From assembly GCF_032854445.1 (NCBI RefSeq), contig NC_088302.1, positions 57,886,237 through 57,950,236 of the forward strand: 64,000 nt of DNA, written 5' to 3'. Both the position numbers and the translations under genes were made by a program. Under the pieces are notes generated by a model that searched no databases, was not told the origin of the DNA, and saw only the letters and a program-made list of their open reading frames with translations. The DNA is from Liolophura sinensis (taxonomy: Eukaryota; Mollusca; Polyplacophora; Chitonida; Chitonidae). Of the stretch, positions 1 through 64,000 are shown piece after piece. Position 1 is the stretch's first letter, and every line of letters begins with the position of its first letter.

Positions 1-84
1 AACCCGCAGTGGTCTCAGCCAAATTTCAGCACTAGAATCTGTGCTATATTCAGAAAGTGTAATCCTTATTAACGATAATACTGT

Positions 85-243
85 CATTCCTTTGTCATCA
101 AGGACAGATGATATGACAACAGTTTAGCCATCTTAAACCATTCCTTTGTCATCAAGGACAGATGATATGACAATAGTTTGGCCATATTACACCATTCCTT
201 TGTCATCATGGATAGTTCCAAGACAACTGTTTAGCCATCTTGC
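85..243. repeat. 54-bp tandem repeat, about 3 copies
   Basis: The motif CATTCCTTTGTCATCA recurs at 85, 139 and 193, each followed by closely similar sequence, which gives a 54-bp period. The last unit is degenerate. No coding signal is seen. Confidence 0.8.
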
Positions 244-264
244 ACTATGTCTTAGCCATTATGG

Positions 265-888
265 ACACATCCTACAGCATTCGCAGTATCTACAAAAGCA
301 CACATCCTACAGCAGTCACAGCATCTACAGAAGCACACATCCTACAGCGGTCACAGTATCTACAGAAGCACACATCCTACAGGAGTCACAGTATCTATAG
401 AAGCACACATCCTACAGCAGTCACAGCATCTACAGAAGCACACATCCTACAGCAGTCACAGTATCTACAGAAGCACACATCCTACAGCAGTCACAGTATC
501 TACAGAAGCACACATCCTACAGCAGTCACAGTATCTACAGAAGCACACATCCTACAGCAGTCACAGCATCTACAGAAGCACAAGTCCTACAGCTGTCACA
601 GTATCTACAGAAGCACACATCCTACAGCAGTCACAGTATCTACAGATTTATTTATTTATTTGATCGGTGTTTCACGCCGTACTCAAGAATATTTCACTTA
701 TACGAAACAGCATGAACTGGACTTGAACTCACAGTGACCGCATTGGTGAGAGACTCCTGGGTAGAACGCTAACCAACTGAGCCACGGAGGCCCCCGCAGT
801 ATCTACAGAAGCACACATCCTACAGCAGTCACAGTATCCACAGAAGCACATACCCTACAGCAGTCACAGTATCTACAGAAGCACATCA
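265..888. repeat. 35-bp minisatellite split by a SINE
   Basis: Units of the type CAGTCACAGTATCTACAGAA plus AGCACACATCCTA repeat every 35 bp from about 265 to 645 and resume at 797-888. The interruption at 646-796 is a SINE. Forward reading frames through this array are a by-product of the repeat and not genes. Confidence 0.9.
646..796 (-). mobile_element. tRNA-derived SINE, internally deleted, minus orientation
   Basis: The (AAAT)n tail reads as TTTATTTATTTGATCGGTGT at the left. The tRNA-like head reads as its complement at the right and ends CCACGGAGGCCCC. The central body found in other copies is missing. CAGTATCTACAG stands on both sides (634-645 and 797-808). It fits a target duplication, although the host array repeats the same word. 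Confidence 0.8.
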
Positions 889-1445
889 GAATGAGATGTC
901 TGTTGCTGTTCAGGTGAGTTTCCAACCTTGTTTGAAATAACTAAAAGTAAATGATTTGTCTTGTAAGATTTCAGTTAATTTATTCACTGAACAGCCAGTC
1001 AGTGATATGTTTGATTCAACTATGACACACATGTCCATCATGTTTTTCACATAATACTGTCCATGAATTATAAATACTATTTCAATGAACTCAATAAAAT
1101 ACTGCCACTACACAACAGGTAATGGACACATTCACACTGTAAACGTTCTGCGACAGAGAAAAGTTGGTACAACTGCCTCACATGAAGAAGAAGCTAGGAT
1201 AGACCCAAATGATGAACTCTACAAGTTGGAGACAATAAGCATCAGTAGCATCTGGATGGGTGGATGATCACGCCTCCTAGAGTAGTCTCCCCTGATCCCA
1301 AACTATGTCACAAACACATCAAGTGCACTTTTTAGTCGCGAAGATGAAATTGTGTTTATGCACTTGAACTAGGTGATTTTCTAGGTGTGCAAAATTCTGT
1401 TTGCAGACACGAAGTAAGGCCCTTGGTGTGCTATACTGCACAGAC
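889..1445. other. No gene recognised
   Basis: Just after the 35-bp array a good 5' splice-site match, GTTCAG then GTGAGTTT, occurs at 911-918, so a short exon ending at 913 is conceivable. No homology supports it. An open frame at 1085-1267 has no recognisable product. Confidence 0.4.
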
Positions 1446-2517
1446 TACTGTCAAGTACTAATTATTCCCTGGAATTTATTTTTGCGGATTTTCTCCATAA
1501 ATATGTTCGTGGGAATTAACTTTCATGTATTTAAGAGAAAAAAATCTTAAAATTTTCTAAGATATGATAAGGCCGAAATTATTCAAGCACGTCAAACAGG
1601 TATCTCGGAAGGTTTTGCAGCAACCTGCGGATGGTCGTTGGTTTCCCCCGGGGTCTGCCCGGTTTACACCCACCATAATGCTGGCCGCCGTCATGTAAGT
1701 GAAACATTCTTGAGTATAGCGTAGACCACCAATCAAATAAATAAACAAGTATCATCATGGTGGCTTTAATACTCCTTTGTTTCGTGTGCTGTCATCATCG
1801 TGATCTGGATCAGAGATTAAAACTATGGGGGATGGATTATGACGACGTAAGAAGATAACTTTCGCACCTACTGTGAGCAGTACTCAAACAGGTGTCACTT
1901 CTTTTTGAATTATTGATGAGTACTTTTAAACACCTGGCAAAGTGACCTGTCACCTTTTGTGCAGTTCAACACCACACATATGAATTCACCATTATCGATG
2001 CCAATCACTCATGTTTTATCCAGCATCACGATAACTTTTGCATTGTTTTCAGTTTTAATCGGCCTCTGTGGCAGGTCAGAAACCGCAAACACTGCCGTAG
2101 CTGTCAAACGGCCAATGTGTTGTTGTACTCAATTCGCAGTTTGTTAGAAGCTCACTCATTGGACCACAGGAGAGACACAGTCAATGGGATAGCGTGTATT
2201 AGAGACACATTCATTTGAAGACAGCACGTGCTGTTGTCTACTTTTCTGTCACTTTACGGGCATAATGAAGATTGATCAAACTAAAGACAAATAAACTCCC
2301 ACTTTGTCTTATACCCACCAAGCCTTCGCACTAGAGTTTGTATGTATTTAAACCATAATTTCCCTTCCCTGCTGTTAAAAATAAAAAAAATAATAATAAT
2401 CTCAGTGCAACTCCCGTCACCCTGGCAAAGATTTCGCTTTCGATGTTTCTCGCTGGAATTATTTTTCGCGGCAAGTTATTGACCGCAAAATCCGTGAAAA
2501 TTAAGTACTTCGCAGTA
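1446..2517 (+). mobile_element. TA-flanked MITE-like DNA transposon, copy 1 (SINE inside)
   Basis: This is a non-autonomous element of about 0.93 kb once the nested SINE is removed. Its ends are imperfect inverted repeats beginning TACTGTCAAGTACT and, on the other strand at the right end, TACTGCGAAGTACTT. Both continue into TTTTCGCG-like sequence. A second copy in the opposite orientation lies at 40505-41449 and aligns along the whole length, including the stretches around CACCTGGCAAAGTGACCTGT and CATTGGACCACAGGAGAG. No transposase is visible. The orientation label is arbitrary. Confidence 0.75.
1605..1743 (+). mobile_element. 5'-truncated SINE nested in the MITE
   Basis: It carries the SINE 3' body (CCATAATGCTGGCCGCCGTC) and an AAATAAATAAA tail. 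It is flanked by AACAGGTATC (1595-1604) and AACAAGTATC (1744-1753), a 10-bp target duplication with one mismatch. The other MITE copy has the uninterrupted empty site near 41325-41335, which confirms the insertion. Confidence 0.9.
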
Positions 2518-3120
2518 TTTTTTCCAGGCCGAGCTGGGTGGTGAGGCTGTCGGAAGGGGCAGTAATGCAGTGCACTTGCAGGCCTATAGGTGATAACAGA
2601 GAACTCCGGCCTTACATGTGGCAGTGTGGCTTTCCAGTAAACGTTACCAGCTGTCTGGTGGAATAATGTACCAGGCTCTCCATCCAGTACATTCCTAGTG
2701 AGACCAGAAGAACATGATTCTTCTGTAGATATTATTTTCACAGCTGTTTTCTCTCATGCCAAGCAAGGCTACTCTCCTCACTGTGTCCTCTGGTAACTCT
2801 CTGACCACTGGTCAGTCTCCAGAGTTACCAGACCCTGAACAATTCTACAGATTTATAACCTGGTGTTTTCATGTTTTAAGTGGCACATGGAATGCTAAAG
2901 GCCAAACTGGTAATAGAAATAGGACTTTTCTGGGTACAAGAAATCCATGTTTGTGTCTTCTTTATTTTGACACACACTTGTGTATTGAGAACTCATTTAT
3001 ATAATAGGTAGTACTGTGTTTTGAGAAGTCATTTATATAATACATAGGTTAAAACACGACACCTTGACTAGCAGTTTATTACACATTAATTGTTAGTTAC
3101 ACTCCTGCAACCATATCACC
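2518..3120. other. No gene recognised
   Basis: Unique-looking AT-rich sequence. The open frames at 2331-2741 (minus) and 2756-3004 (plus) have no recognisable motif, and the first overlaps the MITE end. Confidence 0.4.
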
Positions 3121-3235
3121 AGGCACATGAATGTAACCACATGGCACAGGAATGTAACCACATGGCACAGGAATGTAACCACATGGCACATGAATGTATT
3201 AAACCACATGTTGCATATGTGTAACCACATACTTC
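3121..3235. repeat. 21-bp tandem repeat
   Basis: Units of the type ACCACATGGCACAGGAATGTA repeat about five times, and the last copies are degenerate. Confidence 0.8.
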
Positions 3236-3825
3236 TAAAACTGAATTTTTGTCACATTCACGAATCTGCTTTCTAGAAAGTGCCCTTCAACCTTGTCACC
3301 ATCCTGTGCAGAGCCCACATGATTCCCTTGAAATCTACAGACATCTAGGTAAAGGCCAACTTCAGGGCGTTAAGTTATCTGTGTTTGCACAATCTCACAG
3401 CCGCCCTGCACTCAGTCCACAAAATTGGCAGCATTAGACACATGTATCAGCGTAACACTGCATGGTGTGCACAAAGCCGGATTATCACATGGCTTCGTAG
3501 GGCTCGCTAATACAGCAGTCGATGTAGGTGTTGTGTAGGTGCTGAGACAGGTGTGATTAGCACACAACCTCACTGGAGGAGCAACTGTTTTTCACCTCAA
3601 CTTCTATTCACATATTTCTGTGGTGACTCTTGCATGTATGTGTACACTGCATCATACATAGGGCTAGCCACCCCTCCACATCGCCCCCACCCCACAGCAA
3701 CCCCCATCCCAATAAGTACAGACCTCTCTAAAATCCAGTCATGCAATCAATTTGATTTTGACACCATCCTTAACAGCACAATATAACAATGAGATTACCA
3801 TTCCATTTTTTGCTTTGACCACTTC
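3236..3825. other. No gene recognised
   Basis: No coding, RNA or repeat signal can be supported. Two short open frames (3249-3437 and 3553-3786) lack any known motif. Confidence 0.4.
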
Positions 3826-4554
3826 AGTGGCCTATTGGTTAGAGCACATGCCTCAAAGACTGGAGACCTGGGATTAACCATGGGAGTCCGGTTAGAGCAA
3901 ATGCCTCAAAGACTGGAGACCTGGCATGAAACACGGGAGTCTGGTTAGAGCACGTGCCTCAAAGACTGGAGGCCTGGCATTAAACATGGGAGTCCGGTCA
4001 GAGCACGTGCCTCAAAGACTGGAGGCCTGGCATTAAACATGGGAGTCTGGTCAGAGCACATGCCTCAAAGACTGGAGACCTGGCATTAAACATGGGAGTC
4101 TGGTCAGAGCACGCGCCTCAAAGACTGGAGGCCTGGCATTAACCATGGGAGTCCGGTCAGAGCACGTGCCTCAAAGACTGGAGACCTGGCATTAAACATG
4201 GGAGTCCGGTCAGAGCACATGTCTCAATGACTGGAGACATGGCATTAAACATGGGAGTCTGGTCAGAGCACATGCCTCAAAGACTGGGGACCTGGCATTA
4301 AAAATGGGAGTCCGGTCAGAGCACATGCCTCAATGACTGGAGACCTGGCATTAAACATGGGAGTCCGGTCAGAGCACATGCCTCAATGACTGGAGACCTG
4401 GCATTAAACATGGGAGTCTGGTCAGAGCACGCGCCTCAAAGACTGGAGGCCTGGCATTAACCATGGGAGTCCGGTCAGAGCACGTGCCTCAAAGACTGGA
4501 GACCTGGCATTAAACATGGGAGTCCGGTCAGAGCAAATGCCTCAAAGACTGGAG
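3826..4554 (+). repeat. 53-bp minisatellite with a tRNA-like seed
   Basis: About 13 units of 53 bp run into the assembly gap. The first unit reads CAGTGGCCTATTGGTTAGAG then CACATGCCTCAAAGACTGGAG. This resembles the D-arm/A-box and anticodon arm of a tRNA or of a tRNA-derived SINE head. Later units keep GTCAGAGCAC followed by TGCCTCAAAGACTGGAG but replace the T-arm (B-box) with GGCATTAAACATGG. I infer that a tRNA-like head was amplified in tandem. No complete tRNA can be folded from it. Confidence 0.75.
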
Positions 4555-4754
4555 NNNNNNNNNNNNNNNNNNNNNNNNNNNNNNNNNNNNNNNNNNNNNN
4601 NNNNNNNNNNNNNNNNNNNNNNNNNNNNNNNNNNNNNNNNNNNNNNNNNNNNNNNNNNNNNNNNNNNNNNNNNNNNNNNNNNNNNNNNNNNNNNNNNNNN
4701 NNNNNNNNNNNNNNNNNNNNNNNNNNNNNNNNNNNNNNNNNNNNNNNNNNNNNN
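4555..4754. other. Assembly gap (200 N)
   Basis: Exactly 200 N separate the 53-bp array from the 48-bp array. The round number suggests a placeholder, so the true distance and the junction between the arrays are unknown. Confidence 0.97.
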
Positions 4755-6315
4755 ACACCAGTATGAAACATGCACCATGATACTGTTACCTCTGGGCATG
4801 TTTACACCAGTATGAACATGCACCATGATACTGTTACCTCTGGGCATGTTTACACCAGTATGAACATGCACCATGATACTGTTACCTCTGGGCACTTTTA
4901 CACCAGTATGAACATGAACCATGATACTGTTACCTCTCGGCATGTTTACACCAGTATGAACATGCACCATGATACTGTTACCTCTGGGCACTTTCACACC
5001 AGTATGAACATGCACCATGATACTGTTACCTCTGGGCACTTTACACCAGTATGAACATGCACCATGATACTGTTACCTCTGGGCACTTTTACACCAGTAT
5101 GAACATCCACCATGATACTGTTACCTTTGGCACTTTTACACCAGTATGAACATGCACCATGATACTGTTACTCTGGGCACTTTTACACCAGTATGAACAT
5201 GCACCATGATACTGTTACCTCTGGGCATGTTTACACCAGTATGAACATGCACCATGATACTATTACCTCTGGGCACTTTTACACCAGTATGAACATGTAC
5301 CATGATACTGTTACCTCTGGGCATGTTTACACCAGTATGAACATGCACCATGATACTGTTACCTCTGGGCATGTTTACACCAGTATGAACATGCACCATG
5401 ATACTGTTACCTCTGGGCACTTTTACACCAGTATGAACATGCACCATGATACTGTTACCTCTGGGCATGTTTACACCAGTATGAACATGCACCATGACAT
5501 TGTTGCCTCTGGGCACTTTTACACCAGTATGAACATGCACCATGATACTGTTACCTCTGGCACTTTTACACCAGTATGAACATGCACCCATGATACTGTT
5601 ACTTCTGGCACTTTTACACAGTATGAAAATGCACCATGATACTGTACCTCTGGGCATGTTTACACCAGTATGAACACGCACCATGATACTGTTACCTCTG
5701 GGCACTTTTACACCAGTATGAACATGCGCCATGATACTGCTACCTCTGGCACTTTTACACAAGTATGAACATGCACCATGATACTGTTACTTCTGGGCAC
5801 GTTTACACCAGTATGAAATGCACCATGATACTGTTACCATCTGGGCATGTTTACACCAGTATGAACATGCACCATGATACTGTTACCTCTGGGCACTTTT
5901 ACACAAGTATGAACATGCACCATGATATTGTTACCTCTGGGAATGTTTACACCAGTATGAACATGCACCATGATACTGTTACCTCTGGGCATGTTTACAC
6001 CAGTATGAACATGCACCATGATACTGTTACCTCTGGGCACTTTCACACCAGTATGAACATGTACCATGATACTGTTACCTCTGGGCACTTTCACACCAGT
6101 ACGAACCTGCACCATGATACTGTTACCTCTGGGCATGTTTACACAGTATGAACATGCGCCATGATACTGTTACCTCTGGGCACTTTTACACCAGTATGAA
6201 CATGCGCCATGATACTGTTACCTCTGGGCTTTTTTACACCAGTATGAACACGCACCATGATACTGTTACCTCTGGGCACTTTCACACCAGTATGAACATG
6301 CACCATGGCAGTTTC
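4755..6315. repeat. 48-bp minisatellite, about 32 copies
   Basis: The unit is GAACATGCACCATGATACTG then TTACCTCTGGGCATGTTTACACCAGTAT, with few differences between copies. Because 48 is a multiple of 3, it gives long open frames on both strands. They are interrupted at indel-bearing units and I do not regard them as genes. Confidence 0.95.
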
Positions 6316-6350
6316 CACCAGTAGACTTTGCACCAATACATCTACTCCAT

Positions 6351-6612
6351 CTTAATAATTCAAATAATGGTATATGACTATGTGTGTTTTAGCAATAATG
6401 TACTTCACTTAATAATTCAAATAATGGTATATGACTATGGGTGTTTTATGAATAATGTACTTCACTTAATAATTCAAATTAATGGTATATAACTATGTGT
6501 GTTTTATGAATAATGTACTTCACTTAATAATTCCAAATAATGGTATATGACTATGTGTGTTTTATGAATAGTGTGCTCCCACTTAATAATTCAAATAATG
6601 GTATATGACTCG
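6351..6612. repeat. 57-bp tandem repeat, about 4.5 copies
   Basis: The unit begins CTTAATAATTCAAATAATGG, continues TATATGACTATGTGTGTTTT and recurs every 57 bp. It is AT-rich and non-coding. Confidence 0.9.
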
Positions 6613-6984
6613 AAACAAGGGATTTACTGCAAAAGTTATCCAAGTCTTACAGGATGTACAATTCTCTTTTCCCACATACAATGTGCTTGGTTGAGACAAA
6701 GCTGTTAGAATCAGCCCAAGACAGGCCATAGGTAATCCAGCTAAACGATCTCCTGCCTTATTTAACATTCTGATGCCCACTGAACAAATGAATGTCATGC
6801 AGCACAATAAAACATTAAGGTAGTACTTTTAACATTGTTGAATTAATATTACAAAAGTTTAGCTATAAACAAACATGTGCGCTGCTGATATGCCATAATA
6901 ACTCGGGATAAATTAAAAAATCACACCAAATATGAATCTTAAATCAAACCGCTGGTATTTAAATATGGTTCCAGAAGTTCAAAT
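6613..6984. other. No gene recognised
   Basis: AT-rich sequence without a recognisable gene or element. A minus-strand frame at 6583-6807 overlaps the repeat and shows no motif. Confidence 0.4.
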
Positions 6985-7215
6985 TAGGGTGAGGTGATGT
7001 TGAGGTGATGGGGGGGATGGTGGGGGGGAGATGGGGGGGGGAGAGATGGGGTGGGGTGGGGGTGGGGGGGAGAGATCGGGTGGGGTGGGGGTGGGGTAGA
7101 GATGGGGGGAGATGGTGGGGTGGGGTAGGGGAGATGGTGGGGGGGAGAGATGGGTAGAGAGGGCAGGGGGTGTAAACAGACCAGTTTTAGGAGGGGGTGA
7201 AGGTTGTTGTGGGGG
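6985..7215. repeat. G-rich low-complexity tract
   Basis: A dense series of runs of 4-8 G separated by A, T or GA (for example GGTGGGGGGGAGATGGGGGG). The plus strand could form G-quadruplexes. It lies about 210 bp beyond the donor of the PDZ-gene exon, so in that gene's transcript it would be a C-rich intronic stretch. Confidence 0.9.
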
Positions 7216-7425
7216 GAGGGAATCTTGTGTTACCTGTACAAATGAATAATCAGGCTAGCTGTGTTAGGGACTATGTAGGCCAGTCAGCTGACCAGGTGTA
7301 GATGAACACTGGTGCAATGTCACAGTGTGAACACTTCCCGACAAAATAAAGTTTACTTAAGCTCCGCTTATTTGCCATCGGAGACTATCCGATTTACCGG
7401 CTTTTGGTAAAGTGTGCCAACTTAC

Positions 7426-7719
7426 CTCAGCTACCCTTAGCGGGGTCCTAACGTCTGCTCCCCCACACAGCGTGAAGCCCCACGGTCCCCCACCCTTGAG
7501 CACCACCCTCATAGAGTGCACTGTCTGTACGGCTGGCAGGGGTAGGGACCCCTCGTCATCGCTCAGTTCCGTGTCCACAGCGCCGGCGTCCGTGCCTTCC
7601 AGAAGTGCCATAAGTTCTGCCAGGGTGGGTACGGGGTTAGCAGAGCCCTCCAGTTCCCCTGGGTCACATTTATATGTAATGTTGTTGTTATTTGTCTGTG
7701 TCTGCTGGAGTTCTGCCAT
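7426..7719 (-). CDS. First coding exon of a PDZ-domain protein
   Basis: The exon encodes 98 residues from an ATG at 7719 to a strong donor (CTGAG then GTAAGT, exon end 7426, phase 0). Residues 1-68 form an acidic, Gln/Asn-containing leader (QTQTNNNNI, later ELSDDEG). From about residue 70 it enters a PDZ domain: MRVVLKGGGPWGFTLCGG carries the GGxPWGF-type carboxylate-binding loop seen in PDLIM, synaptopodin-2 and Shroom-type PDZ domains. The exon breaks at TPLRVAE, where such domains continue with a beta-strand and basic turn. Later exons would lie at lower coordinates, but I could not find the rest of the PDZ domain in the arrays there. The family member is undetermined. A role as a cytoskeletal adaptor is only inferred from the PDZ type. 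Confidence 0.7.
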
Positions 7720-8604
7720 TATGAAGTTACCTCACCCTACAGATCGAGGACTTACTCACTCTCCGGATATCGGGCCCTCTGTTTACTGAACATCACAGCT
7801 AAGTCCCTCTATCACGGCATATCGGATCACACAACAAGTCAGCGAGTTACAAAAGTCAAAACCATCGCTGGAAATTAAAAACGTAAAGTTTCCATGTAGG
7901 TATAAACATTATGATATGGGCCTGTCCTGGGGTTGAGGCGTCCACTGCCTTGTATGTGCTCCGTCATTCACTATCCTCTGTCCCACAGCCGCATTTCAAA
8001 CGACGCAGACTGATAATTGCTCTGCGCATGCCAGGCTTCTCCGATAGCTTCGCATTCCGAAGCGCTTGCCACTGGCAGGGGCAGTTTTAGGGTTTTCCTG
8101 GGGCGTCTGGGCATTCAACGTGAAAAAAGGAAACAGATATAGGCGAAAGATCACCCCTACACTCTTTATCCCCGAGGGTTTGATTCGCTTTACCTGTGAC
8201 ATTTTTTATTTTACTGTTTTTAGGCTTACAAATCACGTTCAGTCGTTTTACGAAGATGATTCTGCTTGCTCGAATCCGTGCAGCTGAAGAGTGATTAGGG
8301 GCCTAATGCCCGCTGAGACTTTTGTTTTAGTCGTTTCGTTACCAATCTATAATGATAGGCGTAGAACAAATTAATATAAGCCAATAGACAGAATTGACAG
8401 AAATGACAAATTAGCGAAACAAAGTGAAGGGACAAAAGGGAGTTACTCTAAAAGCGTGATCTGTTATTATCCGTTCTACAAAGTTTAACAACTTCTGTAA
8501 TTCTTTCACCACATCGGTTTAGTTTTTACCCGAATTAAAATGTCACACATGCGATAGAGCTGGTATGAGCCGTATATTACATAGGCCTAGAAGGCCTATA
8601 TCAC
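7720..8604. other. Upstream region of the PDZ gene; no other gene seen
   Basis: Lies 5' of the minus-strand PDZ exon and should contain its leader and promoter, but no TATA box or other element can be fixed. Small open frames at 7996-8287 overlap each other on opposite strands and show no motif. Confidence 0.35.
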
Positions 8605-9794
8605 ATGGTTTAGATTTATTGGTTTATTAATATTCAGAGTCAACAGGCCAGGAGCACACGTACAGGTCTGATAACAGGGATAGGTACAGAGTAACAGAAG
8701 CGTACAATACACATATGTAGAGAGACAGGTAAATATAAAATACAATTTTTGTACAAAGATAGTGTAAACACAGGTAAACATATGATGTAATTCTTGATAC
8801 AGAAATGTTATAAGCCCACGTGTAAACATAGGTGAATATATAAAACTATTCTTGTTGAAATTTCATAAAAAAAAATAAGAATTGTTAACCGTTATAATCA
8901 TGAAATATGTTAATCACAGAAAAACCGTTAAAAAAGAATCGAGTGAACTGACCTTCTAAAAGATTGTTGTGAAGAAAAATTTCTATGGAATGATTAGAAC
9001 GCATTATAGGAATTCATGGCTGGAGGGAAAAAGGAATGTTTTCGAGCGTTAATTCTAGTTGACGCAGGTCAGAAAGTTGCCGTTTGTCGTAAGGCCCGGG
9101 CAGGAAAACTAAAGTTGACCGTCTATACTAGGTAAGGCGAGTCAACGATAGAGTTACATTTTTGTAAGAACTTTAAATCTGCAGATCTGCGGCGATCAGA
9201 TAGTATGGGCAGCTGGAAATGTTTACGCAAACCACTGTATTTTTCAGACGAATAAGCGTCTTTAGTTTTAAAACATAGATATTTGATGGACTTTTTATGA
9301 ACGGACTCTAACTTGTCTGAGAGATATTTTTGGGTGGGGGGCCATATAATTGACCCATACTCCAAGTTGGAGCGAACTAAAGACCTGTACAGGGATACAA
9401 GTGACTTGGGTTTTGTAAAAGAAATGCACGATGGCTTGAGAAAACCAAGCATTTTATAACCTTTCCTAACGGTATAGATGAATTGTATTCTAAAATACAG
9501 ATTACTGGTTAATGTTATCCCAAGATCTTTCGCAGTCTCAACTCTTTCAAGTGCATGTCCGTCTATGCTATAATTGGATATGACTATGTTGGTCTTATTC
9601 GTGAATGAACATATGTACAATACTGGTGTCGTATCATCATAAGTAAATATATCATGGTGTATCCTAGCACATTGAGAATAAGCTGTTTTAAACACACAGA
9701 ATTCTATGTTCTGTGATACCAGTGGTGCCCGTGGGCCGTCAATAGCACACAGACCATGTGCGTGAACTAAATGCATATCTAGGTTGTTCCACAA
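8605..9794 (-). mobile_element. 5'-truncated LINE (Jockey/CR1-like), 3' end
   Basis: A minus-strand non-LTR retrotransposon fragment. It holds the C-terminal part of a reverse-transcriptase ORF (9123-9794) followed by a 3' non-coding stretch. That stretch ends near 8605 in AT-rich sequence (on the minus strand AATAAACCAATAAATCTAAA). Such a tail after the stop is usual for these elements. The 5' end, endonuclease and RT catalytic core are absent. No clear target-site duplication was found. Confidence 0.6.
9123..9794 (-). pseudogene. LINE reverse-transcriptase C-terminal fragment
   Basis: An open frame of 223 codons. From about residue 80 it shows the conserved post-catalytic region of Jockey/CR1-class reverse transcriptases: RVETAKDLGITLTSNLYF, then KMLGFLKPSC, then SLYRSLVRSNLEYGSIIWPP, then LESVHKKSIKYLCFK. 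This is the thumb/connection region that follows the YxDD palm motif. The palm itself is not present and the first 75 residues are poorly conserved, so the copy is 5'-truncated and probably not functional. The residual open frame suggests a fairly recent insertion. Confidence 0.75.
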
Positions 9795-10189
9795 CGGTGA
9801 AACACACTGATGCGTGTATAATAAGAGTGGATATGACGCAATGTTTAATACATATTATATACCTAGATACCTTTTTGTGTTGACCAACATTATGAGCCTT
9901 TACAACATGTACATCATGTAGGTCTATATACTAAGGCGATTGTCCTCGTGCAGAAAATATATAAGTTTCACTCAATAGTGAGTACGGCATAAAACACCAA
10001 TCAAATAAATAAATAAATAAATAAATCATCCAATAGTGCAACGTATTTCCAAGCCTAAGCCTGTATGAATCCCTGGAAATATTCATGCATGCAAATAATT
10101 CCTTGCAGTTTTTTTTAACACCTTTATGTATTTATTACCTTTGTCTGTTAATCACTGTATAGCTTTTACAAGCTTCTGTTCTCTTAGCT
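9795..10189. other. AT-rich spacer with a SINE tail
   Basis: No gene. The only recognisable piece is the SINE 3' end at 9977-10025. Confidence 0.4.
9977..10025 (+). mobile_element. SINE 3' tail fragment
   Basis: GTGAGTACGGCATAAAACAC followed by CAATCAAATAAATAAATAAA matches the 3' terminus of the family seen elsewhere in the window. The rest of the element is missing. Confidence 0.8.
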
Positions 10190-10820
10190 TGCTAGTGTAC
10201 AACTGAAGCGTATTACACGTGTGTAGTGCACAGGGCAGGTTGGAGCCGACCGTGTACTACTGGAGTGTATTACACATGTATAGTACAGAGGGCAGGTTAC
10301 AGATGACTGTGTACAACTGAAGCGTGTTACACATACATAGTGCTCAGAGCAGGTTGTAGCTGACTGTGTACAAATGAAGTGTATAACACATGTGTAGTGT
10401 GTAGGGCAGGTTGCAGCTGACTGTTTACAACTGAAGCGTATTAGACATGTATAGTACATAGGGCAGGTTGTAGCTGACTGTGTACAACTGAAGCGTATTA
10501 CACATGTATAGTACATAGGGCAGGTTGTAGCCGACTGTGTACAACTGAAGCGTATTACACATGTACACAACATAGGGCAGGTTGCAGCTGACTGTGTACA
10601 ACTGAAGCGTATTACACATGTGTATACATGCAGAGGGCAGGTTGTAGCTGACTGTGTACAACTGAAGCACATTAAACATGTATGGTACAGAGGGCAGGTT
10701 GTAGCTGACTGTGTACAACTGAAGCGTATTACACATGTATACAACATAGGGCAGGTTGCAGCTGACTGTGTACAACTGAATCGTATTACACACGTATACG
10801 GCATAGGGCAGGTTCCAGTT
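10190..10820. repeat. 57-bp minisatellite, about 11 copies
   Basis: The unit is TGTGTACAACTGAAGCGTAT then TACACATGTATAGTACATAGGGCAGGTTGTAGCTGAC, recurring every 57 bp. Long minus-strand frames across it come from the multiple-of-three period. Confidence 0.93.
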
Positions 10821-11375
10821 GTCTATATGATTATACGTATAAACCTTCATTCTATTTCGCTCACAGCCATATGGTTAGCTCCGCTTAAAAAAAGCTCGAG
10901 ATTAGCCAAAATTTAATTAACAAGGCGTTTCAAACTGATGTGCACCGAGTGGCATAGCACGCAATCTAGATTAGATCAGTTATTTGAGCATGCACGTCAC
11001 GCGTATAACCGCTTATTTATTTCAATTTGAGGGGAGTAAAATAATGACATACACTTCGAACGCCTGTAGAAATACTGCAGGAAACACCTCGTTGTCACTG
11101 TTTGTTTGCGTGGGTTGTAATGTCGTTCCACCACATAAGGAGGGTGTCTTTTTGTAGCAGGTCGTTCTCAAAGTATGCAGGCATATCAAGTAAGAATGCT
11201 GCATCACTGCAATCCCATGCGGGAGACACAAGACGCTCCACTTAGTCACAGTTTTCTAACATTCCACCAAGAAATGCTCATCAGGTATATCCTGCGTCAA
11301 GCTGAGCTCCAAGCAAAATCGTCAATGTCAAATCTTAGAGTTAAACTTGGTTTTACTAAGGATGGACCGTGATGC
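10821..11375. other. No gene recognised
   Basis: Unique sequence with short overlapping frames on both strands (11022-11372) and no protein, RNA or repeat signature I can support. Confidence 0.4.
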
Positions 11376-11650
11376 CATATGACAGACGGCTATGGTAGTC
11401 TAATGGTTAAAACGTCCTCCTCTAAGTGGGTAAATCCGAGATCAAAGCCGGGTCGGGTGATACCAAAGACTTTAAAAATAGTACGCGATGCTTATCGCTC
11501 AGATCCGAGAGGTTACCGGTACAGCAAGGAAACTAGAGTGTTTGGCTCGTTAACGTTACTGGGTGGTGTGTCATGTCTGGTGTCTTTCGGCATGACAATT
11601 TAATGGCGACAGCGATTTGGCGGCATGGACTCGCCCTGTCACAAGAAGAC
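11376..11650 (+). mobile_element. Second SINE type, tRNA-like head
   Basis: GGCTATGGTAGTCTAATGGT resembles a tRNA A-box region. About 40 bp later CCGAGATCAAAGCC resembles a weakened B box. A non-tRNA body with balanced base composition follows. The sequence differs from the main SINE family of the window. A tail and target duplication are not clear, so this is a tentative call. Confidence 0.4.
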
Positions 11651-12558
11651 ATGGTCTGACTTTTCGTCGTCAAATGACTTAATGACTGAAATTTTGTGAT
11701 GTTCGACGTGAAAACCCCAAGCATACATGACATACATACCACAAGACTGTGTATGTGTACGAAGAAATTGTTCGTATTTTCTAAAAAAACAAAACAAATT
11801 CAGACAAAAAAAACCTACTTATTTTGGTGCTATTATGAAAAGGTGGATGTGTTATGGAAATGTGCCAGGTTGTGCAGTCTTCACTGAAGCCACAGACTTG
11901 TGTCTCTGTACACCAATACCGATAACATCTATACGTATTCAGTTGAAAAGGTTTGACTAGGGCATGTGCACTTTCTAATTTTCCCACATTGCCATTGCGT
12001 TGCCTTATACTAATATAAAAGTTGCGTATTTGGTTCAAATGTATAATTGTGTGGGCATTCCGGTGCATACATTGTATATAGGCCTATGTATACATGGGAA
12101 TGTTTTGAAAGCCACAATGTAGTGACTAATCCAGGTCGTCATGCAGCGATGGCAGATATCGGTCCATGCACACGTTATGCACACGTATACGTCATGAGGA
12201 CGTGGGTAAGTCGTACCACCACCTCGCTGTGTGAACACTGAAGTGGGTAAGGTGAATATAAATATATAAAGGCCCAACAAAGGTGAGTAAATAGACTGAC
12301 CCAGACTAACTACCTGTGAATGCAGCGATTACCTGCCAGTCACAAACCAGTTGCAGTTTGAAGGTATATCTATTAAACAGTGGCCTGGCCCGGAAAAAAG
12401 GACTGGGTGGGTCCTATAGAAACACGGCGTCTTCGCTCAATAAAAGCCACACTGAAAACATTCATCCCGCATAAGGGCTCCCAGCCCGTTATTTTCACCT
12501 GTTCTATGACTGCCGGTTGAGAGAGGCTCTAATGGGGGACTCTGGCATTACTCCGGCA
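11651..12558. other. No gene recognised
   Basis: Short overlapping frames only. No conserved domain, RNA gene or element boundary is visible up to the Harbinger element. Confidence 0.4.
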
Positions 12559-12709
12559 TTAAGCTGAGATTCCATATACGCGGTATGCGGTTTGCGGTAT
12601 ACGGCACGCGGTACCCGGATACGGCATGCGGTATGCGCTTTCTCTGATTCCATTTATGCGGTAACCTATGCGTTTTCTTTCATTCATGGTGCGTTTTTAT
12701 CAGAGCAAA

Positions 12710-13230
12710 CATGTCGCATTCCTCCATTTCACGACGTGTGGCTTTAGAGCAAGATTCGTTCAAGTCCAGCTCATGCTGGCTTCCTCTCCGGCCGGAAGTG
12801 GGAAGGTCTGCCAGCAACCTGCGGATGGTCGTGGGTTTCCGCCGGGCTCTGCCCGGTTTCCACCCACCATAATGCTGGCCGCCGTCGTATAAGTGAAATA
12901 CTCTTGAGTACGGCGTAAAACACCAAACAAATAAATAAATAAATAAATAAATTAGAGCAAGATTCAGACCTTGCCATAATAGCAATGTCATATAAGTTGT
13001 TGCAACTAAAGAAGCGTAAAAAGAGAAAACACCGATGGTGGGTCCACAGTATTTTGCGGCAAAGAGCTCAGCAGGGAGCTTTCCATAACTAGGTCTCGGA
13101 ATTGCAGCTGGATGGAGAAACATTCCAACAGTACTTTCGTCTAACCAGAGAACAATTTAAACAAGTTCTGACCACGTGTCGGGGAAACACCCCACCAGTG
13201 ACGTCATTTCTTGGGATACCCTGTCCGGTT
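12710..13230 (+). pseudogene. Harbinger transposase N-terminal remnant
   Basis: The frame starts MSHSSISRRVALEQDS at 12710, is cut by the SINE at 12758-12951, and resumes in the same frame at 12966 through KRKKRKHRWWVHSILRQRA and GAFHN. An in-frame TAG follows, then SELQLDGETFQQYFRLTREQF. The basic RRWW-type stretch followed by GxFHN and a F..Y.R...E.F helix is the usual N-terminal region of HARBI1-like nucleases. The DDE catalytic domain is deleted. The break comes from the SINE, one nonsense codon and the internal deletion. Confidence 0.7.
12758..12951 (+). mobile_element. SINE inside the Harbinger element
   Basis: Begins at the B-box region (GTTCAAGTCCAGCTCATGCT), carries the full 3' body and ends in six AAAT units. 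A 14-bp target duplication, TTAGAGCAAGATTC, lies at 12744-12757 and 12952-12965. It therefore inserted after the Harbinger element had settled here. Confidence 0.93.
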
Positions 13231-13421
13231 TTGAAAACGCATACCGCACCAATCGCTACATGGTGCGATTGATTTTGCCGTATACGTTTCCGCATGAAAA
13301 AACGGATCCGCGACCGTACCTATGGAATCATTGCAACTTATTTTAACTATTTCGATTTTTTGCCGCGTACCGCATACCGCGTACCGTATACCGCTACCGC
13401 ATGTTAGGAATCTCAGCTTTA

Positions 13422-13761
13422 AGCTGTGAAGACAGGTTGTCCCGTGGCAGGTAAGCGCAGTCTCTGAGTACTGTGCGTCCGTAGACAGTCTGTGCAAATT
13501 TGTCCTGAAGCAATGAACACGAGCTTTGTCCGCTACTGCCGGACCTATCAGTGTTGAACGCCCCACTGCCTAAGGGTCAAACACAAATGTCAGCGCTGAA
13601 ACACACAATTTTCGGTGTAAGTGATGACACACAATTAACTCGAACACCCCTTACCCTACGGCCATAACAGCTCCACTTCAACCATTTAGGTACAAAAATA
13701 CACACATTATCATTCTATAATGATATAGGTTTTACTTATTCCTGTTTGGCCTAAGAATGCG
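13422..13761. other. No gene recognised
   Basis: Unique spacer between the Harbinger element and the 22-bp array, with no supported feature. Confidence 0.4.
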
Positions 13762-14138
13762 TCTTACATGTACTTTGCGTCTTACACGTACTTTTATCAC
13801 GTCTTAGATGTACTTATATCCCGTTTTACATGTACTTTTGTCACGTCTTAGATGTACTTTTACCACGTCCTACATGTACTTTGCGTCTTACAAGTCCTTT
13901 TACCACGTTTTACATGTACTTTTACCACGTCTTACATGTACTTTGCGTCTTACATGTGCTTTTACCACGTCTTACATGTGCTTTTACCATGTCTTACATG
14001 TGCTTTTACCACGTCTTACATGTACTTTTAGCACGTCTTACACGTACGTTGCGTCTTACATGTACTTTTACCACGTCTTACATGTACTTAACGTCTTAGA
14101 CTACATGTACTTTTACCACGTCTTACGTGTACTTTTAC
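13762..14138. repeat. 22-bp/18-bp tandem repeat
   Basis: CACGTCTTACATGTACTTTT plus AC (22 bp) alternates irregularly with a shortened 18-bp variant, GCGTCTTACATGTACTTT. The Met-Tyr-Phe-rich frames it produces are not genes. Confidence 0.9.
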
Positions 14139-15194
14139 CAGAAAAAGACTAAAATCACATTTGCTGAATGCGGCAGTATTGAGAGGAACAAAGCCAGAGG
14201 TAAGACGCTGCCACAGAAGTTCACGTCAACAGTAATGTTTACTGATAGCACATGCTAATATACAGTTAACCGTAGAACTTGTGATACGGTATTTTTGGAA
14301 GTCGCTGACCAGGTAATCACGTGTTCTTTGGACATTGCACTGAGCCCTGGACCAAAGTCATTGCGTGTTAGTCCTAGGTCTTCGACCTGTCGATTATCCT
14401 CGTTTGGCAGATTTTTCTAAAGGCTCCACGTTCCCTACCATGATAATATTGGTGAGATATTGCTAAGAACGACTCTGAACCCGATTATGGTGGCGGTGGT
14501 ACGCTGATTCGAACTGCTGCCACAACCTTGTCTATACACCCATGCAGCCGGCTAACCACAAGTACACATAGCTGTGCTCATCCATATTTCACCAATTGTG
14601 TACAGCCTATGTATACAAGTTTACATCACCCTTAGAATGACAATACATTAATGCACGACTGCACATATACAAACTATGTACATATATAAGACCTTTATTC
14701 AGTGGATAGTCTAAAGTTTGCAGCATTCACTGGCTCAACCGTGGGACTCCGTTAGTTTTCTATTCAACTGTTGGAATGTAACACGCTATTCAGATCTATA
14801 ATGTATATGGTGTAATGAAGTGACCGAGTTCTTTTCAATAGCGAGGACACATCGGTTGTGAGTTCAATCCCGAGCTTTGCCAAAAACTTGGTTGATTTGG
14901 TGACAGTAAGTCACACGTGAGAAAGTTCCTTAATAACTTGACACAGGTGAATGGTTTACCTCGTAAAGCACTAGCGTTTCTTTCGCACATAAATCTGAGT
15001 GACCGCCATCGTAAAATTTAAAAAGTTTTGAGTATGGAGTTATACAGTTTACACGCTGTGCCGGGGCTTGAGACATCACGCAAGCAAGCGAGATTTAGGC
15101 TACACTTCTGAGCGATTGGCCATTTCTGAGCATTTCCGGTGTGTAACCAACCCATTTGGACTTCAAAAGACTATCAGACGTGTCCAGAACGCCA
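14139..15194. other. No gene; possible tRNA-derived SINE scraps
   Basis: On the minus strand about 14510-14565 reads GTGGTTAGCCGGCTGCATGG and later CAGTTCGAATCA. On the plus strand about 14860-14880 reads GTTGTGAGTTCAATCCCGAG. Both look like box B regions of tRNA-derived elements, but neither has a definable boundary. Nothing else is recognised. Confidence 0.35.
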
Positions 15195-15860
15195 TTGTTT
15201 ACAATGTAGAAGGGTGTCCAGCTTGCCGACAATGTGTTCCAGAGAGCCCTCGTTTTACAGATGTACAACGGTGTCCATTTGCCAAATGAATGTGTTTCAG
15301 ATTCTTTGTTTTACAAATGTACATCATTGTCCAGTTTCCGGACTAAATGTGTTCCAGACGGTGTCCAGACTCCTGACTAAATGTGTTCAAGGAAGCCCTT
15401 GTTTTACAAAGGTAGGCCTACAACGGTGCCCAGCTTGTCGGCTAAATGTGTTCCAGAAAGCCCCTGTTGTACAATGCACAACGGTGTCCAGCCTCCAGAT
15501 TAAATGTGTTCCAGAAAATTCGTGTTTTACATATGTACATCGGTGTCCAGCTTGTCGGCTAAATATGTACCAGAAAGCCCTTGTTTTACAAATGTACCGC
15601 GGTGTTCAGCCTTTGGACTAAATGTGTGCCAGAAAGCCCGTGTTTTACTAATGTACATCGGTGTCCAGCCTTTGGACTAAATGTGTTCCAGAAAGCCCGT
15701 GTTTTACTAATGTACATCGGTGTCCAGCCTTTGGACTAAATGTGTGCCAGAAAGCCCGTGTTTTACTAATGTACAACGGCGTCCTGCCTTTGGACTAAAT
15801 GTGTTCCAGAAAGCCCATGTTTTACAAATGTATATCGGTGTCCAGTCTTTGGACTATGCT
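15195..15860. repeat. 59-bp minisatellite, about 11 copies
   Basis: The unit is GGTGTCCAGCCTTTGGACTA then AATGTGTTCCAGAAAGCCCGTGTTTTACTAATGTACATC, with a 59-bp period. It is more degenerate at the left than at the right. Confidence 0.9.
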
Positions 15861-18507
15861 GTGCTTACTTATCAGCAGCGCAAGACGTCTGTACTTAACT
15901 ACCTCTTCAGGCTGATAAGTCATGTTACAATAGTAATCATATAATAGCTTATATCAAACGTACACAAGGTCATGCGCACTTCGGGTAAATGTCACTTCGT
16001 GCCTACACCAAGCGATCGGCCCAGTGACATTTACATATCATAATAACCACTAACAGACTACATGATCGAGTTCAGCTGACCTACGTAACACGCCTGACAT
16101 GTCTGTATATAGCAGATGTTATCATCCTTGTTAACGCACAAGTACATAAATGAATCCGGGGTTTTCCGCGTGGCCTACAGGGCTTTTATCACAAGGAATA
16201 GGTTTAACGAAAATATCAACTTGCAGGTGGCTGAAATTTGTCACATCATGTAATATGTAACGTCGATGATGTGCCTAACACGGATTTAATTAGGATGCGA
16301 TGTTGTTTTCGCTGGGTGCCTTACATGTACATATTGACACGCTCTGATCATTCCGAAAATAAAATTAAATGCTCTAACAATGATTTCCCGCCACATCTAT
16401 AATGTATTGGTGAAACAGAGTCGTGATGCGAGTACTCGCTCATAGCGCATATATTGCATGAGAAAAAGGCATAGGTAGCCTACAGTCTAATTTCAAGTGA
16501 CTCTGTTGTCAGGAACTATGTGTCTCTGCGTCAACAGTTCCGGTACTGGTATATACAGATTGTTTATATCTTTTTTTCATAAAATTGCTTGTGTTTTTGG
16601 CTGCTGCACAATTCATGTTGTGTTGAGCACCATTATATACGTGTGTAGTTTTTGTGAGGAGTAGTGTTGAGCAAGTGGTGGGTGTGTTGTTGTTGTAGGT
16701 TACATCTGGGATTAACATGGCAGTTATATTAGTACATAAAGATTTTCTTTTCATGTGATTGTATTTTTCATCCATTGTCTTTTAACGTGATAAACCTGTC
16801 ATCTTTCACTGAAACAATATGTATATATCGGTAAGCTTTACCACCATGTGCAGCTTGCACTTTTCTCCATAACATATAGAAAATTCAAGCCTACATGTGT
16901 CCATTTACGGTAGTGTTACCGTGCGCTTGTGTCAATGCTACCAGTGCTACCTTAGCAATTGTCACCAATAATCATGCTGGACTCTAGAATAGTGGGTATG
17001 GTATAGGAATATTACAAGCTAATAAATCCACACCAGATATCTCTGTAAAATAGGAAAATATTTACCAACAGTAAACAATTTTACAGTTTGTTACCGGTAA
17101 GTTACATCTGATAATTTCAATTAGTAATAGTGACCAGAAGTTGGTTAACTGCTAATGCTGGTAACCGCTTTGGTACATGTATATGGCATAATTTCAATGA
17201 TTACAAAATTCATTGCTTACATCTTGTTTGTATTGACTGTATTAACGCATACATTGTGTTGCAAGTTTTTAACATTTTTAACATATTCCTTCATCTCTTC
17301 AGGGTTGGCCCCGGCATCTTTCACCGGTAATTTGAGTTCAGCTCAAGCATACGCAGCACGTTTCAACCAGTGATGTGCTGGAGCAAAGAAGGTGCTGTCG
17401 CAAATTTCATTATCCGTGTTAAGTGTGCACCTCTGACGATAATCACACTTGGATTTCAGTAGGAACACGACTTGTGATTGAAGATCTGTGCTTGGTATGA
17501 GACGAGATTTCAGTGATTGACCTAGATAAGACTCACCTGTAACTAAGTCGAACTACATGCACATGTAGTGTTCAATTCAGCAAAGCGCTCTTCTGCAGCC
17601 AAGCGAACGTGACGTTGGATTTGTGAAGGTGGACAAGTGGTGAGGTGTTTTCCTGGACAATATCTGTGAGTTGTGTGTTTCTGAAATTTCTCTGAACACA
17701 CACTGAGACAGGCATTGCGCACAAAATACATGTAGGCCTACATCATTACCACATGTTTACTGCATGTAGTGGTGCACAGACTAGACTGGTATCCCTCGTT
17801 ATGATCGTTGTTTCTATAGTAGCATGATTCCCTGTTTATTTATTACTTTTGCATCATTAAAAGTTTCAGTCATGATAAAATTTGGTCAGTTTTTCTTTTC
17901 TTGTTGCATTAATTATTACGCTATTATATGAAAAGAGAAAACTCACAGGAAAAACAACCCTGTGATTGCACACTGGATGGAGTAGTGGTGTACGATTCAG
18001 GGGGAATGGTTTTAGGCCTTGTGAGAGATCTGTTTGTTTGTTACGGTTTAACATCATATTCAACATTACTTCAATTATTTTACAGACCTTCCTTAAATAC
18101 TGGTGTGAATGAAGACAATTAATTCCACAGTAACGAACTAAGCATCTTCTCTTTATGCATGTTTAGATGATGACATGTTAAGAAACCAGAAGTAGGTAAC
18201 GTGTGGAGGCGTGCAGTTGCTTTGTGCATAGGTATCAAAGATGTTTAGCATACCATGTGTTTCAGGGGTAACCATTGTTTAGGATTTCCGGACTAAAATA
18301 TTTTGTGCCCTCCACAGTTCATCATAAACACCTTTTCTCATTGCATGTTTGGCAAACCATGTGCTTAAAAAGTGAAAGCAACAATGTGTGGAGATTTGTG
18401 TTTAGACCCTAAACACATATCTTAGAGTATGGTCGCGAAGTGCAAATGTTTGCAGGATTTTTTTGATTGAAGTTTTGTGCCGCATCAGACTTCTGGTAGC
18501 ACGGAAG
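15861..18507. other. No gene recognised
   Basis: AT-rich unique sequence. Several short frames (16509-16775, 17130-17373, 17543-17731, 17866-18122) show no conserved motif, and opposite-strand frames overlap. I see no repeat array or RNA gene. Confidence 0.4.
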
Positions 18508-18716
18508 CATATTTCACTTATACGACTGCGGCCAGCATTATGGTGAGAGGCAGCCCGGCAGAGTCTGGGGAAGACCCACGATTATCCACAGGTTGGTGGC
18601 AAACATTCCCATGTATGACCGGTGACGAAGCCAGCATGAGCTGGACTTGAACTCATAGCGACCTCAATGGGAAGATGCTCAGGAGTCATTCTTCTGCGCT
18701 AGCAAGCTGAGCACTT
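18508..18716 (-). mobile_element. Degenerate near-full-length SINE
   Basis: Minus-orientation copy from ATATTTCACTTATACGACTG (3' body) through GCATGAGCTGGACTTGAACT (complement of box B) to a decayed tRNA-like head near 18716. The AAAT tail is lost. Substitutions throughout suggest an older copy. Confidence 0.8.
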
Positions 18717-20264
18717 GTCAGGTGTAGATTTACTTCAGTTACTCGTAACTTGGTGTATATAGTAATGTCTGCTTCAGCGTATTATAGCTAGTCGACCCTC
18801 CAATCGCCACAGCTGATGTTTTAGTCGCATAGATGTTATTTGATGTTTGCAGCTGCCGTGGCACAGGTTAAGTCATCTTGACACGATGCGATTTGTCTCC
18901 ACTCCCAGCCCTCATAGCAGCGAGCATATTGGCGTTTTTTTCATAAAAATATAGGAAAAATATAATAACTCTTTCCTAAAAACAAAGGAAAAAATATGAA
19001 GCAAAACTCCGTACATTGGGTTTCATGGGTAAGCAAAACCCGTAAAGCACCAAACTTTGAGCTTAATTACCCACGTGTGACATATACATGTATGCACAGC
19101 GGGTAGTTGGGCGTGGCCTTCCACAAAAGTTAACTTAGGTGTTTTAACCGTTACTGCTTATTGTCCTTCTATGAACACTGACAGTGTGAGGGTCCACAAA
19201 TTCCCGCCCTTGTCCAGAATTGAACAAGCTGGATGAGGTAAGGCTATCTTACATCAACACCACCAACGTGACCAGCATTATAACCACTTGAATCCGTCTT
19301 GACTTATACGGATCTGTCTCGAAATGACCGCGGTTAACATTTTACTGATTTGTCATCAACAAAAGGACTGATCTGGTACATGGCCAAAGTCCTCTCTCGA
19401 TTGGGACATATGGCCACAAATCGTCATTAAGATCATATTGTTATACCAGTAAGGTATCACAAAACCTGTATTGCATGTCGGTAACTTACTGGAAACAAGC
19501 CTTCCCACAGAGCTCGTATGTAGGAAACACGTGTAAAACTTCATCGGAATATATACAGATCGTGAAGTCAGGAATTTGGTAATTTATAGTAATTTCACGC
19601 ACGCGCAGGGCATAGGCGATGAAACACTCCTATGTGTTATTGTGTTTTAGGTCTTACGACAAAACTCGTGGTATGACGTTACCTATATGCCTGTATTTTT
19701 ACAGGTGAGCTAAATAGACATTAGATATGGTAGAACAGCTACCAAACAGTTTGCCTGAAAGAGGCTCTTGAATGCAAATCTTTATAGATACCACTTCAAC
19801 ATTTAGGGTAAGAGAACAGATCACTTATAGATATAAGAATAAACGGTCATATATATGAAACCGTGTACAAAATGCAAATAACGATTTATAACAATTATAT
19901 AATTGTTATAAATCTGAACTAAACACGAGTAATCATGCACACGTGGTACTTCTATAGCTGTGTTTAATATGGACATATATCTGTGTCGTAGCTACTAAGA
20001 ATATATCATGTTACTGTTTTACACCATGTTTAAAATGGCCCCAGATACTGGTACCTATCAAAGAACCTCAATGATCTTTATACATTTTATCAATCGTACA
20101 GAAAATTTAATGCAATCATGAAAGTGATATTCAGAGTGTGCTGGAATTGTCCTTTCAAAAGAAACTTTTCTTTAACTTTAAAGAAGGTCTCCTCCTTTGA
20201 ATGTTATATAATACTAACATTTTATCAGTTTAGTAATGAACAGATACTAACGATGGAATTACAG
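18717..20264. other. No gene recognised
   Basis: AT-rich unique sequence. One minus-strand frame at 19356-19544 has no known motif. Confidence 0.4.
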
Positions 20265-20464
20265 TTTATTTAATTGATTGGTGTTTTACGCCGTACTGCG
20301 GCGGCCAGCAAGCTCGAGGGAAACTTGCGACCATTCAAATGTTGCAGGCAGACCTTCCCACGTATGGCCGGAGAGGAAGCATGAGGTCGGCTTAAACTTA
20401 CAGCGACCCCACTGGTGACAGGCTCCTGGGCCATTAAGCCGCACCGACACTACGCCACGGAGGC
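20265..20464 (-). mobile_element. SINE, minus orientation
   Basis: Starts with the tail complement TTTATTTAATTGATTGGTGT, passes through GTTTTACGCCGTACT and CGTATGGCCGGAGAGGAAGC, and ends in the tRNA-like head complement CTACGCCACGGAGGCAC. The centre has small deletions and no clear target duplication is seen. Confidence 0.85.
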
Positions 20465-21660
20465 ACGTCCCTCTTACAACTTTCGTTGTGACTTACATGA
20501 CATGTACGGAAAACGTAAGCTCAGTGCAGGATTTTGCCGAATATAGAACACACATTACCAATTAAGTCCATAATTTGGTAAATGACTCTAATTAGCAGGC
20601 ACGTATGGTATCGTCGATGAATCGTCATTCTTGGTATTACACATGCCGTATTTTTTTCAGATACCGTTAAATTTAATTTAACATTTATTCTAATACAAAA
20701 AAGATTATCCCCCTCATGCTATTGTGTTTTACAAATATGTGTATGCAAAAGTTTATCTCAACACATGGGCTTTTGAGATACCACATTTAACATTTAGAAT
20801 GTACACTGAATAGACCGAACATTTAATGCTGGATATGAAATATACCTTCTTTAAATGTTAGAAACTCTTAATGCGAGATAAGATTATAGAATAGTGAAAA
20901 TATTCCAGTCATTGGCTGTTATGTGACAAAGGTACCATCAAGTATGTACTGTGTGCAAGCAAACTATACACAAACTATATCAAAGCAGTGAAGAGGTAGA
21001 TACTGAGAGCTGGTGTTTTTGGTGGCAAAAATACAGGAAATTTAGGAAGTTTTCAGGAAACTCGGGAAAATTTAACAGAATCTAAAAAGCATAGGAAAGA
21101 TATAGGGACAGTCTGAGGCCGGCACTCATCGAATTCGACAAGTGGAGTAAAAATATTAATCTGTTCCGCGTTCAGACGAGGAATTTATAGAATAAAGATT
21201 ATCATAAATTACATATGTCCTAATTCAATTTGACTTGTGGAATTCGACCATTCAACTCTATAATCACACCGTGCGATAGGCGGCTTTATAAATGAAAGTT
21301 GCAGATGTTTTGATTTTCTAGATTATGTAATTTTCCAGAATTAAGTGTCAATGTTTATAGTATAGTACATTTAAAAACACAGGGTCACAGGCAGCGAGTC
21401 TGGTGTCTTTAAATACTACAAAGTCAAAGTCAACACTAAAATCTCCTTTAAGACCGTGGCACAAGATCTTGGTGGATATTCCAAGACAAAGAAACAAGTA
21501 ACATTAACTACGACTACGTGTAATCATTTTTTTCATTCCAATGGAAGGTTTTCGATTCTCTTTACCCCAGGAATGGTATCTTCACTTACTCTGTGGATTA
21601 GTTACTTTTAACATTTAATGTTTTTAAGTTGTCGTTATTGAAAAATGCGAAAGTGAGTAG
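20465..21660. other. No gene recognised
   Basis: AT-rich unique sequence without usable open frames. Confidence 0.45.
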
Positions 21661-22112
21661 TAAAGAAGGGGCAGAACGTGTTATATTGGAGTGGAGGGAT
21701 TGGGTGGGGGAAGTGTGTCGTTGAGTCCGCACTCCCCTCGGCGCATGAGCGTGACATCAGGGCATGCGCGTGATGTCACATGTCACACGTCACGCGAGGC
21801 GCGCCAACGGACCAATGAGCGTAGCTCCTTCGTCTTCATTTCGCGCCAAAACTGACCCATGGGTGAGCTCCATTTCTCGCCAAAACGTCGGTTTGTACAG
21901 TTGAGTTGAGCAGCTCCTTCAGTTCCATTTTCGCACCAAAACTGCCTAATGGGGTGACCCGCGCGGTTTTGGCGCCTGAATTACGTTGACGGGATAAAAA
22001 AGAAGATGTGTGAAGAGAATGAAGCTTATTCCGGCTATCCTCCCTGACTAGACAACACCAGGCCACGATCACCCAGAGAGCTCCTTGTATATTACTGACG
22101 CTACGCTGCCAT

Positions 22113-22480
22113 CATGGCTTACTGAGGCGGAGGAGGAGGAGGAGGAGAGGCAAAGTTTCCTTGTCGGACGTGTGCCAGGCGGTTTTCGTGGCGGGACAAC
22201 TGGCTCAGGCATGAGCAGGCACAGCACGCCGAGGGAGAGATGTCCCAGTTTACCTGCGACACGTGCGCAAGGCACTTTTCCCGGCGGGACGCGTGATTGC
22301 GTCATGAGAGGACGTACCACGTGGAGAGAGGAGCGAGGTTCACGTGCCCGACCTGCGGGCGGACGTTTCCCCGCCGGAGCCATTTGGTCCGGCACCTGCA
22401 GTTGCATGGGTAAAAGAAACACCGTACCCATGCGAAGGGTGTGACAACAATTTTTACCGGCTATGAACGTGCTGAACATG
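22113..22480 (+). pseudogene. C2H2 zinc-finger protein remnant
   Basis: In one frame an ATG at 22113 is followed within four codons by TGA, then a poly-Gly/Glu stretch and finger 1 (FPCRTCARRFSWRDNWLRHE, second His after QAQ). Finger 2 (FTCDTCARHFSRRDA) has a TGA at the position where finger 1 has Trp, then LRHERTYH. Finger 3 is FTCPTCGRTFPRRSHLVRH plus LQLH. A stop and a one-base shift precede the start of a fourth finger, PYPCEGCDNNF. The Cys and His ligands of fingers 1-3 are all retained. Membership of the Polinton-like relic is suggested by position and base composition, but it could be independent. Confidence 0.6.
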
Positions 22481-23176
22481 AAAGGTCCACACCCACCCAC
22501 ACACTGGTTGGTAAAAGTCGAACGGTTTGTACCACTCGGCTACACGGTGATGTCTCCGTCTCGTGGCGGATATGGTGAAGCTTGGATTCTGAAGGATGCT
22601 GAAAGTTGGATCCAGGTGCCACACCACACATCCCACGTCAGTGCCACCAGAATTCACCATTATCATCACGCCATATAGAGGAGGGAATACACGCCATCCT
22701 CACACCCGCGCCACGTTCACACAGTCGATAAAAAACAACGTTGCGCATCGACCAGGTCTTGCGTAAGGGGTGCGCCTTTCACAGCAGATGTGAAAATCCT
22801 TACTTCTGCTAGTAAAAAACGTTGGCCAGTTTTCGACCGAGCATTGAAACGTTTACTAGACTTCTACTGTTCTGCCCTGACTACAGCCCAAACTTCCGCC
22901 AAGCAAGCACGGGTTCTGCGGTGCGGTAGTGGTTGTTTTCACCTACATCATACTTGAGCAGGTGCACCCCTAGAGGTATTCGAGTACGAACATAGGCCGT
23001 CCTCGTTGGTGAGGCGATCAGTCACTGACCACCCACCCGAAATACCCGACGCCTCTCCACCTAGGGCTTATATCCGCACCATCCCCTCGCAAACAGCACG
23101 CGGACTTTATTTCCCCTAGAGGTGGGTTGGAGTACGCCAGGACGTGGTTCATACCATGCCACACGACACCTCACCT

Positions 23177-23180
<4 letters not shown>

Positions 23181-23221
<41 letters not shown>
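23181..23221. repeat. (CT)n microsatellite
   Basis: About 20 uninterrupted CT dinucleotides. Confidence 0.97.
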
Positions 23222-23223
<2 letters not shown>

Positions 23224-23479
23224 GGTGGCGAGAGCCGTTTTTTTTTCACCGTTGCAGATTGCCACATTGTTTTTTGTTAACCACAGACGACGGCCTGCTT
23301 AAACCTCACAGACACACGGGGGGAGCGATCTGAGTCTGCCATACACCCCACAACACACCCCGCAACACACCAGGTGGGCGAGCCTCGGTACCTCCATGTG
23401 AGAATGTTCTAAGTGACCTCCTCACCGGGGAGGCGCTGTGTTGCCACACTCTAGGATATTCTCAGGTTTCACCCTAGAG

Positions 23480-23725
23480 AAAACGAGACTAGGTTTAGTC
23501 GACTCTTACGACCAGCCCTAGCCGGCTAGGGTGCTATTCTTGTCTGACGCTGGCACACCCACAGCGGAATATAGCTAAATTAGTCGCCTCTTCCGACAAG
23601 CCCCTAATGAACTGAGGTGCTGTTCTAGTCTGACGCCGGCACACACACAGCGGACTATCCCCAAGAGTGCCCTAGCTTAGTTGCCTTTTACAACAAGCTG
23701 CCTAGACGGCTGGGGTGCTATTCTT
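23480..23725. repeat. Degenerate 80-97-bp tandem repeat, about 2.7 copies
   Basis: TTAGTCGACTCTTACGACCA near 23496, TTAGTCGCCTCTTCCGACAA near 23579 and TTAGTTGCCTTTTACAACAA near 23676 each begin a block. The blocks continue AGGTGCTATTCTTGTCTGAC and GGCACAC.CACAGCGGA. The spacing is uneven (82-97 bp). Confidence 0.75.
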
Positions 23726-23729
23726 GATG

Positions 23730-24360
23730 TCAGCCCTCCGGACAGCCCACGGGGGATCTCACGCCAAAACCACATTCACCGTCGACACCATCGCACGAGT
23801 CTGACATTCTCCGTCCCATGGTTCTTGCCATACTCCCCAGCTTATACATCAATCCGACCAAGTGGCCCTGTTGCCATGCGTTGTTCCAACACAATCCGGG
23901 GCATGAACCTTCGCGCACAGCCCCGAACCCGCCTACCTGGCGTTCACCGTCCCCTGCTTTTTGCCACTCCACACCAACATAACCGTCCGCCAACTATACA
24001 GAGATCGGGCAAAGTTGCCGCCTGGCCTGCAAGACACGATCACAACCTTTATCGGTGCCCCTCTCCCACCACACGCGGTTCGACAATGTGTGTGTCGGTC
24101 AAGCCCTTGGCGAGATCTTTGGGTGAAGGGTAATAGCCTGCTGGCAATGCTAACTTATGCTTAGCGCGGTCGTTTTTGGTCGTTTCTGTAGGTCGTCTTT
24201 GGAGTCTAAGACATTCCACACTTCGTCTTGCCGCACGTTGAACCAGGTGCAGGGGTATTGTATTACTAAGAACCCACATTCCCAGTCACCAGCCAAATGC
24301 ATGGGCTGTGGTAGTTGGGTGGTGAAATTCGTCAAGGTATTGCTGGGGAAGTAGTTGAGC
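23730..24360 (-). pseudogene. Polinton/adintovirus capsid-like protein remnant
   Basis: Minus-strand segments in shifting frames. About 24150-24350 encodes FPSNTLTNFTTQLPQPMHLA followed by GDWECGFLVIQYPCTWFNV. It resembles the N-terminal strands of a penton/minor-capsid-like protein of Polintons, where a LxGxWEVGLxxxxYP pattern is typical. After a frameshift, LALPAGYYPSPKDLAKGLTD (about 24085-24145) matches the LPxGYYxxxxDL segment that follows in the same family. The remainder down to about 23730 is too broken to align. Multiple frameshifts and stops make it non-functional. I judge the family from pattern memory; a profile search would settle it. Confidence 0.6.
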
Positions 24361-24414
24361 TAGCTGTTACTGGGTAGCGTCACGTTAAACATGTTGCTGA
24401 GGTGATCTCCGGCA

Positions 24415-24565
24415 ATATGTGGGGAGGTCTGCCACCAACCTACGGATAGTCGTCGGTTTCCTCTGGGCTCTGTCCGGTTTCCACCCACCATAATGCTGGC
24501 CGCCGTCGTATAAGTGAAATATTCTTGAGTACGGCGTAAAACAGAAATCAAATAAATAAATAAAT
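24415..24565 (+). mobile_element. 5'-truncated SINE inside the Polinton-like relic
   Basis: 3' body with CCATAATGCTGGCCGCCGTC, TTCTTGAGTACGGCGTAAAA and an AAATAAATAAATAAAT tail. It is antisense to the relic's genes and separates the capsid-like remnant from the LDQEM-type remnant. Confidence 0.9.
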
Positions 24566-25088
24566 CCGGGCAGACTGACCGTCTTTCCATCTGGCGCCGG
24601 TATTTAATACGGACTCCACTTTAGCGGGGGTACGATGACTGGAGACGCCGCTGTCATCGTCCCTTGGGTCGGTGTGGTGTGGAGGTGGTGGTGGAGGAGG
24701 AGGGCGAGAACGGGCGGTCAGAGATCGTGATGTGGTAGGGTTTTTATCAGCTCGGCTGGTGTGTCCATCTTTTCCCGCACTCAATCGCGTCAGCGATCGT
24801 GGTGTGATCGCTCGGTGTCGCCGCAGAGCAGAGCAGCCTTTCGCCGCAAAGCGACGGGACGCTGTCTAAAATCTCCCCATTTAAAACGACCGACGGGCTT
24901 GGTTTGTGGGTGGGTTCGTCGTCGGAATTGGCTGCTGCGCGGTTTGGTATTGATCTTGAAACACACGGTATCATTTGAAAGATGTGGTGATACCGCTGTA
25001 TTTTCTCATCGTTCGAGACAGTCGTGTCGTGGAAGATCGATGCCATCTCTTGGTCGAGAGCGTTAAGGGCTTTAACAGTACTGGGCAC
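24566..25088 (-). pseudogene. LDQEM-type Polinton-associated protein remnant
   Basis: The segment at 24747-25088 starts near MPSTVKALNALDQEMASIFH, continues DDTVSND-like text as TTVSNDEKIQRYHHIF, then carries an acidic/Pro linker and LNGEILDSVPSLCGERLL. An overlapping frame at 24548-24784 continues with a Pro-rich stretch (PPPPPPPP) and HRTPAKVESVL. Proteins with an LDxEM...D.EK...Y...LQRY start sit near the packaging ATPase in many animal Polinton/adintovirus-like elements. Their function is unknown. The frame is disrupted after HHIF and again near 24770. Confidence 0.55.
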
Positions 25089-25201
25089 GGGGGACGGGGG
25101 ATGGGCACATGGGTTACGGGGAGATGGAGTACGGGGGTGGTGGCGGAGTGAGCATGTCTAAGAGCTGCGCTCAACCAAGGCCAGTTTCTTGGCGTGCTGC
25201 A

Positions 25202-25490
25202 TTAACTCCCACCAGCTACCCTCTTAACGATGCCACCGATGAGGGCTGGTACGGCGGCCTGGATGGCTTTGAGCAGGGCTTGAAGAAGAAACCCACAGCG
25301 TTGAAGAATCCGTCCTTTCTTATGCAGGGGAACACTTTTCTTGACCAAGGTGCTAAGACCCGTCTTGTGCCGCTGTGACTTCCCCTTCTATGAGCCCAAG
25401 ATAGTGGAACGTTTCCATTTAACACATTCTTCGCACATTCACACAAACACCGAAGTAAACCCGGATCGTTGCCGTGCAGCACGGCACGTC
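25202..25490 (-). pseudogene. Small basic Polinton/adintovirus-type protein remnant
   Basis: In one frame NDPGLLRCLCECAKNVLNGN then VPLSWAHRRG. After a frameshift near 25380 the other frame gives LSTLVKKSVPLHKKGRILQR, CGFLLQALL and a stop at 25202. The pattern CECAxNVLxGNVPL followed by Lys-rich text, KKGRILQRxGFL and a hydrophobic Gly-rich tail is typical of a short basic virion-type protein next to the ATPase in these elements. Here it is broken by at least one frameshift. Confidence 0.65.
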
Positions 25491-25610
25491 AAATGGCAGG
25501 GGTGGTTCGAGCCAGTAGGAACAACAAGGGGCTATAACGTTAAAGCCGGCGTGATATCGCGGGTGGTTGACATGGAAACAACTGATTCAGCAGATCATGT
25601 GTACGAAGTT

Positions 25611-25935
25611 TTATGATTTCGGCAGGTAGGCGTGCTGAATCTCCCCGGGGAAGATGTGGGTACGAAGTTGTAGGTGGTCGGGTGTGGCTTGCTTGAATTC
25701 CACCAGCAAATACCTGAGGTTCAGCAGTGGCATCCTCAAACGCCTCCCGCACGTACTGCGTCCGCCTCGAAGCCATCTAGCGATAGTGGTAATTTGGGAC
25801 GGGTCTCCATCAAGTACTGTGCGTTCAGACTGATGGTGTGATGATCTTTCGATTTGTCGAACACGTTCTGAACGCTGTACACCACGATGATACTGTGCCC
25901 AGGGTTGCGCAAACTCAACGACTCACTTCCTCCAC
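25611..25935 (-). pseudogene. FtsK/A32-like packaging ATPase, C-terminal remnant
   Basis: The segment GHSIIVVYSVQNVFDKSKDH then HTISLNAQYLM (25800-25918) corresponds to the region after Walker B in A32-like packaging ATPases, including the VQNxF and TISLNAxY signature. A frameshift near 25795 moves the match to a second frame. That frame ends YLLVEFKQATPDHLQLRTHI, FPGE and YLPKS with a stop at 25611, as expected for the C-terminus. An insertion-like difference lies between them. Walker A and the N-terminal half are missing, so the relic is truncated at about 25.94 kb. This is the best evidence for the Polinton/adintovirus assignment. Confidence 0.75.
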
Positions 25936-26219
25936 CTCAATCCCTCCATGCTGATATGACACGTTCGGCCCCTTCTATACTACTAATGTGCAATGTCACT
26001 CAACGCGATGTTTATGGTCATTAGTCCTGAATTAAGTGGAATTATAGTTATAATAATCAAACAGAATGTCGGATTTTGGCGCTCTGTCCATATTTAATCA
26101 TGAGAGAATTACACAACATTTAAAGAGCTTGAGGGTGACAATGTTTGATGAAGTACTCTTCTTAGTTTTTGTAGCAAAGTTTTTTGTAACTTATGAGCTG
26201 ACTGAAATCAATAAAACAA

Positions 26220-27755
26220 GCAAATCATAGCAAATGCCACAAGGACAGATATGTACAGAAACACGAAAAGCATAAATGCAAAAAGGCGAAATATGTACAG
26301 AAAGACACGCAATCACAGCAAATGCCACAAGGCGAGATATGTACAGAAACATTCAAAGGGTAACCATTGCCACAAGACATGCACAGAAACACACAGAGCA
26401 TAACCAACGCCACAAGGCGAGATATGTACAGTAACACGAAAAGCATAAATGCCAAAAGGCGAGATATGTACAGAAAGACACGCATCTCATAGCAAATGCC
26501 ACAAGGCGAGATATGTACAGAAACACGCAAAGGATAACCATTGCCACAAGACATGTACAGAAACACACAGAGCATAACCAATGCCACAAGGCGAGATATG
26601 TACAGAAACACGAATAGCATAAATGCCACAAGGCGAGATATGTACAGAAAGACACACAAATCATAACCAACACCACAAGGCGAGATATGTACAGAAAGAC
26701 ACGCAAAGCATAAATGTTGCAAGGCAAGATATGTACAGAAACACGCAAGCATAACAAATGCTACAGGGCGAGATATGTACTGAAACACACAAAGTATAAT
26801 AAATGACACAAGACGAGATATGTACAGAAAGACACGCAAAGCATAGTACATGACGCAAGGCGAGATATGTACAGAAAACACGCAAAGCACAGCAAATGGC
26901 ACAAGGCGAGATATGTACAGAAACACGCAAAGCATAGTACATGATACAAAGCGAGATATGTACAGAAAACACGCAAAGCATAGTACATGACACAAGGCGA
27001 GATATGTACAGAAAACACGCAAAGCACAGCAAATGGCACAAGGCGAGATATGTACAGAAACATGCAAGCATAACAAATGCTACAGGGCGAGATATGTACT
27101 GAAACACACAAAGTATAATAAATGACACAAGACGAGATATGTACAGAAAGACACGCAAAGCATAGTACATGATACAAGGCGATATATGTACAGAAACACG
27201 CAAAGCATAGTACATGATACAAGGTGAGATATGTACAGAAACACGCAATGCATAGTACATGATACAAGGCGAGATATGTACATAAACATGCAAAGCACAG
27301 CAAATGGCACAAGGCGAGATATGTACAGAAAACACGCAAAGCACAGCAAATGGCACAAGGCGAGATATGTACAGAAACACGCAAAGCATAGTACATGACA
27401 CAAGGCGAGATATGTACAGAAAACATGCAAAGCACAGCAAATGGCACAAGGCGAGATATGTACAGAAAACACGCAAAGCATAGTACATGACACAAGGCGA
27501 GATATGTACAGAAAACATGCAAAGCACAGCAAATGGCACAAGGCGAGATATGTACAGAAACATGCAAAGCATAGTACATGATACAAGGCGAGATATGTAC
27601 AGAAAACATGCAAAGCACAGCAAATGGCACAAGGCGAGATATGTACAGAAAACACGCAAAGCATAGTACATGACACAAGGCGAGATATGTACAGAAACAT
27701 GCAAAGCATAGTACATGATACAAGGCGAGATATGTACAGAAACATGCAAAGCGTA
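26220..27755. repeat. 45-bp minisatellite, about 34 copies
   Basis: The unit is GCGAGATATGTACAGAAACA then CGCAAAGCATAGTACATGACACAAG, at 45-46 bp. The right half is more homogeneous than the left. Minus-strand open frames up to 372 codons with a Cys/Tyr/His-rich repeat are produced by the 3n period. They overlap in all three frames, so they are not treated as genes. Confidence 0.95.
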
Positions 27756-29368
27756 GCGGATGATTAACAACTCAAACATTGAAGCTTTAATTTGCTAATA
27801 ATATATATATCAATATCTATCATCAGTGTACGGTGTGGTAAATGAGACAGACCTCAAGTTCTTCAGAATCCACATACTGTTTACGACAGAGGCTTTTTTT
27901 CTTTCTCTCTTGGTGTTTGTACATCTTTCAAAAGGGGTTGGTACATTCGGTAGTATAGTGAGCTTTGTATTGGGATTTATGACTTTTGGAATGCAGTAAA
28001 CTTGTTTTACACAAAAGATATCGGTGTGACGAGAAGGCACAATTAAACTCCTATACTATAGAAAGAACTGGTGTTATTAGCCGCGTCCACCTAGCTTTTC
28101 TGCGGAAAGGCAGCGATGTTGTCATCCAGGGTTATCTGCATCTTGGTGTGCATATCTACGCGTCACACATTTGTCATTTTGACCTCGTTAAATAGTTCTC
28201 AGCCGTATGTGGAAAGGTCTGCCTCAACATACTGATGCTCGTGGGTTTGCCCAGGGCAAATTCCTCCCACCATAATGCTGGCCGCAGTCGAATAAGTGAA
28301 ATATATTTCAGTATGGCTTAAAACCCCCGACCAAATATGTAAAATACAGGTACATGATTAAATACTTTCTTCAGATTGTATTTGTGATCAAATACGTTGG
28401 CATTGCGGCAGTTGTCGCTGTTGAGTCTCAAGTCCTCTACAAGAATACAAGAATAATCATTCTAGCAGATAATTAAAATATAATTACTGTTCAGAGCTTT
28501 GTTCGGTGGAGCATTAGGTATAATGTCAGCAAGTGCATTTTTCGCGGCTGAGTCGTTCCTGTTTTTGAGACTAGATACATGCCAATAGAATATCAAAGTA
28601 AAAAGATACAAAGATGGACAACATGCAGACATGTAACCATAATAACAGCTAGTAGTAGAAAACACAGATAATGATTTATTTTCATTCAGACATCTTTTTT
28701 AATATGTCTAACGGGAAAAAAAACCATGTACATGTAACTAGTTGCACCTTCTCACTAACTCATACTACACAGGGTGCACTCAACAATTTACTCTGAGTAT
28801 CACCTTTTTTAAAATACCATTTACATGCGTTCAATTGAGACTACAACCAATGACTGAAGGCACATGGGCATTGTACCTGTTGTAGGAATGTAAAGCCTTC
28901 TGTGTTTAGGAAACCGGGTCCATGTCAACCAGAAGCCCTAGTTTCTAAAGCACAAGATTTCACTTATATATTTGGCTCTTTCATTGGCTCTTAACGCCAC
29001 ACTCACTAAAAAATACTGAAAAAATTTAGTGAATTTTTTACAAAATGGCTGTAAGTTTTATTGGTAGAGGAATTGAGAGTGCCCGGAATACATCAGCGAC
29101 CTTCGCCAAAGACCTGACAAATCTCCTTACTTAAAGCAGCAGCCAAATCACATAGAGCTGAAATCAAACACATGACCTCCTTGGTAAAGGTTGGTAAAGG
29201 TCAGGAAAGCGGAAGGGCCCCAGTGCAAAAACTGTCTGAGCCATACACGGCCCTCTTATGCCTACGTGAATGGAGGATGACACACTGACCTACTGGTAGT
29301 CATTCTGATAACCTGATGAAGAAAGTTGATGATTATTCACATGCTATTCCTAATGAGATCCTAGGAGA
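27756..29368. other. Intergenic region and ANAPC10 3' flank
   Basis: Contains a truncated SINE (28202-28345). No other gene is seen. The ANAPC10 stop codon lies at 29369-29371, and a minus-strand AATAAA (TTTATT at 28675-28680) is the nearest plausible poly(A) signal I noticed, about 690 bases downstream. That assignment is weak. Confidence 0.4.
28202..28345 (+). mobile_element. 5'-truncated, diverged SINE
   Basis: GGAAAGGTCTGCCTCAACAT, CCATAATGCTGGCCGCAGTC and GAATAAGTGAAATAT mark the SINE 3' body. The tail is degraded to CCAAATATGTAAA. Confidence 0.8.
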
Positions 29369-29648
29369 TCATCTGATTGTTGAGAACTGGTAGCACTTCC
29401 ATGAGGTAAAGTTTGGCAGTTTACCAAAGGTAAAGTCTTGGACAGGTGAGCGAACCTTTATCCTGCGAATGTGTGTGTCCCTACCGTTCTGGTGGTTTGA
29501 AAGGACAGCTATCTGGATCATGAACGTGCGCAAAGGTTTGTCCTCCAGATCTCTCAGCGGTATGCTGACCCAGCCCTGAGGTTCACTCAACTCTACCTGT
29601 TCTACCTCACCCAGGTCATTGAAATGGTTCCCTGCTCGGATTGACAAC
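29369..29648 (-). CDS. ANAPC10: ANAPC10 coding exon 3 (residues 94-185)
   Basis: The acceptor is TGTTTTATAG. It encodes [20 protein letters not shown] through the invariant [15 protein letters not shown] to the final FSTIR and TGA at 29369-29371. Confidence 0.97.
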
Positions 29649-32600
29649 CTATAAAACACAACGCAAGTGATTACTAACATTCAGTTAACCTTCCACGAGC
29701 AAATATCACACTGCTTGTCAAACTTGGCACTCAAACCTTCCTAAATGGATCCTAATAAAGGCATGTGTGATGATTTACACTTTACCTCTCTGCTTGATTT
29801 ATTGATGTATTTGTTTGATCGGCGTACTCAAGAATATTTACCTTACATGATGGTGGCCAGCATTATGGTGGGAGGATGCCAACATGAGTTGGCCTTGAAC
29901 TCACAGCAACCGCATTGGTGAAAGGGGCCTGGGTCAATGCGCCGTGCTGGCATACTTACCTCCTCGGCCAAGGAGGACACCCTATCTGTTTACTGTATGA
30001 TATATTACAGATCATCTCACTGGTTAGCCTTGTACTATTCCAGTTGTGATTTGTTTGGTGGCTAAAACAAATCCAAGGAATTCCATCTCCTCAAATAACA
30101 TCTTACAAACTCCCTACAGCTGACCTGAACACTAACACCTGAAGCCAGAGTTTATCAGGGTTTTGGATTCATATCTCACATAGCATCTAACCAGTACACA
30201 GGTAGACTTCAGCTCACCTGTGGCCAGTGTTTGTCAGGGTTTTGGATTCATATCTCACATAGCATCTAACCAATACCCAGGTAGACTTCAGCTCACATGT
30301 GACCAGTGTTTGTCAGGTTTTTGGATTCATATCTCACATAGTATCTAACCAGTACACAGGTAGACTTCAGCTCACCTGTGGCCAGTGTTTGTCAGGGTTT
30401 TGGATTCATATCTCACATAGCATCTAACCAGTACACAGGTAGACTTCAGCTCACCTGTGGCCAGCATTTGTCAGGGTTTTGGATTCATATTTTACATAGC
30501 ATCTAACCAGTACACAGGCAGACTTCAGCTCACCTGTGACCAGTGTTTGTCAGGGTTTTGGATTCATATCTCACATAGTATCTAACCAGTACACAGGCAG
30601 ACTTCAGCTCACCTGTGGCCAGTGTTTGTCAGGGTTTTGGATTCATATCTCACATAGCATCTAACCAATACCCAGGTAGACTTCAGCTCACCTGTGGCCA
30701 GTGTTTGTCAGGGTTTTGGATTCATATCTCACATAGCATCTAACCAGTACACAGGGAGACTTCAGCTCACCTGTGGCCAGTGTTTGTCAGGGTTTTGGAT
30801 TCATATCTCACATAGTATCTAACCAGTACACAGGTTGACTTCAGCTCACCTGTGGCCAGTGTTTGTCAGGGTTTTGGATTCATATCTCACATAGCATCTA
30901 ACCAGTACACAGGGAGACTTCAGCTCACCTGTGGCCAGCATTTGTCAGGGTTTTGGATTCATATTTTACACAGCATCTAACCAGTACACAGGGAGACTTC
31001 AGCTCACCTGTGGCCAGTGTTTGTCAGGGTTTTGGATTCATATCTCACATAGCATCTAACCAGTACACAGGGAGACTTCAGCTCACCTGTGGCCAGTGTT
31101 TGTCAGGGTTTTGGATTCATATCTCACATAGCATCTAACCAGTACACAGGGAGACTTCAGCTCACCTGTGGCCAGTGTTTGTCAGGGTTTTGGATTCATA
31201 TCTCACATAGCATCTAACCAGTACACAGGGAGACTTCAGCTCACCTGTGGCCAGCGTTTGTCAGGGTTTTGGATTCATATCTCACATAGCATCTAACCAG
31301 TACACAGGCAGACTTCAGCTCACCTGTGGCCAGTGTTTGTCAGGGTCTTGGATTCATATCTCACATAACATCTAACCAGTACACAGGTAGACTTCAGCTC
31401 ACCTGTGGCCAGTGTTTGTCAGGGTTTTGGATTCATATCTCACATAGCATCTAACCAGTACACAGGGAGACTTCAGCTCACCTGTGGCCAGTGTTTGTCA
31501 GGGTCTTGGATTCATATCTCACATAACATCTAACCAGTACACAGGTAGACTTCAGCTCACCTGTGGCCAGCGTTTGTCAGGGTTTTGGATTCATATCTCA
31601 CATAGCATCTAACCAGTACACAGGTAGACTTCAGCTCACCTGTGGCCAGTGTTTGTCAGGGTTTTGGATTCATATCTCACATAGTATCTAACCAGTACAC
31701 AGGTAGACTTCAGCTCACCTGTGGCCAGTGTTTGTCAGGGTTTTGGATTCATATCTCACATAGCATCTAACCAGTACACAGGTAGACTTCAGCTCACCTG
31801 TGGCCAGTGTTTGTCAGGGTTTTGGATTCATATCTCACATAGCATCTAACCAGTACACAGGTAGACTTCAGCTCACCTGTGGCCAGTGTTTGTCAGGGTC
31901 TTGGATTCATATCTCACATAACATCTAACCAGTACACAGGTAGACTTCACCTCACCTGAAGCCAGTGTTTGTCAGGGTTTTGGATCCATATCTCACCTGC
32001 CATCTAACCAGTACACAGGCAGACTTCAGCCCACCTGTGGCCAGTGTATGTCAGGGTTTTGGATTAATATACTACTGGGATAAAGTAACTGTGCATCATC
32101 TGCAGTTATGCCATGTTCTAATGAATTAAGATAAAAATATGATATTTGGTATTCTGTTTAACTGTTGACAGGATAATCTCGAAATCTTTATGATTTGACA
32201 CTAGGCATCATAACACGCACTCGAAGAGATGTGGTGTCAAAAGTCAGTTTACAAACTCAATATCGTGTGTGTCCACCATTGGCGTTGATGCAGGCTTGAC
32301 AACGACGACGCATAGACGACACTAAGTGAGTGAAGAAAGCTTGGGGAATGTTGTTCCATGTCTGAAGCAACATTTGTCCCAAATCAGCTAACGTCAATGG
32401 CTGATTCAGGCCCTGACGTAATCGCCGTTCCATTTCATCCCATGCGTGCTCGATAGGGGACAGCTGAGGAAAAACTGCTGGCCAAGGGAGTACCGGAATG
32501 TTGTGCTGTCTCAAGAAATCCGTCACAACACGAGCGACATGTGGACGGGCATTATCTTGCTGAAGTGTGATGTTACGTCCATGTCCTTGAATGAACGCTT

Positions 32601-34345
32601 GCACATGAGGCAGAATGATCTCGTCCCTGTATCGCAGGCCTGTCAGATTGCCATTCACAATGACAAGTTGGGTCCGCCCATGAGATGTGATGCCTCCCCA
32701 TACCATAACGCTGCCGCCACCAAACGCTCGACGTTGAACAACGCACGCGTCAGCATACTGTTCACCAGGACGTCTGTACACCCTTGCCCTGCCATCTGAG
32801 CCGTCCAGATGAAATCTCGACTCGTCAGTGAACAGAACACCATCCCAATCTCGTCTCCTGTACCGTAGATGTTGTCTGCACCAGACAAGACGTGCCTGTC
32901 GGTGACGTTGGAGCAAAATCGGACGTATGGCAGGACGTCTGGGCCGGATGTTGCGCTCCCGCAGTCGGTTCCGTACAGTCCTGGAACTGATTGGGCGTAA
33001 GCCAGGAATGGTCCGAGCAGTCAAACTGGAACTCTGGAATTGATTCCTTAGATGGGTCAGCCGGATATGGTTGTCTTGCTGATGTGACGTTACACGTGGA
33101 CGCTGGACCGGGGCAAATCTCTCGTGTTCCCATTCTGTTGAAAACGTCGCCATAGAGAGGATATCGTGTTTCGATGGACACCAAAATGTCTGGCAACTTC
33201 ATTCTGGGCCATTCCAGTCTCCAGCATACCCACGCTGATTTTCTGTAAGCCGTGGCATGTTGTACGCACAGTTTATGTTGAAGTTAACGTGTTTTCCACA
33301 ACATTTAGAGGCTAAAGAATAATCAACAATTCTTCAATTTTCGAAATCAGATGTGTGAACTTCATGTGTCAAACATCATGCAGAATGTGAATCATGTCAT
33401 TATACACGAAGTGCACTTGCCAAGCGCGATACGTGACATGACATTTCATGAAAAATGCTTGGCTAAATGTTTATTGACGGTTAGGTTTATAACTTTTCAA
33501 ACATCTTTTGTTTTGTCCCATTTTCTGTGATGCACAGTTACTTTTTTTCCATTAGTATATCTTACATAGCATCTAACCAGTACACAGGCAGACTTCTGTT
33601 CACCTTGAAACCTGTAAATGTGTTTTCCAGAGGTGTAGATTTTCTCTAATCTGGTAGACAATTCCTCATTAGAATGATTTCTGCAGCGTAATTTGAATAT
33701 AGCTTTACCTATTGGGGGTGTAACTTTCATCAGCTTTGTAGTCTCCGTACAGACAGACATCGTGGATTGTGGTTTTCCGGCGGAACTGTATGTTAATGAG
33801 ATGGGGTTGTGGGCCGTCCGACTGCCAGTACGTGTCATTGGAATCATCTCTCAACTGTTCCACACCAAACCCTCAAATTGTAAACAACAAAATACTTACA
33901 GAATAGATGCATGTAACAAAATAAGTTCACTTTGGAATATTATGAAGTGGTTGGCCAAATTACATCGCAAATTAATGCAGATGTTGCCATACAAATTTCA
34001 CACTATGTCACACCCAGCCTGCCTGGAGTACCCTTAGTTCCTAGGCTTCTGCCAGGTGTCAACTAACCCTTCAGCATTCAAGTAGCAGGTTCAAATCCAG
34101 CTACCATTGGAATGCAGCTTTTCATATGGGTTCTTCTCTCTGTCTCATTTTCTTCACATTTATAAACCTCTTTATATTCGAAGTATGATGTAAAACCAAA
34201 TAAAGCAAATAAATAACTGAGTAAACCCACCTGGTTTACAAGAAGAGAGGGACCAGACTGCCTGGGAGCCAACCTCTCGTAGTTTACCCTCCTTCTCTTC
34301 CTGGAACACATCTAAATTCTGCACGCCACTGATCTTTATGGCCAT
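29369..34345 (-). CDS. ANAPC10: Anaphase-promoting complex subunit 10 (APC10/DOC1)
   Basis: Three coding exons (34231-34345, 33709-33871, 29369-29648) join in phase to 185 codons, the same length as human APC10 as I recall it. The protein is the DOC-domain subunit of the APC/C ubiquitin ligase. It works with the coactivators Cdc20/Cdh1 to bind destruction-box substrates, in the nucleus and cytoplasm. Diagnostic segments are [70 protein letters not shown] and the C-terminal Ile-Arg (STIR) tail, which in this family docks on Cdc27/APC3. All splice sites are GT-AG. The second intron (29649-33708) holds a SINE, a 79-bp minisatellite and a Tc1-like element. The reading frame is intact, so the gene looks functional. 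It is divergent from AASDH, 3.8 kb apart. Confidence 0.97.
29808..29976 (-). mobile_element. SINE in ANAPC10 intron 2
   Basis: From TTTATTGATGTATTTGTTTG through GCCAGCATTATGGTGGGAGG to a decayed head (CTCGGCCAAGGAGG). It has internal deletions and lies in the same transcriptional sense as ANAPC10. Confidence 0.8.
30142..32067. repeat. 79-bp minisatellite in ANAPC10 intron 2, about 24 copies
   Basis: The unit is GCCAGTGTTTGTCAGGGTTT then TGGATTCATATCTCACATAGCATC and TAACCAGTACACAGGTAGACTTCAGCTCACCTGTG, period 79 bp, very homogeneous. The array is cut by the Tc1-like element and resumes for part of a unit at 33558-33605. In ANAPC10 sense each unit carries CCACAG then GTGAGC, a strong donor-like word. 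Confidence 0.95.
32070..33557 (-). mobile_element. Tc1-like transposon inserted in the 79-bp array
   Basis: The element is 1488 bp with TA on both sides (32068-32069 and 33558-33559). The terminal repeats are imperfect, about 29-30 bp: left TACTACTGGGATAAAGTAAC and right (minus strand) TACTAATGGAAAAAAAGTAA, both continuing to CTGTGCATCA. The array unit supplies the empty target: the left flank ends at GGATTAATA and the right resumes TATCTTACATAGCATC, against array consensus GGATTCATATCTCACATAGC. The transposase inside is minus-strand and broken. Confidence 0.93.
32257..33258 (-). pseudogene. Tc1-like transposase (DD34E), frameshifted
   Basis: The start context MPRLTENQR at 33258 is lost by a frameshift within about ten codons. 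The next segment, [20 protein letters not shown] then [11 protein letters not shown], is the Tc1 paired-type helix-turn-helix. A 1-base loss near 33110 shifts the frame again, into the long frame that continues to the stop at 32257. The catalytic triad is visible: Asp in FTDESRFHL, Asp in [10 protein letters not shown] and Glu in [11 protein letters not shown], with 34 residues between the second and third. The [10 protein letters not shown] box is intact. The catalytic domain is complete but the protein cannot be made without repair of two shifts, so the copy is dead and fairly young. Confidence 0.93.
33560..33605. repeat. 79-bp array remnant beyond the transposon
   Basis: TCTTACATAGCATCTAACCA then GTACACAGGCAGACTTC matches the 79-bp unit and shows where the array continued before the transposon inserted. 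Confidence 0.9.
33709..33871 (-). CDS. ANAPC10: ANAPC10 coding exon 2 (residues 39-93)
   Basis: The acceptor is TTTACAATTTGAG and the donor is CCCAATAG then GTAAAG. It encodes the first half of the DOC jelly-roll, from [10 protein letters not shown] to [11 protein letters not shown]. The long frame on the same strand in a different phase (33497-33847) is a shadow. Confidence 0.96.
34231..34345 (-). CDS. ANAPC10: ANAPC10 coding exon 1 (residues 1-38)
   Basis: The ATG at 34345 is chosen because it gives exactly the 38 residues before the first intron that the human protein has. The first 20 are poorly conserved, as usual. Upstream, TTCTCTTCACCAG (ending at 34356) looks like a 3' splice site, so a non-coding 5' exon probably lies further right. 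The donor is AAACCAG then GTGGGT, phase 1. Confidence 0.95.
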
Positions 34346-34351
34346 CTTACT

Positions 34352-34540
34352 AAATCTGGTGAAGAGAACCCCCAAAAAACAGTTATATGGAAGTAGATCC
34401 CTTCAGAAGATCTCACAAAATCTGGTGAAGAGAATTCAAGAGAAACAGTTTTATGAGCGTAGATGCCTTCAGAGCATCTCAGTCACTTAAATCTGGTGAT
34501 GAGAACCCAAGAAAAACATTTACATGGAAGTAGATGCCTT
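34352..34540. repeat. 66-71-bp repeat spanning the ANAPC10 start-exon acceptor
   Basis: AAATCTGGTGAAGAGAA begins units at about 34352, 34418 and 34489, each followed by ACAGTTATATGGAAGTAGAT-like text. The first unit contains the putative 3' splice site of the ANAPC10 start exon (minus strand TTCTCTTCACCAG), so the others are upstream copies of it. Inverted pieces of the same unit recur at 34900-35020. Confidence 0.75.
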
Positions 34541-34550
34541 CAATTTATTT

Positions 34551-34686
34551 CTTTTTTTTATTTGATTGGTGTTTTACCCTGTACTCAAGAATATTTCACT
34601 TATGACGGCAACCAGCATTATGGTGGGAGGAAACCGGGCAAAGCCCTGTGGGCCCTGTGGGGACCCACGACCATCCGCAGGTTGCA
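34551..34686 (-). mobile_element. SINE, minus orientation (left of an opposed pair)
   Basis: TTTATTTGATTGGTGTTTTA, AGCATTATGGTGGGAGGAAA and GACCATCCGCAGGTTG mark the 3' half. An AluYa-like opposed partner follows 76 bp to the right in the other orientation (34763-34898); the family is the window's main SINE and not Alu. Confidence 0.85.
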
Positions 34687-34762
34687 TTTGTAAAAAGAAC
34701 AATAGATGAATGGAAGTAGATGCCCTCAGAACAATAAAAAGGAACAATTTATCCCATTATCC

Positions 34763-34898
34763 CAACCTGCGGATGATTGTGTGTTTCCCCCGGGCTCTGC
34801 TCGGTTTACACCCACCACAATGCTGGCCACCGTCGTATCAGTGAAATATTCTTGAGTACGGGGTAAAACACCAATCAAATAAATAAATAAATAAATTT
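34763..34898 (+). mobile_element. SINE, plus orientation (right of an opposed pair)
   Basis: CAACCTGCGGATGATTGTGT through CCACAATGCTGGCCACCGTC to four AAAT units. The opposed pair and the surrounding inverted pieces (34489-34540 against 34900-34950; 34694-34756 against 34958-35018) could fold back in RNA. Confidence 0.85.
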
Positions 34899-35380
34899 AA
34901 GGCATCTACTTCCATATAAATGTTTTTCTTGGGTTCTCATCACCATATTTAATGAAATGTTCTGAGGGCATCTACTTCCATTTATCTATTGTTCTTTTCA
35001 TTGTTCCATTTATCCCCAGAAAGTCTTGGGTCAGAGGCTCATCTGCCTATCAAAACCCTCAGGAACACTCACTGTAGTATATGGCCTAAAATTCTGTCAC
35101 TGACTAACTTACTAAGTGCCTGATTCCATTTATCTACTTGCAATGATTCCTAATTGAAAATATAAGTTTCAGTTGTAAAATTATTTCAGGGCTAAAAATG
35201 CACTTCTTTGGAAGATGTCTCACCACAAATACTAAATTTCACCTAAAGTTTGGTATATACATGTAAAAGCAGATGAAGACTGCATTATGATGTTTTTGCG
35301 GACAAATTAACATTTTGACATGTTTGAGTGGCAATTAAAAGTTGGGAAGGAAGTACACCAAGAAAGTCTTTCTTATGGAT
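34899..35380. other. Intergenic, inverted repeat scraps, no gene
   Basis: 34900-35020 repeats the 66-71-bp unit in inverted orientation. The rest is unremarkable AT-rich sequence. Confidence 0.45.
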
Positions 35381-35426
35381 ATACAACTATTTGGTTTATT
35401 AACATGACATTTCGATATAGTTACTG

Positions 35427-35460
35427 ACATCGTTATCAAGTAATCACTTGATAACGATGT
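35427..35460. repeat. Perfect 15-bp hairpin
   Basis: ACATCGTTATCAAGT, loop AATC, ACTTGATAACGATGT. The same words recur in the adjacent larger inverted repeat. Confidence 0.95.
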
Positions 35461-35465
35461 TAGTA

Positions 35466-35600
35466 GGCCTTATATACAACTGTATGGTTTATTAACATGA
35501 TGCTTCGATGTAGTTACTAACATCGTTATCAAGTGACTATTAGATCCAGTAACTACAGAGAAGCATCGTGTTAATAAACCATACAGCTGTATATAGGGCC
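35466..35600. repeat. 53-bp-arm inverted repeat (foldback/MITE-like)
   Basis: The left arm starts GGCCTTATATACAACTGTAT (35466-35518). The right arm (35548-35600) is its complement with about five mismatches, around a 29-base loop. A diverged half copy lies immediately left (from about 35380), sharing GGTTTATTAACATGA. No protein is encoded and the function is unknown. Confidence 0.9.
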
Positions 35601-37741
35601 TAGGAGGGATTCAGGTTCTCGAGGGTTCTGTGGTGAAAGTAGGATCGTTTGCACATGTAACGGAAATTGGGGTTAGATTACACGTTAGGCCCACATAGCC
35701 TGTCTTAGCCCTACACCTTTAATACTATCCTCTTAGTTTACCATTCTCACCTAAGAAACTAATTAACTCGCTGTGTGGTGGTCACATTAACTGCTAGAGC
35801 TCCGGGGTACGGAGAACTTCAGTCGTACTGACTGCCTCACCATAAACAGACATGACCGTGACCTACTTCTGGGTTTGAAATGCAACTGAGTTTTGGCACT
35901 GAAATCCTTAAGAAAACTATCATATTTCTATTCTCACCTGCCAGAACAACTTCAGCCTTCTTAATTCAATCCAAAAAGGAATAAAAAAGAACTTTTAGTG
36001 CAGGTTAATTTGGGTGAAATCAGCATGGACTGTAGTGAAATCTCTCCCATCGAGTTGGAGTTAGCTGACTTGCGATGATTTGTTTGAGAGACAGCGATGG
36101 GCTCACTGTTACGATGAATGTCAGAATTCTAGATGGACTAAACCTTGGTTTGATCTAAATAAACTACTAACATACGGATATCGCCACAAAAGACAAGAAA
36201 ACAAATAAGTCATAATCAAAGGTGGAGTATAGTTTTTTTTTTATTTGAGAACACTCTCCATTTGCCCATGTACGTGAAGGCTGTTCACCGACAGGATTCT
36301 CACCCCAATTTCTGCTATAAGTGCGTGCGCCCCCTATGTGGAACTCCTGTGAATGTGAATCCCTCATAGGCACCAAATCCATACGAAACACTTTCCCAGC
36401 GGACAACACTTTAGTTTTCTCTAACAGGAAATGTGTTAAATTCCCCTAAAAATTTTCCCTACAGAACTGATGAATCCATCAAAATAAAGTAAAATGTGAC
36501 ATTTGAAAAATGCTACACTTCAAGGTACATTACAGGAAGAAGTGTTGTCTGAAAATGGATTAACATGTAATAAATTAATAACACATTGATTTCAATATGC
36601 CAGTATTGACTATAACATTGACATTTGATCAAACGACTTCAGTATCTGTAAATGTGGCCAAAATGCACATCCAGAGTGCGTATTTCACACAACATAATCA
36701 TGAATTCTACAATATCAGCAGTTGCTGTTAGTAATGTAAGTACAACAACAACAAGCACCTGTCACATTACATAAGATAACAAAGAAGACCTGTGTATCTA
36801 AACAACGACGCTTGTTTGCGTGAGATTTGCAGATTTAAGCAGTACAGGTCGTTATTTCACAAATTTGTTCGCGAAACTCACACAAAATGAAGAAAAATAT
36901 ATCCCTTTTTCGGTCTGTTCCCCGTTCCCTCGTCTGGAGAGAGAGTGCACTTGTATATTGGATCTGACTTATATCCGGTAAAATTGTTATTTTATTAGAA
37001 AAAAAAACTCATTTTCATACAGTAACAATTTTTGTAGTTACAACCAAGCAATTTTATCTAAATTGCGTATTACCTCCAAAATTAATTACATTTACCTTGC
37101 TTTTTGCCTAAGAAATATGGCATATATGGTGTTAGTCAAGTATTTGCATTCACCGGCCTAACAGAAACATATCAAGAAAGTTGTAGAAACAGTGTATCAT
37201 TGTTATTCATTGTTATTTTCTTACTCACGAAGTTAGCTTACTCCAAAAGTTAAGAGATAGCCCACTTGTAAACTTAAGATACATGTACTACACACAGTAC
37301 ACTGCATTCTTAGATGTATGCACTGAAACGTTTGGTTGTTACACATGCACCAAGTCTATAGCAGGTGAAACCATCTGATGGTTACCCTCAACATATCGCT
37401 AAAATGTAACCCAATTTGTAACTGGGCTGATAAATTAACCCTACTGGTAGACCCTTAACCTAATGACGGATTTATTAAGTAGATTGATACAGTCTACATG
37501 ATAATGTTCCTTTATTTATTTATTTACTTGTTATTTATTTCATAACAAACTGAAGGTTATTTTACTGAGATGAAGACGACGTCAGGATTACGGAAATGAG
37601 TGGTACCCTGGAGGGGACGAGCTAGGCCGGGTGTCTCAATCATGATGTCAGTGAGCTGTATGAACTTCAAGGTACTGCACGATGTTATCACTACAATATT
37701 ACAGCAGTAGGCCTACTTCACAATAAATACAGCACACTGTA
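35601..37741. other. ANAPC10-AASDH intergenic region, no gene
   Basis: Should contain the promoters of both divergent genes. No TATA box, initiator or CpG-dense promoter could be fixed by eye. The minus-strand frame at 36167-36409 has no known motif. Confidence 0.4.
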
Positions 37742-38034
37742 GGGGCCTATAGGGGGCCAATGTGGCCGAGGTGGTTGGCATGCGAGTGAGAAGCAGTCAT
37801 GACAATGACTCGGAAGTCTCTCACCATTGCGGTCACTGTCAGTTCAAGCCCAGCTCATGCTGGTTTCCCCTTTGGCCGTACTTGGTACTTGGGAAGGCCT
37901 ATCAGCAACTGGTGGATGGTTGTGGGTTTTCCCCAGGGTCTGCCCAGTTCCTTCCCATTATAATGCTGGCCGCAGTCATGGAAGTGAAATATTCTTGAGT
38001 ATGGCGTAAAACACCAAACAAATAAATATATAAA
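37742..38034 (+). mobile_element. Full-length tRNA-derived SINE
   Basis: A 293-bp copy bounded by an 11-bp target duplication, AGCACACTGTA (37731-37741 and 38035-38045). The head GGCCAATGTGGCCGAGGTGG has an A-box-like TGGCCGAGGTGG and a box B in CAGTTCAAGCCCAGCTC. The body contains GGTGGATGGTTGTGGGTTTT, and the 3' end ACACCAAACAAATAAATATA. It ends 156 bp before the AASDH start codon, so it may contribute to the 5' leader or promoter. Confidence 0.92.
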
Positions 38035-38190
38035 AGCACACTGTATATATGTGTAAGCATGCCATGATGTATGTATAATTGATAATACCTCTGTATTTTC
38101 CACAGTGGATGTGATCTGACCCATAAAAGCCAAATAGCTTGGAGAATGTGGTTTGTTGATGATTGAAGATTTAGGTAGACTGACTGCACC

Positions 38191-38322
38191 ATGACACAAA
38201 CTCTTCATAGCCTGTTTGATGCTGCAGCTGTCAAATACGCTCATCATATTGCCGTTTTGTATGACGATGGAGAAAACATTGTGAGAAAAACCTATAGACA
38301 GGTACAGAAGGATGCTCAACAG
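38191..38322 (+). CDS. AASDH: AASDH exon 1 (residues 1-44)
   Basis: The ATG at 38191 opens MTQTLHSLFDAAAVKYAHHI, the usual short N-terminal helix of adenylate-forming enzymes (LxxLFxxxAxxxPxxxA). The donor is CAACAG then GTAATC, phase 0. No upstream in-frame alternative matches the family. Confidence 0.9.
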
Positions 38323-41300
38323 GTAATCTCAGCCATTGCTGGCTCAGTGAGATATAGTGCTACCCTGGAAACCATATAACCTTCTTTAACAAGGTCATGT
38401 GTTTGAGATAAGGCCGGGCAAAGCTGACCTAATTATGAGAAAACAGGGTGGAGGGATACAAGGGGAGGTCATTATGGTTGCCTAGGTAACAATAAGGGGT
38501 CAGCAGCACTTGTATGACTATTTGTCCAGTAATACATTCATAAAAGTCCATGTGCCCAACATGAATATCACATGCAAATCTGCACACTACTGGGACAGTT
38601 CCAGTAACTTGTCATTGATTTGCTGGAGGCACTCCGGTATCCTCCACCTACAAAACTGGTCACTAAGTGAAAAATTGCAGAGCAGCAGTCCAAAAAAAAA
38701 AAAAAAAAAAGATCAGAAAAAAGCCAGGCAAATGAATAAGTAATACAATAATGACACAATGTCATGAAATCCTGGGGCCAAGGAAACATGGCGTGACATG
38801 TCTAATTTTGTCATGGTATGAAATGTCATTTTTATTAGGAAGTATGAAAGAACAAGGTTAAGTTCTTATGCAGATTTGTATTGTTATCATAATTAGTAAA
38901 GTCAAATGTCAGTAAAACATTTACGTCTATTTTAGATTAAGGATGCCCTTAAAGAGCTGGATGCCTGCGGCAGAGTCATTGGCCTGTGCTGCCCTCCTAC
39001 GGATATGTTACCATCTTTACTGCTTGGGTAGGAAACATTTCAGGGCTCTCTGTGCATGGCATTGCTGAAATTTATAGAAATATATATTCATTTACCAATC
39101 AAAACATTACAGTCTCTTAAAAATTCTGAACTAGTGAATCTGTGGATAACATATAATCCATATAGGCAACGTTTCAGGGTAGATGAAGCAATGTTACACT
39201 CCTGACAGAATGTACTGATACCAGGACATGGGCGATTCATTCACTGCCAAACTCAGGCCATTGATCACTAGTTTTACAACACAAATATACATGTATCTGT
39301 TTCTAGTATACTGAGTGCCGGGTCATCCTTTCACCCTGTTGACCTTTATGGAGGAAGATACAGCTTACAAGGGCTCAGGCTGTTGGAAGTGGACTACTTG
39401 ATCATTGATGTGGATAGCTTACAGGTTAGGAGTCGGCAGTGTTAGCTTACGTACCACTGGAAAAGGACAACAGAGATAAATACATTGTTCAACCATGACA
39501 TAAACAGTTGTGAAAAGGACATGACAGGTTGTGACCCAGATCTGATCAGTTGTGAAAATGACATGACAGGTTGTGACCCAGATCTGATCAGTTGTGAAAA
39601 TGACATGACAGGCTGGTCAGTTGTGAAAATGACATGACAGGTTGTGACCCAGATCTGGTCAATTGTGAAAATGACATGACAGGCTGTGACCCAGATCTGA
39701 TCAGTTGTGAAAATGACTTGACAGGTTGTGACCTAGATCTGATCAGTTGTGAAAATGACATGACAGGCTGTGACCCAGATCTGATCAGTTGTGAAAACCA
39801 CATCTTCAGATTGTGGTTTAGGCACTCAAAGAACTAATTGGATTGACACACAACTACATATAGTTTGGTGGTGTTGGCTAATATTGAGGATTCAAGATGA
39901 TAAAAAAGATTAAAGTGTACTTTGTAGAAATATTGCAAAAAGTTGTAAAATTTTTAAATAAACAATGATAACAGTTGAAATAGTTGAACTTAAATGAAAT
40001 AATGTCTCCCTTCTTCAGGAAGTTGAGTGTTTTCTGAGGAGAGCTGATATTTCTGTTAGCCTATCCCCAAATACATTCCTCTTGGACTGTGGCTACCTCA
40101 TCCTTAGATTGACATCAGGCAAATGTTATACCTCTTCTGTAAGGGTAAGAGCAGGGGAGATAACTGCATACTGCATAACTACATCAGGGACGACAGGTGT
40201 GCCTAAGGTCGTGAGAGTTCCACACAGATGTATTGTACCAAACATCGTTCATCTCAGGTAAGAGGTAATATGTGCTGGTGAGAGAGGCTTTAAACATTAT
40301 AGTATTATGATGCTACTGTGACCGGATATGTTACGCTGTAAGGCAGTGGCTGGTGCATTATAAACACTGTGACTAAACTACTGTAGCTATGTAGGTGGAC
40401 TAGGGATGTAGTGACTGGTGTGTTATAACACTGTGAGTAAACTACTACAGCTATGGGGATGTAGCGGTGGGTGTGTTATAACACTGTGACTAAACTACTA
40501 TAGCTACTGTGAAGTACTTAATGTTTGTGTGGAACTAATTTTCGCCGATTTCACAGTCAATAAATTACTGCGAAAAATAATTCCAGTAAAAAAAATATCC
40601 AGTATTGAATCATATACTAGAGGTAGTAGTAATAATGAAGTGAAATCTTTGCCAGGGTGATGGGAGTTGTGCTGAGAAAGCCCTACGGGCTAGGTAAATT
40701 TTTTAACAGTAAAGAAGGGAAATTATGGTTTAAGTATATGCAAACTCTGATGCTAAGGCTTGGTGAGTATAAAACAAAGTATGAGTTTATTCGTTTTTAA
40801 TTTGATCCATCTTTGCTATGCTTGTAAAGCGGAAGAAAAGTAGATACCAGCATGTGCTGGCTTCTAATGAATGTGGCTCTGATACACACTATCCCATTGG
40901 CTGTGTCTCTCCTGTGGTCCAATGAGTGAGCTTCTAACAAACTGTGAAGTGTGTACAACAACATAATGGCCGTTTAACAACTACGACAATGTTTGTGGTT
41001 TCTGACCTGCTACAGAGGACGATGAAAACAATGCAAAACTTACCATGTTGCTTGATAAAGAATGAGTGACTGGTGCCGATAATGGTGAATATATGTTTTA
41101 TGTTGAACTGCTCTAAAGGCGACAGGTCACTTTGCCAGGTGTTTAAAAGCACTCATCAATGATTCGAAAAGAAGTGAGACCTGTTTGAGTACTGCTCACA
41201 GTAGGTGCGAAAGTAATCTTCTTACTTAGTGATAATCCATCCCCGACTGTTTTAATCTTTGATCCAGATCATGAGGATTAGCAACAGCGCAGGAAACAAA

Positions 41301-44300
41301 GGAGATTTAAGCCATCAATGAAGATACCTGCTTGACATGCTTGAACAATTTTGGCCGTATTATATCTTGGAAAATTTTAAGATTTGCTTTTCAGTATTTT
41401 CTTAAATACGCGAAAATTAATTCCAGCAAATAAGAAGTACTTTACAATATGTAGGTAGGCTGGGGATGTAGTGACTGGTGTGTTATAACACTTCTACTAT
41501 GAACTACTATAGCTGTGAGGTGGGCTGGGGATGTAGTGACTGGTGTGTTATAACACTGTGACTAAACTACTATAGCTGTGATGTGGGCTGGGGATGTAGT
41601 GACTGTTGTGTTATAACACTGGGACTAAACTACTATAGCTGTGATGTGGGCTGGGGATGTAGTGACTGTTGTGTTATAAACACTGTGACCAAACTACTCT
41701 AGGTGTGAGGTGGGCTGGGGATGTAGTGACTGTTGTGTTATAAACACTGTGACTAAACTACTATAGGTGTGAGGTGGGCTGGGGATGTAGTGATTGGTGT
41801 GTTATAACACTGGGACTAAACTACTATAGCTGTGTAGGTTGGCTGGGAATGTAGTGACTGGTGTGTTATAAACACTGTGTCTAAACCACTGAATAAAGTC
41901 TATGAGCTGAGTGAGGGCAACCTTGTCTTCCTGGCCTCACTTTTGACCTTTGATTGCAGTGTAGTAGAGATTTTCTTGATTATGTTATGTCATTATCCGT
42001 TTATTGTTTAGTGAAATCTTTGAGCTGAGTGAGGATGATCTGCTCTTCCTGGCGTCACCTCTGACCTTTGACCCCAGCATTGTGGAGATATTCCTGGCCT
42101 TGACCTCTGGAGCTCGCATTCTGATCACACTACAGCTGATCAGAATGGTTCCCAGGAAGTTTGTCAACATGGTGACTGACAGACATCATGTGACAGTTCT
42201 GCAGGTGAGACAACATGTGTCAGTTCTACAGGTGAGACAGCATGTGATAGTTCTACAGGTAAGACATCTTGAGACAGTTTTACATGTAAGACATCATGTG
42301 ATAGTTCTCCAGGTGAGACAACATGTTCCAGTTCTACAGGTAAGACATCATGTGCCGGTTGTACAGGTGAGATATCATGTGACATTTCTTCAGGTGATAC
42401 ATCATATGACAGTGTTACAGGTAAGACACCATGTGATAGTTCTACAAGTGAGACATCATGAAACATTTCTACAGGTGAGATATCATGAGACGGTTTTACA
42501 TGTAAGACATGTGGAAGTTGTTGAGGTAAGACAGTATGTGACAGCTCTACAGGTAAGACATCGTGTGACAGTTCTACAAGTGAGACATCATGAGACAGTT
42601 TTACATGTAAGACATCATGTGATAATTCTTCAGGTGAGACATCGTATGACAGTTCTACAGATAAGACATCATGTGACAGTTCTACAGGTGAGATATCACG
42701 AGACAGTTTTACATGTAAGACATCATGTGGTAATTCTTCAGGTGAGACATCATATGACGGTTCTACAGGTGAGATATCTTGAGGCAGTTTTACATGTAAG
42801 AAAACAGGTGGTAGTTCTACAGGTGAGACAACATGAGACAGTTGTACAGGTAAGACATAATGTGGCAATTGAACAGGTGAGATATCATGGGACAGTTTTA
42901 CATGTAAGACATCATGTGGTAATTCTTCAGGTGAGACAGCTCTACAGGTGAGATATCTTGAGACAGTTTTACCTTTAAGGCAACAGGTGGTAGATCTACA
43001 TGTGAGACAACATGTGACAGTTGTACAGGTAAGAGATCATGTGGCAGTTCTACGGGTGAGATATCATGAGACAGTTTTGCATGTAAGACATCATGTGGTA
43101 ATTTTTCAGGTGAGACATCATATGACAGTTCTACAGGTAAGACATCCTGTGACAGTTCTACAGGTGAGATATCTTGAGACCGTTTTACATTTAAGACAAC
43201 ATGTGGTAGTTCTACAGGTGAAACAACATGTGACAGTTGTAGAGGTAAGACATCATGTGGCAGTTGTACAGGTGAGATATCATGTGACAGCTCTTCAGAT
43301 GAGACAACATGTGGCAGTTCTACAGGTGATACATCATGTGACAGCTCTACAGGGGAGACATCATGAGACAGTTGTACATGTAAGACAACATGTGTTAGTT
43401 CTTCAGGTGAGACAACCTTGACAGTTGTACAGGTAAGACATCATATGACAGCTCTACAGGTAAGACATCATGTGACAGCTCTACAGGTGAGATATCATGT
43501 GACAGTTCTACAGTTGAGGGAATCATGGGTGAGACAGGTGAGACATCATGATGCAGTTTTTCATGTAGGACATCATGTGATAGGTCTTCATGTGGTAGGT
43601 CTTCAGGTGTGACATGTGACAGTTCTTCAGGTAAGACATCGTGTGATGTGCCATTTGTACAGGTGAGATATCATGTGATGGCTCAGCAGTTGAGACATCA
43701 TGTGACAGTTCTTCAGGTGAGACAAGATGTGGTAATTCTACAGGTAAGACAGCATGTGCCGGTTCTACAGGTGAGAAATCATGTGACAGTTTTACAGGTG
43801 AGACATCATGAGACAGTGTTTCATGTAAGACATCATGTGGTAGTTCTTCAGGTGAGATATTGTGTGACAGCTCTACAGGTAAGACATCATGTGATGTGAC
43901 AGTTCAACAGGTAAGACACCATGTGACAGTTCTATAGCTAAGACATCATATGAACTAATAGTGTGTCACCTACCATCTGAGCTGACATGGCCATGTGAGA
44001 TAATAATATGTGTCGCATTCCATCTGAGCTGACATAAGGCCTTGTAAAATAATAATATGTGTCACATACCATCTGAACCGACATGGCCATGTGAGATAAT
44101 AATGTGTCATCTACCATCTGAACTGACATGGCCATGTGAGATAATAATGTGTGTTACATACCATCTGAGCTGACATGGCCATGTGAGATAATAATATGTG
44201 TCACATTCCATCTGAGCTGACATAAGGCCTTGTAAAATAATAATATGTGTCACATACCATCTGAACCGACATGGCCATGTGGGATAATAATGTGTGTTAC

Positions 44301-47300
44301 ATACCATCTGAGCTGACATGGCCATGTGAGATAATAATATGTCGCATTCCATCTGAGCTGACATAAGGCCTTGTAAAATAATAATATGTGTCACATACCA
44401 TCTGAACCGACATGGTCATGTGAGATAATAAAGTGTGTTACATACCATCTGAGCTGACATGGCCATGTGAGATAATAATGTGTCATCTATCATCTGAGCT
44501 GACATAAGGCCTTGTGAAATAATAATATTGTCACATACTATCTGAACCGACATGGCCATGTGAGATAATAATGTGTGTCGCATTCCATCTGAGCTGACAT
44601 AAGGCCTTGTGAAATAATAATATGTGTCGCATTCCATCTGAGCCGACATGGCCATGTGGGATAATAATGTGTGTCGCATTCCATCTGAGCTGACATAAGG
44701 CCTTGTGAAATAATAATATGTGTCGCATTCCATCTGAGCCGACATAGCCATGTGGGACAATAATGTGTCTATCATCTGAGCTGACATAAGGCCTTGTGAA
44801 ATAATAATATGTGTCACATACCATCTGAACCGACATGGCCATGTGAGATAATAATATGTGTCACCTACCATCTGAGCTGACATGGCTATGTGGGATAATA
44901 ATGTGTGTGACATACCATCTGAACTGACATGGCCATGTGAGATAATGTGTGTTACATACCATCTGAGCTGACTTGGCCATGTGAGGTAATAATGTGCGTC
45001 ACATACCATCTGAACTGACATGGCCATGTGAGATAATGTGGGTTACATATCATCTGAACTGACATGGCCATGTGAGATAATTATGTGTGTCACATACCAT
45101 CTGAGCCGACATGGCCATGTGAGATTATGTGTGTCACATACCATCTGGGGTGATTTATGACCATGAGAGATAATAATGTGTGTCACATACCATCTGAGCC
45201 AACATGGCCATGTGAGATAATGTGTGTCACATACCATCTGGGGTGATTTATGACCATGAGAGATAATAATGTGTGTCACATACCATCTGAACCGACATGG
45301 CCATGTGAGATAATAATGTGTGTCACATACCATCTGAGCCCACATGGCCATGTGAGATAAGGTGTGTCACATACCATCTGAGCTGACCATTAGAGATAAT
45401 AATGTGTCACATACCATCTGAGCTGATTTATGACCGTTAGAGATAATAAGGTGTGTCACACACCATCTGCGCTGATATATGGCCATAGGACATAAGAATG
45501 TGTGTCATCTACCATCTGAGCTGATGTGAGATGATAATGTGTGATGGGTTATGTTTCAGGTGACACCAACAATAGTTTCAAATCTGGGAACAGAACTTAT
45601 CAGGTCGTGCTTACTGAGTGAGACGACCAAATTGAGAACTCTTGTGTTTGGAGGTGAGAAATGTCCCTCGTACAGTATGCTGGGAAGATGGCGGTCAGGT
45701 GGCAACCAGACCAAACTGTTCAATGTTTATGGAACCACTGAAGTGTCCTGCTGGGCAACATATTACAGAATCGCAGACATCGATGTAACTTCAGGGTATG
45801 TGAAAATAGCCATATTAGTCAGAATTGTGTCTAATATATCATTTGAGAAAGTTGTAATAAGATTCTCCTGATTTCCTCGAAATAGTCCTCGAAAAGTTGG
45901 TTCTGGAGATATCCCAGTGGGCTAATGTAGACTATATCCCAGTGGGCTAATGTAGACTATATCCCAGTGGGCTAATGTAGACTATATCCCAGTGGGCCAT
46001 TGTAGACTATATCCCAGTGGGCTATTGTAGACTATATCCCAGTGGGCTATTGTAGACTATATCCCAGTGGGCTGTTGTAGACTAGTGTATTGTTTACATG
46101 TAACTTTCTGGAGATATCCCAGTGAGCTATTGTAGACTATATCCCAGTGGGCTATTGTAGACTATATTCCAGTGGGCTATTGTAGACTATATCCCAGTGG
46201 GCTATTGTAGACTAGTGTATTGTTTACATGTAACTTTCTGGAGATATCCCAGTGAGCTATTGTAGACTATATCCCAGTGGGCTATTGTAGACTATATTCC
46301 AGTGGGCTATTGTAGACTAGTGTATTGTTTACATGTAACTTTCTGGAGATATCCCAGTGAGCTATTGTAGACTATATCCCAGTGGGCTAATGTAGACTAT
46401 ATCCCAGTGGGCTATTGTAGACTATATCCCAGTGGGCTATTGTAGACTAGTGTATTGTTTACATGTAACTTTCTGGAGATATCCCAGTGGGCTAATGTAG
46501 ACTATATCCCAGTGGGTTAATGTAGACTATATCCCAGTGGGCCATTGTAGACTATATCCCAGTGGGCTATTGTAGACTATATCCCAGTGGGCTATTGTAG
46601 ACTATATCCCAGTGGGCTGTTGTAGACTAGTGTATTGTTTACATGTAACTTTCTGGAGATATCCCAGTGAGCTATTGTAGACTATATCCCAGTGGGCTAT
46701 TGTAGACTATATTCCAGTGGGCTATTGTAGACTATATCCCAGTGGGCTATTGTAGACTAGTGTATTGTTTACATGTAACTTTCTGGAGATATCCCAGTGA
46801 GCTATTGTAGACTATATTCCAGTGGGCTATTGTAGACTAGTGTATTGTTTACATGTAACTTTCTGGAGATATCCCAGTGGGCTATTGTAGACTATATCCC
46901 AGTGGGCTATTGTAGACTAGTGTATTGTTTACATGTAACTTTCTGGAGATATCCCAGTGGGCTATTGTACAGTAGTGTATTGTTTACATGTAACTTTCTG
47001 GAGATATCCCAGTGAGCTATTGTAGACTGTGTATCCCAGTGGGCTATTGTAGACTATATTCCAGTGGGCTATTGTAGACTAGTGTATTGTTTACATGTAA
47101 CTTTCTGGAGATATCCCAGTGTGCTACTGTAGACTAGTGTATTGTTCACATGTAACTTTCTGGAGATTTCCTTGTGTGCTACTGTAGACTAGTGTATTGT
47201 TTACATGTAACTTTCTGGAGATATCCCAGTGGGATATTGTAGACTACTGTATTGTTTACATGTAACTTTCTGGAGATATTCCAGTGGGATATTGTAGACT

Positions 47301-50300
47301 AGTGTATTGTTTACATGTAACTTTCTGGAGATATCCCAGTGAGCTATTGTAGACTATATCCCAGTGGGCTATTGTAGACTATATTCCAGTGGGCTATTGT
47401 AGACTATATCCCAGTGGGCTATTGTAGACTAGTGTATTGTTTACATGTAACTTTCTGGAGATATCCCAGTGAGCTATTGTAGACTATATCCCAGTGGGCT
47501 ATTGTAGACTATATTCCAGTGGGCTATTGTAGACTAGTGTATTGTTTACATGTAACTTTCTGGAGATATCCCAGTGGGCTATTGTAGACTATATCCCAGT
47601 GGGCTATTGTAGACTAGTGTATTGTTTACATGTAACTTTCTGGAGATATCCCAGTGGGCTATTGTACAGTAGTGTATTGTTTACATGTAACTTTCTGGAG
47701 ATATCCCAGTGAGCTATTGTAGACTGTGTATCCCAGTGGGCTATTGTAGACTATATTCCAGTGGGCTATTGTAGACTAGTGTATTGTTTACATGTAACTT
47801 TCTGGAGATATCCCAGTGTGCTACTGTAGACTAGTGTATTGTTTACATGTAACTTTCTGGAGATTTCCTTGTGTGCTACTGTAGACTAGTGTATTGTTTA
47901 CATGTAACTTTCTGGAGATATCCCAGTGGGATATTGTAGACTACTGTATTGTTTACATGTAACTTTCTGGAGATATTCCAGTGGGATATTGTAGACTAGT
48001 GTATTGTTTACATGTAACTTTCTGGAGATATCCCAGTGGGATATTGTAGACTAGTGTATTGTTTACGTGTAACTTTCTGGAGATATCCCAGTGGGCTAAT
48101 GTAGACTAGTGTATTGTTTACATGTAACTTTCTGGAGATATCCCAGTAAGCTACTGTAGACTAGTGTATTGTTTACATGTAACTTTCTGAAGATATCCCA
48201 GTGGGCTATTGTAGACTAGTGTATTGTTTACATGTAACTTTCTGGAGATATCCCAGTAAGCTATTGTAGACATGAGATATTGTTTACATGTAAACATCAC
48301 CCCTGAATGAGGCTGACCAAATATGGAGGAGATCATTTTCAGATGTAGTCCACATGACAAAAGCATGTGACACAAGCAAATACCCATTCAACCCGTACCA
48401 TGTTCATCTGTCTTAAACATGTCTGAGAAAACACTTTCAATCACAACACCTCAAGTGGTCTAGTGGTGTAAGTGTCCGGCTAGAGACCCAACAAGCTGTC
48501 TGATGGATGTTTGAATACAGAGCTTTTCTGAACAAAAAGAGAAATGACTCCCAGAAGTGTATGAACAGAGAACAGTTGAGCGCAGAAAACTCATGGATGA
48601 CAGTGTCATGTGACGGAGACTAGAGTGAAGAATGCCTTACTTACATTTATGCTGTTTTCTTTGCATGTAAAGTGAACATCTGCTATCATTGAACAATGAA
48701 AAATCAGTAAAAGCATGTGACTGTGGAAAAAAAAAACCTGATGTCAAAAGGCCCGTGGAAATCAACACATAAATAGCACCCTAGTCTTTACAGACCCCAT
48801 CCAGTATACACATAGGCTCTTTTTTCTTCTGTTAAATAACATACATACAAACCCATTACACATACATAGTAGTTTCATCCAGCTTCTGAAAGTTTATAAG
48901 TAGTTATTGTTACCCATGTGTTCATGGCGTTTTATGAGCTTTGATGTAGGAGTGTTTGTGTGTGTATTGTCAGTGTTGCAGAAGCCTCTGTTCCTCTGGG
49001 GGAGCCTCTACTGGACACAGCCGTGGAGGTGAGAGATGAGCAGGGGGCCTGTGTAACAGAGGGCGAGGGAGAGCTCTTCATTGGTGTGTTACATGTAATC
49101 ACAGAAAACTGCTTATATTTTGTAATAATATGTGTTTTTTGTTTCAATTGAAGAGTAGGACAAAAGTTTGAACATATCAAGTGAACTGTAGACTAGTGTA
49201 TTGTTTACATGTAACTTTCTGGAGATATCACAGTAGACTAGTGTATTGTCTCTCAGGAAGAGACCATTGATAAAAAAAAATGTCTATTTTATATAAATGC
49301 ATTCTAAAAAAGGCTGCATGCTGTGAAAATGTGTATTTTTCTGTTTACTAACCTATTTTGGAAAAGTACATTGTTGTTGTAAATCATTTTATCAAAATGA
49401 GAATTGAAAGAGAAATAGGTTTATGGATAACAAAGTGCCTAATTTCAGGTAGCTCCTCCAGAGTGTGTATTGTAGGTGATGGGGAGTGTTTGGGACAGGT
49501 GTGGCTCCCCTCAGGGGGTCAGATATGGCGACCCACAGGTGATCGTGTAAGGCGCACTGTCAACGGCAAATTACTCTACCTTGGGAGGATTGATCAACAA
49601 GCAAAGCGTCATGGGATGAGACTCAGTCTGTTGGTCATAGAAGCGGTAAGCCAAGAGTAAAACATTTCCAATCTCCAGGTGTACACCCAGAGTTAAACAT
49701 TTCCAATCTCCAGGTGTAAGCCCAGAGTAAAACATTTCCAATCTCCAGGTGTACGCCCAGAGTGAAACATTTCCAATCTCCAGGTGTAAGCCCAGAGTAA
49801 AACATTTCCAATCTCCAGGTGTACGCCCAGAGTGAAACATTTCCAATGTCCAGGTGTAAGCCCAGAGTAAAACATTTCCAATCTCCAGGTGTAAGCCCAG
49901 AGTAAAACATTTCCAATCTCCAGGTGTACGCCCAGATTGAAACATTTCCAATGTCCAGGTGTAAGCCCAGAGTAAAACATTTCCAATCTCCAGGTGTAAG
50001 CCCAGAGTGAAACATTTCCAATCTCCAGTTGTACGCCCAGAGTGAAACATTTCCAATCTCCAGGTGTAAGCCCAGAGTGAAACATTTCCAATCTCCAGGT
50101 GTAAGCCCAGAGTAAAACATTTCCAATCTCCAGGTGTAAGCCCAGAGTAAAACATTTCCAGTCTCCAGGTGTAAGCCCAGAGTGAAACATTTCCAATCTC
50201 CAGGTGTACGCCCAGAGTGAAAAATTTCCAATCTCCAGGTGTAAGCCCAGAGTAAAACATTTCCAATCTCCAGGTGTAAGCCAAGAGTAAAACATTTCCA

Positions 50301-53300
50301 ATATCCAGGTGTAAGCCCAGAGTAAAACATTTCCAATCTCCAGGTGTAAGCCCAGAGTGAAACATTTCCAATGTCCAGGTGTACGCCCAGAGTGAAACAT
50401 TTCCAATGTCCAGGTGTAAGCCCAGAGTAAAACATTTCCAATCTCCAGGTGTAAGCCAAGAGTAAAACATTTCCAATCTCCAGGTGTAAGCCCAGAGTTA
50501 AACATTTCCAATCTCCAGGTGTAAGCCAAGAGTAAAACATTTCCAATCTCCAGGTGTAAGCCCAGAGTTAAACATGTCCAATCTCCAGGTGTAAGACTAG
50601 AGTAAAACATTTCCAATCTCCAGGTGTACGCCCAGAGTGAAACATTTCCAGTCTCCAGGTGTAAGACTAGAGTAAAACATTTCCAATCTCCAGGTGTAAG
50701 CCCAGAGTAAAACATTTCCAATCTCCAGGTGTACGCCCAGAGTAAAACATTTCCAATCTCCAGGTGTAAGCCCAGAGTGAAACATTTCCAATCTCCAGGT
50801 GTACGCCCAGAGTGAAACATTTCCAATCTCCAGGTGTAAGCCCAGAGTGAAACATTTCCAATCTCCAGGTGTAAGCCCAGAGTGAAATATTTCCAATCTC
50901 CAGGTGTGCATTTCTTTTTCTGAAGTTAAAACATATTTTTTTTTCAGCTTATTCTTTATGACAATAACTTTGATAATTTGATAAAAAAAAAACAAGGCAT
51001 GACAAGATAGTCTGTGTTACATGTAGTTAGTGAACTAGAAGTCGTGCCCTGATATTCTGTGTTTGAGGTAGTAAGTAAACTAGAAGTCGTGGCCTGATAT
51101 TCTGTGTTTCAGATAATAAGTGAACTAGAAGTCTTGGCCTGATATTCTGTGTTTTAGGTAATAAGTGAACTAGAAGTCATGGCCTGATATTCTGTGTTAC
51201 ATGTAGTTAGTGAACTAGAAGTTGTGGCCTGATATTCTGTGTTTCTTGTGGTAAGTGAACTGGAAGTCGTGGCGTGATATTCTGTGTTACATGTAGTAAG
51301 AGAACTAGAAGTCATGGCCTGATATTCTGTGTTTCAGGTAGTAAGTGAACTAGAAGTTGTGGCCTGATATTCTGTGTTTCAGGTAGTAAGTGAACTAGAA
51401 GTCTTGGCCTGATATTCTGTGTTTCAGGTAGTAAGTGAACTAGAAGCCATGGCCTGATATTCTGTGTTTCAGGTAATAAGTGAACTAGAAATCGTGGCCT
51501 GATATTCTGTGTTACATGTAATTAGTGAACTAGAAGTTGTGGCCTGATATTCTGTGTTTCAGATAGTAAGTGAACTAGAAGCCGTGGCCTGATATTCTGT
51601 GTTTTAGGTAGTAAGTGAACTAAAAGTCATGGCCTGATATTCTGTGTTTTAGGTAGTAAGTGAACTAGAAGTCTTGGCCTGATATTCTGTGTTACATGTA
51701 GTAAGTGAACTAGAAGTCGTGGTCTGATATTCTGTGTTTCAGGTAGTAAATGAACTAGAAGCCATGGCCTGATATTGTGTGTTACATGTAGTAAGTGAAC
51801 TAGAAGTCGTGGCCTAATATTCTGTGTTACATGTAGTAAGTGAACTAGAAGTCATGGCCTGATATTCTGTGTTTCAGGTAGTAAGTGAACTAGAAGTCTT
51901 GGCCTGATATTCTGTGTTACATGTAGTAAGTGAACTAGAAGTCATGGTCTGATATTTTGTGTTTTAGGTAGTAAGTCAACTAGAAGTCGTGGCCTGATAT
52001 TCTGTGTTTTAGGTAATAAGTGAACTAGAAATCGTGGCCTGATATTCTGTGTTACATGTAGTTAGTGAACTAGAAGTTGTGGCCTGATATTCTGTGTTTC
52101 AGATAATAAGTGAACTAGAAGCTGTGGCCTGATATTCTGTGTTTTTGGTAGTAAGTGAACTAAAAGTCATGGCCTGATATTCTGTGTTTTAGGTAGTAAG
52201 TGAACTAGAAGCCGTGACCTGATATTCTGTGTTTTAGGTAGTAAGTGAACTAAAAGTCTTGGCCTGATATTCTGTGTTTCAGGTAGTAAGTGAACTAGAA
52301 GTTGTGGCCTGATATTCTGTGTTTCAGGTAGTAAGTGAACTAGAAGTCTTGGCCTGATATTCTGTGTTTCAGGTGGTAAGTGAACTAGAAGCCGTGGCCT
52401 GATATTCTGTGTTTCATGTGGTAAGTGAACTAGAAGTCATGGCCTGATATTCTGTGTTTCAGGTAGTAAGTGAACTAGAAGTTGTGGCCTGATATTCTGT
52501 GTTTCAGGTAGTAAGTGAACTAGAAGTCGTGGCCTGATATTCTGTGTTTCAGGTAGTAATTGAACTAGAAATCATGGCCTGATATTCTGTGTTTCAGGTA
52601 GTAAGTGAACTAGAAGTTGTGGCCTGATATTCTGTGTTTCAAATAGTAAGTGAACTAGAAGTCGTTGCCTGATATTCTGTGTTACATGTAGTAAGTGAAC
52701 TAGAAGTCGTGGCCTGATATTCTGTGTATTAGGTAGTATGTGAACTAGAAATCGTGACCTGATATTCTATGTTTCAGGTAGTAAGTGAACTAGAAGTTGT
52801 GGCCTGATATTCTGTGTTACATGTAGTAAGTGAACTAGAAGTCGTGGTCTGATAATTTGTGTTTTAGGTAGTAAGTCAACTAGAAGTCGTGGCCTGATAT
52901 TCTGTGTTTTAGGTAGTAAGTGAACTAGAAGTCTTGGCCTGATATTCTGTGTTACATGTAGTAAGTGAACTAGAAGTCGTGGTCTGATATTCTGTGTTTC
53001 AGGTAGTAAATGAACTAGAAGCCATGACCTGATATTGTGTGTTACATGTAGTAAGTGAACTAGAAGTCGTGGCCTAATATTCTGTGTTACATGTAGTAAG
53101 TGAACTAGAAGTCATGGCCTGATATTCTGTGTTTCAGGTAGTAAGTGAACTAGAAGTCTTGGCCTGATATTCTGTGTTACATGTAGTAAGTGAACTAGAA
53201 GTCATGGTCTGATATTTTGTGTTTTAGGTAGTAAGTCAACTAGAAGTCGTGGCCTGATATTCTGTGTTTTAGGTAATAAGTGAACTAGAAATCGTGGCCT

Positions 53301-56300
53301 GATATTCTGTGTTACATGTAGTTAGTGAACTAGAAGTTGTGGCCTGATATTCTGTGTTTCAGATAATAAGTGAACTAGAAGTTGTGGCCTGATATTCTGT
53401 GTTTTTGGTAGTAAGTGAACTAAAAGTCTTGGCCTGATATTCTGTGTTTCAGGTGGTAAGTGAACTAGAAGTCTTGGCCTGATATTCTGTGTTTCAGGTA
53501 GTAAGTGAACTAGAAGTTGTGGCCTGATATTCTGTGTTTCAGGTAGTAAGTGAACTAGAAGTTGTGGCCTGATATTCTGTGTTTCAGATAGTAAGTGAAC
53601 TAGAAGTCATGGCCTGATATTCTGTGTTTCAGGTAGTAAGTGAACTAGAAGTCTTGGCCTGATATTCTGTGTTTCACGTAGTAAGTGAACTAGAAGTCAT
53701 GGCCTGATATTTTGTGTTACATGTAGTAAGTGAACTAGAAGTCGTGGCCTAATATTCTGTGTTTCAGGTAGTAAGTGAACTAGAAGTCATGGCCTGATAT
53801 TCTGTGTTTCAGGTAGTAAGTGAACTAGAAGTTGTGGCCTCTTGTGCTGCCAGTTTGGACAAGGGGAGACTTCTCCTGTTTGTGACGTGTACACGTGGCG
53901 GAAGTTCTGATAAATCCCCAGCGGATCTTGTCAGTTATATTAAGAAACATGTGAAGGCCAGTCTACCTGTACAGTATCATCCTGACACAGTGAGGCTGCT
54001 AACCAGTCTGCCCCTCACTAAACATGGTACGTCAAGTACTAACCAGTCTGCCCCTCACTAATTACAATACATCAAGTACTAACCAGTCTGCCCATCACTA
54101 AACATGGTACATCAAGTACTAACCAGTCTGCCCCTCACTAATAACAATACATCAAGTACTAACCAGTCTGCCACTCACTAAATATGGTACGTCAAGTACT
54201 AACCAGTCTGCCCCTCACTAATAACAGTACAAGTACTAACCAGTCTGCCCCTCACTAAACATGGTACATCAAGTACTAACCAGTCTGCCCCTCACTATAC
54301 ATGGTACATCAAGTACAAACAAGTGGGGCCCTCGCTATACATGGTACATTAAGTACAAACCAGAGGGACCCTCACTAAACATGGTACATCAAGTACTAAC
54401 CAGTGGGACCCTCATTAAACATGGTACATCAAGTACTAACCAGTGGGACCCTTACTAAACATGGCACATCAAGTACAAACCAGTGGGACCCTCACTAAAC
54501 ATGGCACATCAAGTACTAACCAGTGGGACCCTCACTAAACTAGTGGGACCCTCACTAAACATGGTACATCAAGTACTAACCAGTGGGACCCTCACTAAAC
54601 CAGTGGGACCCTCACTAAACATGGTACATCAAGTACTAACCAGTGGGACCCTCACTAAACATAGTACGTCAAGTACTAACCAGTGGGACCCTCACTAAAC
54701 ATGGCACATCAAGTACAAACCAGTGGGACCCTCACTAAAGATGGTACGCCAAGTACTTACCAGTGGGACCCTCACTAAACCTGGCACATCAAGTACTAAC
54801 CAGTTGGACCCTCACTAAAGATGGCACATCAAGTACAAACCAGTGGGACCCTCACTAAAGATGGTACGCCAAGTACTTACCAGTGGGACCCTCACTAAAC
54901 CAGTGGGACCCTCACTAAACATGGTACATCAAGTACAAACCAGTGGGACCCTCACTAAAGATGGTACGCCAAGTACTTACCAGTGGGACCCTCACTAAAC
55001 CTGGCACATCAAGTACTAACCAGTGGGACCCTCACTAAAGATGGCACATCAAGTACAAACCAGTGGGACCCTCACTAAAGATGGTACGCCAAGTACTTAC
55101 CAGTGGGACCCTCACTAAACCAGTGGGACCCTCGCTAAACATGGTACATCAAGTACTAACCAGTGGGACCCTCACTAAACATAGTACGTCAAGTACTAAC
55201 CAGTGGGACCCTCACTAAACATGGCACATCAAGTACAAACCAGTGGGACCCTCACTAAAGATGGTACGCCAAGTACTTACCAGTGGGACCCTCACTAAAC
55301 CTGGCACATCAAGTACTAACCAGTGGGACCCTCACTAAACATGGCACATCAAGTACAAACCAGTGGGACCCTCACTAAAGATGGTACGCCAAGTACTTAC
55401 CAGTGAGACCCTCACTAAACCTGGCACATCAAGTACTAACCAGTGGGACCCTCACTAAACATGGCACATCAAGTACAAACCAGTGGGACCCTCACTAAAG
55501 ATGGTACGCCAAGTACTTACCAGTGGGACCCTCACTAAACCTGGCACATCAAGTACTAACCAGTGGGATCCTCACTAAACCAGTGGGACCCTCACCAAAC
55601 ATGGTACATCAAGTACTAACCAGTGGGACCCTCACTAAACATGGTACATCAAGTACTAACAATTCTGCCCCTCACTAAACACAGTACATTAAGTACTAAC
55701 CAGCCTGTTCCTCACCAAACATGGCACATCAAGTACTAACCAGTCTGTCCCTCACTAAACATGGTTTGTCAAGGATGTGTGAACATACTTAGTGCACAAA
55801 GATACACAAAGTGAAAAGATGTTTGACCCAGGCACACCATATTTTTGTCTGAGCATTGGTTATTAAGTATGTGTTCATTTGCATCTCTTGAGCATATGTA
55901 ATTATACGGACATAATGTGTCTCAGCCTACGTACAGTGTGTATGTAAGTGGTGTTTGTCTCCTGTCTCCCTATCACTGTCAAACCCGGCCACTTTTCTCC
56001 ACACATATGGACGTAGACATTAGACGTGTAATCCAGCAGCTGTCAGTGTAATGATGGACATTGATGTATTCAGCACATGAGATCTTCAACAATAAGAAAA
56101 TGACTGTTCTGCACGATGTTTTCAGGTAAGGTGGATAAGCGAGCGCTGGTGAGGCAGACAGAGTATTCTCCCCGTGAGTGTGCCGAGAACCTGAGCTGGG
56201 CTGGTGTGAGGAACCTTCTGGAACTCCACTGGAAGGTTTGAAAGCTACTCTTACTTATTACTCCATTTTAGGTAAATACGCACCTTTGAGTTTATTGTAA

Positions 56301-59300
56301 TTAATGTATATTGTGATTGTACTCTTTTCTAAGCATTGCACAGTTAGGAGATAGGAATATGGTCTATCACCTAACTATTTGCTTATGACTAAGTTGCACA
56401 TTTTGCCTAAATAAAGTTCTTCAATAGTTATAGAAATTTTTTGAGGTTTGTTTGGAAGAGTGGTTTTAGTCCTACTGGCAAAACGCACGTATACTCCTCA
56501 GCCACCAAAGTAATATTTTATGATATTTATTAGCCTCTGAATCATATTTGTTTTGGACAAATATGGAATGTGTGTGAGTATGATTATTTTGTGAACTTTG
56601 AACTATGTCCTTGTTGTCTGAGTTGATGGATTGGTTTGTTTCTAAGCATTGATTGTGTGTTTATTGTGGGATGGAGTGTGAGACTGAGTGGCAGAGAGAT
56701 GCCATCAGTTTTAAAATTCAGTGAGTCAGAATCAGCTTCAGAATCAAATAATTTCCAAGTGATTTATTTTATTCAGGGTCATTTAGGTTGTGAAATGTCA
56801 AAGATGATGGATGATTCAGACAAGTTCATTGAGAGTGGTGGTAATTCCTTCAAAGCTGTTAACCTGGCTTCAAGTGTTGAGGATGCTACAGGCAGAGTTA
56901 TCCCCTTCTCCTGGACAAGATACTTCACGAGACATTTAAGAGTGTCTGTGATTATGTACACAATTGTTTGAAAATGGCTCAGCAAAGTGTGTGTGGAAAG
57001 AACAGTGGGAGTTTGTCAGGTGATTTTGTTGTTAAGATGGACAGGAATGACAGTGGTGCTGTTACATCTGTCCCCATGGCAACTACTTTTAAATCAGAAC
57101 AGCTGACAAATAGGAAGAGAAGATCGCCAGCAGGGAAGGGAGATCGCTTTACCACAAAGGAAAAAGTTTTTAAACATAATGTTGTGCCGGGGATAGATGG
57201 AAGGGAGGTAACCATGTCTGTGAGTAGAGGGTCAAGAATTTTCTATCATATGAACAAAAACAGTTATGACAAATGTGTTAAGAGAGGTGAATCAGCCAGA
57301 ATCCCCCGTAAACAGGGGCAGGCTTCAACTCTCACGAACCATCCTGTGTCAGCAGTGTGTGCTGAATGTAAATGTAGAGTCGGTGATCGTGAGGACACAT
57401 CCTCAGCTTTTACTGTAAGAGAGGTATGGAGGTACAACGCGGGAAAGTGTATTGATGCATCTCCTCTGGTGGCAGTTTGCAGGTAGGACTCCTGTTGCTC
57501 CTCACTAAATTTACACTGTATGTTCTCAGTCAGCTATACTTTAATAACTTCTGGTCAGCTTTACTTTGTCACTTGTAGATGTGACATCATAGGCATTAAA
57601 CAATTTTCAGTTTTGTGGCCTTAGCAATGTTTGATTCCAGTCTCATATTTGAAAGCACACCAAACCAGACATATTATTTAAAGATTTGTTGAATAATGCA
57701 TAAATAGAATTATAACTTCACATTTGTAGTTAACTGCCAGGAAACACTGAAAGGAAGTATATCAGATGAAAGACCATTAAACAATATCTCAGTAAACCAA
57801 TTGATGTTTTTGACTGGAGTTTTTCCATTTGAATGAAATCCTTGTGGGAACTTTGTGTTTAAGTCATGACCTATCTGTATAATTTCTTGAAATGGATTCA
57901 TTCGATAAATGTTTTCATAGCTCTGAAAACTTGTGTATACGTCCATGTGCTGAATTCATAGCTCTGTACGCTTGTGTATACGTCTGTGTGCAGTATTCAT
58001 AGCTGTGTACACTTGTTTATAGGTCCAGGTGCAGAATTCATAGCTCTGTACACTTGTGTAGACCTTCATGTGGAGAATTCATAGCTGTGTACACTTGTGT
58101 ATACGTCCATGTTCAGTATTCATAGCTCTGTACACTTGTGTAGACCTTCATGTGGAGAATTCATAGCTTTGTACACTTGTGTATACGTCCAGGTGCAGTA
58201 TTCATAGCTCTGTACACTTGTGTATATGTCCATGTGCAGTATTCATAGCTCTGTACACTTGTGTAGACGTTCATGTGGAGAATTCATAGCTGTGTACGCT
58301 TGTGTATACGTCCATGTGCAGTATTCATAGCTCTGTACACTTGTGTAGACGTTCATGTGGAGAATTCATAGCTGTGTACACTTGTGTATACGTCCAGGTG
58401 CAGAATTCATAGCTCTGTACACTTGTGTATACGTCCAGGTGCAGAATTCATAGCTCTGTACACTTGTTTATAGGTCCATGTGCAGTATTCATAGCTCTGT
58501 ACACTTGTGTATACGTCCAGGTGCAGAATTCATAGCTCTGTACACTTGTGTATACGTCCAGGTGCAGAATTCATAGCTCTGTACACTTGTTTATAGGTCC
58601 ATGTGCAGAATTCATAGCTCTGTACACTTGTTTATAGGTCCATGTGCAGTATTCATAGCTCTGTACACTTGTGTATACGTCCAGGTGCAGAATTCATAGC
58701 TCTGTACACTTGTGTATACGTCCAGGTGCAGAATTCATAGCTCTGTACACTTGTTTATAGGTCCATGTGCAGAATTCATAGCTCTGTACACTTGTGTATA
58801 CGTCCAGGTGCAGTATTCATAGCTCTGTACACTTGTGTATACGTTCATGTGGAGAATTCATAGCTCTGTACACTTGTGTATACGTCCAGGTGCAGAATTC
58901 ATGGCTGTGTACACTTGTGTATACGTCCATGTGCAGTATTCATAGCTCTGTACACTTGTGTAGACGTTCATGTGCAGTATTCATAGCTCTGTACACTTGT
59001 GTATACGTCCATGTGCAGTATTCATAGCTCTGTACACTTGTGTATACGTCCATGTGCAGTATTCATAGCTCTGTACACTTGTGTATATGTCCGTGTGCAG
59101 TATTCATAGCTCTGTACACTTGTGTATACGTCCATGTGCTGAATTCATAGCTGTGTACACTTGTGTATATGTCCATGTGCAGTATTCATAGCTCTGTACA
59201 CTTGTTTATAGGTCCATGTGCAGAATTCATAGCTTTGTACACTTGTGTATACGTCCATGTTCAGTATTCATAGCTCTGTACACTTGTGTATACGTCCAGG

Positions 59301-62300
59301 TGCAGTATTCATAGCTCTGTACACTTGTGTATATGTCCATGTGCAGTATTCATAGCTCTGTACACTTGTGTAGACGTTCATGTGGAGAATTCATAGCTGT
59401 GTACGCTTGTGTATACGTCCATGTGCAGTATTCATAGCTCTGTACACTTGTGTAGACGTTCATGTGGAGAATTCATAGCTGTGTACACTTGTGTATACGT
59501 CCAGGTGCAGAATTCATAGCTTTGTACACTTGTGTATACGTCTGTGTGCAGTATTCATAGCTCTGTACACTTGTTTATAGGTCCATGTGCAGTATTCATA
59601 GCTCTGTACACTTGTGTATACGTCCAGGTGCAGAATTCATAGCTCTGTACACTTGTGTATACGTCCAGGTGCAGAATTCATAGCTCTGTACACTTGTGTA
59701 TACGTCTGTGTGCAGTATTCATAGCTCTGTACACTTGTTTATAGGTCCATGTGCAGAATTCATAGCTCTGTACACTTGTGTATACGTCCAGGTGCAGTAT
59801 TCATAGCTCTGTACACTTGTGTATACGTTCATGTGGAGAATTCATAGCTCTGTACACTTGTGTATACGTCCAGGTGCAGAATTCATGGCTGTGTACACTT
59901 GTGTATACGTCCATGTGCAGTATTCATAGCTCTGTACACTTGTGTAGACGTTCATGTGCAGTATTCATAGCTCTGTACACTTGTGTATACGTCCATGTGC
60001 AGTATTCATAGCTCTGTACACTTGTGTATACGTCCATGTGCAGTATTCATAGCTCTGTACACTTGTGTATATGTCCGTGTGCAGTATTCATAGCTCTGTA
60101 CACTTGTGTATACGTCCATGTGCTGAATTCATAGCTGTGTACACTTGTGCTATATGTCCATGTGCAGTATTCATAGCTCTGTACACTTGTTTATAGGTCC
60201 ATGTGCAGAATTCATAGCTTTGTACACTTGTGTATACGTCCAGGTGCAGTATTCATAGCTCTGTACACTTGTGTATACGTCCAGGTGCAGAATTCATAGC
60301 TCTGTACACTTGTGTATACGTCCAGGTGCAGAATTCATAGCTCTGTACACTTGTGTATACGTCTGTGTGCAGTATTCATAGCTCTGTACACTTGTTTATA
60401 GGTCCATGTGCAGAATTCATAGCTCTGTACACTTGTGTATACGTCCAGATGCAGTATTCATAGCTCTGTACACTTGTGTATACGTCCAGGTGCAGAATTC
60501 ATAGCTCTGTACACTTGTGTATACGTCCATGTGCAGAATTCATAGCTCTGTACACTTGTGTAGACGTTCATGTGGAGAATTCATAGCTGTGTACGCTTGT
60601 GTATACGTCCATGTGCAGTATTCATAGCTCTGTACACTTGTGTATACGTCCAGGTGCAGAATTCATAGTTCTGTACACTTGTGTAGACGTCTGTGTGCAG
60701 TATTCATAGCTCTGTACACTTGTTTATAGGTCCATGTGCAGTATTCATAGCTCTGTACACTTGTTTATAGGTCCAGGTGCAGAATTCATAGCTCTGTACA
60801 CTTGTGTATGCGTCCATGTGCAGTATTCATAGCTCTGTACACTTGTGTATACATCCATGTGCAGTATTCATAGCTCTGTACACTTGTGTATACGTCCGTG
60901 TGCAGTATTCATAGCTCTGTACACTTGTTTATAGGTCCATGTGCAGTATTCATAGCTCTGTACACTTGTGTATATGTCCATGTGCAGTATTCATAGCTGT
61001 GTACACTTGTGTATATGTCCATGTGCAGTATTCATAGCTGTGTACACTTGTTTATAGGTCCATGTGCTGAATTCATAGCTCCGTACACTTGTGTATATGT
61101 CCAGGTGCAGTATTCATAGCTGTGTACACTTGTTTATAGGTCCATGTGCAGTATTCATAGCTGTGTACACTTGTGTAGACCTTCATGTGGAGAATTCATA
61201 GCTGTGTATACTTGTGTATAGGCCCATGTGCAGTATTCATAGCTGTGTACACTTGTGTATACGTCCGTGTGCAGTATTCATAGCTGTGTACACTTGTTTA
61301 TAGGTCCAGGTGCAGAATTCATAGCTCCGTACACTTGTGTATACGTCCAGGTTCATTATTCATAGCTCTGTACACTTGTGTATACGTCCGTGTGCAGTAT
61401 TCATAGCTGTGTACACTTGTTTATAGGTCCATGTGCAGTATTCATAGCTCTGTACACTTGTGTATAGGTCCATGTACAGAATTCATAGCTGTGTACACTT
61501 GTGTATACGTCCATGTGCTGAATTCATAGCTGTGTACACTTGTTTATAGGTCCATGTGCAGTATTCATAGCTCTGTACACTTGTTTATAGGTCCATGTGC
61601 AGTATTCATAGCTCTGTACACTTGTGTATATGTCCATGTGCAGTATTCATAGCTGTGTACACTTGTGTATACGTCCGTGTGCAGTATTCATAGCTCTGTA
61701 CACTTGTGTATAGGTCCATGTACAGTATTCATGGCTGTGTACACTTGTGTATACGTCCATGTGCTGAATTCATAGCTGTGTACACTTGTGTATATGTCCA
61801 TGTGCAGTATTCATAGCTCTGTACACTTGTGTATAGGTCCATGTGCAGTATTCATGGCTGTGTACACTTGTGTATACGTCCATGTGCTGAATTCATAGCT
61901 GTGTACACTTGTGTATATGTCCATGTGCAGTATTCATAGCTCTGTACACTTGTTTATAGGTCCATGTGCTGAATTCATAGCTCCGTACACTTGTGTATGC
62001 GTCCATGTGCAGTATTCATAGCTGTGTACACTTGTTTATAGGTCCATGTGCAGTATTCATAGCTCTGTACACTTGTGTAGACCTTCATGTGGAGAATTCA
62101 TAGCTGTGTACACTTGTGTATAGGCCCATGTGCAGAATGCATAGCTCTGTACACTTGTGTATTCGTCCAGGTGCAGAATTCATAGCTCTGTACACTTGTG
62201 TAGACGTTCATGTGCAGTATTCATAGCTCTGTACACTTGTTTATAGGTCCAGGTGCAGTATTCATAGCTCTGTACACTTGTGTATGCGTCCATGTGCAGT

Positions 62301-63711
62301 ATTCATAGCTCTGTACACTTGTGTATACGTCCGTGTGCAGTATTCATAGCTGTGTACACTTGTTTATAGGTCCATGTACAGAATTCATAGCTGTGTACAC
62401 TTGTTTATAGGTCCAGGTGCAGAATTCATAGCTCTGTACACTTGTGTATACGTCCATGTGCAGTATTCATAGCTCTGTACACTTGTGTATAGGTCCATGT
62501 GCAGTATTCATGGCTGTGTACACTTGTGTATACGTCCATGTGCTGAATTCATAGCTGTGTACACTTGTGTATATGTCCATGTGCAGTATTCATAGCTCTG
62601 TACACTTGTTTATAGGTCCAGGTGCAGAATTCATAGCTCTGTACACTTGTGTAGACCTTCATGTGGAGAATTCATAGCTGTGTATACTTGTGTATACGTC
62701 CGTGTGCAGTATTCATAGCTGTGTACACTTGTTTATAGGTCCATGTGCTGAATTCATAGCTCCGTACACTTGTGTATACGTCCATGTGCAGTATTCATAG
62801 CTGTGTACACTTGTTTATAGGTCCATGTGCAGTATTCATAGCTCTGTACACTTGTGTAGACCTTCATGTGGAGAATTCATAGCTGTGTACACTTGTGTAT
62901 AGGCCCATGTGCAGAATGCATAGCTCTGTACACTTGTGTATACGTCCAGGTGCAGAATTCATAGCTCTGTACACTTGTGTAGACGTTCATGTGCAGTATT
63001 CATAGCTCTGTACACTTGTTTATAGGTCCAGGTGCAGTATTCATAGCTCTGTACACTTGTGTATATGTCCATGTGCAGTATTCATAGCTCTGTACACTTG
63101 TTTATAGGTCCAGGTGCAGTATTCATAGCTCTGTACACTTGTGTATGCGTCCATGTGCAGTATTCATAGCTCTGTACACTTGTGTATACGTCCGTGTGCA
63201 GTATTCATGGCTGTGTACACTTGTTTATAGGTCCATGTACAGAATTCATAGCTCCGTACACCTGCGTATACGTCCATGTGCAGAGGCACTTTGATTACAG
63301 GTATCTATCAGTTTGTGTATTACATGACAAAACCTGATTTGTCATTAGTCCTCATCGTATGGTCAGAAAAGGCCCCTCTGGAATCCAGTGATTCAACTGT
63401 GTTCTAAAAACTTTTGTGTAGTGTGTTTAATAATAGACTTTTATCTTACAAGTCAAATATACTTTGTTAGCATTTTTTATTTGGCTTCACATATACAGTA
63501 ATTACAGCTCTAAATTTATGACATGTAATATGATAAATCAGTGAACTTTTTTTCAGTGCAAGGGCGCAAGACATGGTCTTCATTGGCTCACATTCTCATC
63601 TGTTTTCTGCTGTTTCCATGGCAACTGGCAAAGCAGTATGGGAGAGAAAGCTAGGAGATCGCACTGAGTCCTCCGCTTGTCTTACGACCTGTGGAAAGTT
63701 TGTTGTTGTGG
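38191..63711 (+). CDS. AASDH: AASDH / ACSF4 (acyl-CoA synthetase family member 4), exons 1-12, 3' end outside window
   Basis: Twelve GT-AG exons encode about 835 residues of a protein that has about 1100 in human, so the last third (beta-propeller) lies beyond the window. Order: adenylate-forming domain (TSGTTG about residues 169-174, YGTTE about 315-319, TGDRV about 403-407, GRIDQQAKRHG about 419-429, A10 Lys at 512 in HGKVDKRAL), carrier domain (GGNSF with the phosphopantetheine Ser about 571), then a PQQ-type beta-propeller beginning GKCIDASPLV and IGSHSHLFSAV. The family activates a small carboxylic acid or amino acid and loads it on the carrier domain. The physiological substrate is disputed, and beta-alanine has been proposed for the insect relative Ebony-like/U26-type enzymes. 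Exon phases fit throughout except one apparent single-base loss in exon 11. Nearly every intron is filled by minisatellites. Confidence 0.95.
38936..39027 (+). CDS. AASDH: AASDH exon 2 (residues 45-75)
   Basis: The acceptor is TCTATTTTAG. Encodes IKDALKELDACGRVIGLCCP and PTDMLPSLLL. The donor is CTTGG then GTAGGA, phase 2. Confidence 0.9.
39307..39424 (+). CDS. AASDH: AASDH exon 3 (residues 75-114)
   Basis: The acceptor is TGTTTCTAG. Encodes ILSAGSSFHPVDLYGGRYSL, QGLRLLEVDYLIIDVDSLQ, the A2-A3 linker of the adenylation domain. The donor is CTTACAG then GTTAGG, phase 0. Confidence 0.9.
39500..39800. repeat. 42-bp minisatellite in AASDH intron 3, about 7 copies
   Basis: The unit is GATCAGTTGTGAAAATGACA then TGACAGGTTGTGACCCAGATCT. 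It starts about 75 bp after the exon 3 donor and no exon-derived piece is recognisable. Confidence 0.93.
40019..40257 (+). CDS. AASDH: AASDH exon 4 (residues 115-194), AMP-binding P-loop
   Basis: The acceptor is CCCTTCTTCAG and the donor CATCTCAG then GTAAGA, phase 2. It contains ITTSGTTGVPKVVRVPH, the A3 nucleotide-binding loop of the ANL superfamily, complete with the Lys that usually follows Pro. Confidence 0.96.
40300..40504. repeat. 63-bp minisatellite in AASDH intron 4, left part
   Basis: The unit is GTGTGTTATAACACTGTGAC then TAAACTACTATAGCTGTGAG and GTGGGCTGGGGATGTAGTGACTG. It is cut by the MITE at 40505 and continues at 41450. Confidence 0.9.
40505..41449 (-). mobile_element. TA-flanked MITE-like transposon, copy 2
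   Basis: Opposite-orientation copy of the 1446-2517 element without the SINE. The element proper is 40507-41447. TA at 40505-40506 and at 41448-41449 is the target duplication. The host 63-bp unit reads TATAGCTATGTAGGTGG, so the pre-insertion sequence can be read directly. Ends: CTGTGAAGTACTTAATG and, on the minus strand, TTGTAAAGTACTTCTTA. Confidence 0.85.
41450..41888. repeat. 63-bp minisatellite in AASDH intron 4, right part
   Basis: Continuation of the same array, about seven units, ending just before the duplicated exon 5 fragment. Confidence 0.92.
41897..41980 (+). pseudogene. Decayed duplicate of the 5' part of AASDH exon 5
   Basis: Aligns without gaps to 42017-42098 of exon 5, about three quarters identical by eye over 80 bases, sharing TATGAGCTGAGTGAGG / TTTGAGCTGAGTGAGG and GACCTTTGA. 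The matching frame is still open: YELSEGNLVFLASLLTFDCS then VVEIFL. It has no good polypyrimidine tract or donor, so it is probably an unused relic exon 115 bp upstream of the real one. Confidence 0.8.
42012..42204 (+). CDS. AASDH: AASDH exon 5 (residues 194-258)
   Basis: The acceptor is TTTATTGTTTAG. Encodes EIFELSEDDLLFLASPLTFD then PSIVEIFLALTSGARILI and ends DRHHVTVLQ. The A4-region SPLTFDPSIVEIF is intact. The donor GTTCTGCAG then GTGAGA (phase 0) is the first of dozens: the next 1.7 kb repeats the exon end plus donor. Confidence 0.96.
42181..43940 (+). repeat. 27-bp exon 5 junction minisatellite, about 65 copies
   Basis: The unit is AGACATCATGTGACAGTTCT plus ACAGGTG. It equals the last 24 bases of exon 5 (42181-42204) plus the start of intron 5. 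Most copies keep CAG then GTGAGA or GTAAGA; some have CATGTAAGA. The period of 27 keeps the exon frame open (VRHHVTVLQ-type text) until a TGA at 42949-42951. Confidence 0.95.
43958..45535. repeat. 46-47-bp minisatellite in AASDH intron 5
   Basis: The unit is ACATACCATCTGAGCTGACA then TGGCCATGTGAGATAATAATGTGTGTC. A variant with ATAAGGCCTTGTGAAATAAT alternates with it. It ends about 25 bp before exon 6. Confidence 0.93.
45560..45795 (+). CDS. AASDH: AASDH exon 6 (residues 259-337)
   Basis: The acceptor is TTATGTTTCAG and the donor ACTTCAGG then GTATGT, phase 2. Encodes VTPTIVSNLGTELIRSCLL, LRTLVFGGEKCPS and LFNVYGTTEVSCWATYYRI, the A5 adenine-binding motif. Its VTPT start joins directly to VTVLQ of exon 5, as in the human protein. 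Confidence 0.97.
45905..48285. repeat. 25-bp minisatellite with higher-order structure in AASDH intron 6
   Basis: ATATCCCAGTGGGCTATTGT plus AGACT alternates with AGTGTATTGTTTACATGTAA plus CTTTCTGGAG. Rare variants (GCTATTGTACAGTAGTG at 46961 and 47658; GACTGTGTATCCC; GATTTCCTTGTG) recur 697 bp apart, showing duplication of a block of about 0.7 kb. A stray piece lies beyond exon 7 at 49188-49256. Confidence 0.95.
48286..48973. other. AASDH intron 6, right part, no other gene
   Basis: Unique intronic sequence. CCTCAAGTGGTCTAGTGGTG near 48450 looks like a tRNA-type A-box region of a SINE but has no clear box B or tail. Confidence 0.45.
48974..49083 (+). CDS. AASDH: AASDH exon 7 (residues 337-374)
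   Basis: The acceptor is GTATTGTCAG. Encodes VAEASVPLGEPLLDTAVEVR then DEQGACVTEGEGELFI (A6 region, EGELxIGG type). The donor is TTCATTG then GTGTGT, phase 1. Confidence 0.95.
49188..49256. repeat. Stray intron 6 repeat units in intron 7
   Basis: GTAGACTAGTGTATTGTTTA then CATGTAACTTTCTGGAGATATC matches the intron 6 array, so exon 7 sits between array pieces. Confidence 0.9.
49449..49645 (+). CDS. AASDH: AASDH exon 8 (residues 374-439), A7-A8 core
   Basis: The acceptor is CTAATTTCAG. Carries RPTGDRVRRT (A7, ribose-binding Asp) and YLGRIDQQAKRHGMRLSL (A8 hinge). The donor is GAAGCG then GTAAGC, phase 0. The 33-bp array begins at the donor itself. Confidence 0.97.
49646..50905. repeat. 33-bp minisatellite starting at the exon 8 donor, about 38 copies
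   Basis: The unit is GTAAGCCCAGAGTAAAACAT then TTCCAATCTCCAG. The first unit begins with the functional donor GTAAGC, and later units repeat it as CAGGTGTAAGC. The exon-sense frame meets TAA in the first unit. Long minus-strand frames (up to 377 codons) are by-products. Confidence 0.95.
51005..53812 (+). repeat. 45-bp exon 9 acceptor minisatellite, about 62 copies
   Basis: The unit is GTAGTAAGTGAACTAGAAGT then CGTGGCCTGATATTCTGTGTTTCAG. It equals the 3' splice site of exon 9 and its first 26 bases. Many units keep TTTCAG then GTAGTAAG; others have TTACATG. The GTAAGT word makes each also a donor match. Block homology at a 1260-bp distance (51721 and 52981) shows higher-order duplication. Confidence 0.96.
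53813..54026 (+). CDS. AASDH: AASDH exon 9 (residues 440-511)
   Basis: The true acceptor is the last TTTCAG of the array; only after it does the frame run VVSELEVVASCAASLDKGRL to VRLLTSLPLTKHG without the TGA present in each upstream unit. This is the mobile C-terminal subdomain of the adenylation domain. The donor is AACATG then GTACGT, phase 1. Confidence 0.96.
53990..55765 (+). repeat. 40-bp exon 9 donor minisatellite, about 44 copies
   Basis: The unit is CTAACCAGTCTGCCCCTCAC then TAAACATGGTACATCAAGTA. It equals the last 28 bases of exon 9 plus the first 12 of intron 9. Rightward units change to CAGTGGGACCCTCACTAAAC. The period is not a multiple of 3, so use of other copies would shift frame. 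Confidence 0.95.
56126..56235 (+). CDS. AASDH: AASDH exon 10 (residues 511-547)
   Basis: The acceptor is GATGTTTTCAG. GKVDKRALVRQTEYSPRECA supplies the A10 catalytic lysine, then LLELHWK starts the carrier domain. The donor is TGGAAG then GTTTGA, phase 0. Confidence 0.95.
56777..57482 (+). CDS. AASDH: AASDH exon 11 (carrier domain and linker), apparent frameshift
   Basis: The acceptor is TTTATTCAG and the donor TTTGCAG then GTAGGA. The first frame encodes DSDKFIESGGNSFKAVNLAS, with Ser in the GGxS phosphopantetheine site, to EDATGR, and would stop at 56969. The other frame resumes LLLDKILHETFKSVCDYVHN and continues through a Lys/Arg-rich linker to WRYNAGKCIDASPLVAV. Both halves match the family. 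The length, 706, is one base short of what the phases need. The shift lies at about 56897-56905. It may be a sequencing error, a polymorphism or a real lesion. Confidence 0.9.
57915..63290. repeat. 41-bp minisatellite in AASDH intron 11, about 130 copies
   Basis: The unit is CTCTGTACACTTGTGTATAC then GTCCATGTGCAGTATTCATAG, the longest array here (5.4 kb). The 58794-59027 and 59778-60011 segments translate identically, indicating a 984-bp block duplication. No exon-derived seed is recognisable. Confidence 0.96.
63557..63711 (+). CDS. AASDH: AASDH exon 12 (start of beta-propeller)
   Basis: The acceptor is CTTTTTTTCAG. Encodes MVFIGSHSHLFSAVSMATGK then AVWERKLGDRTESSACLTTC and GKFVVVG, one PQQ-type propeller blade closely matching the human protein. 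The donor is GTTGTGG then GTGAGT, phase 1. Further exons lie outside the window. Confidence 0.97.
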
Positions 63712-64000
63712 GTGAGTTTCCCAATGTCATGGTTAGCTGAACATCTTTGTTGTTGGTGAGTATCCCAATGTCATGGTAAGCTGAACATCTCTGGTTTGGG
63801 TGAGTTTCCCAATGCCATGGTTAGCTGAACATCTCTGTTGTGGGTGAGTATCTCAATGTCATGGTGAGCTGAACATCTCTGGTGTGGGTGAGTTTCCCAA
63901 TGTCATGGTTAGCTGAACATCTCTGTTGTGGGTGAGTATCTCAATGTCATGGTGAGCTGACCATCTCTGGTTTGGGTGAGTTTCCCATTGTCATGGTTAG
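63697..64000 (+). repeat. 44-bp exon 12 donor minisatellite, runs off the window
   Basis: The unit is GTGAGTTTCCCAATGTCATG then GTTAGCTGAACATCTCTGTTGTGG. It repeats the intron start together with TTGTTGTGG from the exon 12 end, so each unit again carries a GTGG then GTGAGT donor. Confidence 0.9.

Follow-up and report, generated by a model that had tools for sequence, protein, structure and literature searches.

Tandem repeats that run across an exon-intron boundary, named "mirages", have been described in lancelets, in Adh3 and in the globin genes BflGb6 and BflGb9, and troponin C and PGBD5 are also mirage genes (PMC3902484). According to the accessible parts of these reports, lancelet mirages occur at both donors and acceptors, many of their copies contain the AG or GT, and the exon is bounded by the copy at one end of the array. 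Three to six units are reported there for the BflGb6 mirage. Mirages are also characterised as leaving normal splicing intact and as varying in length among haplotypes or cells. Intronic minisatellites have been described in an earthworm, and no junction repeats were found in the part of that paper that is accessible. Finally, according to the accessible part of a paper that cites the proposal, tandem duplication of AGGT proto-splice sites has been put forward as a source of introns (PMC3087553).

Here we analyzed a stretch of 64,000 nucleotides (hereafter the window) of the genome of the chiton Liolophura sinensis (contig NC_088302.1, positions 57,886,237 to 57,950,236), which contains 12 of the 16 exons of the gene AASDH (ACSF4). 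The original prediction held that arrays such as those present in this gene belong to no described system; as far as the lancelet reports are accessible, mirages are such a system. Like them, the AASDH arrays span exon boundaries, are present at donors as well as at an acceptor, at both 5' and 3' boundaries of exons, contain AG or GT in many but not all copies, and bound the exon by an end copy. They differ in their host, which is a mollusc and not a cephalochordate; cephalochordates are where mirages have been described, and not a logical need of the definition. They also differ in scale: this single gene has five arrays, with up to ~63 copies, compared with the three to six units reported for BflGb6. 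Judged from sequence alone, the AASDH arrays appear to be mirage-type minisatellites. In the titles and opening lines of abstracts covered by our literature searches, most subscription papers being beyond reach, we recognised no junction-spanning arrays outside lancelets, and as far as these searches go the chiton adds a new phylum.

AASDH contains ordinary intronic minisatellites besides the junction arrays, and the two kinds are alike in their periods and growth. In contrast to the ordinary kind, the seed of four AASDH arrays takes in an exon end. As in the duplication of AGGT proto-splice sites, the duplicated segment in AASDH carries a splice site, but here existing introns grew and no new intron was seen.

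AASDH and its arrays

The AASDH gene was rebuilt from the sequence. The first 12 exons, established by a splice map, joined reading frames and Pfam matches, span positions 38191 to 63711 of the forward strand (exons 1-4, 38191-38322, 38936-39027, 39307-39424 and 40019-40257; exons 5-8, 42012-42204, 45560-45795, 48974-49083 and 49449-49645; exons 9-12, 53813-54026, 56126-56235, 56777-57482 and 63557-63711), and the other four are located downstream of the window. All 15 introns have GT/AG ends, and their phases are compatible except for a shift of one base within exon 11, near 56907, which is either a sequencing error or real and which we read with an X. Apart from this shift, use of the outermost splice sites gives a continuous reading frame. 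Once spliced, exons 1-12 encode 834 residues, which match the Pfam families AMP-binding (3.8e-37) and Beta-prop_ACSF4, the propeller of the beta-alanine-activating enzyme (1.4e-19); the score for the latter, 71.1 bits, is below the curated cut-off of 133 because exons 1-12 encode just the first part of the propeller. The name AASDH, predicted from the sequence beforehand, therefore holds.

Array limits and periods were determined with TRF and compared with the exon map. Four arrays, all on the forward strand, span an exon-intron junction. The 27-bp array (42181..43953) carries the donor of exon 5 together with the 24 nt of exon that precede it, the functional donor being that of the first copy. 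Exon 9 is flanked on both sides: the 45-bp array (51006..53840) comprises its acceptor and first 28 nt, with the functional acceptor in the last copy, and the 40-bp array (53999..55765) its last 28 nt and donor, with the functional donor in the first copy. The 44-bp array (63704..64752, the window ending at 64000) carries the exon 12 donor preceded by the final 8 nt of that exon. The junctions involved are thus the donors of exons 5, 9 and 12 and the acceptor of exon 9, and the ends of these exons align to many copies within their own arrays. Because the copies carry exon bases together with splice dinucleotides, each of these four arrays started from a segment spanning its junction. The fifth array (49646..50907, forward strand), for which TRF gives a period of 35 bp and not 33 bp as predicted, begins at the exon 8 donor. 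Its start is the first intron base after the exon and its unit is without exon bases, so that it abuts the junction and does not overlap it. In all five arrays, the exon is bounded by the splice site of the end copy closest to it. Hence, the prediction that five arrays include or abut an AASDH splice site stands for the 27-, 45-, 40- and 44-bp arrays, with the fifth abutting the exon 8 donor, and seeding by exon-intron junctions applies to the same four, which hold 8-28 nt of exon, and not to the 35-bp array.

As predicted, other arrays of this gene are located away from junctions according to their TRF limits. These are, all on the forward strand, a 42-bp array in intron 3 (39505..39797), a 64-bp array, predicted as 63 bp, in intron 4 (41453..41890), a 47-bp array in intron 5 that ends 35 bp before exon 6 (43956..45524), a 25/55-bp array in intron 6 (45909..48293) and a 41-bp array in intron 11 (57914..63283). 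A 53-bp array of two copies (40403..40506), in intron 4 of the same strand, is likewise away from junctions. Altogether, eight of the 13 intronic arrays touch no junction. The last exon, exon 16, contains an in-frame 30-bp array with ~17 copies of a 10-residue unit, in the part encoding the beta-propeller (L009 5015-5529, corresponding to 68778-69292 in window numbering); therefore, an array arose in coding sequence too.

The introns of the whole gene, with their 30 junctions, add up to 27,580 bases, but to 7,745 when every array is collapsed to one unit, so that array expansion accounts for ~72% of today's intron length. Introns 5, 8 and 9 consist of 83-99% array, as deduced from TRF and the exon map. 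At 41896-41980, ~119 bp upstream of exon 5, the beginning of that exon recurs as an incomplete, decayed copy, which resembles an old two-copy tandem duplication. The surroundings are also rich in arrays: 29 arrays cover 41.8% of the window, which is located ~440-500 kb from the scaffold end, and 36-88% of four 10-kb stretches downstream is array, compared with a coverage of 8.5% in 200 kb of random sequence (20 stretches from three contigs, with 43 arrays). Downstream of AASDH, a 41-bp array extends over at least 8.7 kb (~213 copies; L012 1262-10000), past the end of the stretch. A run of 200 N at 4555-4754, an assembly gap, separates a 53-bp from a 48-bp array.

Random seeding or preferred seeds

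The junction arrays of AASDH are probably explained, and at least cost, by random tandem duplication filtered by what splicing tolerates. Short tandem duplications would arise at more or less random positions in a gene that is prone to arrays and located close to the end of a scaffold, and the arrays would then expand through slippage or unequal exchange. A duplication spanning a junction would be tolerated as an intronic one is, because the outermost copy (the first donor or the last acceptor) would still define the exon and the inner copies would turn into intron. The random seeding, the mechanism of growth and the disregard of inner copies by splicing are inferred.

A possible but unlikely alternative is that junctions are preferred seeds, the DNA there being duplicated by a process linked to transcription or to splicing (through R-loops, stalled forks or repair at exon ends) in chitons as in lancelets, in several genes of which the same phenomenon is described in the accessible parts of the reports. 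To a similar degree we doubt that chitons and lancelets independently start arrays preferentially at junctions, from which introns grow outward, and that this happened five times in AASDH. For chance tests at the level of the gene, the 13 arrays were taken as seeds and the coding array of exon 16 was left out. When seeds were placed randomly in collapsed introns, a mean of 1.9 of the 13 touched a junction and the probability of five or more, as observed, was 0.03, which leans toward targeting. Two other null models gave values of about 0.1: P = 0.10 when real exon overlap only was counted (four or more, four being observed) and P = 0.11 when whole arrays were placed randomly in the present introns. 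These values of 0.03-0.11 take no account of AASDH being picked, after the fact, for its arrays. That such seeding is unlikely by chance, as originally predicted, was thus weakly borne out, under the collapsed-intron null and not under the two others.

We also counted donor triplets genome-wide, defined as CAGGTRAGT occurring three times at spacings of 21-51 bp, a definition that covers donor motifs only. The 936 donor triplets compare with 238 for the backwards motif, which would favor preferred seeds; however, single copies of the donor motif are also 2.6 times commoner than backwards ones (19,904 versus 7,580), so that the triplets per single copy are 0.047 and 0.031, respectively, a 1.5-fold difference. 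Moreover, the numbers of triplets were 710 for a scrambled motif and 221 for the same motif read backwards, which correspond to ~0.046 and ~0.025 per estimated single copy, the former being nearly the donor value; the numbers of scrambled singles (~15,500, and ~9,000 backwards) were estimated by a Markov model, built on random sequence outside arrays, that is off by about a fifth on the backwards donor count. Counted by matches, which are not independent within one array, the donor ratio is at the top of the control range, yet within that range.

A recount by place gave a different picture. The 100 donor matches listed make up 15 arrays, every one of them within the initial 18.9 Mb of contig C1, and the 100 scrambled matches listed to 11 arrays across 90.6 Mb, one of them in the first 18.9 Mb of C1. 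Among the matches listed, the 15 versus 1 arrays in this region have a binomial P of ~0.001 on the estimated single counts. The match lists may be incomplete: reverse-strand sites near C1:2,202,310 that are present among the triplets are absent from the list of single donors. In addition, the first 18.9 Mb of C1 is not a typical region, because, with 3% of the genome, it accounts for 100 of the 936 donor matches. The 15-to-1 recount tells against random seeding and keeps open a preference for junctions or for genes.

Array units drawn at random were screened for donor-like sites, using 41 of the 43 arrays from the 20 random stretches (two with units >120 bp were dropped). At thresholds of 7, 8 and 9 bits, respectively, 6, 4 and 3 units contained a donor-like site, compared with means of 6.2, 3.2 and 1.5 after shuffling, and the pooled sites numbered 8, 6 and 4, compared with 4.9, 2.5 and 1.2 expected. 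By eye, no recognisable exon edge was seen at the listed sites of at least 8 bits. As to R-loops, the original prediction named them as a possible cause, but the GC skew of the coding strand of the five junction arrays (+0.23, -0.15, +0.36, -0.27 and +0.29) has no common sign, which argues against them and against preferred seeds.

Two further loci bear on the question. A 14.4-kb haemocyanin locus contains one small array, and none on a junction; the molluscan haemocyanin family gave eight matches in a row in this genome, as fits a molluscan host. On the reverse strand, a 66-bp array of three copies (34343-34542) precedes the exon of APC10 (ANAPC10) in which coding starts, and seems to contain a 3' splice site and the start codon. 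An exon upstream of this array was not found, and APC10 is a possible second gene with a candidate junction array. Further APC10 exons are located near 33708-33872 and 29369-29650, and an ORF on the reverse strand in an APC10 intron (32257-33198) has DDE_3 and HTH_Tnp_Tc3_2 domains, which identify a Tc1-like transposase. A dispersed SINE-like repeat is present in five copies (669-706, 12884-12921, 24505-24542, 34832-34869 and 37975-38012), and resembles molluscan SINEs; a search of genome and viral contigs gave no exact match to it. Searches of the window with Rfam, at gathering cut-offs, and with ARAGORN gave no matches, and the Myosin_head profile has 81 matches in the genome.

Counted in favor of random seeding are the eight of 13 arrays off junctions, the coding array, the array-rich window, the triplet ratios and the haemocyanin locus; counted against it are the P value of 0.03, the top position of the donor ratio, the 15-to-1 recount, the pooled 9-bit sites (4 versus 1.2) and APC10. 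On balance, a preference for junctions is possible but not established.

Selection, assembly and mobile copying

That selection retains arrays of redundant splice sites, which would secure or diversify splicing, had also been proposed, and we consider it improbable. The donor is present in nearly all copies of three arrays, as GT is kept in 55 of the 63 near-complete copies of the 27-bp array, in 36 of 36 copies of the 35-bp array and in 22 of 23 copies of the 44-bp array, and in these arrays the columns of the splice dinucleotide are near or above the mean identity of the array. In addition, the 27-bp array continues the reading frame of exon 5, which stays open as far as 42951. However, the dinucleotide was lost in many copies of the other two arrays: AG is kept in 40 of 63 copies of the 45-bp array and GT in 24 of 42 near-complete copies of the 40-bp array, and one dinucleotide column has an identity of 0.67 in the former and 0.62 in the latter, compared with array means of 0.94 and 0.91. 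The consensus unit of the 45-bp array includes an in-frame stop, so that its upstream acceptors would truncate the protein, and unit lengths of 40 and 44 bp are not divisible by three. Taken together, the arrays give no general indication that redundant sites are under selection.

It is highly improbable that the arrays were inflated or misplaced during assembly. Repeats are hard to assemble, the HiFi coverage is 14x and exon 11 contains the one-base shift; however, the mean HiFi read of 8.3 kb is longer than every junction array (at most 2.8 kb), coverage and read length being those given in the accessible part of the genome report (PMC11068029), and the copies have diverged, with mean column identities of 0.86-0.96 in the five junction arrays. 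Least credible of all is the suggested mobile mechanism that copies short tracts into place, for which we found no support, since every junction array has its own unit, derived from its own exon border.

Random duplication filtered by splicing therefore remains the explanation we favor for AASDH, in which junction-spanning minisatellites are extended from lancelets to a mollusc. The gene is a natural setting in which to test how splicing chooses a single site out of dozens of similar ones, and whether introns lengthen by tandem duplication. Proof of a genome-wide preference for junctions would implicate a mutational process that is linked to transcription or to splicing.
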